DNA from: Utricularia gibba
Lineage: Eukaryota; Streptophyta; Magnoliopsida; Lamiales; Lentibulariaceae
DNA length: 64,000 nt
NCBI GenBank assembly: GCA_002189035.1
Contig: NEEC01000017.1
Location: 1,364,001-1,428,000, forward strand
Direction of reading: 5' to 3'
Below, one piece after another: positions 1 through 64,000 of this stretch. The translations under genes were made by a program, and so were the position numbers. Below the pieces are notes generated by a model. The model had not been told where the DNA came from, ran no database searches, and saw nothing but the letters and a program-made list of their open reading frames with translations. Position 1 is the stretch's first letter, and every line of letters starts with the position of its first letter.

Positions 1-90
1 GAAACGTGTAGAAGCCAGGACGAAGCTCTCCAATGTGCAAATCGCGTGGTTAGGGTTGATGTACATCTCTTTGTAAAAAGACAACGAGAA

Positions 91-1496
91 ATGGCAGTGA
101 TTGAAGAAGCCCCGGCTGACAACGATCGCAAGTCTCCGGAGGCTGCGACGGCTCGTGCGAGTTACAATTCTGACGGTTATGAGACCGCCAGCGATACAGA
201 GCTGCAGGAGGATGTTTCGGAGGCTGAAAACCATTCTAAACATCCTCGCAGTAATGAGACAGATACTTGTTGTGTCAGCAGTGTTGGACATGGAGAGGAT
301 TCGGCGAGCGGTGAGAGTAAGGTAAAAGCATCACTGGAGAAAGCTGAAAGTATCGGAGCTGAAGCTATCGAGGTTGTAAACAATTTTATTGGATCATGAG
401 ATAAAGTTTATGTTACCGGATTTTTTCGGTTGATTCTAGTTTATGAAGATGGCTGGTTTTCATGAATTGATTTTCATTGCTGAAATTGCGTTGGTTGGAG
501 TCGTATCATTTTGACTTTATTTCTATGTTTTTGAGAAGCAGAAAGCTTTGGTGGAAGCAAATGATGCAAAAGCTGAGGGAAATGCCTTGTTTAAATCAGG
601 ACTTTATGTAGAGGCATTGTCCAAGTATGAGTTTGCGATACAGATTGCCCCTGAATGTTCTTCATCTAGTGAAGTTCGTTCAATGTGCTTTGCAAACAGA
701 GCTGTGTGTTTCTTTAAACTGGTATTTTACTAATATCGCCTGTGTTTTTTTCAATGCAATGGTGATGATCATTGACACATATAACATTATATGGGATTCA
801 GGGGAAGTATGAGGAGACAATCAAGGAGTGTACGAAGGCACTAGAACTGAACCCTGGCTACGTGAAAGCTATTTTAAGAAGAGCGGAGGCCCATGAAAAG
901 CTTGAACATTTTGAAGAGTCCATTACAGGTAAGATTAACACCTAGGGATCTACATTGTAATGTCTTTTTTGTTTGGTTTTTATGCATTTCTCCACACAGA
1001 TATGAACAAGATCCTGGAACTGGATCCTTCGAATGACCAAGCTAGGAAATCTATCATACGCTTGAAGCCATTGGCTGATGAAAAGCGAGAAAAAATGAAA
1101 GAAGAGATGATAGGTTAGTGAATTTGTGTTGGTAACCCTTTTTACCTATTCAAGCCGTACTTGGCAATCTGAACCACATTTCTCTTTTACCCTTGATCTA
1201 TTTGGCTTTCCCTGAACTCAGCATGGTTTCTATGCCGCAAATATCATTTCATGCGCTGCACTCTTGTAAAGAATAGGAATGTCTTCCTTTCTTTTGTGCA
1301 ACCTCAGCATGGGGCATCCGCCTCTGTTAGATGATGTCTGGCTCAATGCCTGTACTTGATGACCTTGTTCTTGATTGCAGGAAAACTTAAGGAAATGGGG
1401 AACTCCATCCTTGGTCGCTTTGGAATGAGTGTTGAAAATTTTAAGGCTGTCAAAGACCCAAACACAGGCTCCTATTCCATTTCATTCCAGCGCTAA
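91..1496 (+). CDS. TTC1: TTC1-type tetratricopeptide repeat protein
   Basis: Five exons read in frame: 91-372, 542-721, 802-928, 1000-1113, 1381-1496, all with GT-AG introns. The first ATG in frame is at 91. The acidic, low-complexity N-terminus is followed by TPR repeats beginning near KALVEANDAKAEGNALF and continuing through ECTKALELNPGYVKAILRRA and DPSNDQARKSI. The C-terminus GNSILGRFGMSVENFKAVKD is the signature tail of eukaryotic TTC1 and Arabidopsis TPR1 (At4g30480, from memory). Family members are cytosolic adaptors that bind Hsp70/Hsp90 C-termini and, in animals, Ras-like or G-protein partners; the plant role is less clear. The predicted protein is about 270 residues, close to the family length. 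The promoter lies mostly outside the window. Identification is strong; client specificity is inference. Confidence 0.9.
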
Positions 1497-1762
1497 GATG
1501 ATGCTCAAGTAAAACTCTTTCACAGTGACTGTGACTTGATTGTGGAATTCATCCCGCATAGTGTGAATTTGGCATGTGTTTGCGTTAATGGTATAATATT
1601 GAATGATAAACGAAATCGGGGAATGTGGCACGTGTTGATTGCTGCCTGATTCGATAATTTAGTAATTTAATTGGGGGCCAAGTCACTGAAAAGTGGCAAT
1701 GCAGAAGGGGAATTTATGAAACTTTCCCAGGGAAAGGAAGTGAAGGGCAGGGGCGGAGGAAG

Positions 1763-3606
1763 ATGGTGAAGATCACGGCGTTGCTCGCATTGAAATGCCT
1801 CTCAGAGGGAGGCGATCCGATCATCTTTGCTAACGCTTCCGATCTAAGCAATTTCGGCTTCTTTCAACGTCCCAGCGTTAAGGAGTTTATCGTGTTCTTC
1901 GGTCGCGCGGTAGCGAAGCGGACGCCTTTGAACCAACGCCAGTCGGTGCAGCATGAAGGTGTGTATCAATCATACCTTATTCCCCCAGGCCACCTCTTTT
2001 CTGGAGTGTTATTGTTGGTGTCCGGATTTGAGGTCGTTTCTTGTTTCTCTTGGTATATTTCAAGGGCTTTTACGTTCCCGTGGGTTGAAATCTGATATTG
2101 TTCTTGGTGTGAGTATTTTCTTGTATCATGAAATTTGTGAACTGTCTACATTGATTTATTTATCATGATTCCTATCAGATTACCATTCTCTTGTTTTCGA
2201 TTTGGATATCGTATTTGATTACGTACTTGCTTCCCAGTTGATAGGAAAAAGCAGTATTGTTATTATAGAATGGTGACATCTAATCGACAAACAAGTTACT
2301 ACTACAAAGCTTCGAATGCCACAAATAGTTCGTACTAATGAATTCCTTAGGAATTGTATGAATTTCGATGACTTTATCTGATGTAATTTTGTTGTTATCC
2401 TGATTAAGATAATAAAGATCATCCTATGTCAAACCATGATATATGAGTTTCATTTGTGGAATTGCTCATCTTCCGTCCGATCAGAACTGCCGTCTACTCC
2501 ACCGAAAATGTGAACTTGCTTGTAAGCCTTGCATGTATGAAGAGTTTGAGTAAGCCCATGATGATTACCAGTGATTTACTATCCTGTTTCACCTGTCAGT
2601 TTAAAAATCCTTTCTTTGAAGCCCGTGATTACTGTGCCTTGAATATGTTGTTGAATCTAGAAAATCAATCTGCTATTTTGACCAATAGCTGATGATTACC
2701 ATGCTTCACTCGCAACATCAGAATATAAGGTTCACTCATACAACCGAAACAGATTGTGTGCTTTGGCTTTCATGGATGATCATTATCCTGTAAGGAGTGC
2801 CTTTTCATTGCTGAATCAGGTAAATGGCCTATGGTGCTCTATTACATGCGTTATGGACATGCATTCTTTATTAATATCTTCTAATGCGCTTTCAAATTTT
2901 AATTCATGGCATGATCTGTCAGGTCTTAGACGATATCAAAAGAGCTTTCGTGACTCCTGGAAAACTGTTGAGGCAGATGTCACACGGCAGTGGCCTTACC
3001 TCACTGAGTCCCTGACCAAGTTTCAGGTAATTCACGTTCACACACTCTATTTTTTCGTGAGCATTCTTATAATTCTTATTTAAAACCTCAAAGGACCCCG
3101 CCGAAGCTGACAAGCTGTTGAAGATTCAAAGGGAGTTGGATGAAACTAAAATTATACTTTAAAGTACTCCTGAGAACATCATTATGCGTCCCTTCACTAT
3201 GAAAATTCGTAAGAATCTATGTTGTAGCTGTAAACAGGAAGATGATTTCAAGGAATTAGTCTCACATGGAACTTTTTTTGCTATACATATTAGTTTTCTC
3301 CTCGAGCGGGCAGCAGTGTGGTTGGATTTATCCATGCGATGGTAAGATTTTTGTGGGCTTCATTGCAGCACAAGACAATTGACAGCGTACTAGCACGAGG
3401 TGAGAAGCTAGACAGCTTGGTTGAGAAGAGCTCCGACCTCAGCGCAGCTTCACAGGTATGTATTTCAATCTTCCACCTGATCTTCCAGCAACCCATCATC
3501 TATCTGCTAGCTATAGACAGAAGGTAACAGCAGCTTCCATGGAATTTTGGAACAGATATTCTACAAACAAGCGAAGAAGACGAATCAGTGTTGCACTGTG
3601 CTGTGA
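1763..3606 (+). CDS. YKT61: YKT61 longin-type R-SNARE, with two single-base lesions
   Basis: Exons 1763-1958, 2722-2819, 2923-3026, 3094-3159, 3369-3455 and 3556-3606 give an almost full YKT6: longin domain from MVKITALLALKC through MDDHYPVRSAFSLLNQV, then the R-SNARE coiled coil (KLLKIQRELDETK, TIDSVLARGEKLDSLVEKSS) and a prenylation tail KKTNQCCTVL with paired cysteines. YKT6 is a lipid-anchored SNARE acting in ER-Golgi, vacuolar and autophagic fusion. Two breaks are visible. Near 2933 one base is missing between the VLD and YQKSF codons, so exon 3 starts in the wrong frame. After 3159 the expected GT donor reads TAAAG, as if a G were lost, giving an in-frame stop. Every other splice site and the terminal motif are intact. 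Either the assembly has two indel errors or this copy is a young pseudogene; I favour errors because similar losses occur in four other genes here. Confidence 0.85.
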
Positions 3607-4860
3607 ATATATTTTTTCTCAAAGGAAGGTATTCATCATAAGTTTCAAAAGGGTGTTGCTGTTTGCGATCTTCTCATTTCTCTGTATCATAATGTTGCTG
3701 CTATGAAAACATATTGTGACGGTTTCACTTCCTTCTGTATGCAATGTTTGCTTCCGGATTAATGGCGAGTGCAAACAGGGCAAGAAGGCGAAGCATCGAG
3801 GCTCAGATCTGTAAATAATCATCGGGCAACGGAACCCATGACCGCGCCATGGCTGCGAAACCGGGTGCCGGCGGCGGCGGCGCCAATCGGAGCGCCACGC
3901 CAAGATACGGGCCGGTTTCCGTCGCCGATGAAGCCCAGACAACAAATAGAAGAATCATCACTGCCCCGAATGAATCCTCCCCCTTTTCCATCTCTCTATC
4001 TGCTGCTTCTCTGAATGGTTTTTGTGTTTGTTCAGTTGTCTGCGTTGCCGCTCGGCATCCACGACGCAGGAAGCGTCAAAGGTTGTTGAATTCCGGCGTC
4101 CCGGAAATCACCGGCGACGAGGGGGAGGGCAACAACCTTCACAAAAACTCCCTCCATTTCCCCCTCGAGCCTCATTCTTCCTTCTGGGCTTCATCTGAGA
4201 CACTCGAGTTCTGTCTGCTTAATGCACCGGAGTAATTACACCATCACAATTCAAGGAATAATACTTTTAATAAATTCTTAAAAATAAAAATCGTTGTTTA
4301 TATTAAATTCCTTAAATGAAAATGCATCATATTTAATAATAAAATTACGAAAAAGGGATTTTTTTTCAAAAATAGAAATATTCCAAACATATCTATAAAA
4401 AATTAATACGAAAAATAATCATTTATTTTATCTCTAGGCAGGCCCGCCATGTCTGGACAGCCCAGTATTTATTTCTTCAAATTGTAAAAAAAATATGTTA
4501 GATTTTGACGCAAAAAAATTAAAAAAATGGAGGTGACGAGACTTGCTAAAAAAAGGAGAAAAAAAAAACAGGATATCTAATTTTAGGACAACTTAGGTTT
4601 GGTGTTGGAGTATATCCTCTCATCTTTATCCAATCCAGGCCGTACTGCTTCTGACACTGCACCAAATCCAACGGTCAATGTTTGCCCTAGACAGGCCGCA
4701 TCTGTAACCGTCGAATCCTAATCCCACGACACGAACGGAAAGTTGCAACATCGCCGGCCGTTAAATCCTGATCCAACGGCTGGACGCGCCGAAAGTATCA
4801 CGACAGACGTTACAAGACAACGCCAAGTCTAATCAGGGAGCGACAACTTGTAAACTCACC
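3607..4860. other. Intergenic, 3' side of YKT61, no recognised gene
   Basis: The first part is the probable YKT61 3' UTR. A GC-rich island at about 3840-4230 carries open frames on both strands: a plus frame at 3849-4235 with a Gly/Ala-rich start, and a minus frame at 3803-3991 with a hydrophobic start. I recognise neither, and the composition alone could keep frames open. From 4250 to about 4600 the sequence is AT-rich with A runs. From about 4640 to 4860 it becomes GC-balanced with repeated CCAACGG-type motifs, as in a promoter for a plus-strand transcript starting near 4860. Confidence 0.4.
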
Positions 4861-6600
4861 AGCTTCGGTGTTCGCGTTAAGAAATGAACTATTAGTAGAG
4901 CCTCAAGTATTCGGGAGCGGAGACAGCAAACTGGGGGTTCTTTTTTTTTCCATTTTTTTTAGTTTTGGGAGAATAGTCCTATTTGGACCTTCGGGGTTTC
5001 TGCTGCGCGGGCACTGTTCGACGAATTGCACGAACCAAGTTTGTGAAACTGGGAAAAGAACCGTTTTTTTTTTTCCTCGTTTCTTTGCGAAAGTCTTCCA
5101 CTTCTTGAAGCTGTGATTTGAACTGAAGCGGGTTGTTCTGCCCGGGTAAGTTTGGGGAAAACTGAGGGCTGTTGTCCTGTTATATTCGATTTTCTGTTTC
5201 ACAGTTCTGCCATTTGCGGTGATTTAAAAGTGGTTTGGTGGTAATGACAGAGCTTGTTGCTCTTTGTCATCTATCAGAAGTTGTTACTTAATTGTTTGCT
5301 AATTAGTCATTCCTATTCTATCTGTTTTACGGAGGATGCATTTTAGTTGCTTCTGAAATTTTTTATCGCACATTGTTCTGTGGGAGAGCTTGATAGTGAT
5401 GGGAGGAGTACAAGCTTGTGTACTCCTTTCCTGTTGCCCTTTTAGTGGCGCCTGGTGCTTACAGGTTTGTCCTTTAACTTGGGAGCGACTATGTCTTTCC
5501 TTGATGCGTTTCTTATTGCTACTCGATCAGCTTATGAGCATGGATACTACTTGGGGTCCTCTTGATGGCAATGTCTAAACTCATTCTATTAACTTAGTGT
5601 AGTTGCAACGTGAGTGATGGTGTCCTTTTGGATTCCACCTTTCCGTTTTTCTACTAGTTGCATTTCCATACCAAACCTGTGAACTTCAAGTGATGCAAGT
5701 TACCAAAGCGGCAGCCTATCTTCTCGGCCTAATTAATACCCTTTCTTGTTGAGTACATGCTCTAGGAATCTTACTACGGCAGGATGTGAATAGAAGGGGT
5801 AACACAGTTGCAAAAAGCAAACTCACTTTGAGGATCCTCATATTATGTGTCATTTGGAAGAGGTGTTGTCTTTGTTTCTTGCTTCTCTTTTACTAGAAGC
5901 AATTAGAATTACCTCAGCCTTCTGCCATCACCCGCCCGGTATGCAAGCATGCATAGTGGTTGGGAGATGAGAAAAGCCTACCACAAAGGTGCTGAAGATG
6001 CTGTGCTTCAACAACTTTATTGGATCGAAGTTCCATTCCACTGTTTTTTTTAATGGGGTGGATCTAACCCTAGGAAATACATCACTTGGTACAAGCAATC
6101 AAAGGAATTCACTTGCTTTTTAGTACACTACAGTTACTCCTATGACCCTAAGGACACATCATTATTGAATTGTAAGGACACATCTTGTCAGGTCAGTAAC
6201 TGTTGTTCTGCGATTAGGTCAATCCATCTACAGGCTGATGTGTTTGAGCTCTGGGACGAAGATGAATCAGATCTTGAACTTCATTGTCTACTGCCCAGGA
6301 ACCTTGACTGCATCCCACCTGAAAGCAAGAGGCGCATGTCATTTCTTGCTGAGCAAAAAAAAAGTACCCAAAGATCATCTGAACAAATCTCAGGCAGCCA
6401 CTTTTGTAGTGCAGAAAGCCATGTGAGAACAAGGTCGGTCCGGGCAAGAAGCACTCTCAAAACCCAGATCTGCAATGCAGTAGGGACGGATTATGTTAGA
6501 ACGAGATGATAACGGCAAGGAGGCAAGACGGCGCCGCCGCCGGAGATCCATTCTGTAGAGAAGTGACGTTAGTTTCGTGTAGAAGGAGCAGAATGAATGA
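4861..6600 (+). other. Transcript-like region without a convincing ORF
   Basis: The stretch after 4860 looks like a plant 5' UTR with T-rich tracts, and CCCGG|GTAAGT near 5145 is a good donor site. Later segments have exon-like composition: 5480-5560, with a 24-codon frame starting MSFLDAFLIATRSAYEHGYY, and 6229-6510, with a frame containing ELWDEDESDLELHC. They do not join into a protein I recognise. Possibilities are a non-coding RNA, a degraded gene, or the 3' exons of the MIR156 primary transcript, which runs leftwards through 6600-6900. Confidence 0.3.
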
Positions 6601-6791
6601 TCGCAGTAAACAGATGAATAACTTTCAGCGATCACTAACGACACACCAGAACCCAACATAAAAAGGAGAATCGACATCGCCCCATGAGATCAACGTAAAG
6701 TAAATAAAGGGGTGTGTGTTTTGTAAGGATCTGGAGAACAAAATTCGATCTTGCAGAACAAGAAAAAGAGATTAGTGAAAATTTAGTAAGA

Positions 6792-6890
6792 AAAACCTGA
6801 CAGAAAGAGGAGCGAGCACACGACGAAGGCAAAGGTAAGAACTTGTTACAAATGCCGTGCGAGTGCTCGCTCTCTTCTGTCAGATCTCTG
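6792..6890 (-). ncRNA. MIR156: MIR156 precursor hairpin
   Basis: The two arms, about 6798-6820 and 6863-6884, are near-perfect reverse complements enclosing a 42-base loop. On the minus strand the 5' arm carries a perfect miR156-family sequence (6863-6882). The 3' arm is a star strand with two single-base bulges, at the positions where I remember them in Arabidopsis MIR156a (an extra A after CTGACAGAA and an extra base after GAG). That asymmetry fixes the strand: the plus-strand 5' arm would be a non-canonical miRNA. miR156 is loaded into AGO1 and represses SPL transcription factors to hold the juvenile phase. The primary transcript should start upstream on the minus strand (about 6.95-7.1 kb or beyond). 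No long ORF overlaps convincingly. Confidence 0.92.
6863..6882 (-). ncRNA. miR156: Mature miR156 (5p), 20 nt
   Basis: The reverse complement of these bases reads TGACAGAAGAGAGCGAGCAC. It differs from the commonest miR156 form by T to C at position 14 (GAGCGAGCAC instead of GAGTGAGCAC), a variant known in other plants as far as I recall. It starts with U and is 20 nt long, as usual for this family. Confidence 0.9.
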
Positions 6891-7064
6891 AACCCCCATT
6901 TCAGCCCGAAGCTTCGTTGCCAAAAATGGTCAGATCTGGAGATCTATTTTGGGGAAGAAACCCTAGAACAATGGCAGTACAGTACAATCCCTTCTTTCTT
7001 TCTTCCGGGCGGAGGAAAATGAATGGGCGAGCCCTGTGGAAAGCACTTCCCCTGTTGATCCCCC

Positions 7065-7073
7065 TATTTATTG
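7065..7073 (-). promoter_or_regulatory. Possible TATA-like element for MIR156
   Basis: On the minus strand the sequence reads CAATAAATAGGGG, a TATA-like stretch about 185 bases upstream of the mature miRNA. It could place a start site near 7035. This rests on motif and spacing only. Confidence 0.2.
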
Positions 7074-7273
7074 ACTTTTTCACAATCACATGGTCTCCCC
7101 CACCAGTACATGTTCTTCAGTACAGAGTACAAGTTTGTACATTGTTTCCCTTACCCTCATAAATTCTAATAAAACAAATCTTCCCTTGCCCAAAACCCCA
7201 TTTAAGCAGACTAAATTCAAGTTGCCCATCTGCTGTTTTGTATGAACACTGAAGTTTTTCTGATACCCGGAAG

Positions 7274-7450
7274 ATGGCCGGCGGAGAACCGAAGAAGATG
7301 AAGGTCGTCGGACCAGGCACGCGTCCGCATATGATTGGCGCTTGCCTACAAAGATAACAACCCCACGGTGGGGCTGCCCCCAGAGTTGGCAAATGTGCCT
7401 GCCAACGTCGCCTTCCCGGTGGCTGCTTCGTCCAAGTATTTATTCCTACG
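7274..7450 (+). pseudogene. Possible small-protein remnant split between two frames
   Basis: ATG at 7274 opens MAGGEPKKMKVVGPGTRPHM, followed by a stop at about 7355. In the next frame, from about 7345, a clean stretch reads AYKDNNPTVGLPPELANVPA and runs to a TGA near 7455. Both halves look like protein rather than noise and would join with a one- or two-base correction near 7345. I do not recognise the product. It may be a degraded gene, an indel error or chance. Confidence 0.2.
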
Positions 7451-7455
7451 TTGAA

Positions 7456-9390
7456 TTTAGGGTTCTTCTTCTTCTTCTTAATAGTATTCCTACGATAGCC
7501 ATAACCCGCTTTGTCCTTATCACTCTTTCGACATTTTCATACCATTGTCGTTGATTCTTATGACTTTTCAAAAGGCGTCGCCATTACAGTACTTTCACTT
7601 TACTCTTTATCCTCCAGCACACGCCCTCGTCAAAGGAACAGATCGCTTGTATTGTAACTCCAATTCAGCCCAGAATCCAACCCCGGAGAGTCTCGAGATG
7701 TAACCCCGGAACAAATAAAACGAATACAAACAGAGTTTGGGAAGCAGAAACTTGAATAAAAGCTTGGTTTTGGGTTGGATCACAGGCCAAGTGACAGAAG
7801 CTATTGCACTCATCCGGACAGATCGAGTGCCAGTTGCACTTGCAAGCAGCTAATTCAATGTGTTGGTAAATCCAGTTGACTGCGACATGGGAGGTGTCAG
7901 GAATGGAAGAAACACTCCTGCAGTACTCTCGCAGCCTTTTGCACTTGACTTCAATTTCCAGTTCTTCATCTCCTTCATCTTGTGGTCCTCTTTAGAGCTT
8001 GTCAAAACAACAAACGCTCCCTTGAAACCTGTTGCAAAGAAAGAAAAAGTCTTGTACCTTCACTCAATGCTATGTTATAAGGTTTTGAATTCAGATGCAA
8101 ACAAAGATGGGGAATACAACCATTTTGAGCATAAGATCGGGCTCAACATCACCCGAATGATTAATATGTCAAAATTATGATGACACTAGACATCCAAATA
8201 TCCAAATGTTGAAAAAAGCTTCGATTAACTTCGTACATTGCAACGGCAAAAAAATGTTTCCTTGGGACAACATGACTTCATCGCAGATAATCCTTCGTAA
8301 CAAAGATCAAGGTCGAGTCTTAGGAGAGACCGATTTTCAGATTATGGAAACAGTCCGGTGAATTGTACCCGATTAAGATTCAGGTGTAATGCGCGATGTG
8401 ATGCTATTAATAGAAATAAAAGAAGATAGGAATTTTTAAATGAAAATGTCGGAGAACGGAAAAATCATGAACAAGTCGGAGCTCATTAGAAAAGGGTTTT
8501 CATTAGACGGGGATGGAGAAGATGTACAAGTTAGAAGGCTTGGAGTTGAACTTTTTATTCTTTGAAGTTTCTTATATTTATAGAAGAGTTTGGTATGATC
8601 GAATTCTGAACTTTGTAAGTATCGGCTCCTTTCTGTGCCTACAATATGTATTGTGGTTCTACTCTTATATAACTGTCAACTATTCTGTCATTACCGTAAT
8701 TCGGCTATTTTTAAAACTATTCAAAATGATACAATCTTCTGACAATTATCAATCTGTCAACCTATGACAATTTGTCAGTACACTTTTTTGTTACTTTTCA
8801 GTGGTTGATTACCTCACTTAGATTTATCCCCCATCAGATAGTTTTCATTATTTAACATAAATTACATATTTCGTTTCAAAATTTGATGTATCGTACATTA
8901 TTAGTGCATAACTACTTTTTAACATTTTATATTTTACATATTTTTTATGCCTATTATTGAAACATTGAAGATCAATATTTTACATTATTTAAAAACTAGA
9001 CATGATTAATTAAGAAATTTTTTTATCATATTTTTAAATAATGAGTAACTATTAGTACTGCAATTATTTCAAATAATATAGTTTTATTGTCTCAAACTAT
9101 TTTTATAAATAATAGATTTTTTATCATTGTTTTGAAACAACGAGACTAATTACGTCAAATTTTTATACATTGGATATGGACAGTAAAACACTAGAAACTA
9201 TGTTTGAAATTAATTTTCATAAATAATAGGGATTAATAATGTCATGACTCAAATAAAAGGGTATGATATCTCAGCTTAGGACATGATATCCAGCCTGCAT
9301 GCTTAAAATAGGGTGGTCTGGGCTTGCATGTAGGCCCATTTAGTTTATTGGACAATGGGCTTGACAGGCTCATGTGGTTTGCAGTTGCGG
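7456..9390. other. Intergenic, mostly AT-rich
   Basis: Bases 7456-8200 are of mixed composition, with an unrecognised 106-codon plus frame at 7860-8180. Bases 8200-9250 are strongly AT-rich with no gene-like signal. Bases 9390-9520 probably hold the 5' UTR exon of SGF11, which has exon-like GC content and a T-rich intron after it. Confidence 0.4.
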
Positions 9391-9855
9391 CATTTTTGCT
9401 CGGGGTAACTCACAGATCGCGTTCTTGGGATCATCGCCTCTACAGTTCTGCGGGCTTTTTTCGAATTCACCGGAACTTCTGTCGCTGGGAGTTCGGATTT
9501 CGTTCGCGAGGTTAGATGTCGTTTGCTCTGTGAATCTGATTAATGTTTCAGGGGTATTTCTTTTATGGTAGGGTACATTGAAGCGATATACGTCATCTGA
9601 TTACTGAAATGTGTGTAGTTCTTGTTGATACGTAATTTTGGATTTTTTTATCTGCTTGATCATCTGATTATTGATCTGTTTCTTCTTTGGTTGTTCCTTG
9701 AATCGTATGAAGCGGTGGATGTTATCTCCGTGGTTCTAGTCAGGGAGATTTTAGTTCGTGGTCCTTTGCGTTTCCCCTGAATAATTTGCTCACATAGAAA
9801 TGTGGTTCTTTTTTGAAGGCATGCTTAGCTTGTGCATCACTTCATTTTATCTCCG

Positions 9856-10630
9856 ATGTCAATGCCAAAAGATGATGAGGTGAACTCTGAGGTATTGCAT
9901 CTCAGCAGATTTTGATGTTTTTTTGGGGTCATTCAACTTTTTTTGTTTCTAAGTCACAACACCATGGAAGATTATCTGATGTGTTGGGTGATCATTCTCT
10001 TCTCCGTCCGATGTATGATGTGAACCTGGGGTGATCTGTTATGACACATTGCTTATTAATGGATCATTTTTGCAGCTCTCTTCAAATGTTTTCAGAGAAC
10101 TTCTAGACTCTATCATTGTTGATGTTGCATCAGAGTCCCACCGCATTGCAAGACTAGGGCTCGATCAGTATCTCGACAACGAGGAGGAGGAGCTGAGGTT
10201 ATCCGCTGAAGCCAGAGCGCGGGGTGATCAGAGCCACAGTGGCGAAGCCAATGGAAAGTACGTGATGGACATCTTTGGCCAAACCCACCCACCAGTTGCA
10301 AGTGAAATATTTGAATGCATGAACTGTGGCCGATCTATAATGGCCGGACGGTTCGCACCTCACCTGGAGAAGTGCATGGGCAAGGTAACCACCCTTCTTC
10401 CTTCCCTTTCCCCATGTCGAAGTTCCTCTTGCAAACATGGCTGAAGTTGGCCCTTTCCCCTAACGTTTCAATGGAAACAGGGCAGGAAAGCTCGACTGAA
10501 ATCAAACAACACAGCCACCGCACGGAGCCGGAGCTCCGGCGGCAGCCCTCATTTGAGCCAGCTTCACTACTCAAATTCCACAGGAGCTTCAATCCATGAG
10601 TATTCAAATGGCACATTTGAGGAGCCATGA
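9856..10630 (+). CDS. SGF11: SAGA-associated factor 11 (SGF11)
   Basis: Exons 9856-9891, 10076-10384 and 10481-10630 join in frame into about 164 residues starting MSMPKDDEVNSE. An amphipathic N-terminal helix (ELLDSIIVDVASESHRIARL) is the segment that, in yeast and animals, inserts into the deubiquitinase module. The C2HC zinc finger is CMNC...H...C, residues about 93-112, within ECMNCGRSIMAGRFAPHLEK. The basic tail starts GKGRKARLK. SGF11 joins Ubp8/UBP22 and ENY2 in the SAGA module that removes ubiquitin from histone H2B; plants retain a reduced module. The first coding exon is only 36 bases, so the 5' UTR is expected upstream near 9.4-9.5 kb. Downstream, TMEM208 follows on the same strand after 274 bases. 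Confidence 0.92.
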
Positions 10631-10904
10631 ACGTATCGTCATTCACAAACCTGTTCTTGACTTGTAATAAATTTGAACACGTCCTAAAAGTAGCAAAATG
10701 TTATATAAATTGAAATGAAATGTAATGAAACGAAGGCTGCATCGATTTTTATTATTTAATTCCTGTTGGAATTTGGGGGAGGAGAAGGACCGTAATAGCC
10801 CTAATAAATGTGTATCCACTGGTCTACATTGTTGTCTAAATCCATTCAATCCCTTCCTCGTCCGTGCTCTGTCTGAGTTCTCAGTACGACGCCGTTTCAG
10901 AGCT

Positions 10905-12336
10905 ATGGCGAACCAGGGAGCGAAGAAGCGGAAGGAGGAAAACGCTCGCCACATGCAGAGGCTTCTCCTCATTATCGTCGCTTGCAACGTAATTTCACCT
11001 GATTTTATATATTGTGTTTCGAATTCTTCCGGATTGTGTTGGTTTCGATTGTTCGATTGGATTCTGTAGGCTGTGTATGCTGTCGTAAGGCTTGGGTTCT
11101 TCTTCTCGAGTTTCACGTGGAAGCACTGCCTGGGCTTGATTTTGACTTCGCTAGCCTACGTGATTCCCTATCAGCAGCTGGCTACAATGTCCAAGCCGTC
11201 TTATTCCGACTCCGGGGAACTTATCGACGGTGGCTTCGATATGACTACTGGGGGATTTGCGGGTAGGCTATTTGAATGTTAATTGTTTCTTTGCATCGCA
11301 TACTCTGGTTCATGTTTGATAATGGTTTTTGCAGAGCACTTGAGGGATTCCATATTCGTAGCAATTGCTTTAAAGTATAATCAGTGTCTGAATTTCAGAA
11401 GCATTTCTGATTTTATATGAATATTTGTCATTACTTAACAGTCGTTATTGGGGAGATCTACCTTCCGGAATCATCTGCTATCCATACATTGTCTATGATT
11501 TCTATGGTCAAATGTGCTATTTTTCGTGTTTTGCAGATACTTGCATGATGTTATCTACATCACCTGCTTCGTCCAAATGAGTTCGATAATTTCTGATAAG
11601 TTCTGGTACACATACTTGGTGGTACGTTATGCTCCCCCCTTAGTGATCTATTTAAAAGAAGAGGACGAAAGAGCTTTGGATTGTATTGTGAAAGTCAGAA
11701 TTTTGTATCAGTGGCATTGTGCTGTTAACCAAAAGTTGCTTTTGTGAAGGGGCGGTTAAGTGTGTTATATACTGAGATCTATCATTTTCCCCATGATCCA
11801 GTGTGGATGACTGATTCCTTTTCAATGTCTTCTCCTGTAAACTTTTAACCCTACGATGCAATCTTCCATCCATCTCCTCTGATGGATGGTCTTTTGTTTC
11901 TCCTTACTCTGCAGCCACCATCCGTGCAATTGACTTTAAGCTACTAGCAGATGATTGTGGCCAGCGGCTCTCTTTATGTGTGTCGTTGTGAACTGAGTTT
12001 TTTCAGGTCCAATAGGTTTTTGTGTAGGCTTTGTAGAAATACCCTTGTGTACAGGGGTTACTAGCGAGTCCACGATACTAAAATATTCATGAACATTCAG
12101 ATTCCAGGTTTTGCAGCGTATCAACTCTTCGGATTTGTCAAAGGTTTTCTTTCTCATGGGCAAGAGGTACGTAGACATGTTCCTTCCCAGCCCACTATCC
12201 CTTATCTCATGGGATGTGTTTTTTCCAATCACTTCCGGTGCAGGGTGCCGAGGAAGACGAAAAGACCCGCAAGAAGAGAGAAAAGATGGAAAAGAGAGCT
12301 TCCAGACCAAAATTTGTCAAGAGCAGGGCACGATGA
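10905..12336 (+). CDS. TMEM208: TMEM208 / SND2-like ER membrane protein, one base missing at exon 2 end
   Basis: Exons 10905-10988, 11070-11262, 11537-11621, 12101-12166 and 12244-12336. The product starts MANQGAKKRKEENARHMQRL and has hydrophobic segments around VVRLGFFFSSFTWKHCLGLI, YLHDVIYITCFVQ and FAAYQLFGFVKGF. It ends in a strongly basic tail (EDEKTRKKREKMEKRASRPK), the layout of TMEM208/SND2 proteins, which assist SRP-independent insertion of tail-anchored and other proteins into the ER. Exon 2 ends GCG G|GT and exon 3 starts A|TAC, which leaves the codon one base short. A GGGG run at 11261-11263 instead of GGG would restore Gly-Tyr-Leu-His. All other junctions fit, so this is probably an uncalled homopolymer base; a true frameshift would remove the second half. 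Confidence 0.88.
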
Positions 12337-13640
12337 TGATGCCACCAACCACTCATCTCTCTCAATGATGGATCATCTCCTTCCAATCCCCTTTTTTTCC
12401 CATTCGCGTTCGTTCCCTCCACACTGACTGCATAGAGTTTGCCCCATCTTTGTAAAAGAGTCTTTTTGGCAACTCATACAAGTTTGTGATCATTTCTGGC
12501 AATAGGTGAATATCTGAGCGATTTCGAAAGGTGACTACTGACTTGTGGTTGCCATTAACATTCGGGAATTGCTGCATCTTCACGATATGCTCATCATGTT
12601 GCATGTTTTAGGTGAATCTGGAGAATTGCCGAGTCCCCTCCACGTTTACGTCATGGTGGTAGGCTGCCTGTGGTCTCGCCTTCTTCTGGCTTCGATTGTA
12701 ATGTCCTGCCATGGACCCGAGTACAAGACCATCTGAAAACGCTTGGACCAGACCCAATAACGGAAGACTTATTGTCTGTAACATAGGATTTTAGTCATAA
12801 AAACAAGAAATTAGCTGAATGGTTGTCCCTTTTTTCTTTTTCTGTCCTGGATATTGTTTCAACAAAAATATTAATACTGATAAGAAGCACACAAGCAGCT
12901 GGAGGCGAAGAATTCAAGTACAATAATATATTTGTAAACAAATGCTGAGATTTCAGACAACCGGAGAAGAGCAACGAAACCGATGCTGCAGCAAGCAACA
13001 CACAACGAAGACCACAGGTTCGGATAAAGAAGACAGAAGATTGAGCCACCCCGCCAATATCACCACCACCACCGCCGCCGCCGCCGCGGGAGAACAATGA
13101 GAAAGAAAGAAAGAAGCGAAGCCCACCTCATCCGAGTAGCAGAAGAAGAAGCAAAGAAAAAAAGAAAACCCTTATACCTCCCAGTTAACCCTCAACCGCC
13201 GCCGTCTCCGGCAGGGGAACCCAGCCGAGCATAACCAACGGAACCCCATTCGGGCCAAACTTCAAGCCACCGCACAATCCACTTCCAGTATGAGAAGCCC
13301 CATTGCAATGCAAACAAGAAAAGGAAAAGAGAGAGGTGTGCGTTGTCTTGTATTGGCGTCCAACAGAGGTTGTTAGAGAAAGAAGGGGTCGGAAGAATGA
13401 ATGAATGCTGCGTGTGTGTTCCTTCTTGTTGCAGAAACGTCTGCAGTTTTGCTGTCCTTCTGGAGTCTGGAGTGTAAGAGAAGGCAGGTAAGTAACCCAC
13501 TCAACAAATTTTGCTTCCTCCCCCAGACTGAGACACCACCACCATACATTTATAATAAATAAATAATACACTGCACCTCCTCACACCATATAATACCCTT
13601 ATAATAATATTAATATTAATAATCATTTTTATTATTTCAC
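12337..13640. other. Intergenic or minus-strand transcript of unknown coding potential
   Basis: Bases 12337-12800 are the likely TMEM208 3' UTR. On the minus strand, 13178-13571 and 12795-13097 hold open frames of 128 and 100 codons. The second starts MFSRGGGGGGGGDIGGVAQS and contains a hydrophobic stretch (LRCVLLAAASVSLLF). A donor-like GGGAG|GTATAAG lies at 13178 on the minus strand, so an exon-intron-exon transcript running leftwards is plausible. Neither translation matches a family I know. Confidence 0.3.
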
Positions 13641-15800
13641 CATTACTAGGGCATGTCCTATTATGGGCCTAGATCCTTTCCAAAAAAAAAAGAACCCCCA
13701 CGTGTGTTGGAATGCAAACCAAGTTTAGTAATCTAACCCAGAGAGATTCCCCTTTTTGCCCTCCACGGATTGATGAAATCCCAGTTATGCCCTTTTCATG
13801 TACTGCTCTAGTGTTTGAGGGTACGGCTTTTGCTGCAGCCACCTTGTAATAAGCAAAGAATAATATTAAATTCAGCTCCATCCCATTTAAAACTAGGGTA
13901 AAATTAAATTAAGTTAAAAAAAGTAAAAAGAAAATAACATGGGAAACATGGGATGGCCCCGCGCCCTACGCCTTTAGAATCCTTCAATTCCCCAACCAAC
14001 TTATGCTCTTGGTGGATGGATGAGAAGGGAAGTCAGTCCAATTCCGAACATCAATCAAATTCGATCTATTAGAAATTTGATCATTTGCGAGAAAATTAGA
14101 CATAACTTATTGTATAAGAGAAGTTGTACGAGTGATCATTTTTCTAAATAAATCGGATGAAATTAATTAAAATAAATAAAATTAAATAAAGGGATGTGCT
14201 AAATTAAATAACAAAATTATCGAGGTATCTAATTTATGATATTAAATATCAAAGTTGATGATTAGCATATGTTCTTTAATATAAAGTAACTTTTATTTGG
14301 AATAATAGAATAAAAAGGGTCAAAGGCGTGGGGCTTTACTATTTTTACCTACCGGATGAGGTGCACAATTTGGTCCATTATTGTTTTTGGAAAGTATTAC
14401 GAAAGGGTGACGTCGTTTTCACGCACGTCCACCATTCAATTCAATAATTCCGTACTTTAAATGTTCCACCTCCGGCACTAAATAGCAGACGCGTCCTCCA
14501 AGTTTCTCCTATTTGCAATTAAGACACCAGATCTATTACAAATTTGATAATCTACTCCTACATGAGAAAATTGTACATCGATAATGCAAAAATTTTAATT
14601 CATTGTATGAAATAGATTGTATGAGTAATCACTTTTCTAAATGAACTTTCGACGTTCCCCAAGTCCACTTCTCCATGCAGGGCTATTATAGTAAAATAAT
14701 ATTCGAATTTCGAATTTTTAATATTTGTGAGCTACATTATATTTTTATTTCATTATAATATATAGTATTACTCTTATATCAAATTTTAACTTATTATATG
14801 AAATAGATTGTACGATTCACTACTTTTCTACATGAAATTATGTCGCCCCCAAGTCCATTTCTCCAGTCAGGGCTATTATTGTAAATAATATTCAAATTTT
14901 GAAACAAAACCAAATTTTGAATTTTTAATATTTTTATTAAAAATTCAAAATTTATATTATATATTATTACTCTTATATCGTTATAAATCTTCATCTATCA
15001 CTACCGTTTTGTCGTTCCCAACATCCTTATTGATTTTCTCTATGGGTGTGTTTCAGTGTTTGGTTGGGAGAAATTAATATATTGAAAAATATTTAATAAA
15101 AATATTAGATAGAAAACGAATATATTTAAATAGGCAAATGATAACTAAAAAGTATTTTAAATTGATAATACATATTTTTTAAATGCATATCTAATATCGA
15201 TTTAATTGAACAAATCGAACAAAAAAGGTTGTAAAAGACAAAATTGTTTAGAAGAATAAGAATGATCGGGGATGATTAAAAAAATATTTTAATATATTAT
15301 TCAAAAAAAGATAAAATTATTTTATATGACTTCTAATATTCAAATTACACCTTTATTAATTTCATTTTATTTTGAAATTTTAAGTATTTCAAAATAAAAA
15401 ATCATTTTTTTAAATTACAATATTTGATCTATTTTTATCTTACAGTTGAACAATTTAACTTATATAAAATCTAATAAAAAAAGTTTATCAATGAATTGAT
15501 TTTATGTCATTCCAACAAAAAAATTTACTTGAACTAACTATCATAACTAATATTGGTACACATATTTCAATGCAATTATTAAAAATTGCGAAATATTATT
15601 ACAAGTGATACTTTGGACAAGTTTTGGTGGAAATGTCATGAAATGAATCATTGGTAAATTTCTTGATTGAATTTTGCACAAATTAAAATATTAAACTGTA
15701 AAATAAAAATGGATTAAACAGTCTAAATTAAAAAACATTTTTTCTCTATTTCAAATATCAAATTTATAATTTCGATTTTTTAATAATCACTTTGAATGGT
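13641..15800. other. AT-rich intergenic region
   Basis: No gene-like signal was seen. It contains the diverged repeat described separately and long A/T runs. The last 100 bases are the probable 3' UTR of CESA7, which is read from the other strand. Confidence 0.5.
14070..14905. repeat. Three diverged copies of a local repeat
   Basis: Copies lie at about 14070-14160 (partial), 14591-14716 and 14781-14902. The two complete ones share, in order, ATTTTAA, ATGAAATAGATTGTA, CACTTTTCTA or CTACTTTTCTA, CCAAGTCCA, TTCTCCA and AGGGCTATTAT, then a TTCGAATTT or TTCAAATTT end. Divergence is moderate, so the duplication is old. No terminal repeats or coding capacity are visible. Confidence 0.55.
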
Positions 15801-15915
15801 AGGTGAAATTTCTGTGTATCTATCTCTTCAAGCATTCTGTTGTTTGTAGAAGCAAAAGTATTGCAACCCATGTGGAAAATACACACCAGTTTCAGAAGGA
15901 ACAACCGGCGATGCA

Positions 15916-18900
15916 TCAGCAGTTGATCCCGCATTGCTTTGTGTCAGGCCCCTTGGTTTTGAGTATAAAGGGATCGATTCTCACCCAAAGCAAGGAGAAG
16001 ATGGAAGCCAGGAGTATCGACCAGATGACGACGATAGTGGGTGTTCTGTTCTGCCTGCCCATCAGGCCTTTGAGGAAGGGATAGAGATGAACGATGACCC
16101 AGAATGCGAAGAAGAGCTTTCCGAAAAGGGGACCCCAAGTTTGGTATCCATTGTTGATTGCATCGGATATGCCAGCAACAACACCCACCATGTTGATTAT
16201 GAGAATCGTGGTTGGGGGTATGAGGAGTGTTGTCCATTTGAAGGTGTATAGCTCTCCAAACTCTTCGTCATCCGATGCCTTGGATGTGACTGTGAAGTTT
16301 GTGTCTATGCCTGCTAGGATTTTCAGAAGGCCTTGCACAACCGCAAAGAGGTGAGCTGATATTCCTCCTATTACCCAGAACTGCTCGTTCCTCCACCATT
16401 CCTCAATGCTGACGCCACTCCACCTTAGCTCCAGGATGCCCGTGGCGAATATCGAGAGGAAGAGTCCTATGAATACGAGGCTTGCCAGGGTGCTTATCTG
16501 GATCAAGGGAGAAACATATCTTTAGCTCGCATGGCAGTGTGTGAATTTAGTGTCAAGTGAGTGGCTGCTTCTCCTAGTGAGTTGAGTACCTCTGGCATTA
16601 TGAACTTTCCTGTGAGCAGGCAAACTGCTGGAAGGGTGCAGTAGGCAAGAAGTGGTATAGAAGTAAAGGGGTAGATTGTTGTGTTAACGTATGCAAATCG
16701 TTCCAACCATTTGAGGTTTCCTTCCTTGTAGCCATAGATCAGAGGACTATGGCGACTGAAGAAGATTTCAACAGATCCTAGAGCCCATCGGAGCACTTGA
16801 TTCAGACGGTCGGACAAGTTGATCGGAGCAGACCCTTTGAAGGCCGCCCTTTTGGGGTTACAGTAAATAGATCTCCAACCACGGCAGTGCATTTTAAAGC
16901 CTGTTAAGATGTCTTCTGTGATGGAGCCATATATCCATCCTAGCTGCATCAGCAGAGTTAGATTAAGAATGTCTAGTATCTGATGTGCAGGATTTAAATC
17001 ATACCTCTGTACCCCAGTCTGTCTTGTCTTCATAGCCACAGCTTATGACATGTATGGCCTCTTTAAGCAAAGCTGCTGGACTTGAGGAAGGGGGAACTCC
17101 ACCATCCACCATCAAAGTTGAAGTCACAAATACTGGTGATTGCCCGAATTTACTTTCAAAGTTCATTTGAGACTTTAGTAACTCCTTGTCATCATCAAAT
17201 CCTGGATTGCAGAAAAGTTTTAATGTATTTTCCATTCTTATTGTATTAGGTAGAGAGATTGATGGAAACCTTGAGCTCCATCTTGGTCGCCAAATGCATC
17301 CTGTAAAGTGATTTTCTTGCGCCGTCCAAAACATGGGCAGCAATCACAACTTACCATTTTTGGACGCTTGGGGCCCTTGGGAGGCTCATAGCCATATAGC
17401 GCTTGCCTTCTGAAGATGCATCCTGTTCCAACATAGACTGGACCCTGGATCCCATCCAGGCCTTTCATGTTGATCTGTGTGAAAATGAGCAAAAGAAGGT
17501 GTTATTAGCATAACTTGACTGCTTTCTGTATGGCTTCAGGCACGAGTGTCAAAACAGTTTCTCAGGAACTTACATCGAAGAACACTGTATTTCTGTTGGC
17601 GTATCTGTCATGCCGGTCAATGCCATCAAATCTTTGAGGAAACTGGACATAACACACTTTCCTCCCTGATTGAGGATCCATTAAGAAGCACATTGCTTCC
17701 CGCACAGCCTTGCTGTTGTTTATATAATGATCACAGTCCAAGTTCAGCATGAATGGAGCATTTGTGAGAACCCCAGAAACCCGGACCTGAAAATTTCCAA
17801 GTTATGTGGTTGGACTGCTGTAAACTTGCTACCGTGAAGAGCCATTGATCATACCAGGGCGTTTATTGCACCTGCTTTCTTGTGATGCTGGAAAGCTGGC
17901 CTCTTTTCTCGAGAAACGTAAACTAGGCGAGGAAGTTCATGACCTTCTGCATCAAAACCTCCATTCTGACCTAAAAAGACTTGGATCATACCAGGATGAT
18001 CTTTGGTATTGTTTCCAGGCCATGGTGTGCCATCTTGCATGATCCATCCTCCAGGTGAACCCTTTGTGGCTTTGGCAACCATTGCATTTATTCTAACTTT
18101 GAACTCCTCGTATTCTCTCTGTCACAAAGCATTCTTGCATCAAACCATGATACTCATATTTCTTCCAAAAAAAACTTCATGGTGTACCTTCATAGCTCTT
18201 CTCTCCTTGACAAAAGTGGGCTGCACTTTGTCCTTCAGGTAGTCCACCTTCTCTGCAAAGTACATCTCTGGTGCTCGAGGCTCTATCGAAAATTTCTTGC
18301 AGAAAGGAACCCATTTTCGAGAAAACTCTGCTGTTTCTGATAGTGCTTCAAAGGTGCACATGGAGGCGCCATCATCAGAGAGGTAACATGATATTTTATC
18401 AACAGGGTAGTCCATCGCCAAAATTGAGAGAACAGTGTTGGCTGTAACAAGGGGTGGTTCCTTCAAGGGGTCAACTGTGCTAACAAAAACATCTACTGGT
18501 GAAAGCATGTTTGGTTCGCCTTCCTTCTCGTATCTGCAAGAAAAACAAGTGTGATCGAGCTGCACTTGGCTATCCTTGTTTCTGGTGTTCAGGTTACAGT
18601 TGATTCATTTACCTGTGAGAGAGGCGATCAAGATAAGTCTCACGGTCGATGGGGAACCACTTTGGGAACTGATCAAGGATCCAGGAAAAGGCGAACCAGA
18701 CTTCACAGATAATGGAAGTCAGCCAAAGGCCAATGGCATCGTGGACGGGGTTCAAGATCCTGTACCGCAGGAAAATGGCTAAAACCAGCAACCGAGCTGC
18801 GATCACCATGCGGTAAGGATTCACTTTGCTTGATGCTATGGGAACTTTTCTTGAAAGTGGTTGTCTTGATTCATCATTACTGCAGTTTGACACAACGAAA

Positions 18901-19877
18901 CTCTACTAAGTCAAATCTAACATCTACCTGTTTCAGTAGGAAAAATAGTTGTAAGTATAGGGGGATATGAATCAAGAGAAGATACATCATTGCATCCATG
19001 TCCTCGTAATCATCCATCCTCTCTTTCCATCCCATTTCCTTCTGATCATCCCATCTTGCACTTGTTGCATCACTAGGCTCGTCTGAGAATGAATATGGAT
19101 GAATTCGCTTGTGCAGCGTGGAGACAGGCGCTTGCTCTCTGTATGCAGTATTTGACAGAGTGATTTCTCCACTCACCTGCAAGTAAGTCAAGTTTAGTAT
19201 CATTTGATGTTGTATGTGGTACCGGTAAGTATCTCTTGTTTGCTGTTTACAGGAACGGATCTTCCTCCTGCGATAACGGGTGGGTACTGTTGGCTGCTGT
19301 CATCGTCTTCAGGTCCTCTTCCATAACTCATTTTCCCATGGAGCATATCAACTACTTCCGTGTGCCTTTTCTGATCTTCAATGTTGAACTCATGCTCAAT
19401 GTCGTCAATGTCTTCCTCATCATCGTCTCCTTCAACCCTTGGACTACCTTCACGCCAAGTGAAAAGAAAACATTGGAAATTGATTGCAAATAGACAGGAA
19501 AAGAGCATCAATTCTACATCATGTAGGAGCACCTTTGAGGCGCTTGTATCTGGTATTGCACTGTGGGCAAAGCTGGCTTCCTTCCCGTCTCTCGTACTCG
19601 TAGCACGGCCTGCATACGGGGAAGCCGCACTCGTTGCAGGCGACGAACAGCTCGCCGTCAACTGTGAGGCCAACGGCGTCCCCACAGATCTCACAAACTT
19701 GCCCACTTAGATTCTTCATTTGCTTCGGCTGCAACAGCCACCAACAACACGACAATGTCACAAGGAACAGGAAGCAGCTCTCTTGGGGACCATGAAACTC
19801 ACCTCCTCATGTCCGTGAATGACGACGAGCTCGTTCCGGTTGTGTGATCCGGCCACAAGCCCTGCACTTGCCTCCAT
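15916..19877 (-). CDS. CESA7: Cellulose synthase catalytic subunit 7 (secondary wall)
   Basis: Twelve exons on the minus strand: 19803-19877, 19533-19728, 19251-19447, 18986-19176, 18613-18879, 18188-18533, 17855-18118, 17574-17786, 17270-17474, 17005-17201, 16590-16943, 15916-16497. They total 1028 residues, all phases consistent. The start [20 protein letters not shown], the RING-like zinc finger (CEIC near 37 to CPQC near 82) and the end [11 protein letters not shown] match Arabidopsis CESA7/IRX3. Catalytic motifs are present: DDG near 362, DCD near 529-531, TED at 726-728 and QVLRW at 766-770. Two N-terminal and several C-terminal hydrophobic helices frame the glycosyltransferase core. 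CESA7 works with CESA4 and CESA8 in plasma-membrane rosettes that make secondary-wall glucan from UDP-glucose. Minor oddities are [11 protein letters not shown] where YCMPKRPAFKG is usual, and PLIYGYKEG for PLWYGYKGG. Confidence 0.96.
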
Positions 19878-20998
19878 TTCCGGAGCCTGCAGGAGATGAT
19901 GGATGCAGAGTGAAAACTGGGGATGAAGTTAACAACCTTCCTTTTTAATAAAGTCTTGAGCAGAAGTTCAGTAGTAGCTTTTCGTTTTTTAGTTGCTGGG
20001 TCTACATTGCCTTCAAGCTAAGCTTCTTCTGTTGCAACCACCATCTCTCTTCAGTCTCCAGCCACCTTTACGTAAAAATAAATCTTGCATTACAAATGTT
20101 ATACTTTTTCTTGTAATATAATTTCTTTCTCAACGTGACACAACTGTTCCGCGGGCAAGAACATTCTTTGTCCTTTTTCTTGTTCTCAGGTGCCATGCCG
20201 GTCTGGCTTTGGACAGGGGGAGACCAGATTTGGTGCCCAAGGTGTCAATTTTCCTTCGATATCTGTAGACGGGGGGACAACAAACAGCAACGCGTCGTAC
20301 CAGGAGTCCAGATTTGATGTGCAGTGAAGGCATGATATCAAGAAAAAGTAATGAAGTGCTTGTGAACAAGAAGCAAGATGAGTGTTCCATTGACTGTAAT
20401 GGCATTGAAATCCTCATGATAATCTTCGCAGTCTTCGCTGGTTATTCTCCGGCCATTCTTTGCACGCAACCGGTATTCGTGTGTTGGCATTACTATTATT
20501 TCTTGTTTTGATGGTCTTTCAATGGCGGAAAAGGGTATTCTTGTTTTTGTTTTTTTGTTGATTGGTTCGCTGAGATTCATTTCTTTTAATCACCTTCTTT
20601 TCTCGTTGTCAGATTGAAGCCAGGTACTGTCCGGTCGTGTTGATCCTCGTCTCCGGTGTTCGCTGGTTTCATCAGAACTTGAAAAAAAACTTCACACGAA
20701 ACTGAGCCTTGGGCCACGTTGGGCTCGACCCACTACAAGATAGAGTCCAGGCGTGACTTCAATTTCTGGAAACTGAATTCCTGATCCAGTTCTTCCCTAT
20801 TTTCGTCTTGGTTGCCGGTTATTCCAATATCCAACGTCATTGATTCTTTTTGTTTTGCGGATTGAAACAGCAGTTGTTGTATCCATCTGTTTCCCATTTT
20901 TGAGATTGAGTTGGTGTTGCCATGATTTGCTGTTCCATGAAGCTTCTTTTTTGAGGTTTTTGTGTGCTGGTTTAGATGAATGTTTTGTCACAATTTCA
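19878..20998. promoter_or_regulatory. Divergent promoter region between CESA7 and the PPR gene
   Basis: About 1.1 kb separates the two start codons and must hold the CESA7 promoter (leftward) and the PPR promoter and 5' UTR (rightward). Open frames here are short and unrecognised. The part near 19900-20120 is T/A-rich and suits the CESA7 5' UTR and core promoter. Confidence 0.5.
20228..20235. promoter_or_regulatory. Candidate secondary-wall MYB element (M46RE/SMRE)
   Basis: ATTTGGTG fits the remembered MYB46 consensus [A/G][G/T]T[A/T]GGT[A/G], and its reverse complement contains the SMRE ACCAAAT. It lies about 350 bases upstream of the CESA7 start codon. Secondary-wall CESA genes are known MYB46 targets, but an 8-base degenerate match is common by chance. 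Confidence 0.3.
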
Positions 20999-23362
20999 AT
21001 GGTTCCTAGAGCAGTTTCTGCTCAAAGGGATCGAAGCTTCCTCTTGGGTTTGATCAATGCAGCCACCTCAGTTTCCCACCTCCATCAATCCCATGCCCAA
21101 ATCATTCATAGAAATCTCATCAACGATCGTAGTATCGTAACCAAGCTCATTCAGAAGCTTCTCGACTTCAAAGCCGTCGACCATGCGAAACGCATCTTTG
21201 GTAGCTTGGTTTCTCCTGACCTATTCCTGTACAATGTCCTCATTAAAGGACTCAAAGACGACCCATTTGCCTCCTTGCGTGTTTACAGGACTCTGTTGCA
21301 GGGGACTGCTTTTAAGCCCGATAATTTTACTTACTCGTTCATCGTTGGTGCGTTTTCTGGATTTTCTTCAGCTGGGTTGGAGAGAGTCGCAGTTTTGGTC
21401 CATGGGCATGCGATAGTTTCTGGGTTTGGCTCAGACGTGTATGTGGGCTCGGCGTTGATTGAAATGTACATGAGTTTCTCAAGGATTAGCGTTGCACATA
21501 AGGTGTTTGATATCGTGTCTGAGCCGGATACGGTGCTTTGGAACACAATCTTCTCTGGTTTGGTGAAAAATGGTTGCTTTGATGATGTGCCTCGGATTTT
21601 TCGTAATATGGTTAACAGTGGTGTGCGATTTGATTCGACGTCGCTGGCGGTGGTGCTCTCTGGTTTTGCTGAACTGCAAGATGAGAGGGCAGGTTTGATG
21701 GTTCAGGCGTTGGCTTTGAAGGTGGGTTGCCATTTCCATGATCATGTTCTTACATGTTTGGTCTCCTTGTATTCTAAATGTGGAGACATTGCCATGGCAA
21801 AGTTGTTGTTTGGGTTGATATCAACTCCAGATCTGGTCGCATACAATGCAATGATTTCTGGGTTTTCTTCAAATAATGACATGGAATCAGCCCTTCATAT
21901 TTTCCATGAATTGCTTTCATCAGGTTTCAAGGTAAGCTCCAGTACGATAGTTGCTTTGGTTCCTGCATTCTACCCATTTGGTCGATTACATCTTACATTG
22001 GCAATTCAGAGCTTTTGTGTCAAGTGCTGTTTCATTTTACATGCCTCAGTTTCAACTGCGTTAGTGACAGTTTATAGTCGACTGAACGAGCTGCATCTAG
22101 CTAGGCGGCTATTTGATGAATCATCTGACAAAAGTGTGGCATCATGGAATGCCATGATATCAGGATATGCTCAGAATGGGCAGACTGAAATGGCAATATC
22201 TCTCTTCCATGAAATGCAGAAGCTTAATCTTTGTCCAAATCCAGTGACAATTACAAGCATTCTCTCAGCATGTGCTCAACTGGGTGCCTTATCTCTGGGA
22301 AAATGGGTACACAACTTGATAAAAAATGCAGGTTTTGAGTCCAACATCTATGTGTCAACTGCCTTGATCGACATGTATTCAAAATGTGGAAGTATAGAGG
22401 AGGCCAGGAGACTGTTTGATTGTATGAAGGAAAAGAATGCTGTCACTTGGAATGCCATGATATCCGGGTATGGACTTCATGGCCATGGCAATGAAGCACT
22501 AAATCTGTACCAAAAAATGCAACTCTCAGGAATTTCTCCTACAAGAGTTACATTTTTATCGATTTTGCATGCTTGTAGCCATGCGGGTCTGGTGGAAGAA
22601 GGAGAAAAAATGTTCTCCTCTATGATCCATGATCATGGCCTGAAGCCAATCTCCGAGCATTACGCGGCCATGGTCGACATCTACGGCCGAGCCGGGAAAC
22701 TACATGGTGCTCTGGAGTTCATAAACAAGATGCCTATTGAACCTGGCCCTGCTGAGTGGGGCTCCCTGCTTGGTGCTTGTATGATTCACAAGAACATAGA
22801 TCTTGCCCATTTTGCTTCTCGCAAACTGTTCGCTTTGGAACCGGAGAATGTCGGATACCATGTTCTACTCTCTAACATATACTCCATCAGCCAGAATTTC
22901 CCACAGGCTGCTACATTGCGAAGAATGGTGAAGACAAAGCATCTGATGAAGACTCCAGGCTGCACTCTGATTGAGGTTAAAGGAAATGCCCATGTCTTCA
23001 CCTCCAATGATCGATCCCACCCTCAGTCCAGAGATATATACGCTGCCCTGGAAGATATAATGCTGAGAATGAAGCACTCAGGGTACACTGTGGAAACACT
23101 TACAGCATTGCATGATGTGGAAGAAGAAGAGAAGGAGATGATAGTGAAGGTTCACAGTGAGAAACTGGCGATTGCCTTTGGGATTCTCATGTCTGGAGAA
23201 GGTGAAGAGATCAGGATAATCAAGAACCTGAGGGTGTGCTTGGATTGCCATAACTTCACCAAGTTTGTTTCTAGGATTAGTGGGAGAGTGATCATTGTTA
23301 GGGATGCTAACAGGTTTCACCATTTTGCAAATGGAGTTTGTTCATGTGGAGACTACTGGTAG
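20999..23362 (+). CDS. DYW-type pentatricopeptide repeat protein (At4g30700-like)
   Basis: A single intronless exon of 787 residues. ATG at 20999 (MVPRAVSAQRDRS) is the only ATG in the open frame before the repeats; the upstream extension has none. PLS-class PPR repeats run through the body, for example PDLFLYNVLIKGL, DTVLWNTIFSGLVKNG, SVASWNAMISGYAQNG and NAVTWNAMISGYGLHGHG. E/E+ motifs follow, then a C-terminal DYW domain with HSEKLAIAFG, the zinc ligands in LRVCLDCHNF and the terminal CSCGDYW. DYW proteins are organellar C-to-U RNA-editing factors; the domain is a cytidine deaminase with conserved HxE and CxxC. Close to Arabidopsis At4g30700 (DYW9/MEF29, from memory). The basic, Ser-rich N-terminus fits mitochondrial or plastid targeting. 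Confidence 0.93.
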   Translation: MVPRAVSAQRDRSFLLGLINAATSVSHLHQSHAQIIHRNLINDRSIVTKLIQKLLDFKAVDHAKRIFGSLVSPDLFLYNVLIKGLKDDPFASLRVYRTLLQGTAFKPDNFTYSFIVGAFSGFSSAGLERVAVLVHGHAIVSGFGSDVYVGSALIEMYMSFSRISVAHKVFDIVSEPDTVLWNTIFSGLVKNGCFDDVPRIFRNMVNSGVRFDSTSLAVVLSGFAELQDERAGLMVQALALKVGCHFHDHVLTCLVSLYSKCGDIAMAKLLFGLISTPDLVAYNAMISGFSSNNDMESALHIFHELLSSGFKVSSSTIVALVPAFYPFGRLHLTLAIQSFCVKCCFILHASVSTALVTVYSRLNELHLARRLFDESSDKSVASWNAMISGYAQNGQTEMAISLFHEMQKLNLCPNPVTITSILSACAQLGALSLGKWVHNLIKNAGFESNIYVSTALIDMYSKCGSIEEARRLFDCMKEKNAVTWNAMISGYGLHGHGNEALNLYQKMQLSGISPTRVTFLSILHACSHAGLVEEGEKMFSSMIHDHGLKPISEHYAAMVDIYGRAGKLHGALEFINKMPIEPGPAEWGSLLGACMIHKNIDLAHFASRKLFALEPENVGYHVLLSNIYSISQNFPQAATLRRMVKTKHLMKTPGCTLIEVKGNAHVFTSNDRSHPQSRDIYAALEDIMLRMKHSGYTVETLTALHDVEEEEKEMIVKVHSEKLAIAFGILMSGEGEEIRIIKNLRVCLDCHNFTKFVSRISGRVIIVRDANRFHHFANGVCSCGDYW

Positions 23363-23824
23363 CTGGTGGTCTTCCCCTTTTTGTTTTTTATTTTCGATTA
23401 TTTTTTTCTAATTTAAAAATTGAATTTGGGTTTGGGTTGGGGTTTGATGGGCCCAAGCCTTTTTACTGTGGGCTTCAGATTCAGCTCTGGGCCTCGTGTT
23501 GGTTGCTTGCTTCGCTGTTGTGCTCCGCCGTCGGCGTTTTTTCGGCGGTGGTTCTACGGATTGTTCTTGTTGGATCCTGTTTGATTGCAAATTGGGCTCG
23601 TGATACTTTGCTGCAGCCAGAATCTTGATAGAATCTTCCGACGATGTATGTAACTGTTTCTAGTGTGTTGAGCTTCTATTTCTGGATTCGTAGGGTTTGA
23701 TGGTGTCGTGCTTTTCTGGGAATTATGTCATTTTGAAATTTCAGGAAAAACGTGTAACCAGATCAAAAGCCTTGTAGCAGTTTTAGTACGGTAGTCCCCC
23801 ATCGTTTTTCTACTGATATCAAGG
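23363..23824. other. Intergenic: PPR 3' UTR and next gene's 5' region
   Basis: T-rich sequence follows the PPR stop codon. Bases 23440-23640 have exon-like GC content and may be the 5' UTR of the following gene. No other feature was seen. Confidence 0.4.
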
Positions 23825-25288
23825 ATGGAGAGTTCGGCTGAACAAGGAAGTGAACCGAGGGAAATGATTACTGGAATATATTCTGAATTTATGCTGAGGT
23901 TAGGCCTCAAAGTTTATGATGTTTGCTGCCGAGTCCCAAATTAACTGTGTGATAAATTATGTTTTCCAGTCGCATATTTTATGTAAATTTTGAATCTTTA
24001 GGACTAAGCAGTTCAGTATCTAACCACAGGATCACAAAATTTGAAGAGTTAGTGTCCGAGGGAAGCAAGTTCCTGACTGCCTTCCGAGAAGCGCTAGGTG
24101 AGTACTGAGTCTTCACTTGTATATTGTGATTTGGATTGCCTGTGAATGTTACGCGTTAGCTTTTTAGTTTGAGGAAGCGTTTGTGCTGTGTTCTCCTGCT
24201 CAGTTGGCTTGTAACCTAGATCAGTTGAGTGTTGATCAAGCCGAACTCTCCTTGGCTCTATAATATTATTAATTATTGACTCTTACCCAGGAATTATAGG
24301 TCGATCACCTATTGATACATCTTCGAGTCTGATCGAGAATATTCTTGATAGTTGTGGTACAAGGCAAGTTTTATCCTATATAGCTTCTGGATCCGTGAAA
24401 GCCGATGATGGTGCCCAGAGTGTGAGCAAGTGTAAGTTAAAACAGGATATTTTTTCCTTATTTGCAGAAGGTTTGATGAACTTTGAACTGGAAAATTGTG
24501 ATGCATGACCTTATCACTCATAGATTTTATTCTTCTAATTTTGGGGGAGGTGCATGAATGCTTTAAATCTTAAGCCTTTGATTGTTCCTAACCCTTAGAC
24601 TTATGGCAGAAGTGAGCACTTGTTATTGTGGTCTTCAGAATTGTATCAGTAAAGGTACTATGCCAAATTATGAAGTTCATCCTGCTGTTCCCTAGTATGA
24701 TTATATCAATATTGCAGGTAAAATTTTGGTTGGAGAACTTGAGAGTTTTGTGAATGAGGCAACATCCCTCATGGATGCCATGATAGCCAACTGTGAGGAT
24801 GCCCACAGTTTCTTGGATTCTTCGAGCAACACAAATGAAGTATCTATCTCCACCAACTCTTTTCCGTGCATGTTATATGTTGCATACTCCGCTCTGCTAG
24901 AATACTGCTTATACCCATTTTTACCAGGAACCATCATCATCAGGGGACCTCTTAAAGCAAGAAGTCACTCATTATGCCAGCATTTTGGCAACAGTGTATA
25001 ATATGGTGAAGCTGGATTATACAATGCAGGTATTTACTCAAATGTATGTACGATTTGTTTGAACCCTGTGCCTTTTTTGTATCTCATTTTGTGCTACCAC
25101 ATTTTTCTTTTTTGTTTACTCCCACTAAAAAGTTTATGGTGTTCCACACACGTTAGGCTCGAATTGTCTGTTCCCTTGGTTTCAAGTCCTCACAGGGAGA
25201 ACTAGAGACGTATTGCGAAATGTGGTCTCTTCGCCCTTACGTCGACGACGAAACAATGCAGAAAGCATGGAGCTTGCTCCCACCTTGA
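23825..25288 (+). CDS. Plant-specific protein of unknown function (possibly DUF7795 family)
   Basis: Six exons join in frame: 23825-23898, 24030-24097, 24291-24431, 24718-24839, 24928-25029, 25157-25288, about 212 residues. The protein begins MESSAEQGSEPREMITGIYS and continues EFMLRITKFEELVSEGSKFL. It then has a helical middle (SLIENILDSCGTRQVLSYIA, GELESFVNEATSLMDAM) and ends ETMQKAWSLLPP. There is no signal peptide or membrane segment. The opening resembles a small plant family I recall as DUF7795; function is unknown and the name is tentative. At exon 3 an acceptor at 24299 is an alternative that keeps the frame. At exon 5 only the acceptor before 24928 keeps the frame open. Confidence 0.72.
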
Positions 25289-25467
25289 TCCGGATGTTCT
25301 TTGTGAGTTTTTTCGTGGTATGCTTTGTGAAGCTTTTAGTACATGAGCATATGCACTTTCTGAGGATGCATTACTTAGGAAACCATACTTCCATGGATCA
25401 TTAGCTTATTGATATACTACTAAAAGCCATCCAGGATAACAAGCAAGGAAGCAGACTTTCATCCCTG

Positions 25468-25833
25468 TCATGGGAAGCCCAGTGACCGAGTTCCGGGTCC
25501 CGAGCCTGCATGCGAACCAGCATATGATCCTGCCTCTGAACCAGCACCAGCACCAGTACCACCACCGCTTGAGCTTGAACTAGAACTAGAGCTAGAGCTT
25601 GAGCTGCTGCTCGAGCCAGCCCCTGATCCGGACCCGGACCCGGACCCAGACCCAGAGCCGCTACCCCCTGCACCCAGTCCAATCCCAACTCCAGCTCCAA
25701 TGCCCAGCCCCAAGCCACCCAAGTCCAAGCCAAGATCCATCCTGGCCACGCGGGCATCACAACCCGGCGCAAGCCCTGCACCCAAAACCAACCCCAAAAG
25801 AAACCAACCCATCAACTTCGCCATTGTGCTCAT
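25468..25833 (-). CDS. Glycine/serine-rich secreted protein
   Basis: One exon of 121 residues on the minus strand. An N-terminal signal peptide (MAKLMGWFLLGLVLGAGLAP) is followed by ARVARMDLGLDLGGLGLGIG, alternating Gly-Ser dipeptides, an uninterrupted run of 16 Ser and a SEAGSYAGSHAGSGPG tail. This closely resembles Arabidopsis At4g30450/At4g30460-type glycine-rich proteins (from memory), thought to be cell-wall structural proteins. ATG codons at 25833 and 25824 are both in frame; the second, directly before AKLMG, may be the true start. The low-complexity codons look stable in frame from start to stop. The gene ends about 180 bases from the stop codon of the previous, convergent gene. Confidence 0.82.
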   Translation of the reverse strand: MSTMAKLMGWFLLGLVLGAGLAPGCDARVARMDLGLDLGGLGLGIGAGVGIGLGAGGSGSGSGSGSGSGSGAGSSSSSSSSSSSSSSSSGGGTGAGAGSEAGSYAGSHAGSGPGTRSLGFP

Positions 25834-27782
25834 TCATCCTCTTCGCCCATAGCCTTGCTTGCTATTTATTTGCAACTGTGAATGGAACAGAATCGCGAAG
25901 TGGGGCGTGCCTAGATTGCAATAATTCTGCGCACTAACATGGAAGATCAGGCATGCTCTTAGTGGACATGGCTCTTTCTACCGTCCATCCAATAGCAGAC
26001 CTGGTGCTGTTCCATCCAAAAACACAAACCCAGATCACATCCCGTTAAAATCCCTCCAGATGGCTGATTTAACTGCGCTGGAACCAAACCAAATCTTTGG
26101 CGATTCCCCATTGTCCATTCTCCATCAACATGGGAGAGCATCGATGTGACAAGGTACGCCTACTCTTTCTTGCGCAATCTGTTATCCGATTTATCCAGGC
26201 TCAACGGTAACTGTCGTGATTACAATCTCTCGACTCCATTAGGACATTCAACAGCTAAACATTGGCTGGAGATTCCGCAAACAAACGACCCATTTGCTGG
26301 ATGTAAATCCGCCATAGAATCCACGCCTCCATCTCAACGATGCCGATGTAACATGTAGCAGATACGGTAGGATACTGCATGTTGAAAAAATACTATGCAA
26401 AATTTCCTTTTGCATTCTTTTTTTTTTTTTTTGAAAAAAAGCCGTCATTCCCAAGAAAAGAATCAATCAAAGCAACACGAGTAGTTAAGACATCTTGGTC
26501 CAACCTGCAAGCCTCATGGGTACTCACTACTAGTAGTAGTCGTTAATGCCTGCCCCGAAATATGCAAGAACGCCTTCCCAAGACTAGGTTTTTGTTACCA
26601 AGGTTTGAAATTTAATCTAAATTTCGATTTTTCGACACAATTTCAACCCAAAATATGCAAAAACGCTTCCCAAGACTAGGTTTTTATTACCAAGGTTTGA
26701 AATTTAATCTAAATTTCGAGTTTTCGACACAATCTCAACCCAAAATACGCAAAAACGCCTTCCCAAGACTAGGTTTTTATTACCAAGATTTTAAATTTCG
26801 AGTTTCGACACAATTTCAACTCATCCCTGAAACAAAGACAACAATTTCAGCCTATTTTTAATCTTTAGGTCAATATAGCTCTATTGTTACTCCGCAATTA
26901 AGGACACGTGGTTCTTTTTTTTATTATTATTTTAAAATATTCCGGAAATTGGGCATTGATTTGCATAATTGCATGTGATTTGGTTTTCCAAACAATATGA
27001 AAAAAAACATACATTTTTAGGTAGATAATTAATAAACGAACGTGCATTTTGTCCTTGTTCTTTGTTCGGTTGCTCCATCATCTTTCAAAAACGGCTCATT
27101 TTCTTCCTCAATCCCTATCGAATACACGAAAAATAATCAAATCGATTCGATTCCGTAAACTCGAATCGATTAATTTTCAGATCCCATCTCTATGCTCTCA
27201 AGAAATACACATGAGATGTCACATATATATGTGTGTGTTATAAAACGTAAAATTATTGCTATTATTATGATGATTGTGTTTTAGGGTTTTGGTAATGTAA
27301 CATGGGAGTGGGCCCGCAGCCTGCATGTGCGCCCATGTGGGGTGTCGTTGCAACTTGCCATCGACCCCCCCACCCTACTACTACGGCGGCGCCCCTCCCC
27401 CGCCGAGCCACAATAAAACAATCCAAAAAACAATAAATAAATCCACTTTCCAGTGATTCCTTCTTTCTTTCTACGCCTCCGCTGCATATGTTCTTTGTCT
27501 GACTTTCCCCAGTTCTTGTCTGAACTCTGAGTCATGAAACGAGGGTAGGTGAAGTGAATGGATTCTGTAGGTCAAGTTCTCTGCTGATTTTCATTCCTCG
27601 TATGATGTTCCCTAGTTGCATCGTCAAGGAATGATCATTGTTCATTAGGGTTTTGTTTTTATTTACTTTGCTGTGGTAAACATTCTTGAATCTTGAACTG
27701 CGATCATGGTTTTTGGGGAGCAGTTCTGGCTCAAGAAACGGATGGCCATCTTCTTCATGTTGTGGGTTTTAAATGGTGCAGG
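25834..27782. other. Intergenic with minisatellite and IBL1 5' region
   Basis: No recognised gene. It holds a T run near 26421, the minisatellite at 26556-26820, AT-rich DNA to about 27290 and then GC-richer sequence. Bases 27530-27780 are the likely 5' UTR of IBL1. Confidence 0.45.
26556..26820. repeat. Minisatellite, three copies of a ~92-bp unit
   Basis: Copies start at about 26556, 26649 and 26741. Each contains AATAYGCAAGAACG or AAAACG, then TTCCCAAGACTAGGTTTTT, TTACCAAG, an AAATTTCGA element and TTCGACACAAT. Copies 1 and 2 are nearly identical; copy 3 has lost about 12 bases in its middle. No coding meaning is evident. Confidence 0.85.
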
Positions 27783-28304
27783 ATGCGAGGCTCTTCGGCG
27801 CTGCAAAGGCAGGAATTTACGAGAAAATGGATGAAGAGTCTGAGACTGTACGCCAACCTGAAGAGGGGGATGCCCGTGTCTGAGCGCAGAACGGCCATAA
27901 AACTGTCCTCCGATGTGGCCATCGCCTCCACCAGGTCATCGTCCACCCGCTGGGGCCGGGCCGTGATATCAACCGCAGCCGAGAACCCGGATGACGCTGC
28001 CCAGATAATCGTTCGAAGCCTATCCGGCCAAAAGGCACATTCCAACCCCAAATACCGTAAGAAGATTCTGCGGAAGAGCCACCGGAGGGTGACCAAGAAA
28101 AGGTCCGCAAAATGTTTACACTGTATCAGGCCCCTGGACAGCCGCATCCGTGCGCTCAAGAGGCTTGTTCCCGGCGGGAAGGGGATCGCCGGCGAGGCCC
28201 GCCTGATCAGAGAGACCATGGATTACATTGCTTCTCTTCGGGTTCAAGTGGATGTGATGAATGGCCTTGCTTCCTTGTTTGGCGTGAGGGGTCCTGATCT
28301 TTAA
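27783..28304 (+). CDS. IBL1: IBH1-like atypical bHLH regulator
   Basis: One exon of 173 residues. I use ATG at 27783 (MRGSSALQRQEFTRKWMKSL), whose start is typical of the family. A basic, Arg/Lys-rich middle (KYRKKILRKSHRRVTKKRSA) precedes a helix-loop-helix (RIRALKRLVPGGKGIAGEAR, LIRETMDYIASLRVQVDVMN). It lacks the Glu and Arg residues needed for E-box binding, as in IBH1 and IBL1 (Arabidopsis At4g30410, from memory). Such proteins block cell elongation by dimerising with activating bHLH factors downstream of brassinosteroid signalling. Location should be nuclear. Confidence 0.88.
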   Translation: MRGSSALQRQEFTRKWMKSLRLYANLKRGMPVSERRTAIKLSSDVAIASTRSSSTRWGRAVISTAAENPDDAAQIIVRSLSGQKAHSNPKYRKKILRKSHRRVTKKRSAKCLHCIRPLDSRIRALKRLVPGGKGIAGEARLIRETMDYIASLRVQVDVMNGLASLFGVRGPDL

Positions 28305-30700
28305 TTCTTACATGTGTTTGTTACAGCCGATGTTTTTACTCCATAGTTCCTTATTGGATTTGTTCTTAACATTCTTCCTTCTGTATGCCGTCTCTCTTGG
28401 TCACCGCTCACTCGCATCTGGTACGCGTACCAATACTGTTAGAAAGTTCACTGGGCCGATTCTCAGCCCATAAAAGGATCTAAATGGGCTGCAATTCAAA
28501 ACCATCCATCATTTCAAACACCTTTGGTTTAGATTTCATTTGATAATAGAATATTAATATATTTAAATATAATGTAATTGAGTATGTATATACTCAATTG
28601 TAAGATATATAAAAAATTATATGTTTAATATTCAGAAATACAAATTTGAAGTATAATATTTGAAAAGACATAAATAAGAAAACATATGTTAGTATAGATA
28701 TAATTCACTCTTCTCCTTTCTTCTCCTCCCCTCCTCTCCCTTTCCTCCATTTGTATATACTACATATATGCTTAAAAAATGAGTATGTGAATGATACCGC
28801 TATACAAAGCTGAAATATATATGTTAATTAAAAAAATGTCAATTTAAATATAAATTTAGATATAAATTTTCTATATGATACTATCAAACATCTTGTTATA
28901 TTGGATATATTAGTTTTGGTAAATATGCAGAGTGTGCTAAACTCCTTTAAAACTTCTGTCTACTACTTTACATGAACTTGTCCCCTAATTGATAAACCTT
29001 CATTAATATACATTTTTATCGAACACATATTTCTCATAAAAAATAACCACATTATATCTTCCAACCATACAATCACGAATAAATATTTGTTTTACGATTT
29101 ATCTCATTTAAAACATATTAATTGAAAAAAAACATGATATTTTCATTTCTTCTCTAATACAATGAGGCAAAAAAACTAATATTACAAATGTTTTATTGAT
29201 AAAAAAATATCAAGAATATTCAATTTTATCACATACATATCATAAGATTAACACTTATTTTCAAGCTGGGGTTATCCTAGCTGGCTTTGCCTTTAAACAC
29301 AATGATTATTATTCAATGATATTGACTTGTTTTGTCAACCACCCATTGAGAGTAATTTTCATAAAATAATATTTTTTAAAAAAGTCAAACTTTTCAAGAA
29401 ACCAAAACGTTGACTTGTAATTGAGAGGCCAGGGGCCAAGTTGGAAATTCTTCCTTAGTTTTTTTTCACCCTCCTAACATTTTCTGTTTGAAAAGCACGC
29501 GTATCTTTGTATATTGCATTAATTCCGGCTAAAATTGTAACCTAACCTGACCTAATTCCACAAAATTCAAACTTTAAAGGACCCGAGAAAAAAACAATGA
29601 GAACGGGTTTGATAGTATAGTTTAATTAATAATATATTTGATACTTTATATGATTATAATTGAAAGTATCTTAGATAGATGGGTTATACAAATATGTGTT
29701 TAAAATATTATTGTGTGTTGATAAATAAGTAAAAAAAAAAAAAAACGAACCAAAATCATAAGAGAGAAGAGATAACCATGATAGGAGGAATTATACGAAT
29801 GTTTTACAAATCATTTATATATTAGAAATCATGTTTATCAAAGAAATGTAATTTTTAATGATTGAGTGTAAATGAATCTTTAAGAGAAAGAGATAACTTG
29901 ATGAAAAGATACAAACCTATAAAATTAGGATTATAACCAAATAGAGTGAATTAAACAAATGTGACAATTAAACCAACAATGATGTACAATCAAAGTATTT
30001 AATTGTGAACAATTCGAATATACATGTTATAAGAGAATTTGTCCGTATTTGGAAATGTAAACAAGCAAACCAACCTAATAAAAAATGAGAATGACACAGG
30101 GTAAGAGTCTATTTTATTTTATTAATTTTTTGAATTGATTTTATTCAATTTTTAAAATTCTAATATTAAAATTAGAAGTTTAGACTTATGATTAACTTCA
30201 GAAATTATAGAATTTCTTAAATCTTTCTTTTAGAAATTAATTAAAAATATATATTATTCAATTTTTATCTATTTTAAAATATATATTTATAACATAATAT
30301 AAAATTATTGAATAATTTAATATATTACATTTTAAAATAGATAATTTATTTTATTAAATTTTATAATACAATTTTATATCATCTCACTTAATATTTTATT
30401 CATATAATTTTAAAGTTAATTTTATTCTATATAATATGAAGTACAATTTTAAATTACAGAATATGAGTTAAATTTGAAAATAAAGTTCAGACTTTCTAAT
30501 AAAGAAGTAATTTCCAATTTTTAAAGAGTGATTGCTTGTGAAATGCATAGGAGTTGCTGACCTAAGAAAAACCTTGTGTAGCGAGTTCAACTAGTTTTGG
30601 TGTTGACATGCTTTTGTCCCTAGCTCCTATTTGTCAACCATTCACCTTTCCATTGCCTTCCAGAGCTCCAATTTCCAAGTCAATATCCCATCTGCCATTT
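28305..30700. other. AT-rich intergenic region with MITE-like element
   Basis: Apart from the element at 28537-28891 no gene was seen. GTTTGATAGTATAG at 29606 resembles the end of that element in inverse orientation and may mark another diverged relative. The rest is A/T homopolymer-rich. Confidence 0.5.
28537..28891. mobile_element. MITE-like repeat, copy A
   Basis: A ~355-bp AT-rich unit starts CATTTGATAATAG and ends with the near reverse complement ATACTATCAAACA, so it has short imperfect terminal inverted repeats. It shares ordered blocks with 47518-47775: AATGTAATTGA, TTTGTATATA, TTAAAAAATGA, TTAGATATAAATTTT. It has no coding capacity. The non-autonomous transposon interpretation is inference; target-site duplications are not clear. 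Confidence 0.5.
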
Positions 30701-30710
30701 TGTGATTTTG

Positions 30711-30717
30711 TATAAAG
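30711..30717 (+). promoter_or_regulatory. TATA box of the ATL13-like gene
   Basis: TATAAAG lies 44 bases before the ATG at 30761, leaving a very short 5' UTR if used. Position and motif fit a plant core promoter. Confidence 0.45.
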
Positions 30718-30760
30718 TTCTCATCTTGCGCACATTCATTTTCAGCATCTTCCAAGGGAT

Positions 30761-31938
30761 ATGGAGAGGGCTCCTCCGCAGAGAAATCTTCCCTCACCTT
30801 CGGAGTTCAAAGGCCGTGGCTTCTCCATGAGTGGTAACAGCCCATTTGTAGTCATTGCGATCGTAGTCCTCGCCGCGGTTTTCTTCGTTTCCGGTGTTGT
30901 ATTCCTAGTGATTCGGTATCTACGGCGCCCCACGAGTGAAAACCCTGATGATATGGAGAGTATAAGTGCTCTTCATGGTCAGCTGAGGCGGCTTTTTCAG
31001 TTGCATGATTCTGGGGTGGATCAGTTATTCCTTGATGCATTTCCTGTTTTCAGATACAAGTCTGTTTTAGGGTCGAAAGCTCCCTTCGACTGCGCTGTTT
31101 GCTTGTGTGAGTTTGTGGCTGAAGATAAGCTGAGGTTGCTACCTAAATGTAGCCATGCTTTTCACTTGAATTGCATTGATACTTGGCTTCTGTCACATTC
31201 GTCTTGTCCTCTGTGTAGAGCGAGTTTGGTTCATGATCTATCCAGTGATGGGTGCTGCAGTTCTCCCAAAGTCATGCTTCTTGAATCTGAAAGTGGGAGT
31301 TCAAGGGGAACTTTTGTGATGCATCATTCTCTAGAATTGATTCCTTCCATGAAAACGATGATTGTTTCCATACAACTTCTCCATGTCCACTTCTTAGTTC
31401 GGGTGGATTGGATCAGGATGAAGAAAAAAGCAGGAGCACTAGGGAGAAACTTGTTCATATCAAGCTTGGGAAATGCAGAAGTAGTCATGTTGCAGTTGAG
31501 GAGACTAGTGATGCACAAACAGAAAGGTGCTTTTCAATGGGGTCATTTGCTTACATATTGGATGAGAGTGAAATCCTAAGAGTTCCTATTCAAATCTCGA
31601 ATACCAAACAATGTTGTGGCAAGAAGCCCTGCTCATGTGATAGTTCAAATATCTGGTTAAATGGGAAGAGGGAAAGGCTTGCTGTATCTGAGATGGAGTC
31701 ATTGAGGCGGGCCTATTCGACTCGATTGCTGATCAACCGGAATCAAGTTACCCCAACCATGCTCCCGGACCTGAAAATTCAAGAGAAAGGAATGGTTTAT
31801 GATGAGGAGGAAATGAGAAAATGCAGAAGCTTGGGTTCTCAGGTAAATTTCCCTTATGTGGGAACAAGAACTCTCCTGTGGCTTATGGGAAGGCATAGTA
31901 AGAATGCCCATGATTCACCTGCTTCAACTAGTGTATAG
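30761..31938 (+). CDS. ATL13: ATL13-type RING-H2 E3 ubiquitin ligase, one-base frame break
   Basis: Intronless like most ATL genes. The first frame gives a transmembrane segment at residues 28-52 (VVIAIVVLAAVFFVSGVVFL), the ATL GLD-like motif GVDQLFLDAFPVF (85-97) and a RING-H2 domain (111-152: CAVC, CSHAFHLNC, WL, CPLC) whose residues match ATL13. These membrane-anchored ligases ubiquitinate regulatory proteins. At about 31305-31310 the frame breaks. The conserved C-terminal part (DASFSRIDSFHENDDC, KLVHIKLGKCRSSHV, ERCFSMGSFAYILDE) continues in the next frame to the stop at 31938. One extra A in the GGGGAAC run would join them. Unjoined, the first frame ends at 31579 with an unrelated tail. 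The total length (about 390 residues) suits the family. Confidence 0.88.
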
Positions 31939-32054
31939 ACTAAGACTTTTTGGCTTTGAATTCTTTTTTTCATATACATCACAGTGAGTCCTTGCTTTTT
32001 TCCATGTCAAAATAGACGAGTTAAACAGCGTGAAAGCCAAACAAACCTGCAAAA

Positions 32055-33915
32055 TCATGCCACCATGGCAACATTCTCAACAAACACATTAGCACTCTCA
32101 TCGATTCTGTAGGAAATGTCAAAGCATTCAAGCACAAGGTGATACAAAATATCACTAGAAGTTAGCGAAGAGACTATGGTGTCCTCTTCACAATTATCAT
32201 CCTCGTGACAATCTGCCAAGCCTGGACCATCTCCAGTTTTGGCGTTCATATTGTATTGACTAGCATGCTCATGAGGTTGGTTACGGTTACGTTGAGACAC
32301 TGATCTTATGTCCCACGAGAGGACCTGCTTTATGAGGGACTGAAATTCCTCAGGGGAAGCATAAAGGGACTTCTGTTCCTAAAAGAAGCATTCATAAATC
32401 AGGGAAAAGGAGAAAGAAAAAGGAGTATGCAGTTTGATGAATGAAATGAGGTATTGAAGTGCAGTATCAGACCGCCTGAGACCAGCAACTTGCTAAACTA
32501 GACGAAAAACCATCTTGGAAATTGACAGAGGCTATAGCTAGTGCGTTATCCTCCTGCACAAGTACTAGATTCTTAAGTTACTGGTATGGAGTTCTACGTG
32601 AAAACAGCTGGACATAATCATAATTTAAGTGGCATGCCAAAAATTATCATTGAGTCAGAGCATACTTTCACCCAGGCAGGAACTTCAGCTCCTGGAATGC
32701 TGTCACAGTATGGTAAATAAGGCTTTATATCAAGTATGGGCTGCAAAAAGTATATAATGAAGAAAATTATATAATGAGGAAAATTGAATTCACAGTCACA
32801 TAGGGATTATGGTCACATAGGGATTATGGCAATCTTCTAGCAGTGAAGAGAACTTACAGTTCCATCAACAAGATCAACATCTGACACTAACAATGTAGAG
32901 CCATGTCTTGCCTCCAGCTGAAATTTCATACACAGATAAATGGGAATTTCTTATTTCAACGATTGAAAAAAAAAAAAAAAAAACAAAGATGAGGGATTTT
33001 GCTGTAAGAAAACCTTGGCAACTGTTAGTCCAATTGGGCAGGGGCGATGAGGGGACCTTGTTGCGAAAACCCCAACTCTTTTTCCCTTGAGTCTTGGCAC
33101 TCTGACCTACAAAACCAACGTCACTTACTACTATGAATCGCCATTCACAAAAAAGAAAGAAAAGTAACACCAACCTTTGCCTTAAATCCGGACTGGGATG
33201 GATTTTTCCATAGTTTTTCAATATCAGTGTTGAGATGAAAAACAAATATAATCCAGCAATGACTGAAACCTTCAAGATCCACTAGAGAAGCTTCTGGGAC
33301 ACGAGAAGGGTCAAACTTCAGGGATGCCCTAGCAAGAGGTACAAGCAAAGGCTGTCTTGGTGTTCCATTTCTGTACAAAATCCAATGAGTCGTAAACAAA
33401 AGCAAAATGAATTCTCAAAGTACATAGCGTGTCTATAGACTACCTCATAGAGAAGCATGAATGTACCACACCAATAGGCGCCATGGGGTACGAAAAAGAT
33501 TCACAATCTTCACCATTCGTCCTGGTCAATGCTTTTCTCAGAGCCTTCACCATTCAGAATAAGGAACTCAACCAACACTCCATGACCCTGGTCTCTAATG
33601 CCAACAACATTTAAAAGCCAACACTATGCAGACCTGCTGAGCCCTAATTCGTCCTTGTCGTTCAGCAGCGCATTTCTCCAAAGAACCCTTCAACGCCACT
33701 TCCAGTTCCTGAACTCTATTCCTACTCGGGAAAAACAAATTGGATTTCCTCCTCCACCAATAATCTGCACAAAACAAAACCCATTAGAACCAACTACAAA
33801 AACAGCAGACTAGAAAACAACTCATTAGGTACTGAGCGGGAAACTTACAGGAAACGGCAGCAGAACCCACCGCCACAGCGGCGGCGATCAGCAACTCCCT
33901 GCTGCCCCTTCCCAT
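32055..33915 (-). CDS. TRMO: tRNA N6-threonylcarbamoyladenosine methyltransferase (TrmO/TsaA family)
   Basis: Nine exons on the minus strand: 33849-33915, 33634-33764, 33444-33544, 33175-33370, 33014-33106, 32858-32917, 32666-32740, 32473-32553, 32055-32378; 375 residues, all phases fit. After a short hydrophobic N-terminus (LLIAAAVAVGSAAV) comes a coiled stretch, then the beta-barrel TrmO domain: PMAPIGVVHSCFSMRNGTPR, FSHCWIIFVFHLN and the hallmark ATRSPHRPCPIGLT (about 180-193), then DVDLVDGTPILDIKPYLPYC. The enzyme uses S-adenosylmethionine to methylate t6A37 in tRNA-Thr, tuning decoding. The hydrophobic start could be a membrane anchor or targeting signal. It converges on the ATL13-like gene with about 115 bases between stop codons. 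Confidence 0.93.
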
Positions 33916-34446
33916 TAAACATGAAAACGGAAATTAAATTACAAAAACAAAATAAAAAAATGTTGGATTTATTAAGCCCAAATCGTACAAGCCCATTAGA
34001 AAAGCCTATAACCTGAGCCCAATCTTCGCGCCGCCTTATTGAAAAAAAAAATTTTTGATTTTTTTTTGTCTTAAAAGTCTTCTTTGTAGAGTAAATGATT
34101 AATCATTAGTCATTTTCATAAAGAAAATGATTAATTGATTTGGTCAAACCTTTTCTCATCAGTACATTCTTGAAAACTTAAATTAATTTTTAAAAAATTG
34201 AATAAAAAAAATACATCAATTTTTTAAAAAAAAAATATTTTGGGATTAGGGTTTTAAAAAAGTAGAGGCTGATTTTAATGAATTTTATTAATAAAATAAT
34301 GAGCTAAATTCCACTTGCACAGGTATGTAGAAAAGTACTCCAGCGAGTGGCGCAAAAACCCAATCTTTCAACCGAACGTCGCCGGACAGGATTCGCTGGC
34401 CTGGCCATTCTCGTTGTCGGTGGTTGATCTCCAGAGCTGTCCGAGT
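33916..34446. promoter_or_regulatory. Divergent promoter between TRMO and DGK
   Basis: This 531-bp gap must serve both genes. It is AT-rich with runs of A and T at 34050-34260, then GC-rich from 34310, probably DGK 5' UTR. The open frame upstream of the DGK ATG lacks another ATG. Confidence 0.45.
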
Positions 34447-37322
34447 ATGAGCCCTCCGGTGACGCCGACAAATCCCTCTGGTTCTGGTCGCACCTCTGTC
34501 ATCGATTCCTTAAGGGGCTGCGCAATTACCAGCGTTAAGATCTCCAAGGAGGAGTTGAAGAAAAAGACAACTTTCCCGGAGTATTTGAGGCTCGCAGTGA
34601 AGGAGGCGATTCAGGCCAATGACGTCGACGCCCCAGCCGTATTGCAGCTGTACGAGGCGGCTCACGCGGAGGGAGCTCAGCCGGCAGAGGCGCCTGAGGC
34701 CCCTTTGATTGTGTTTATCAATTCAAGGAGTGGAGGGCGCCACGGACCGGAGCTCAGAATTCGCCTTCAGGAACTCATTGGAGAAGAACAGGTAAGAGTG
34801 ACGCAGCTCATTACGTTAGTATGATCAGCATTTGTTGAAGTGACGATTTTTATGATATAAGACTTCGACGGAAATTGGGTGCAGATCTACATCTTTCACG
34901 TTTTAGAATCTAAGGGAACATGACGTTGTTGGTGGAAAGCCTTTAGTATATTCTCAAATTCATCAACTTTTTCAGGAGAACATGAAATAGTTGGTCTTAC
35001 AAAAGTTTTACCTTTTTTTGAACATACAAAGATGAAATGTTCTTATTTCAGTTTATATACATTGTCTCTTGCTAGAATGCTTATTAGGTTGTAAGCTCGC
35101 CTGTTTCCGTGTACAAACTTTCAGGTTTTTGACCTTTCGATTGTGAAACCTAATGTATTTGTTGAGCTGGGGTTGGGTTGCCTGGAGAAGTTCGCTAGCC
35201 GTGGAGATGGATGTGCAAAAGAGATCCGTGAAAAACTTAGAGTCGTGGTACGCTTCATGCCTTGAACCCTTCATTTTTTAAAGAGTTGGTGCTTTTTCAG
35301 AAGAAAATTCCACGGAAGTGGATTTTTTTTATTTCCTTCAACACGAAAAACTTACAGCAGTAGGAGTCTTAGGTGGCGGGAGGTGATGGTACTGTGGGCT
35401 GGATCCTCGGATGTCTTGGAGATTTGATCAGCCAGGACCGTCTTCCCATACCACCAACTGGGATCATACCACTTGGCACAGGAAATGATTTGTCACGAAG
35501 TTTTGGTTGGGTAATCTTTGACCTTTGTCACCATTCACTTTAATTTGATGTAGACTTCATTTACATCTTGCAAAGAATTATCTCAGGGTGGTTCATTTCC
35601 TTTTAACTGGAAGGCAGCTGTTAAAAGAACCTTGCACAAGATTTCTAGTGGGCCTATTTCTCAGCTTGATAGGTGAGGTTTTAGCTGCACTAGCTACAAT
35701 GATTTGTGCATTATGCTCAGGGCATATTGTTTTCCTTTTTTTTCGTTCATGCGTAATGCATTTGTAGGTATATTTTCTTACAGTGCTTTCATACATCATA
35801 GTTCTGAATTTCGTTGTGTTCAAACTTTAAGATGTTCCCCACCTTCACGATACATCTGTGGTGGTGCAGTTGGCGTGTTTTGATATCAATGCCTGCTGGT
35901 GAAGAGTTGAACATTCCTTATTCTCTTAAAGCAACCGAAGTAACTCCTCTTGACCCGGTTGGTAGCTAGATTATGTTTTCTAATCTTTGGCACATTTTAA
36001 ACTCAAGGCATCCACGCTCTTCTATACTTGATGTAGCTAAATCCCACCTACCCTCATTAAATCCCTTTTTTAAAAATTCTAATATCAGGAACTGGAAGTT
36101 GAAGCAGAGTTGCCTGAGCAGGTTTTATGCTATCAAGGAGTCTACTACAATTACTTCAGCATAGGTCTATAACGCAAATCTAGTGTGCATTTGGAGTTTT
36201 TGAAGTGCTATTTTGTTGTGGAATCATTGCCATCTTACATTTATGCAGGAATGGATGCCCAGGTAGCGTACGGATTTCATTCTTTGCGCAATGAGAAGCC
36301 ACACCTTGCTCAGGGTCCTATATCAAACAAGGTGCAGATCTCATAATGCCTGTGCTGCTACATCAGTCCTCTTAGAAAATGTGAAATATGTAGTTGTGAA
36401 AGGCTGTATATGACTGCATTCTTAAGGGTATTCAGTTGTCTGTGACTGCAGTTGATTTACTCCGGATACAGTTGCACGCAAGGATGGTTCTTCACACCAT
36501 GTAGCAGTGATCCAGGTTTAAGGTCTAGTCAGCTTGTATAACCCAAATTCCTTTTCGTCTCTGTCGATATTTCAGCTAGTTTTCTTCAAAACAGCTCTTC
36601 AGCTGACTATGAACTCTATTTTTCAGGAGTTTAAAGAATATTCTTAGGATATATGCTAAAAAGGTCAATTCTTCAAAGTGGGAGCAAGTTCCTGTACCTT
36701 CAAAGTTGGCAAATTAAAAGGATCCTATCTTTTTCTGAATCCATCTTTTTTCCCCCATTAACTCCTGCCAATATCTACTGCTTGCAGCGTGAGGTCTATT
36801 GTCGCTCTCAATCTTCCCAGCTATGGAAGTGGTAGAAATCCATGGGGCAACTTGAAGCCTGAATATCTAGAGAAGGTATGCATGCAACTTTCCAGTAATC
36901 ATCCTCATCTCACTTGAACTTTATTGCCAAGTCTCATCTCTGTGCGATTATATTTGCTTGATGCCTATACATATAGAGGGGATTTGTTGAAGCTCAAGCC
37001 GATGATGGCATTCTTGAGGTATTTGGCTTCAAAGAAGGGTGGCATGCTTCTATGGTTATGGTGGAACTCATCAATGCCAAACACATAACACAGGTACACA
37101 CACTCATCATCACAGTGCACATCTTGTTTGCAAGTGCCATATGCAGAACGGTATCTGGTGCAGGCTTCTGCAATTCGTTTTGAGCTAAGAGGCGGTGAAT
37201 GGAATCAAGCATTCATGCAGATGGATGGGGAGCCATGGAAGCAGCCCATAAACAACAACTTTTCTACATTTGTGGAGATCAAACGAGTCGATCATCATTC
37301 CCTAATGGTAAAGGGAGAATAG
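34447..37322 (+). CDS. DGK: Diacylglycerol kinase, plant cluster II (DGK3/4/7 type)
   Basis: Twelve exons: 34447-34791, 35125-35247, 35373-35510, 35587-35672, 35870-35957, 36089-36164, 36249-36331, 36452-36522, 36627-36704, 36788-36875, 36977-37093, 37164-37322, giving 483 residues with consistent phases. ATG at 34447 ([14 protein letters not shown]) is the first in frame. The catalytic domain starts [17 protein letters not shown] and has the ATP-binding glycine loop [18 protein letters not shown] (GGDGT near 159) and [20 protein letters not shown]. The accessory domain includes [38 protein letters not shown] and the tail HHSLMVKGE. Like other cluster II plant enzymes it lacks C1 domains. It phosphorylates diacylglycerol to phosphatidic acid in lipid signalling. 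Wording such as FASRG and [10 protein letters not shown] looks closest to DGK4. Confidence 0.94.
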
Positions 37323-37736
37323 CCAGCCGCTCTGTCTCCAGTTATCTATCTTGATAGTGCTCAGGCATCCGCCATTGTTGTATAACACATTTCTTTGTAT
37401 TCAAGCTGATTCTGTTACTTGCCTTGTTGCTTAGGGCATGATGTTCACAATCTAGCAGATTGACAAGTCTAAGCTTCTGTGTTCTGTAACCTTCATCCCT
37501 TGCTCTGAGAACGGTTTCTATGGTTAATGTGCAGTTTTTTAGTACAGTTTATGCAAGATGTTATCTTCCTTATTCAGATTTCGGACAACTTGAACTCCAG
37601 AATACAACGACAGAGGAAGGAGGTTCTGTACCAGGGGCCATCCACGCTCGCCATATCCTCGACGTTCTTCAACTGAATAACGAAGACGTCCTTGATCTGT
37701 GCGTTTCAGTCGGCCATGGATCCCGGCCACCCAAAT
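37323..37736. other. Convergent intergenic spacer
   Basis: Contains the 3' UTRs of DGK (plus) and CAX (minus). No independent gene was recognised. Confidence 0.5.
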
Positions 37737-39958
37737 CTACGGCACTCCGGCGGACGGTTTCCCCTCGAGAAAGAAACAAACCCCGATGACCATGTAGCAG
37801 AGAAGGAGAACCAGTCCCTTGATGTAGTGAGAGGTCCCATCCTGCATTCAATTCAAGTCAGTCAAGTCTCCCTGCTATCCATCTCTGCTAAAAAGAATAG
37901 AAAATGGCGAAGTTGACTTTTGTAAGGATGTACGGGCACCCACTTGCAGAGTCAGCGCAGTTACGAGGATTGACAGTGCGAGAACCGCCGTCTCCAGGAG
38001 GCTGAACCCAAGGTCCATGTTGCCGCCCAAGATCCAGGAAGTTATTACACTGAGCGGCACCTGGGAATTTGCAGTAACGTGCCATGAGCACTTGAAAACG
38101 AAGGAAGAGAACGCCACTATGCCACACAATACGACTGTACAGGGAGGTGGGTTGCTCACCACGAACATGGCGATCTGCGTTGCGGATCCTAGAGCCACCC
38201 CTAGAGTGATATCCTGTAAGGCAAACCCGGAAGTTTAGGAGGGAGGATCACTAACACCCTGGTCGTGGAAAGCAAATGCAAAAGAAGGGAGACGAACCAG
38301 CTTGTCTTTGTAGGCGAAAATTATGGCACCGGCGTGTTCGGCGGCGTTTCCGACGATGGGTAGGAGGATCACGCTGATGAAGCTGACGGACAGCCCCCAG
38401 GAAGCGGACGCATCCTGAACAAAGCAATGTTATCAGGTTATGTTTCTGGGTGGTCTGTTGATCAAGGTAGAGCAATGTGGCTGCCGTACTTCAATGGTGG
38501 CAACGACATATTGAGAAAGCAGAGCAACCAAGGCGGTCATGATGACCAACCAAACGACCCCGCTCCAAAATCCGATCACCGGAGATTCATCCTCCGATAC
38601 GACATCACCATCCTCTTCGGTCTGATCAAGGTAGAGCATAATTTGAGCTTGATGAAGCGTATGTTTGAGTGGAGCTTATACTGACCTCCTCTTCTTGGAA
38701 CAACTGGCGATGAGTCCACAGTTGGCAGACAAGGTAAGCGGCATAGGCTATCAGCATTACGATGCAGCTGGCTCGTGACAAGTGCAGGATTCCGGCAGCT
38801 GTGAATCCCGATGATTTCCCGGCTAAGTTGAACATCAGAGGCGTAACATGGCACAACAAGCCGAGCACCAGCAGCAGCACATTGACATCTGCTTGTCTCT
38901 GTAATCCATCAACTATGAAGTAAAACAAAACAAAACAAGAGGGGACAATGTTGATCATGGTTGTATCCATTCATCATACCCGATCGAACTTTTGTTCCCT
39001 GAAGACGTTCACGAGACCTCCACACAAGAGAGAAGAGCCAAGAACTAGGAGGAGATTCGAGAGAATTGAACCTAAAAGAGAGAACTTCACCACTTGCTCC
39101 TTTCCATGAACCAGTGCCAAAATTGCAATTATCAGCTCAGTGGCATTCCCACAAGTTGCATTCAGTAGCCCCCCAACTGCAACCATCATAGATTTGCTAT
39201 TCAAATTCATATTCAGAAATAAAAAAACACCAGCTAAACATCTCGAGTAAGGCAAAGCAGAGAGGATCTCACCTGTTGGTCCTGTGTAGAAGGCAAGTTG
39301 CCTGTAGATGAAACAAAGCAGTCAATCACTGGTCTGAAAATGCAACTGATACATGTTGAAATATAGCATCCAAGGAATCACATACATGTAAATGTACCTC
39401 AACCCCAGTTTAAGCTTTTTTGTTTTCTTTTTACTTCTTTTGAAACCAATGGTACGAGGTAAATACCTTGTTGAAATTCTGGTGATTTGATTTTTCTTGT
39501 GTATGTTTTAACAATGTAATGGGTCGGGTGGGGTTGAACCTTACTCCGTGAGGAAGCTCACTCGTTCGGCAAGGGGAATGAGTCCGACCAAGCTCAATCC
39601 GAACACCGAGGGCTGCATTGCAGTCAGATGAAGAAAACGCATGAGGTAAGTCCAGATGAGAAATTAGAGTCATGGGAAATGTGCATACGGAGGGGCAACG
39701 GAAGAGTCGGGCGGCGATGGCTAAGGGGATGGCGATGAAGAGAAGGGAGAGCTTCGTCCCAAGCAACACCTCCTGCAGATTGGCAAGAAAATGACGAAGG
39801 AATGCAACTCGCACTTTCGAAACCAGCGTCAGGTCTGATTTCTTGCGAAGAGAGGAGGAGGACATGCTGTGCGCCGTACGGCGGTGGCGCATCTCTTTGC
39901 TCAGTAACTTGATCCCCTGCCCGTTTTCGAGCAACCATGCTTCCTGCGCGTTGGCCAT
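37737..39958 (-). CDS. CAX: Vacuolar cation/proton exchanger (CAX, type I)
   Basis: Ten exons on the minus strand: 39689-39958, 39545-39612, 39273-39301, 38980-39176, 38686-38898, 38490-38621, 38298-38414, 38160-38213, 37944-38060, 37737-37841; 433 residues in frame. The hydrophilic N-terminus ([18 protein letters not shown]) matches the autoinhibitory region of CAX1/CAX3. Two alpha repeats carry the ion-binding motifs [12 protein letters not shown] (GNATE 132-136) and [11 protein letters not shown] (GNAAE 325-329), separated by the acidic loop [13 protein letters not shown]. The product exchanges cytosolic Ca2+ (or Mn2+) for vacuolar protons at the tonoplast. The third exon is only 29 bases and encodes QLAFYTGPT plus split codons, easily lost by automatic annotation. 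CAX1 versus CAX3 cannot be settled by eye. Confidence 0.94.
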
Positions 39959-42378
39959 TGCTTTGTTTTCAGTTCAGTTCTTCTGCAACAAAGACACAAA
40001 CGCAGAGCGATTGCGATGAAGAGCAGTGGGTTTCGATGGCAGCGACACGTGCTCCTCTGTGCAGTGTAGCAGTAGGAATCCATCTGTTAAATAACAACAG
40101 TAACATCATGAAGGTGTCTTTCCTCGAAACTTCGTACATTTTATGTAATTGCGATTAATTGTTTTAATACTCAAATAGAAATCCGATTAAAACTTGTTTT
40201 TTTGTATGATTAGATCATACAAATTTAATTTTTATCATCTAAACTCAATTCATTTATTTGTTTTTTTGCTAACATGAAATCAAACTATCACGAAACTCAT
40301 CTTGATTATTCAAGTTTAATCAAATGCTTTTATAACATGTTGAAATTTAGGATTCGATGGTTTGATCAATTACACGTCAAACTCAAATATACAATAAAAA
40401 TTAATCAAATTAAAAAGAATTGGTTCAACTAATTATTATTAACTGTGACTGGTTTTAGATTAGGGTTTGTGTGGGGAAACTTAATTGCAACGCCGGAATC
40501 CGTGAAATTGGTGAATCCAGCAGCTTGTTGCGATCCGTGATCGTGATGCAGTAGTAATCCCGGGGTGAGGGGATCTGGGTGCGATCTCCTTGATGACGAC
40601 GACGATGTGGAGCGTACGATGACAGTGAATTTATCCAGCCAACTCCGACGCTGTGTACGGATGGATTCATGGCCGCAAGTAGAGAATGGATGAGTACGAT
40701 TCGAACTTGTCCTGGAAAAAGACTCAGAGGCACGAGAATCCCAATGGCCGTTTTGTCGCGAGAGAGACGGACAAGCGAGTACGATCACCGCGAAGCTTCC
40801 CGGAAATTTCCACCCTCGTCGGGTTTCAATTGCTATCCTCGTGGCCTGAGGCGTGAGCCCCGAAAGCGGGTATGAACCCACCGGAGGGAGACCTCGCCCA
40901 TGTGACTTCGCCATCGGACAATAAGCAACTCTTGCGTGCACTGTTGCGGCAGTAGTCGCCATCGCGACGCCGGCCAACCCCTCCCCTCCGCTGGTATAAA
41001 GATTGTTCGTGTCCATAGCTTTCAAAAAGTGGCAGGCAGGCTTCTTTTTCCTTCCGCCATCGCAATTCCAGATCCAAATCATGAGCTGTTTGTGAAGGAA
41101 ACGAATTTCGCCTCCTTGATGATGATAGCCTTCATAATGATTTAGCTTTGGAACCATGCGAACGCTACATAAAAATAAATTAAATGATTTCTAGGTCGTT
41201 ATTCCATAAACATTGTTTTATAATAATAAAATTTCTAGAATTAGAATTCATAGATATGTTATGTGTATATTTTTCTATCTAATTCTTATTTTAAAAAAGT
41301 AAATAAAACACATGTATTTTCATTATAATTAGTATCCATAATTTACATTATTATTCCTCGGATAGTTTTATTCTAGTCGAAATCCAAATATCATGCGACA
41401 CGAATGTAATATAACATTATCATGAATATCATTTTATTCATCGAACTCTAAACACAAATACAAAAAGTCTTAGTACAAAATTTTGTTAGGTTTTCAATTA
41501 CAAGTAATTCACAAAATTTTATTAGGTTTAACATTAGAGTTGATTCACAATATCATAAATCAATTCAATTTTTAAAAATTTTAAAAATTATTTATATTTT
41601 AGTTATATGATTTTGATAATTTAAATTATTTTTTTATAATTTTAAAAATTAAGATTAAACTATTTATACTGAATAATAATTAATTAATTTTTTTTGTAAT
41701 TTCTATTAGGTATAGTCTGTACAAATTATTTTTCAACTTATGATTTTAAGTGGAATTTAAAATTACTTATTATAGAACTACCTAACTTTTACTTATTTAT
41801 GACTTCTACTCAAACTTATACTTAATTTCTACTTATATTAAATTTGCCTACATTTCTACTTAAAACTCAACTTATTTAATAAATTACATTTACCTTATCA
41901 AAATAAGTCACCAACTTATTCCAACAAATGCATTCGCTTCCAATAAATCAAATTTGAACAAAATCGAAATACATTTGTTTCTTCATAAATAAATAATAAA
42001 TTGTATAGATCACAACTATTTATTTGGGTTCTACTTATCAAATAACTTCTATTTATGAATTAAATATAAGTTACAAAATAAATGGTACAAACTGTACAAA
42101 TTAAACATTAATATTAATTAAAACATTCCCAAAGACAACTAAAGCCCAATAGCTACAGAATGGATCCTTGAGACAAATGGGCCAGGAAGTTGGAGATACC
42201 CACAATGCTTACCACATTCATAGGATCAATGCACACCTGGTGTGTCTTTGTAGTAACAAAGCAAACATAACACAATCTTCCACAACTGGATGCCAAGGAT
42301 TGTTTTCCTGTGGTGAGTTAGCATCCTTCTGTGTGGTCTTGAGAGAACACACAGTGATGGGAGGAGTACACACGAGTC
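39959..42378. other. Intergenic, largely AT-rich
   Basis: Bases 39959-40090 are the CAX 5' UTR and promoter. Bases 40430-41160 are a GC-richer island with the ORF listed separately. Bases 41160-42120 are A/T-rich without gene signal. Bases 42120-42378 are the likely 3' UTR of the coiled-coil gene. Confidence 0.45.
40429..41157 (-). CDS. Unrecognised 242-codon open frame
   Basis: Uninterrupted frame starting MVPKLNHYEGYHHQGGEIRF, with another Met at MATTAATVHARVAYCPMAKS. The translation is rich in Arg, Ser and His, with a poly-Ser stretch (STSSSSSRRSHPDP) and no clear domain, signal peptide or membrane helix. Other frames across the same island are also open for 70-90 codons, so GC composition alone may explain it. 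It could be an unknown lineage-specific protein, an exon of a gene with lost frame, or chance. Confidence 0.25.
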   Translation of the reverse strand: MVPKLNHYEGYHHQGGEIRFLHKQLMIWIWNCDGGRKKKPACHFLKAMDTNNLYTSGGEGLAGVAMATTAATVHARVAYCPMAKSHGRGLPPVGSYPLSGLTPQATRIAIETRRGWKFPGSFAVIVLACPSLSRQNGHWDSRASESFSRTSSNRTHPFSTCGHESIRTQRRSWLDKFTVIVRSTSSSSSRRSHPDPLTPGLLLHHDHGSQQAAGFTNFTDSGVAIKFPHTNPNLKPVTVNNN

Positions 42379-42906
42379 TCATCTTCCATTTGCTTCTGAA
42401 GCAACTCCTCTGCACCCCATTTGCTCCATGAACAGCATTAGCCGAGCGTGCTTTGCTGTCCACTGCTCCGCCAGCTTCTGCTCCTTGGCCTCCGCCTCCC
42501 GCCTCAGCCCCATCAGCTGTTCTCGGTACTCGGCTTCAATCCGATCTAATGCAGCTTTCTGCTCCTCCCTCAAGGCGTTTATCTTAGCGTCTATGTCCTC
42601 TATCTTCTCCCTTCTTTTGCTTGCTTTCTCTGATTCCAACTGGAGCTCCACACGCTTCAGTCTCCAGGCTGCTTCTTTCCGATGCGCCGTCCATGCTCGA
42701 TGCCCTTCCTCCAATTCGCGGCAGCATTCGATGATCTCTGTGATTAAAGGTGTGCTCTCCATGGACAAAGAGCTGCTGGCTATACCAGTTGAAGGGAGGT
42801 TGGTGGTCAGTGTTTGGGGTGCGGTCGGCCATGGGGTTGCAGATGGCTGTGGCACTGTTAGAGGGGAGAGGCTGAGAGTCACCGAAGGTGATGGCGGTTT
42901 AACCAT
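42379..42906 (-). CDS. Small plant coiled-coil protein (At1g12530-like)
   Basis: One coding exon of 175 residues. The N-terminal third is Pro/Ser/Thr-rich and probably disordered. From [20 protein letters not shown] onwards it is a continuous charged helix ([60 protein letters not shown]) ending FMEQMGC. I recall this conserved helix from an uncharacterised angiosperm family including At1g12530 and At1g56420; no function is known to me. The 5' UTR probably contains an intron reaching 43.1-43.7 kb, where a pyrimidine/purine-rich leader is visible. No membrane segment or signal. Confidence 0.78.
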
Positions 42907-45154
42907 AGCTGCCGTGGATCCGGAGCTGGAGCTAGCAAGCCATGGAGGAAGAACTGAAGAAGCTAGTGGGATGGGTGATCAGATTGAAGAAATCTACTGT
43001 TTGAAGACGGCATTGTATTTGCACTCAGCTTCCGCTAGTGAGTTCAGCTTCACTTCCCTTGCGATCCCAGGGTCAAAAATCTGACCTGCAAATCCCATCG
43101 ATCTTAATACAGTAGCATCAACAGGTTCATCTCATCCAACTTACGAACAAAGAAAGAAGCCACACAAAATACAAAGGAGTCACAACTTCCAATGCCGTGA
43201 AGAGTGGAAAATCCTCCAGCAAGTGAAATCCCCACGACCCAGTGATGGAAATGTCAGAAAAAAAGCATCTTTAACAGGGAAATTAAGCAAACACAAGAGA
43301 AGCAAACACGAATGTAGAACTCAAGACGTAAACGGAGAGAAATTAATGGTTCCTTAACCGTGAATTTCGTAACACAGTGCCGGGAACGAAGTTCACTAAC
43401 TCACCAGCGCGTTCAACAGAGGGAGCATCTTCCTTTCGCAGCCCATTCCATTCCCCCGCTTAGAATCATCACTCACCACAGGAGAAATTGACAAAAGAAA
43501 TCAATGCAGAATTGAAGATCTGAATTTGGGGGGGTCACAGAGGCTACTCCAGTCGAGTAGCTCCGTAGAAAAAGGAATTTTATGACGCTCCCTCCCTCCC
43601 TCTCTCACACACACACACTCAACGAAAGGGCGAGAGAGCAGACCTCGAAGCCCTCATTACCAACAAGACGCTAATCAAGCCCTGAAATCTTGAAGCTGAT
43701 ACCCCCTGTAAACCCCCTCTAAAGACGACGACGAAAATCATTTTAAATTCCACTAAAATTTTCATTTTTAAACATAATCAATTTCAAAATAATGAAAAAA
43801 ACATCATTTGAATTTTAAAAAATCGAATTTAATAAGAAAAACATCCAAATTTTAAAATAATTAAATGGAAAAAAACCCCCGAAATTCAATCATAAATTTA
43901 AAAATTCGATAAAAATAGTAGCAACATGGTAACTAATGATGTGTTCTAGACAAATTGTAAAGTCCATTTTTATTTCTTAATTGTGTAAAAAGTATTTTAA
44001 AATTTATATTTCTCAAAAAAATATATTTTTAAAAAATAATCTTTATTTTTACTTTAATCCGGTAAAAAAAAGTAAAAAACATGGTAGGAGTACTAGGGTC
44101 ATCATGATGGCTATCTGGGGGACGACGGAATTGATTCCATTTCCATTTATGCCCCCACCTTTTTACCCAGTTTCTGCAAAAAGCCTGCCCTTTCATTTTT
44201 CTTAAATTTTCTTTTTATTTTATTCTTTTTTTTTCAGAAAAAAAAGTAACCGTGTCCGTCCGAACGTCCTCAAGGGGGACTCGTCGATCCACGTTTTAGA
44301 CCAAGAAGTAACCGTGTCCGTCCGTCCTCAAGGGGGGACGCGTTTTAATAATGTGGATTTTTTATATTTATTATATTATATTTTTCAAATGAACTCTGCA
44401 AACAGTTGTATTTCTGTTGTGGGATAAATATAATTAAATTAAAAACCCAAAATTCGTCCGGGTTTCGCGGAATGTGCAGACGGAAGTGAAAGCGACTGCT
44501 CCTACTGAGCGCGCCCAGCGTCGTTTCAGTCTCTCCAGTGATGCGTAGCCCCTTTTCTGAGCTGCAGAAGCCGCTGTCTTCTTCTGGGGCAGCCCTTGGC
44601 CCATGAGCCCGTGAGCCCAGAGCGTATTTTAGCGGTTACGGCGGGGAACTGGCGACTCTGGAGCTGCTAATTCCTGGTTTAGTGTGAACTCCGATTGACC
44701 CTGTGTGGCATGTGCACTTGACTAGGGATGAAGTCCACGCATAGAGGGGGTTCCTTCTTCTGTATAAGGTGGATAGGGATGGAGATGGGCGTCCCCACTT
44801 GAGGGGATGGATGGGTGTGCAACAATTTTGACTTTTTTTTTATTTGTCTGGTTCACATTGCTGGAGACAGGTTGGGTGGGGAAGAAGGAATGGAATGACG
44901 AGTTGACTCCACCATTCCAGCCGGAAAAAGCCGTACGCAGTTCATACGCGGTTGGTTTAGGATGATGTAGTTTGCGGTCAACGGCTCGTGAGGTTTCTTG
45001 TTTCCACTGAAATCTGAAACCGGAAAAGTCATTAAAAGCATTCTCTTTTCCCCGGGCAACGACCCCATATGGTCAACCTCTACCCTCACGTTATATTGAA
45101 TAGGAACAATCCTTTGAGAAAAGGGTATCGATTTGGGTCTGCAACACAACCGCC
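42907..45154. other. Intergenic between divergent coiled-coil and PP2C genes
   Basis: Bases 43085-43720 look like the leader region of the coiled-coil gene (CT/CA-rich near 43590-43620). Bases 43740-44240 are AT-rich. A short tandem duplication lies at 44245-44340. Bases 44460-45154 have exon-like GC content and probably contain the PP2C 5' UTR. The frames here do not match known proteins. Confidence 0.4.
44245..44340. repeat. Two-copy tandem repeat, ~61-bp period
   Basis: AAGTAACCGTGTCCGTCCG followed by TCCTCAAGGGGGGAC occurs at 44245-44280 and again at 44306-44339. The second copy lacks AACG in the middle and has one extra G. Between the copies lies a 25-base spacer. Confidence 0.8.
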
Positions 45155-47210
45155 ATGGGAAACGGGGCTGGGAAGCTCCTCAAACACTGCTTCAACGGGG
45201 CTGCCGGAGAAACTTTCCCGGGGAGAAGCGCCGCTGGGGTTTGTCCACTCGATGAGGGTTTAGGCCACTCTTTCTGCTACGTGCGCCCCGACCCTATTCA
45301 GTTTCCGGGGGATCCCCTTGCGGCCGTTCCTTTCAGAGCCATCTCTGGCGCCGCCATCTCTGCCAACGCCTCCACCCCTCTCTCCACCGACCCTTTTGCC
45401 TGCTACGCTTCTACTTGCTTAGACAAGGCTTCGGCCTTCGAAAGCTCCAATCTTTTCTCTTCGATTCCCCTGCAACCAATTCCCAGGGGCTCTAACTCCG
45501 GTCCGATTCTCCACACCGGATCTGGTCCGATTGAGCGCGGTTTTTTATCGGGTCCACTCGAACGAAGCTTCTTTTCCGAGCCACTGGAGAATCATATATC
45601 CAAGCCTGAATCCCAAACCAAAGCTCCCGTGAAAACTCTCACAAATTTGAAAAGGGTGTTAGCGAAATCTTTGTGGGGTTTTTCCGGTGAGCAGAGAAGA
45701 TCAGAGAACGATGTTTCCTTAAGTGGAACAACTTCTACTGGAACCTGCAGCACAGTTAATAGTCACAATTTGAGCAGTGATCTGAGTTTTGCTGAAGAAT
45801 ATTGTGATTTGAAAAACGAATCCTTGAATTTGCAATGGGCGCAGGGGAAAGCAGGCGAAGATAGAGTCCATGTTGTGGTCTCTGAAGATCAAGGATGGGT
45901 TTTTGTAGGAATTTACGATGGTTTCAATGGCCCTGATGCAACCGATTTCCTGCTAAGCAATCTTTATTTGAACGTTTCTAAAGAACTCAAAGGGCTGTTC
46001 TGGTCTGATGATAAGCATGAATTGTTTTCTGGGATGCCAGCTGATAGTTCAAGGAGTTTGGATAGCAAAGAAAGATTAGAACTTGACAAGAGGCTGAAGA
46101 ACAAACTGATCAAGCTAGGGCATGAACCATCAACCATCAACCATTTAGGTGTTCTGAAGGCTTTGTCCGAAGCTCTTAAGAAGGCAGAGTCTTCCTTCTT
46201 GCGGATTACAGACATGATGCAAACTGAAAATCCAGAATTAGCGTTGATGGGATCCTGTGTCCTGGTCATGGTGATGAAGGGTGATGATATCTATTTGATG
46301 AATGTTGGTGACAGCAGAGCTGTTCTAGCTCAGAAAGAAGACAAGAATTCTCACATTTCTAAGGTGATGAGGAAGGATCTGGAAGTTTCCACTTATGGAT
46401 ACCATTACGACGAAACTGCACATCATCTGAGCTGCTATCAGCTCACCATGGATCATACCACCGATGCGAAAGAGGTATACATCAGCTACTCTTGAAGATG
46501 GGGCGTTGCTGCTGCATTTCTCTAACTCAAAATGACATCCTTTTGTCTTCTGCATTGTATCAGGAAGTCAGAAGGATTAGACACGAACACCCTGATGATC
46601 CTTGTGCCATTTACAACGACAGAGTGAAGGGATCACTCAAAGTCACCCGTGCATTCGGAGCCGCTTTCCTCAAACAGGTATTCCTTTTGCAGCAAAGATT
46701 CAACTTTCCTGAGCATCTTGGTAATCGAATCCTGCAAATCTCAGCCAAAATGGAACGAGGGATTGCTCAACATGTTCAGAGTGGACTACATCGGAACCTC
46801 TCCATACATAACATGCTCTCCCTCCCTATGCCACCACCGCGTAGACTCCAACGACAAGTTCCTGATCCTGTCATCAGACGGACTGTACCAGTACTTCACC
46901 AACGAGGAGGCCGTCTCGGAAGTCGAATCCTTCATGAAAACGTTCCCGGAAGGCGACCCGGCTCAGCATCTCGTCGAAGAAGTCCTGTTCCGAGCAGCCA
47001 AGAAAGCTGGTATGATAAAACAATCCGATCGCAGAAATCAATCTTCAGACATGAACACAGAGCCTGTCTCTAACATCTTGGCGTTCACTTTCAGGCATGG
47101 ATTTCCACGAGTTGCTCGGAATCTCGCAAGGCGACCGACGGAAATACCACGACGATGTATCCATAATCATCATCTCCTTTCAAGGAAGGATATGGCGGTC
47201 TTCACTATAG
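45155..47210 (+). CDS. POLTERGEIST-type protein phosphatase 2C
   Basis: Exons 45155-46474, 46564-46677, 46745-47009, 47095-47210; 604 residues. The N-terminal [12 protein letters not shown] has the myristoylation glycine and a nearby Cys, as in POL/PLL proteins held at the plasma membrane. [13 protein letters not shown] and [18 protein letters not shown] are POL/PLL1 signatures. The PP2C core includes GEDRVHVV, the metal-binding [15 protein letters not shown] (Asp near 255), [20 protein letters not shown] followed by [32 protein letters not shown] and HDDVSIII. In Arabidopsis POL and PLL1 act downstream of CLAVATA/WUSCHEL signalling in stem-cell maintenance. At 604 residues it is much shorter than POL (about 850, from memory), mainly in linkers between phosphatase motifs. 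Confidence 0.9.
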
Positions 47211-48251
47211 AGCAAAGGCTTCCCCCAACCTCCCACCAGACCAGACGCCTCTCTGTAAATGTTGAAGCTCAATTTTGTCATTTTTCTTTATATGTAAATT
47301 TTAACAATAAATATAATCAATAACATTTTTTTTATATATAGAATGAAGACAGCGGTAATTTTCTGTCTTGTAAATATTAAATTTAATCTCAAAAGCAAAA
47401 TTTAAAAAAAAGATTAAAATTTCAAGAAAATTTATGAAATGTAAAAAATTCATATAATATTTACAAAAAGTTATCAGAAAAATTACAATTTATGAATTAT
47501 CAAATTAATTTAAAGCTCATTTGATAATAGGGCATTAGTGTTTAAGTATAATGTAATTGATTATATATAACATTTGACATTCAATAATAGAAATTTGAAT
47601 ATATAAATGATATAAATAGAATTGATCCTCCTATATTTGTATATATGATTCACATATTTAAAAAATGAATACGTAATTGATATAACCATATAAGATTATT
47701 ATACATATACTAATTAATCAATCAATGATTTATATGTAAACTTAGATATAAATTTTATATACTATACTATCAAATATTATTTTGATTTTTTATATAATTT
47801 TATAGAATAATTATATATATACATAGCTAATTTATTTTTTAAAATAAAAAATACAATACATGGTAATTAATACAATGATGCATTATTACAATAATAAGAG
47901 TATCTTTAATGATTTCCGGAAATACTTATATGGTTTTCTGGAAATCAATTTTATTTTTACGGAAATGATGAATTTGAATAAATTCTATGCTATGTAAATC
48001 ATTTTGAAAAAGTTACGTTTCCTCATGAAAAAAGGAAAACTCAATAACGTAAACCATGTAATCATTTTCGTAAATCAATAAAGATACTTTAATATTTTAA
48101 TAAAATATTAAAAACTAATATACGATAATAAAAAAAATTTCAATACTCAATTGAAATCGTTTTCTTTCAGAGTAAGTTAATTGTGTTGAAAACCCGAAAT
48201 TTCAATGAAATTTATGCAACTACCAATGATATGGTATGAGGGAAAGGCGAA
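47211..48251. other. AT-rich intergenic region with MITE-like element
   Basis: Contains the PP2C 3' UTR, the repeat at 47518-47775 and A/T-rich DNA up to the convergent pectin acetylesterase gene. No gene was seen. Confidence 0.5.
47518..47775. mobile_element. MITE-like repeat, copy B
   Basis: About 258 bp, starting CATTTGATAATAG and ending ATACTATCAAATA, collinear with the element at 28537-28891 but about 100 bp shorter in the middle. Same orientation as copy A. No coding capacity. Confidence 0.5.
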
Positions 48252-50763
48252 TCACCAGTTGAGACCTCTGTGAACGCAGGTAGGGTTGAAGGGGTAGGGA
48301 GGGTCGATATGCCGGGCGGGGGCGCGGTTGAAGTACCAGTCGCCGACGGATTCTGCGATCGTCTGCCGGAGAAGAAGGAGAAAGAATGTGCTGTAATGCA
48401 GCAGCAGATGGAGAGAGCAGATGATGCAGGAAAAGGAATTCGGTATTCAGCTTACTTTGTTGTTGATCCGGGGAGAGGAGGCAGAGTGCCATGTCTCTGT
48501 TCCCCATGTCTGGCAATGGGCGAAGCATGAGTTCACGAAGACGCCCGCGCCTGGTTTTCTCTGGAACTCGCTCATTCTTCTGAGCAGCGACCGTCTGTAG
48601 TCTACTTGAAAGAGTTTTGAAGAAAGAGGGGAAAAAGTAGGACTGTGGGAATGAGGAGAGAGAATCAGGTAATTACCATGGAGGACTTGTAGCTGATCGG
48701 TGTTGCAGTTCAGAATGTACAGCCTACAACTGCTCCAGCTGCTATCGGAGGAAGAAGGTGGCACGAGGATATTCTCTATCTGGAGAAAGGAACAGAGTCT
48801 AAGAAACAGAAACGAAGGAAAGGTGTGGGATTCAAAACTACCTGCCAAAAATCATAAGCTGGTTGAACGATGAACACGGGAGTTTGGATGTTCTGAATGA
48901 ATTCTTCAGGGAAGAAGCACTTTTGCAGAAATGAACAGCAAACACAACAGTTAGGAAGAGACTAGCCAGAGATAGGATCATTTGTGCAATGTGTATTATC
49001 ATCTGCTCATCTGGTCTATGGAAATCATGATTGAAATGTTTTTAAAATAACTTCTTTAAAACTGTTTCTTGGAGCTGTACCAAACAAATCTGAAGTGTTT
49101 CCTAATCTCAGAACAGGAGAGAATTTCACCTTATGAGGCTCAGTTCTAGCAACACATTCACGGTCCAAGCTTTTGGAAATACCCTGCACCAGATTAGTGA
49201 TGCTGGTCACACAAAAACATAACATTTCTTGAAGAAACATGTAGCCATGCTTTAGAATTTACATGGATGCGCACAACATCACGATAAAAGGATTCTATTG
49301 AGCCATTTCCTGCAATATCTTTCCTGAAAGTCATACAAATCCTCATCTCAGTGTGAGTTCATGAGAGAGAATGATTATTCAAGCAGCCAGGGAAGTGGAA
49401 GTGCATACTCGTTAATGAAAAAGCTTGCATCTGCAAGACACTTGACAGTTGTCGTTTTCGGCAGAAGATCCCGAAAACTATCACAATGTATGAGGGCAGC
49501 CAAACCACCAGCAGAGCATCCTGTAAGAAGGGCCTGTGAAGAAGTATTGGAATGGATATCTGAGTCATAAGAAACGAACACACAAAACAGGGGATGAATT
49601 CCATTGGTGATTGGGATGATATGGATTTATTTACCTGTGTAGCTGTAGACATGCCAATTGACCAGAGCTCTTCCATAACTGCATCCCAGATAAGCTTGCC
49701 TCTGAAGGCTAGTTGTGATCCATACTGAAGAGATACGAAAGAAATAGAATTTATACCAAGTCATTTTACTCCAATCCACTGGGAAGAACTTAAAAAGCTT
49801 CAAGGGGGCTTACTTTCAACTCATTATCAGGATTACTCGAAAACGAGGATCCATCACAATACCGTATTTTGACCTTGTTCCAGTTGAAAAAGTCTGTCAT
49901 AGGCCACAACAGGAAAACCAACTGATAATGGTAGTTTTAGGTGTGTATGAAACATCCTATAGATCTGATCAGCAACACATGCAATGCTATACAGTATACA
50001 CAAAAAAACAGAAGATTTGATCATGTGTAGCATTAAAAATGGATTTATTTTCATACTGAAGCGTGTTAAGTAACAACTGAGAAAAAAAAAAACAATGAAA
50101 GCATCTAAACATATACCTGGATTTTGTTCTGGGTCATGGCTCAAGATTCCGAGAAACCGAAGCTGATGCTCCATGTGGCTTGATGATCCCAGCTTTGTTG
50201 TCTTACGAGCAGAACAAGAAGATATATCACTACACCATCCTCCACCCTATCCAGAATGAAAGCAGGAATTACAGCGAAGGAGACAACAAGAGTTTCCAAT
50301 CTGGATGACAAGCAATGTAGAAAAAAAAGAAGAAAACCTCTACGTGAAGAAGCCACCTATGAGAACCAGAACCAAAGCCACGTTGTAAATGGTAAACAGG
50401 GACGCTTCCATCCAAACAAGCTGCAATGTTTTCCGAATAGAATCAACAAAAGTACGATTACGCCTACGTCGACGGATAGAAAGGATGGTTACCGGCTGAT
50501 TTTTGGCGGGCATTTCCTAAAGGTGAGAAATTTACCCACTGATCGTCATATCCAGAACCAGGGTCCGAATCCCCGGAACTCCTAAATGCACGGAGTGAAA
50601 CCCAGTCTGGAGAGAAGATGAAAAGAAGTGCGAAAACAGTCGCAGCGGCGGCGATAACGACCTGTTGGCGGTTAGATGACCGGCGCCCAACTATCGCGCC
50701 GGAGCAAGGAAGCCTCTGCATTATTGAACTGAAGGTACTGGCTTGTGCAAGTGCATTTGCCAA
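48252..50763 (-). CDS. PAE: Pectin acetylesterase (CE13 family)
   Basis: Twelve exons on the minus strand: 50493-50763, 50338-50420, 50117-50246, 49814-49893, 49635-49724, 49409-49533, 49263-49323, 49130-49183, 48842-48919, 48677-48779, 48456-48604, 48252-48362; 444 residues in frame. A membrane-spanning N-terminal anchor ([19 protein letters not shown]) suggests a Golgi or secreted type II protein. The catalytic domain has [34 protein letters not shown], the nucleophile motif TGCSAGG (Ser near 225) and the late His in NSCFAHCQ (near 388). The family removes O-acetyl groups from homogalacturonan in the wall, changing pectin gelling and digestibility. The end of exon 1 was placed after NARQKSA because only that donor gives the right phase into ACLDGS. 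Confidence 0.93.
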
Positions 50764-51454
50764 ACTACCTCGAATTCACAGGCAAAGTCAACACCATCCC
50801 AGAATCAAAGTCAACTGAAAGATAACACAAATTGAGGTCACCAGTGGGTTCGATCAAGGAATCGAACCAATACATGGAAAAATCCTTTCAAACAGCAAGT
50901 CCAAGGATACATCCGACGGAGGAATCAACCCAGTGGATTCCTAGTTATTACAGAGAAAATATTTTAGTTTATTATGAAAAAATATATTTTTTTTATCTTC
51001 GAAAGCCACCAACGGTCTAACCAGTCAGAATTCACCACCTCGAAGTGGCATGCAGCCTCCTCAAGCTCCGCCCTTCTTCAGGGCTTCCGTCTTCCCTTCA
51101 TTTAGCTTCTCTGGTATTTTGGTGACTTTCTGGTATTTGGGAGCTTAGTTCACCAAGCAGGTTAATGGCTGATTTCTTCTTATTCTCCTTCTCATGATTC
51201 GTAAGCTGTGTTGTGCTGTGCAGCTCAGTTTCATACATGCTTAGTTTCTCTTACTAAGAAGGATGCTTGCTCTGGCGTGAGTAAAAGGTAAGGAGAATGT
51301 GTAAGCTGCTGCCTTGGGCGCTGTAAGCTTGTAAGTATCGATTGAAAAGTAATTCATTTCTCAACTAAAAACTACAGCCACAGTGCCTTCATGAAGTACA
51401 TCAAAGTTTCCTTGAGAACAAGAAGGCAGAACTCTTTAAGGAAAATCCTTTAAA
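50764..51454. other. Intergenic: PAE promoter and NIPP1 3' UTR
   Basis: No gene was recognised. The part near 51040-51300 has exon-like composition but no coherent frame. Confidence 0.4.
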
Positions 51455-53014
51455 CTACCCAAACAGATCATCATCATCTTCATTGCTGTTGTTGTCTGGA
51501 CGCCTCGGGGATTTATCATGTTCACTCCCAGAAGCAGCAGTATTTGGTGCAGGAGCTACTTCACTGTAAGCCCAAGATGACCCCACATTGAAAGTTTCTC
51601 CATAAAGGTCATCGTAGATTCCCCCTCCTCCCCCACTACTCTTAGCTCCAGATTTCACTTGGTTTAAAACCTGTCGGAGTTTCTCTGTAACACCTCCTGT
51701 CTTGGGACTGCCACGTTCCCCGGCTGAATCTGATGGATCCTTCCCTTTTGGAATCACTGTAATCTGAACAAGGGACTCATATTTTCCAACAAGACTTCCT
51801 TCTTTCACTCCAACAGGACCTGGTTCTGTCCCAACATCGGCTCCATCAGAGAACCCAACAACCTCGACCAGCTCTCCTCCAAACTGATCTTTAAATGACA
51901 CTCTTCCTTTCCTCACTCTCTTTGATGCTCTTGACGTGGTATCCACCTTTGTAGCATCCGATAGTTGGTTTGGTCTTTTATGTCCATTGAGAACTCGGTT
52001 GATATAGGTATTGTAAGCCACAACTGCTTCTTCATCAGAGGGATCTGGAGGAGGTGGCAGACTGATATCAGTAGGCTGGAGTGATGGTCGGAATGGATCT
52101 ACGTTGTTCTTCCTCAAAATATAAGTTCTAGTAGAGGCAGCAAATTTCAATGATTGTCCAACTTCTAGCTCTACAGGCGTATCCTTGGTCATTCGTTCAT
52201 TTGCAACAAATGTTCCATGTACAGACCCTAAATCGATCACGTATATGCTGTAAGAAAACACCCCCAGTTAGATCTGTTTTGCAATGCACGTCCGCTGAAC
52301 TAAAATCCAGTAAGCATGATGCAGCATCAAGAAAGCAAGCACATTTGATCATCAGCCAATGCTGGAGAAGGGGAGTGAGTAAATGAAAACACAGCAATCT
52401 CTCCCGCTGTATCGGCAAAGAAATGATCTTTTGAAAGAAATACAAAGCATTTACTAGTAACTCAATGCATATGAAATCAGCAAGAGGCACACAGAAATAT
52501 AGAAATCTTGAGAAGGAGGAATTTGTGTAAAGGAAGTTCAAGTTGTACCCTCCATTCTTGTGAGGAACAACAGCAGCGTGTTGGCGTGAGACAGACTGAT
52601 GCTCAAGAACAAAATCACAAGTCTGCAATTGCCTTCCAAATATATGTCTACGTTTATCCAAATTAATGCGGCCAAGAACTTCGCCTTCCTTCATAACATC
52701 AAGATAATAAAAACCAGGTAGGGGCTCAATAGCCCAATCAGGAGCCTGCCAAGTAGACTGCCCCCACCGACCTGGCTTACCTGCTGAGCTGATGCAACGG
52801 TTGCTGTATCCAGCTCTAAAGCATTTTGTAACTTGCTCTGGTGCTCCAAATGCTGGTTCTGAGGATAACTTACACGGTTTTGACTGACCAAAGAAGTATC
52901 AGACTCTGAGATTGTAGGGTGGCTGGTTGATCTAGCAGATGATTTAGTTGTGACCGCAAAAGGCTCTGAAGACTGAGCCTTTTTGAAACGATCAAGCCCC
53001 GCTCTTCCATACAT
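51455..53014 (-). CDS. NIPP1: NIPP1-like nuclear inhibitor of PP1 (FHA domain), one base missing
   Basis: Two coding exons on the minus strand, 52549-53014 and 51455-52247, for about 419 residues once one base is allowed for. ATG at 53014 starts MYGRAGLDRFKKAQ. The FHA domain runs from DKRRHIFGRQLQTCDFVLEH through SVSRQHAAVVPHKNG to YVIDLGSVHGTFVANERMTK. After LPPPPDPSDEEAVVAYNTYI comes the PP1-docking RVSF motif in KRVRKGRVSFKDQFGGELVE. The C-terminus holds IYDDLYGE and an acidic DDDDLFG end. NIPP1 tethers PP1 in nuclear speckles and binds phosphorylated splicing and chromatin factors through the FHA domain. Near 52780 the frame slips: SAQQ is in one frame, RWGQSTWQAPDWAIEP in another. One more C (plus strand) joins them and also makes exon 1's length fit the splice phase. 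Confidence 0.9.
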
Positions 53015-54471
53015 TGCTAAACCCCAATACTTCTCAAATCCCAGTGAGACACATACGCTAAAATTCACCACTCATACACGTGATTTAGCTGAAGACAGAA
53101 AGATCTGCTAAAAGGCCTGGAACAATGCCCAACTCATACATTACATACTACGCGACATCTCCAGCAAACAGAAGAAAACAAACGAAAGTGAAGTATTTGA
53201 ACTCATGGGCCAACTCAGACACCAAAGAGCATGAGCTGGGTGGGCGTCTCCAATATATCTCTACTTAAACACAAACATTTCGAAATAAAAATTAATCACT
53301 TAACTACAGACAAAAGAATCCGACACGATTCTGTACAGCAACCAGGAGCAAAATCCAGCGAATCATATACAAGCGAATAACCCAGACAACGGATCTTAAT
53401 CAAGCTAACGAAGCCGCAAAAAACTCCTCCAAAAACCAGAAAAGGCGACCTTAGGGGTCACTGATTTGCTCGGAAAACCAGAAGACGACGAACGGGATCC
53501 CCTTACGAAAAAAAGCCCAACTCTATTGGGCTGTAATTATAATTATTGAGCCTATAGTGTTATTTTATCAGCCCAACAATCACATCCAGCCCAACACAAT
53601 TTGCTTTTTATTTTTGAGAAAAAGAATAATATTTCATTTTCATTAAGCATTTTAAATAATTTTATGGTAAACAAATTAAAATTGGTCGGAGCAAAGATAT
53701 GGTTATCGTCGTCTCCTCTCCCCGCAACTCCCCGACGACCTCATGAACGACACATTCCTCTGACAACTCGATGGAAAACACACTGCTCTATATGTTTTCC
53801 TCCTTTGTCGCCTACAGAAAGGAGTACTGACTGTCCGTACTCGTATCCTTCTCTTCAGATTTCGGGTTCATCGCTCCAATCCGGGACGCCGTCGAAGGGG
53901 GGTAAAGAGAACAAGAAATGAAAATCCTGAACTGGGTGATGGTCGGAGAACCCATCTTCACACACAATCCGCTACTAATGCATTCGGCTTTCGCTTTCAT
54001 TATTCGAGACAATGCTCATGACCCCAACTCGATTTACCAGTACAAGAACGAATCTTTATTGTGCCGGGGACTTATCATTTTTGGAAATCGAAGGTTGGGG
54101 ACCTTCTCCCGCATCTGATGCCTTTTTCCATCGTTTCCTATCCGTTCTTCATCTGGTCCCTTGGATTACTATTTCCTACGAACTGATTGTATGGCATGGT
54201 TTGGATTGTGAACCACTTTAAGAAGCAGAGGATTACAGCACCAACTTGTGTAAAGTATTGGACTCGGAGGATCCAATTTCCTACAAGAAAGCAACCGTCG
54301 TTTGCTTTTTTTGCAGAAATCCGCGCATGTGTTATGAAGAGCTGATGCAATACGCAGCTACTATCGTACATGTTTCTTGCCTGGATATAAGCTCCAAATT
54401 ACCACACCGACCAATTTCTCCCTTAAAACTTTGGTTTGAACTGAAAACCCAATAGCCCATCTCTTAGTCTG
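53015..54471. other. Region between divergent NIPP1 and Nudix genes
   Basis: Bases 53015-53500 are the NIPP1 5' UTR and promoter. Bases 53690-54470 have exon-like composition with several short frames (for example 54246-54455) that I do not recognise; they may be 5' UTR exons of the Nudix gene or non-coding. Confidence 0.35.
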
Positions 54472-56652
54472 ATGCTGTCCTTGAGATATTTTTCTCGATT
54501 GTGCTCACTGCGTTTCAATTGTTCAGACCCACTTTTGTTCGGTCGCAAGAAACCAACTTTGGAAGCTACGAGGTCACCAAAAGGTTCGCATTTTTGTTAT
54601 TTTTTTTAAGGAATTTCAAGTTATTGGGAAAGGTTGATTTCTTGGAGATTTCAGGGGGGTTGAGACAAGGTAAGGTTAGGTTTTTGTCAAGCATCGGAGC
54701 GTCAATGAGTTCTTCTACGTCGCCGGTCTTGTCGGAAAATCAAATTGATCAGGTTGACTGGATTTTGGAAGGCAGAAACGACGACCATGAAGGGGTTATA
54801 GTGGAACTGAGCCCCGAGTCAATGGATCCTCAAGTTTTTTCTTCGTTGCTGAAAGCCTCCATCTCTCAATGGCGACAACAGGTTTTCGTTTTACGGAATT
54901 GGGTTTTTAGCTTGGGCAGTATCTGTGTTTCCCTTCTTCTTAATCTGCAAAAAGAAAGGGCCAACTTTTTCTTCTTGCGAGTAATCTTTAAGGCATATGT
55001 TCTAAGCCTGAATCGAGACAACAAATCTTTAATGTCTCCATTCTGCTGAATCAATTGTTCCAAACAGAAGCCGATGATGCGTATATTTTCTCAAAATGTT
55101 AGGTAAACAAAGACATATCCATCTGATATTTTTAGAGAAACAAAGTGTGTTTGGAATCAAATTGGATGGAAACTGAACTGGGGTCATCTGTGAAAAGTTT
55201 GTGGATATTGTTGCAGGGAAAGAGAGGGATATGGATTAAAATCCCAATCGAGTCAGTGAATCTTGTTGAGCCTGCAGTCAAGGTTACTATCATCCCTTTC
55301 GTCCTTTTGATGACCAAACGCCTTCTGTTTTTACTTGCCACTTATGATAATGAAGAACAACGCATGTTTCAGGAAGGATTTTATTTTCACCATGCAGAGC
55401 CTAAGTATTTGATGCTTGTACATTGGCTTTGTACATCAGAAAATACCCTCCCAGCCAATGCCTCTCATCGAGTTGGTGTTGGTGCATTTGTCTTGAATGA
55501 CAAGAATGAAGTATACTCTCTCATCTTGAAAATATGGAAATTTCTAAGCAACCATGTTACCATTTTTTTTTTTTTTTTGATAACTGTCTGCTATTACTTG
55601 AAAAACAAAGAACAATTATGAGGATACTGCTTTGGTCAGCTGATTTAGAGACAAGCTATTGTGGCTCAATTGTAGACGTTTGTTGCCTATAGATGCAACC
55701 TAAAGTTATATATTGTTTTTATGCATATCACAATGTTGCAGGTGCTGGTCGTGCAGGAAAAAAATGGTAGACTCCGTGGATCTGGTGTATGGAAATTCCC
55801 CACAGGAGTTGCAGAAGAGGTTGGAGAAACTACTTCTCAAAACTTTTCAACGATTTACTTTAGAAAGAATCCATTTCTTTGTGAAATAATAGTTTTCAGC
55901 CAAGGAACTTTGCATTTGTTAATGAAATCTGCCGTTTTAGGGTGAAGACATTTGCAATGCTGCAGTCAGAGAAGTGAAAGAAGAAACCGGGGTAAGAATA
56001 AGTGTTCTGCATTTTGTTGTGTGTGTCAGTTGTCCAGCTAACCAACTGTTTTCATCATCCGTTTTACACCTTGGTTGCAGATTGATTCAAAGTTCTTGGA
56101 AATACTAGCGTTCAGGTAATCCCTCCTAAATCATGCCATAATGATTCACAAGCCACAAGGCCATTATCTTTTCTTCTCTAACTGATAAGTTATTGCATGC
56201 ATATTGTTTCATGAAATCTGCTAAAATGGGGTGATTTGCAGACAAAGTCACAAGGCATTCTTCGAGAAGTCTGATTTATTCTTCGTCTGCCTGCTGGAAC
56301 CCCTCTCCTATGACATTCAGCCTCAGGAAAATGAAATAGAGGCAGCCCAGGTTTCTTTCTGTATTCCTTGTCTCTTTGTCTCCCATGGCACAAATGCTTT
56401 TGCTGACATCTTGGTGTTGCTTTTGCTTCTTGTGGCGTTATGCAGTGGATGCCGTATGAAGTATATGCAGCCCAACCATTCATACAAAACAGCCAACTTC
56501 TCAAACAGATTTCTCACATCTGTGAAGCAAAGAAAAACAACAGGTACTCAGGCTTCACACCAGTTTCAACTTACTCTGCTTTTGAGAAAAAGAAAGGTTA
56601 TTTGTACATGTCCAGTAAAACAGTCGAGCAGTTGCAGTCATCTGACTCCTGA
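54472..56652 (+). CDS. NUDT: Nudix hydrolase (NUDT2/7-type) with probable transit peptide
   Basis: Exons 54472-54583, 54655-54881, 55217-55282, 55373-55510, 55742-55819, 55941-55991, 56081-56115, 56242-56350, 56446-56652; 340 residues. The first exon gives a Ser/Arg/Phe-rich start, MLSLRYFSRLCSLRFNCSDP, typical of organelle targeting. A second in-frame ATG at 54705 (MSSSTSPVLSENQ) would make a cytosolic 286-residue form like Arabidopsis NUDT2 or NUDT7. The pre-Nudix domain (GIWIKIPIESVNLVEPAVKE, GFYFHHAEPKYLMLVHWL) precedes the Nudix box GVAEEGEDICNAAVREVKEE-TGI, about 203-225, with all consensus residues. Members hydrolyse ADP-ribose and NADH, limiting oxidative-stress signalling. Use of the first ATG rests on splice phase only. 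Confidence 0.9.
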
Positions 56653-58648
56653 ACTCGAACTGAAAAATCTGAACTTAAAAGTCATTTGAACTGGAACTGC
56701 CGTGCTATCCTATCAGTTCCAACATTTTCTGTACACCCTTGCATTTAAATCAAGCATAGAGGACCATCCAAATAGAGTGTAATGGCAGCTTATCTTGTCT
56801 TAAGGAAACACCCAAAGCATTTATTTCTTCTAGACACCATTTTAGAAGGTATATTACAGCTTGAGGAGGTTCTTTGTTCCCCTGCATTCATCATTAACAA
56901 AATGTCAGAATGAAGTTCCTGCAAGAATCCTGGTTCATATGGAGTTTCTGAATAAGATTCTCTTGCCATTACTTGTCTTGATCATCCTCAAAGATCCTGC
57001 AGCAAAATGATATGATCCTTGGGAGGTCACACCACCAGGGAGGAGATGGTGAAATGGAGAATGCATAAGCTCTCACACTGCAGAGTTCATTGAGCATGCT
57101 TCTCCACGTACAACCATTTTTGTCACGTGTTTTTGATGCATGCTGTTTTTTTTTTACCACGGTAAAAAAATATATATCTTGCCAAAGTGTTTATGATGCG
57201 TCAAAATAAAGGAAAAAATCCCAATGATGAGCTACCACAGTTTCATGGTAAAAAGCGTCCATTTCAATAAATACCATTAAATGATATTTGGAGGGGGCCG
57301 CTCCCCCACCCCCACCACCCCCACTTTCAATTTAATATTTTTTTTATTGGAACCTTTTTTTATAAAATTAATGTGTGTCACGGATTCTATCCCCCCCCCC
57401 CTCACATAATGATATTACAAAATCAATTCTTATTTTAATAATTTATTATAGTATGTAAATGTATAATTATACCTATATTTTTTTAAACGGTTACAATCCT
57501 TCTTCTTTTCAAAATACTTTTTTGGATTAAAAAAAACTTATACACCTCCAATTTTTATTTTATAAAAAACATTGTTTAATTTTTTGTTTCAAATTATCCT
57601 TATAATAAAATTTAATATCAAATTGGATTACCGTCACAACAAGTCATTATTCACAATACCAAATTTCGGACCTATGTGATGTAGTTGGATGGAATAGCGA
57701 CGAATTAGTGTGCATGTTTGTTGATCAATTGTCTTTTTCATGTAATCCTAATTGTCATTGTTGAAAGAATCTTTTCATTTTCAAACCTCAAATAATGTAT
57801 GAGACTTACATTCTCATTATACAATATTGTTCGTTTCAAACATCAAATTTTTACGATTTTATTTTTTTAGAAAAATATTTTATACAAAATTAAAAATATA
57901 TTTCTATTTAAAACCATACTTTCTTTGTTGATAACTTCCTATGTATAATCAATATGAGATATTGTCAAGATATTTAATTTTACATTTTATCTTTCTTAGA
58001 TATTCAACATCCTAATTGAGTTCCCTTATACCATCATTAATATATATTCAATTTTGATAGTTTGGTTATGATACCAAATATCATGATTTATATTTTTCTT
58101 GTACGATATTATTTGGTTAGAATACTTAATTTTGATAGTTTTAGGTTTTTACTTTATAGGAAAAAATGCTCGGATGAAATTATGAGGTTTCATCTATTTA
58201 AGTAAGTTTAATCATTTTACTTTTTCATCTGTAGATTGTAATCAATATCTATATATATATATATATATATATATAATGTAACCTAAGTAACTTAATAACA
58301 TTTCTTTTCTTCAAACAATGATATTTATTTTTTCAAATAATTTAAAATAACTTAAAATTTTGAATACTATTTAATTTAAATCTATAATGAAAAAGTTGGT
58401 ATGGATGGCATGTCCCACGCCTAGTAAAGTTGTGACACGACTAATAATTTCTATGCCGACTTTTCTTCTGATCTTGGTAGGATGAGTACATCCGTAAAAT
58501 AAAATAATATTAATCAAATCGGGGGAGGAAAAAAAAGGGGGGCTCAAATTCAATTGACAGGTGGATATAGATATGGGGGAAGTTTCTGGATTACACACGC
58601 ATCTCCCTGTTGTTTTCTTTCTGATTTCAGCTACTCCTTTAGCCTTCA
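56653..58648. other. AT-rich intergenic region
   Basis: Nudix 3' UTR to about 57150, then low-complexity DNA: C-rich tracts at 57290-57325 and an 11-12 base C run near 57391, A/T-rich from 57410, and an AT microsatellite at 58251. The last 80 bases are the leader of the HMA gene. No gene was seen. Confidence 0.5.
58251..58275. repeat. (AT)n microsatellite
   Basis: Uninterrupted AT dinucleotides over 25 bases in AT-rich intergenic DNA. Confidence 0.9.
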
Positions 58649-59527
58649 ATGGCGGTCGAGAAAGTAGGTTTTATGTTTTTTTTTTTTTTCCTTGAGTTCC
58701 TTTTTGGAATTTTGATTTGTGGTTTGATGATTTGAATATGTTTTCCCAGGTGACGCCTATGCTGCTGACTGTGGATCTGCAGTGCCCTGCTTGCTACAGG
58801 AAGATCAAGAAGACGCTCTGCAAACTTCCCGGTGAGTGAGTTGCGCCGTCTGTTGTGTTTTCCGGTTTGCTGGGTGGAGGAGTTTGGTTAAGCTGGTGAT
58901 GTTCCTTGTCTTCCTTCCTGTGGGGACAGAGGTTCGAGATCAGGTCTACAATGAGAAGACCAACACTGTGGCGATCACGGTGATCACTTGCTGCCCGGAG
59001 AGAGTGCGGGATCGATTGTATGGGAAGGCCGGGAAGGTGATCAAGGAAATTAAAATTGTGGAGCACAAGAAGCCGGAGAAGGGGAAGCCGGGGGCGGAGC
59101 AGGAGAAGAAGGAGAAGGAGAAGGATTCCGGGGCGGAGAAACCCAAGGAAGACAAACCCAAAGAAGATAAACCCAAGGAAGGCAAACCCAAAGAAGAGAA
59201 ACCCAAGGAAAAGGAGAAGGATAAAGAGGAAAGTGAGAAACCGAAGGATGCACCAGCGGACGGAGTGCCGTCGGTGCTGCCGTACATGGCCCCCACCTAC
59301 GACGGCTACCGCGGCATGCCGTCTTATCTCGGATACGGGTTTCCCCGCCGCCGCCGCAGCCGATTTACGAAGGCTACTCGTATTACCCCGCGCCGGAGAC
59401 AGGATACTATCATGCTCCGGGTCCGAACATGTACGGCTACAGACCCGTTTATAACAACGGGTTTGCCCCGTTCGACAGAAACTTTAGTGAAGAAGAGAAT
59501 TCCGGCGGCGGTTGCTCCATCATGTAA
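58649..59527 (+). CDS. Pi21-like heavy-metal-associated isoprenylated protein, one base missing
   Basis: Exons 58649-58663, 58750-58831 and 58930-59527. The HMA fold starts LLTVDLQCPACYRKIKKTLC with CxxC at residues 17-20 and continues QVYNEKTNTVAITV to AGKVIKEIKIVEHKK. A long Lys/Glu/Pro-rich repeat follows (KPKEDKPKEDKPKEGKPKEE type), then a Tyr/Pro/Gly-rich C-terminus (PIYEGYSYYPAPETGYYHAP) ending GGGCSIM, a farnesylation CaaX box. The layout resembles rice Pi21 and other HIPPs, which bind metals at membranes; Pi21 is a blast-susceptibility factor. Between YLGYGF and PPPPQ the frame slips at CCCC (59343-59346). One extra C gives a continuous product ending in CSIM. Without it the protein runs on out of frame and loses the prenylation site. 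The intact CaaX makes a sequencing error likely. Confidence 0.87.
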
Positions 59528-59749
59528 AAAATGGCTGCGAGCTCAAATCCCCATCATCAATAATCAGTCGCCGGATCGCGACTTATTCCCTTCTTGCCTT
59601 ATCATTATCGTTTCCGTATCTCCCGGGTCCGCCCGCCCCGCCCCGAAGCACGTTTCCCCGTGTCGGAATCTGACACAACTCTTGTGCTCCGGAGCAGTGT
59701 CCAGGAATCGGATTCGCCTAATAACATACTACTGCTGACCCCCAAATTC

Positions 59750-59752
<3 letters not shown>

Positions 59753-59787
<35 letters not shown>
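59753..59787. repeat. (AT)n microsatellite
   Basis: Uninterrupted AT dinucleotides over 35 bases, continued by ACATATATACACATATACG. Confidence 0.92.
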
Positions 59788-59793
<6 letters not shown>

Positions 59794-59923
59794 TACACAT
59801 ATACGAGTTAATTCGAAGCCAATTCAAGTAAAAAAATATTTGATTCGACTCGTACTCGTTACGTATGAGTCAACCCACAAGTTATTCGTGTTAACTTGTA
59901 ATCTTGTCGAGGGTTATCTATAA

Positions 59924-59942
59924 TTTAGGGTTTAGGGTTTAG
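59924..59942 (+). promoter_or_regulatory. Telomere-like repeat (telo box)
   Basis: TTTAGGGTTTAGGGTTTAG, just over two and a half units of the plant telomere repeat. It is about 365 bases upstream of the USP39 start, and a single GGGTTTAGGG recurs in the first USP39 intron near 60355. Such telo boxes are common in promoters of translation and RNA-processing genes. Confidence 0.45.
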
Positions 59943-60306
59943 ATTCATCTATAGTTTATAAATACATATAATAATTTTGATTTGGAATGCCAATACTTTT
60001 AATTATTTATTCAAAAATTATATTTATTGTAAAAGTTAATACATTATTGGGCTGGTGATGGTGATGGGCTGGGTATGCAGCCCAATCTTTGAGGGTGTTA
60101 CTGGTCCAGTTCCCAGGTGGGATTCAATTTGATGGGCTCGGCAGGAGGAAATGATGCGAACCGCGACGGGGAAAGAAATCGATGGATGACTGGAGCTTCA
60201 CCTTTTGGAATGGTCACATTCTGCAAGCTCTGTGAATTTAGTTTACAGCACATATTGCTAGGGAGCCGTCCTTGTTTCCTATATCGGAGCTTCGTCGCCG
60301 GTGAAA

Positions 60307-63130
60307 ATGGATTCGTCGGTAGGGAGCCAGGTAACGCTTTTGGGGTGTAACTTGGGGTTTAGGGTTAGTTTGTTGTTCAGTCTTTGGAAGTGATTTTAGA
60401 AGAATTGCTTCCTCAGAATCATTTTAACGACAGGAAAGCATGTTAGTGTTACTGGGGTTAAGCGTTTTTTACTTTGTTGTGTGGTTTTTAGGAAGTGAGT
60501 AGAGTGGATGAAGGGGAATCGGCGACTGCGTTGAAGAATGGGGCGATTTTAGCGTCAAATGAGAGCGCATTCGACAATCCACTTCCTCTTGCTTCTTATG
60601 ATGACGATGACGAAGATGAAGAAGATATTAGGAGAGGAAGAAATGGGTTTCGTTTCAATGAAGAGGAAGTTGATGAGGATGAGGAGGAAGAAAGTGAAAA
60701 ATTGGGAAAACGGAAACGCTCTCGCACCGTTGAAATTAGAAGAGATTGCCCCTATCTCGACACAGTCAATAGACAGGTAGTGATAAGCTTCTGATTTTCG
60801 AGCCTGAAAGGATGGCATTGCCTTTTGCACAGCGCAAACATTGTACTGTAGGAATATTGACGTATTAAGTGTAGAATCTAATAGTTTAATTTGATGATGT
60901 TTCTCAAAAATAATAAACCCGGGCAGCTGGAAATTCATCTAAGAATTGTAGTTTCATTCTTATCTTATGCATTTGGTGAACTGAGGCATGACAAACCTTG
61001 GCGCGGCTATAAGCACCTTTTTTGTGTATTTCTACAGGTTTTAGATTTTGACTTTGAGAAATTCTGTTCAGTTTCGCTATCCAACCTGAATGTTTATGCA
61101 TGCTTGGTTTGTGGGAAGTATTACCAAGGGAGGGGCAACAAATCTCTTGCATATACTCACAGTCTTGAAGCAGGCCACCATGTGTACATAAACCTGCGAA
61201 CAGAAAAGGTTTACTGTCTTCCCGATGGATATGAAGTTGTTGACCCATCGCTTGATGACATTCGTCATGTCCTCTACCCCAGGTAATTTCCTTATCTTCG
61301 TTACTGACAGTTGGGTCAATTTTATTTGTTTTCTATACCTGGACTGTGGAGATGAGTGTGGCATTTGTACTTTCAATTTTTTTTTCTGTTTCTTTTATTT
61401 ATGTTTTTTATCATGTTTTTTTTTTTCTTGATCACAAGTGCATTTCCAGGTTTACAAGGGAGCAAGTTGAACAGCTCGACAAAAATAGGCAGTGGTCTAG
61501 GGCACTTGATGGCTCTGATTATCTTCCTGGAATGGTTTGATTTTTTTATGTATTTTTGTTCAGGTTGGAATTTGTCTTGTTATTCAAATTTTTTATTTTC
61601 TTTTTGTGATAGGTGGGCTTAAATAACATCCAAGAGACCGACTTCGTAAACGTCACAATACAATCTTTAATGCGTGTTACACCATTGAGGAACTTTTTTC
61701 TAATTCCAGAGAACTATCAGCACTGCAAATCTCAACTTGTTCATTCTTTTGGCGAACTGACTCGAAAGATATGGCATGCTAGGAATTTCAAAGGACAAGT
61801 TAGTGTTTGCAATCATTGAGTTCATTTTGCTATTTTCATTCTTTCTCTTGTCGATGAATTTAGTGTATTCTATTTTAACTTCTCAGTTCTTATGCAGGTG
61901 AGCCCGCATGAGTTTCTGCAAGCTGTCATGAAAGCAAGTAAAAAGAGATTTCAGATAGGCAAACAGTCTGATCCTGTCGAGTTTATGTCATGGCTACTCA
62001 ATACACTTCACGAGCAAATTAAAAGTTCGAAGAAAGGCCGTAGTGTTATTCACCAGTGTTTTCAGGTTTCTTTCTGTTTTTTTTTTCTGACACCATAAAG
62101 TGTCTTCATTTTTTTTTTTTTTTACGTTTCCTCTGTACTTGATGCAAATTGCTGTATCAGGGTGAACTGGAGGTTATGAAGGAGATCCAGATGGGAGGAG
62201 CTACTGATGGGCAAGATGGTGATTCAGTGAGAGGTGTATCTATTGAGACGAGCAAAATGCCTTTCTTGATGCTTGGTCTAGACTTGCCGCCCCCACCTCT
62301 ATTTAAGGACATCATGGAGAAAAACATCATTCCACAGGTTCTGCTTCAGTATGTCAGATGTTCTAATATTAGCACTAACAGAGACCTCATTCCTACAGCA
62401 TTAATATTTTCTCATTGCAATCTTAGACTACATTTGTTCAGAAATTTGCTTTATTGTGTTGTTTTATCAACCCTACAACTCTTTCAGGTTCCACTTTTGA
62501 ACATTTTGAAAAAGTTTGATGGTGAAACCGTCACAGAAGTCGTGAGGCCCCGTGTTGCAAGAATGAGGTATCTTGTGAAAAGGCTACCCCCATATCTGAT
62601 TCTCCACATGCGCCGATTTACAAAAAACAATTTCTTTATGGAGAAGAACCCCACTCTTGGTGAGCACCACTTCTCTGAATGGCTAAGCTGAGCCTACAAA
62701 AGAAACAGTGTGATTATACCATTTACTTGATTTTTGTTGCCTTTTTTCCCAAGTTAATTTCCCGGTGAAGAATCTCGAACTAAAGGACTACATCCCCCTT
62801 CCTGCACCGACCGGTAGTGACAAGCTGCGGACCAAGTATGATTTGATTGCCAATATAGTCCATGATGGGAAGGCAGGTGAAGGCTGCTACCGAGCCTTTG
62901 TGCAGAGAAAGTCAGAAGAGCTTTGGTAAAACTTCGCAATCTCCTTATCCCCAAAATCTCCAAGATTCAACTCTCTGTTCTCCTACTTGCTAATCAACCC
63001 AATCTTCTGTATGAAAATTATCATCTGCAGGTACGAGATGCAGGATCTTCATGTTTCTGAAACACTACCTCAGATGGTTGCGCTTTCTGAGGCCTACATC
63101 CAGATATACGAGCAGCAACAGCAGCAATGA
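60307..63130 (+). CDS. USP39: USP39/Sad1-like U4/U6.U5 tri-snRNP protein
   Basis: Ten exons: 60307-60330, 60492-60776, 61038-61282, 61450-61534, 61613-61798, 61898-62065, 62161-62337, 62488-62659, 62754-62925, 63031-63130; 537 residues, phases consistent. The acidic N-terminus (DDDDEDEEDI) leads to RSRTVEIRRDCPYLDTVNRQ. The ZnF-UBP domain has C113 and CLVC at 125-128, with SLAYTHSLEAGHHVYINL. The USP-like domain follows: GLNNIQETDFVNVTIQSL, SDPVEFMSWLLNTLH, LPPYLILHMRRFTKNNFF and the end YIQIYEQQQQQ. The usual catalytic Cys is Asp (near 223), as in all USP39/Sad1 proteins, so it is a pseudo-deubiquitinase acting as a splicing scaffold that stabilises the tri-snRNP. The first exon is only 24 bases. 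Confidence 0.94.
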
Positions 63131-64000
63131 GGTTCGTTTACGGTTCTAAGAAGTTGTCATCCGTAAGCAATGTTTGTGGATCAATTACAGATTGTGTTTT
63201 AGGCTATGAATTTTGGTACGTGTTGTAGAGCTCAGCCAGCTCTTTAGATGGCTGGGCTTGTAACCTGTGAAACGTTTGACGCCCACCGGGGGTGCTCGGA
63301 CACGGCGCTTCCGTGCGGCTGACTCGGGGACACTCCTACAATTGTTTTTCACCTTAGCATGCCTCCTGGTTCATACACTTTCGTCTTTGACAGCTAATAA
63401 TTTTTTTTCTTTATTTGAACTTTTATTATTCATATAATTCAATTAATTATGTATTTTAGTTATTTGTAACTAGATAAATATAATTAAAGTTGAAATTTGA
63501 TGTATAATTTTTAAATGTATTTAAAATAATATCATATTTGATTATTAGATTTAAATTAATAAAATAAAATAATAATTTGTGTAGGATAGGTCTCTTTTAC
63601 TAAGCATGCAATTCATATATGTTTTGAAAGAAAAATGTAGGTTTTGATAAAATATTTATGTATTATTCACAAAATATACTTAAAACATTCCTATAAATTA
63701 TAAAATATGCCTTAAATGATTTCATTATGCACGTGCTTTTAAAGGAAATATTTTGTTGCCACGTGCGTCATCACTTGCGCCTCAAAATGAATCTAGTCTT
63801 GTATTGAGGCAAGATGCAGACCTATACGCGGCGAAACGTTCGCGACTTCCGTGTGCTTGTAAATCAGCGATGAGCCATAATAAATTGGATAGGGTTTTTA
63901 TAGTAATTGATTAATTTGGTAATCATGCCAAATAATTAGGGTGTCAATCAAATTACAATTTTGCCCATACTTCTCAAGCGAAAGGGTTGGGTTAATGACG
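63131..64000. other. Intergenic: USP39 3' UTR and AT-rich DNA
   Basis: The 3' UTR probably ends near 63260-63420. The remainder is AT-rich. No gene reaches the window end. Confidence 0.5.

Follow-up and report, generated by a model that had tools for sequence, protein, structure and literature searches.

Five genes in the 64,000-nucleotide stretch of the Utricularia gibba genome analyzed here (the window: positions 1364001-1428000 of contig C328, in an assembly of 100.09 Mb in 516 contigs) appear broken as assembled, which raises the question of whether the plant itself carries these lesions or whether they arose during sequencing and assembly. A preliminary description had counted six single-base losses in these genes and attributed all of them to residual long-read consensus error. 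According to a review, the genome was assembled from 88x SMRT data with HGAP, a pipeline in which Quiver is the polishing step (PMC5793159). Our answer is a mixed one, to which we assign a probability of about 0.83: four of the genes are broken by undercalling of G/C runs, and the fifth, a YKT61-like copy, is a true decaying duplicate.

Results

The genes encoding TMEM208, ATL13, NIPP1 and the HMA-domain protein each contained one change of frame, in the direction of a missing base (Table 1). The exact missing base was fixed for HMA alone, where alignment to an intact paralog upheld the earlier placement at 59343, and where the protein ended in a prenylation-type motif (CSIM) when its frame was restored; in the other three genes the loss lay in or beside a G/C run, and the exact base is one that we infer. 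The losses previously assigned to positions 11262, 31309 and 52780 are present there or nearby; these coordinates are not fixed, since other sites also fit TMEM208, ATL13 and NIPP1. When TMEM208 was spliced as its splice sites dictate, the frame was lost at the end of exon 2, and its score against Pfam PF05620 was 94.6 bits as assembled and 188.9 bits with one unknown base added. Restoring the base within GGGGG gave 190.8 bits and within GGG 188.9 bits; although the exact place is not fixed, either candidate site is a G run, and the base may have been lost from one or the other. A search for solved structures of TMEM208 yielded nothing useful. For ATL13, paralog L010 aligned in frame on either side of about 31291-31440 with a single shift between, which the aligner put at 31386. 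In NIPP1, a base added in the CCCCC run or at 52780 restored the frame equally, and the shift fell between an open N-terminal part and the part bearing the FHA domain; given the usual make-up of plant NIPP1 proteins, both parts probably belong to one protein. The earlier count of at least four homopolymer sites holds for runs of at least three bases if TMEM208, ATL13, HMA and a re-sited NIPP1 are included, and not otherwise. Nothing contradicted the observation that no gene needs a base removed: an 861-aa PPR open reading frame and all exons of the minus-strand CesA gene (window positions 15850-19970) read through with no frameshift, and the remaining genes were partly checked.

Table 1. Window coordinates of the five genes and of the sites at which each departs from an intact gene.
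Feature	Position	Strand	Details
YKT61-like gene copy	1763-3606	+	Six exons: 1763-1958, 2722-2819, 2923-3026, 3094-3159, 3369-3455, 3556-3606
YKT61 exon 3, one-base loss	2932-2935	+	AA in paralog, A here; no G/C run
YKT61 exon 4 donor	3157-3165	+	GT of both paralogs replaced by TA, length unchanged; not demonstrably a base loss
TMEM208 (SND2-like) gene	10905-12336	+	Five exons; only copy found in the genome
TMEM208 missing base	11250-11263	+	GGGGG 11250-11254 (Pfam score marginally higher) or GGG 11261-11263
ATL13-like RING-H2 gene	30761-31938	+	Single exon split over two frames
ATL13 missing-base interval	31291-31440	+	Candidate run GGGG 31305-31308
NIPP1-like gene, FHA domain	51455-53014	-	Only copy found in the genome
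NIPP1 missing-base interval	52761-52781	-	CCCCC 52761-52765, or CC at 52780
HMA-domain, lysine/proline-rich protein gene	58649-59527	+	Three exons
HMA missing base	59343-59346	+	CCCC; aligner shift at 59341, adjoining the run, against intact paralog L057

The direction and run context of such shifts were surveyed genome-wide in the largely intron-free GRAS domain with a frameshift-aware aligner. The tally comprised 37 genes once L062, L066, L073 and L074 (which may contain introns, show low identity or be truly decaying) and the duplicate loci L064 (at a contig end, duplicating L041) and L032 (duplicating L033) had been set aside. Twenty-three genes were intact and 14 were shifted. All 20 shifts fell in the loss class (18 one-base losses and two of the same frame class) and none in the gain class (sign test, p = 2e-6), the overwhelming direction expected of long-read undercalling and one with which the four window sites agree. 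The concentration at homopolymer runs that undercalling also predicts was evident in the GRAS genes and absent at both YKT61 sites: a G/C run of at least four bases lay within 9 nt of 13 of the 20 GRAS shifts (65%), versus 10% in the background (p = 3e-9), and five of the nine six-base G/C runs observed in this set sat at shifts. A/T runs were not enriched at the same 20 events. The loss rate in GRAS coding sequence was about one per 2 kb, a value that may not hold for all genes. In one shifted gene read from each of two further families, Exo70 and KCS, only losses were found against the closest references; two more distant references for Exo70 placed one +2 shift, which belongs to the same frame class.

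Among the DELLA-like GRAS genes, L047 (C375), L048 (C142) and L049 (C2) each had one base missing in a C run at a common GGPP-type motif, and L024 and L026, where this motif is encoded differently, were intact; with these two intact, a candidate generalization that all DELLA genes are shifted was rejected in favor of three of five. Genome-wide, G/C runs of six, seven and eight bases numbered 14854, 2706 and 214. A cliff after six bases, seen in small local samples, was likewise discarded, the genome-wide counts falling steeply but gradually; this steep fall-off, taken without an equal-size A/T control, is at most a hint of undercalling.

Near-identical redundant loci that differ mainly by one-sided losses offer an internal measure of assembly error. 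Over 4.1 kb, L032 (C316) and L033 (C412) differed by one substitution and 10 gaps, all of the gaps in L032, and L064 (at the end of C414) differed from L041 (C422) by seven substitutions and 13 gaps, 12 of which were losses in L064. In a pair of alleles, substitutions would be expected to predominate and the differences to occur in both copies; the one-sided losses in these pairs are direct evidence of artifact. Loss errors at A/T were also present between redundant contigs. Coverage may be lower in such copies, which come from small contigs or contig ends, and their error rate need not equal that of the window.

Frameshifts that were both real and old would free the affected genes from selection. 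Omega was 0.07-0.21 for pairs of shifted GRAS genes and intact paralogs, versus 0.12-0.24 for intact pairs, and in five GRAS triplets the balance of synonymous and nonsynonymous change was alike on shifted and intact branches. The shifted GRAS genes, unlike YKT61, thus bear the mark of purifying selection, and this lack of relaxation argues against real, old shifts. The test needs a paralog, which TMEM208 and NIPP1 do not have, so its result covers GRAS and YKT61.

The window copy of YKT61 was aligned to two intact paralogs, L002 (C255) and L003 (C505), each encoding a complete 200-aa protein. The loss described at 2933 proved to be a true one-base difference from the paralog, although outside any G/C run, as is the second lesion at 3160. 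There, the window reads CTTTAAAGT versus CTTGTAAGY in the two paralogs, and the region aligns without gaps; the count of six single-base losses therefore stands for the one in each of the four other genes and for 2933 and does not demonstrably extend to 3160, and the assertion that no other splice site is damaged fails at this exon 4 donor. The window copy alone replaces residues common to both paralogs, including G76R, G81A, G108R and M185I, and the ratio of nonsynonymous to synonymous codon changes on its branch was 8:13, versus 1:17 on the sister branch (p = 0.023, from few changes). Because the donor change is gap-free, conserved residues are replaced, nonsynonymous change is in excess and two paralogs are intact, this copy is probably a real decaying duplicate, as judged from sequence comparison. 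It combines what would be expected of a duplicate pseudogene, namely intact paralogs, relaxed constraint on its own branch (in small counts) and a lesion that is not an indel. Site 2933, taken alone, could be a sequencing error.

The YKT61 copy on C255 is probably the homeolog of that in the window, because C255 and C328 also carry a GRAS pair. YKT61 and this pair (L027/L028) occur with one copy per contig, 135-180 kb apart, which suggests that C328 and C255 represent a duplicated block. The window copy, as probable homeolog of that on C255, would have lost a splice donor, and probably its reading frame too. Amino-acid changes would be building up in it, with the cell served by two intact copies.

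Discussion

The shifts in TMEM208, ATL13, NIPP1 and HMA are well supported as long-read consensus error, with individual sites that we infer, because the genome-wide signature is loss-only and specific to G/C runs, redundant contigs differ by one-sided losses, and selection is unchanged. The missing-base signal in these four genes would accordingly be an artifact of assembly rather than a real feature. We propose that the U. gibba assembly, produced by HGAP with Quiver polishing, undercalls G or C runs by one base genome-wide, such that the four shifts would be absent from the plant itself and the genes otherwise normal. The original attribution to consensus error can be retained for these four G/C-run losses and is probably incorrect for both sites in YKT61; in the same way, pseudogenization, which had been considered the less likely alternative, is indeed so for the four genes, but real decay fits YKT61 better.

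An explanation of all six sites as consensus errors, those of YKT61 included, is unlikely. The direction would be uniform if site 3160 combined a lost G with a separate gain of an A in the intron, which is possible and needs two events, and loss errors at A/T do occur in the redundant contigs. However, the region around 3160 aligns gap-free, both YKT61 sites lie away from G/C runs, and errors of base loss do not yield the excess of nonsynonymous change on the YKT61 branch. A decaying YKT61 duplicate beside four undercalled genes thus remains our preferred reading.

It is far less probable that the frameshifts are real recent deletions, somatic or germline, perhaps arising through oxidative damage to G runs in connection with a Cys-Cys motif in COX1. 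The mitochondrial COX1 of this genome (L084, L085; C515) reads LLLLCCSALVE, the Cys-Cys form of Utricularia; one report describes the two contiguous cysteines for every Utricularia and, outside that genus, for Genlisea section Recurvatae, and gives deletion-biased repair as a proposal for this variant (PMC11688529). The same COX1 gene is broken near residue 242 by approximately 960 bp, probably the cox1 group I intron. The position of the losses at G/C runs would also be consistent with such damage. Against it, 14 of 37 GRAS genes would break without relaxed selection, single-copy genes would be lost, and one-sided losses distinguish near-identical redundant copies of a single locus; were this explanation true, fresh frameshifts would be present in a large proportion of U. 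gibba genes. The chance that the cell gets around some of the shifts through unusual splicing, slippage in transcripts or ribosomal frameshifting is close to negligible: several do lie at runs that permit slippage, but they have no slippery motif or context in common, the runs varying in base, length and position, and many different genes are affected.

Genome shrinkage and gene loss are topics for which U. gibba serves as a reference. If roughly one third of its GRAS genes (14 of 37, with three of the five DELLA-like genes among them) look frameshifted through assembly, counts of lost or pseudogenized genes based on this assembly would be too high. YKT61 illustrates how a true decaying duplicate can be told from assembly errors by the type of lesion, its run context and the selection on the branch concerned.

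Losses of this kind have a precedent in the PacBio RS II consensus of Enterococcus faecium ATCC 700221, also obtained with HGAP/Quiver, for which 561 single-base homopolymer deletions are given in a genome whose chromosome measures 2.9 Mb (PMC4888979). This amounts to about one deletion per 5 kb, which makes the order of magnitude of the GRAS loss rate plausible; the present case differs in that the genome is that of a plant, the losses are concentrated at G/C runs, and their rate in GRAS genes is about one per 2 kb. Our literature search found no account of homopolymer error in U. gibba itself. As in known cases of indel error, intact genes pass for pseudogenes; unlike in those cases, the argument here is built on selection tests and redundant contigs, and not on reads. 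The YKT61 copy, decaying while its paralogs are intact, resembles the fractionation that follows whole-genome duplication, but such fractionation would fit YKT61 alone among the five genes.
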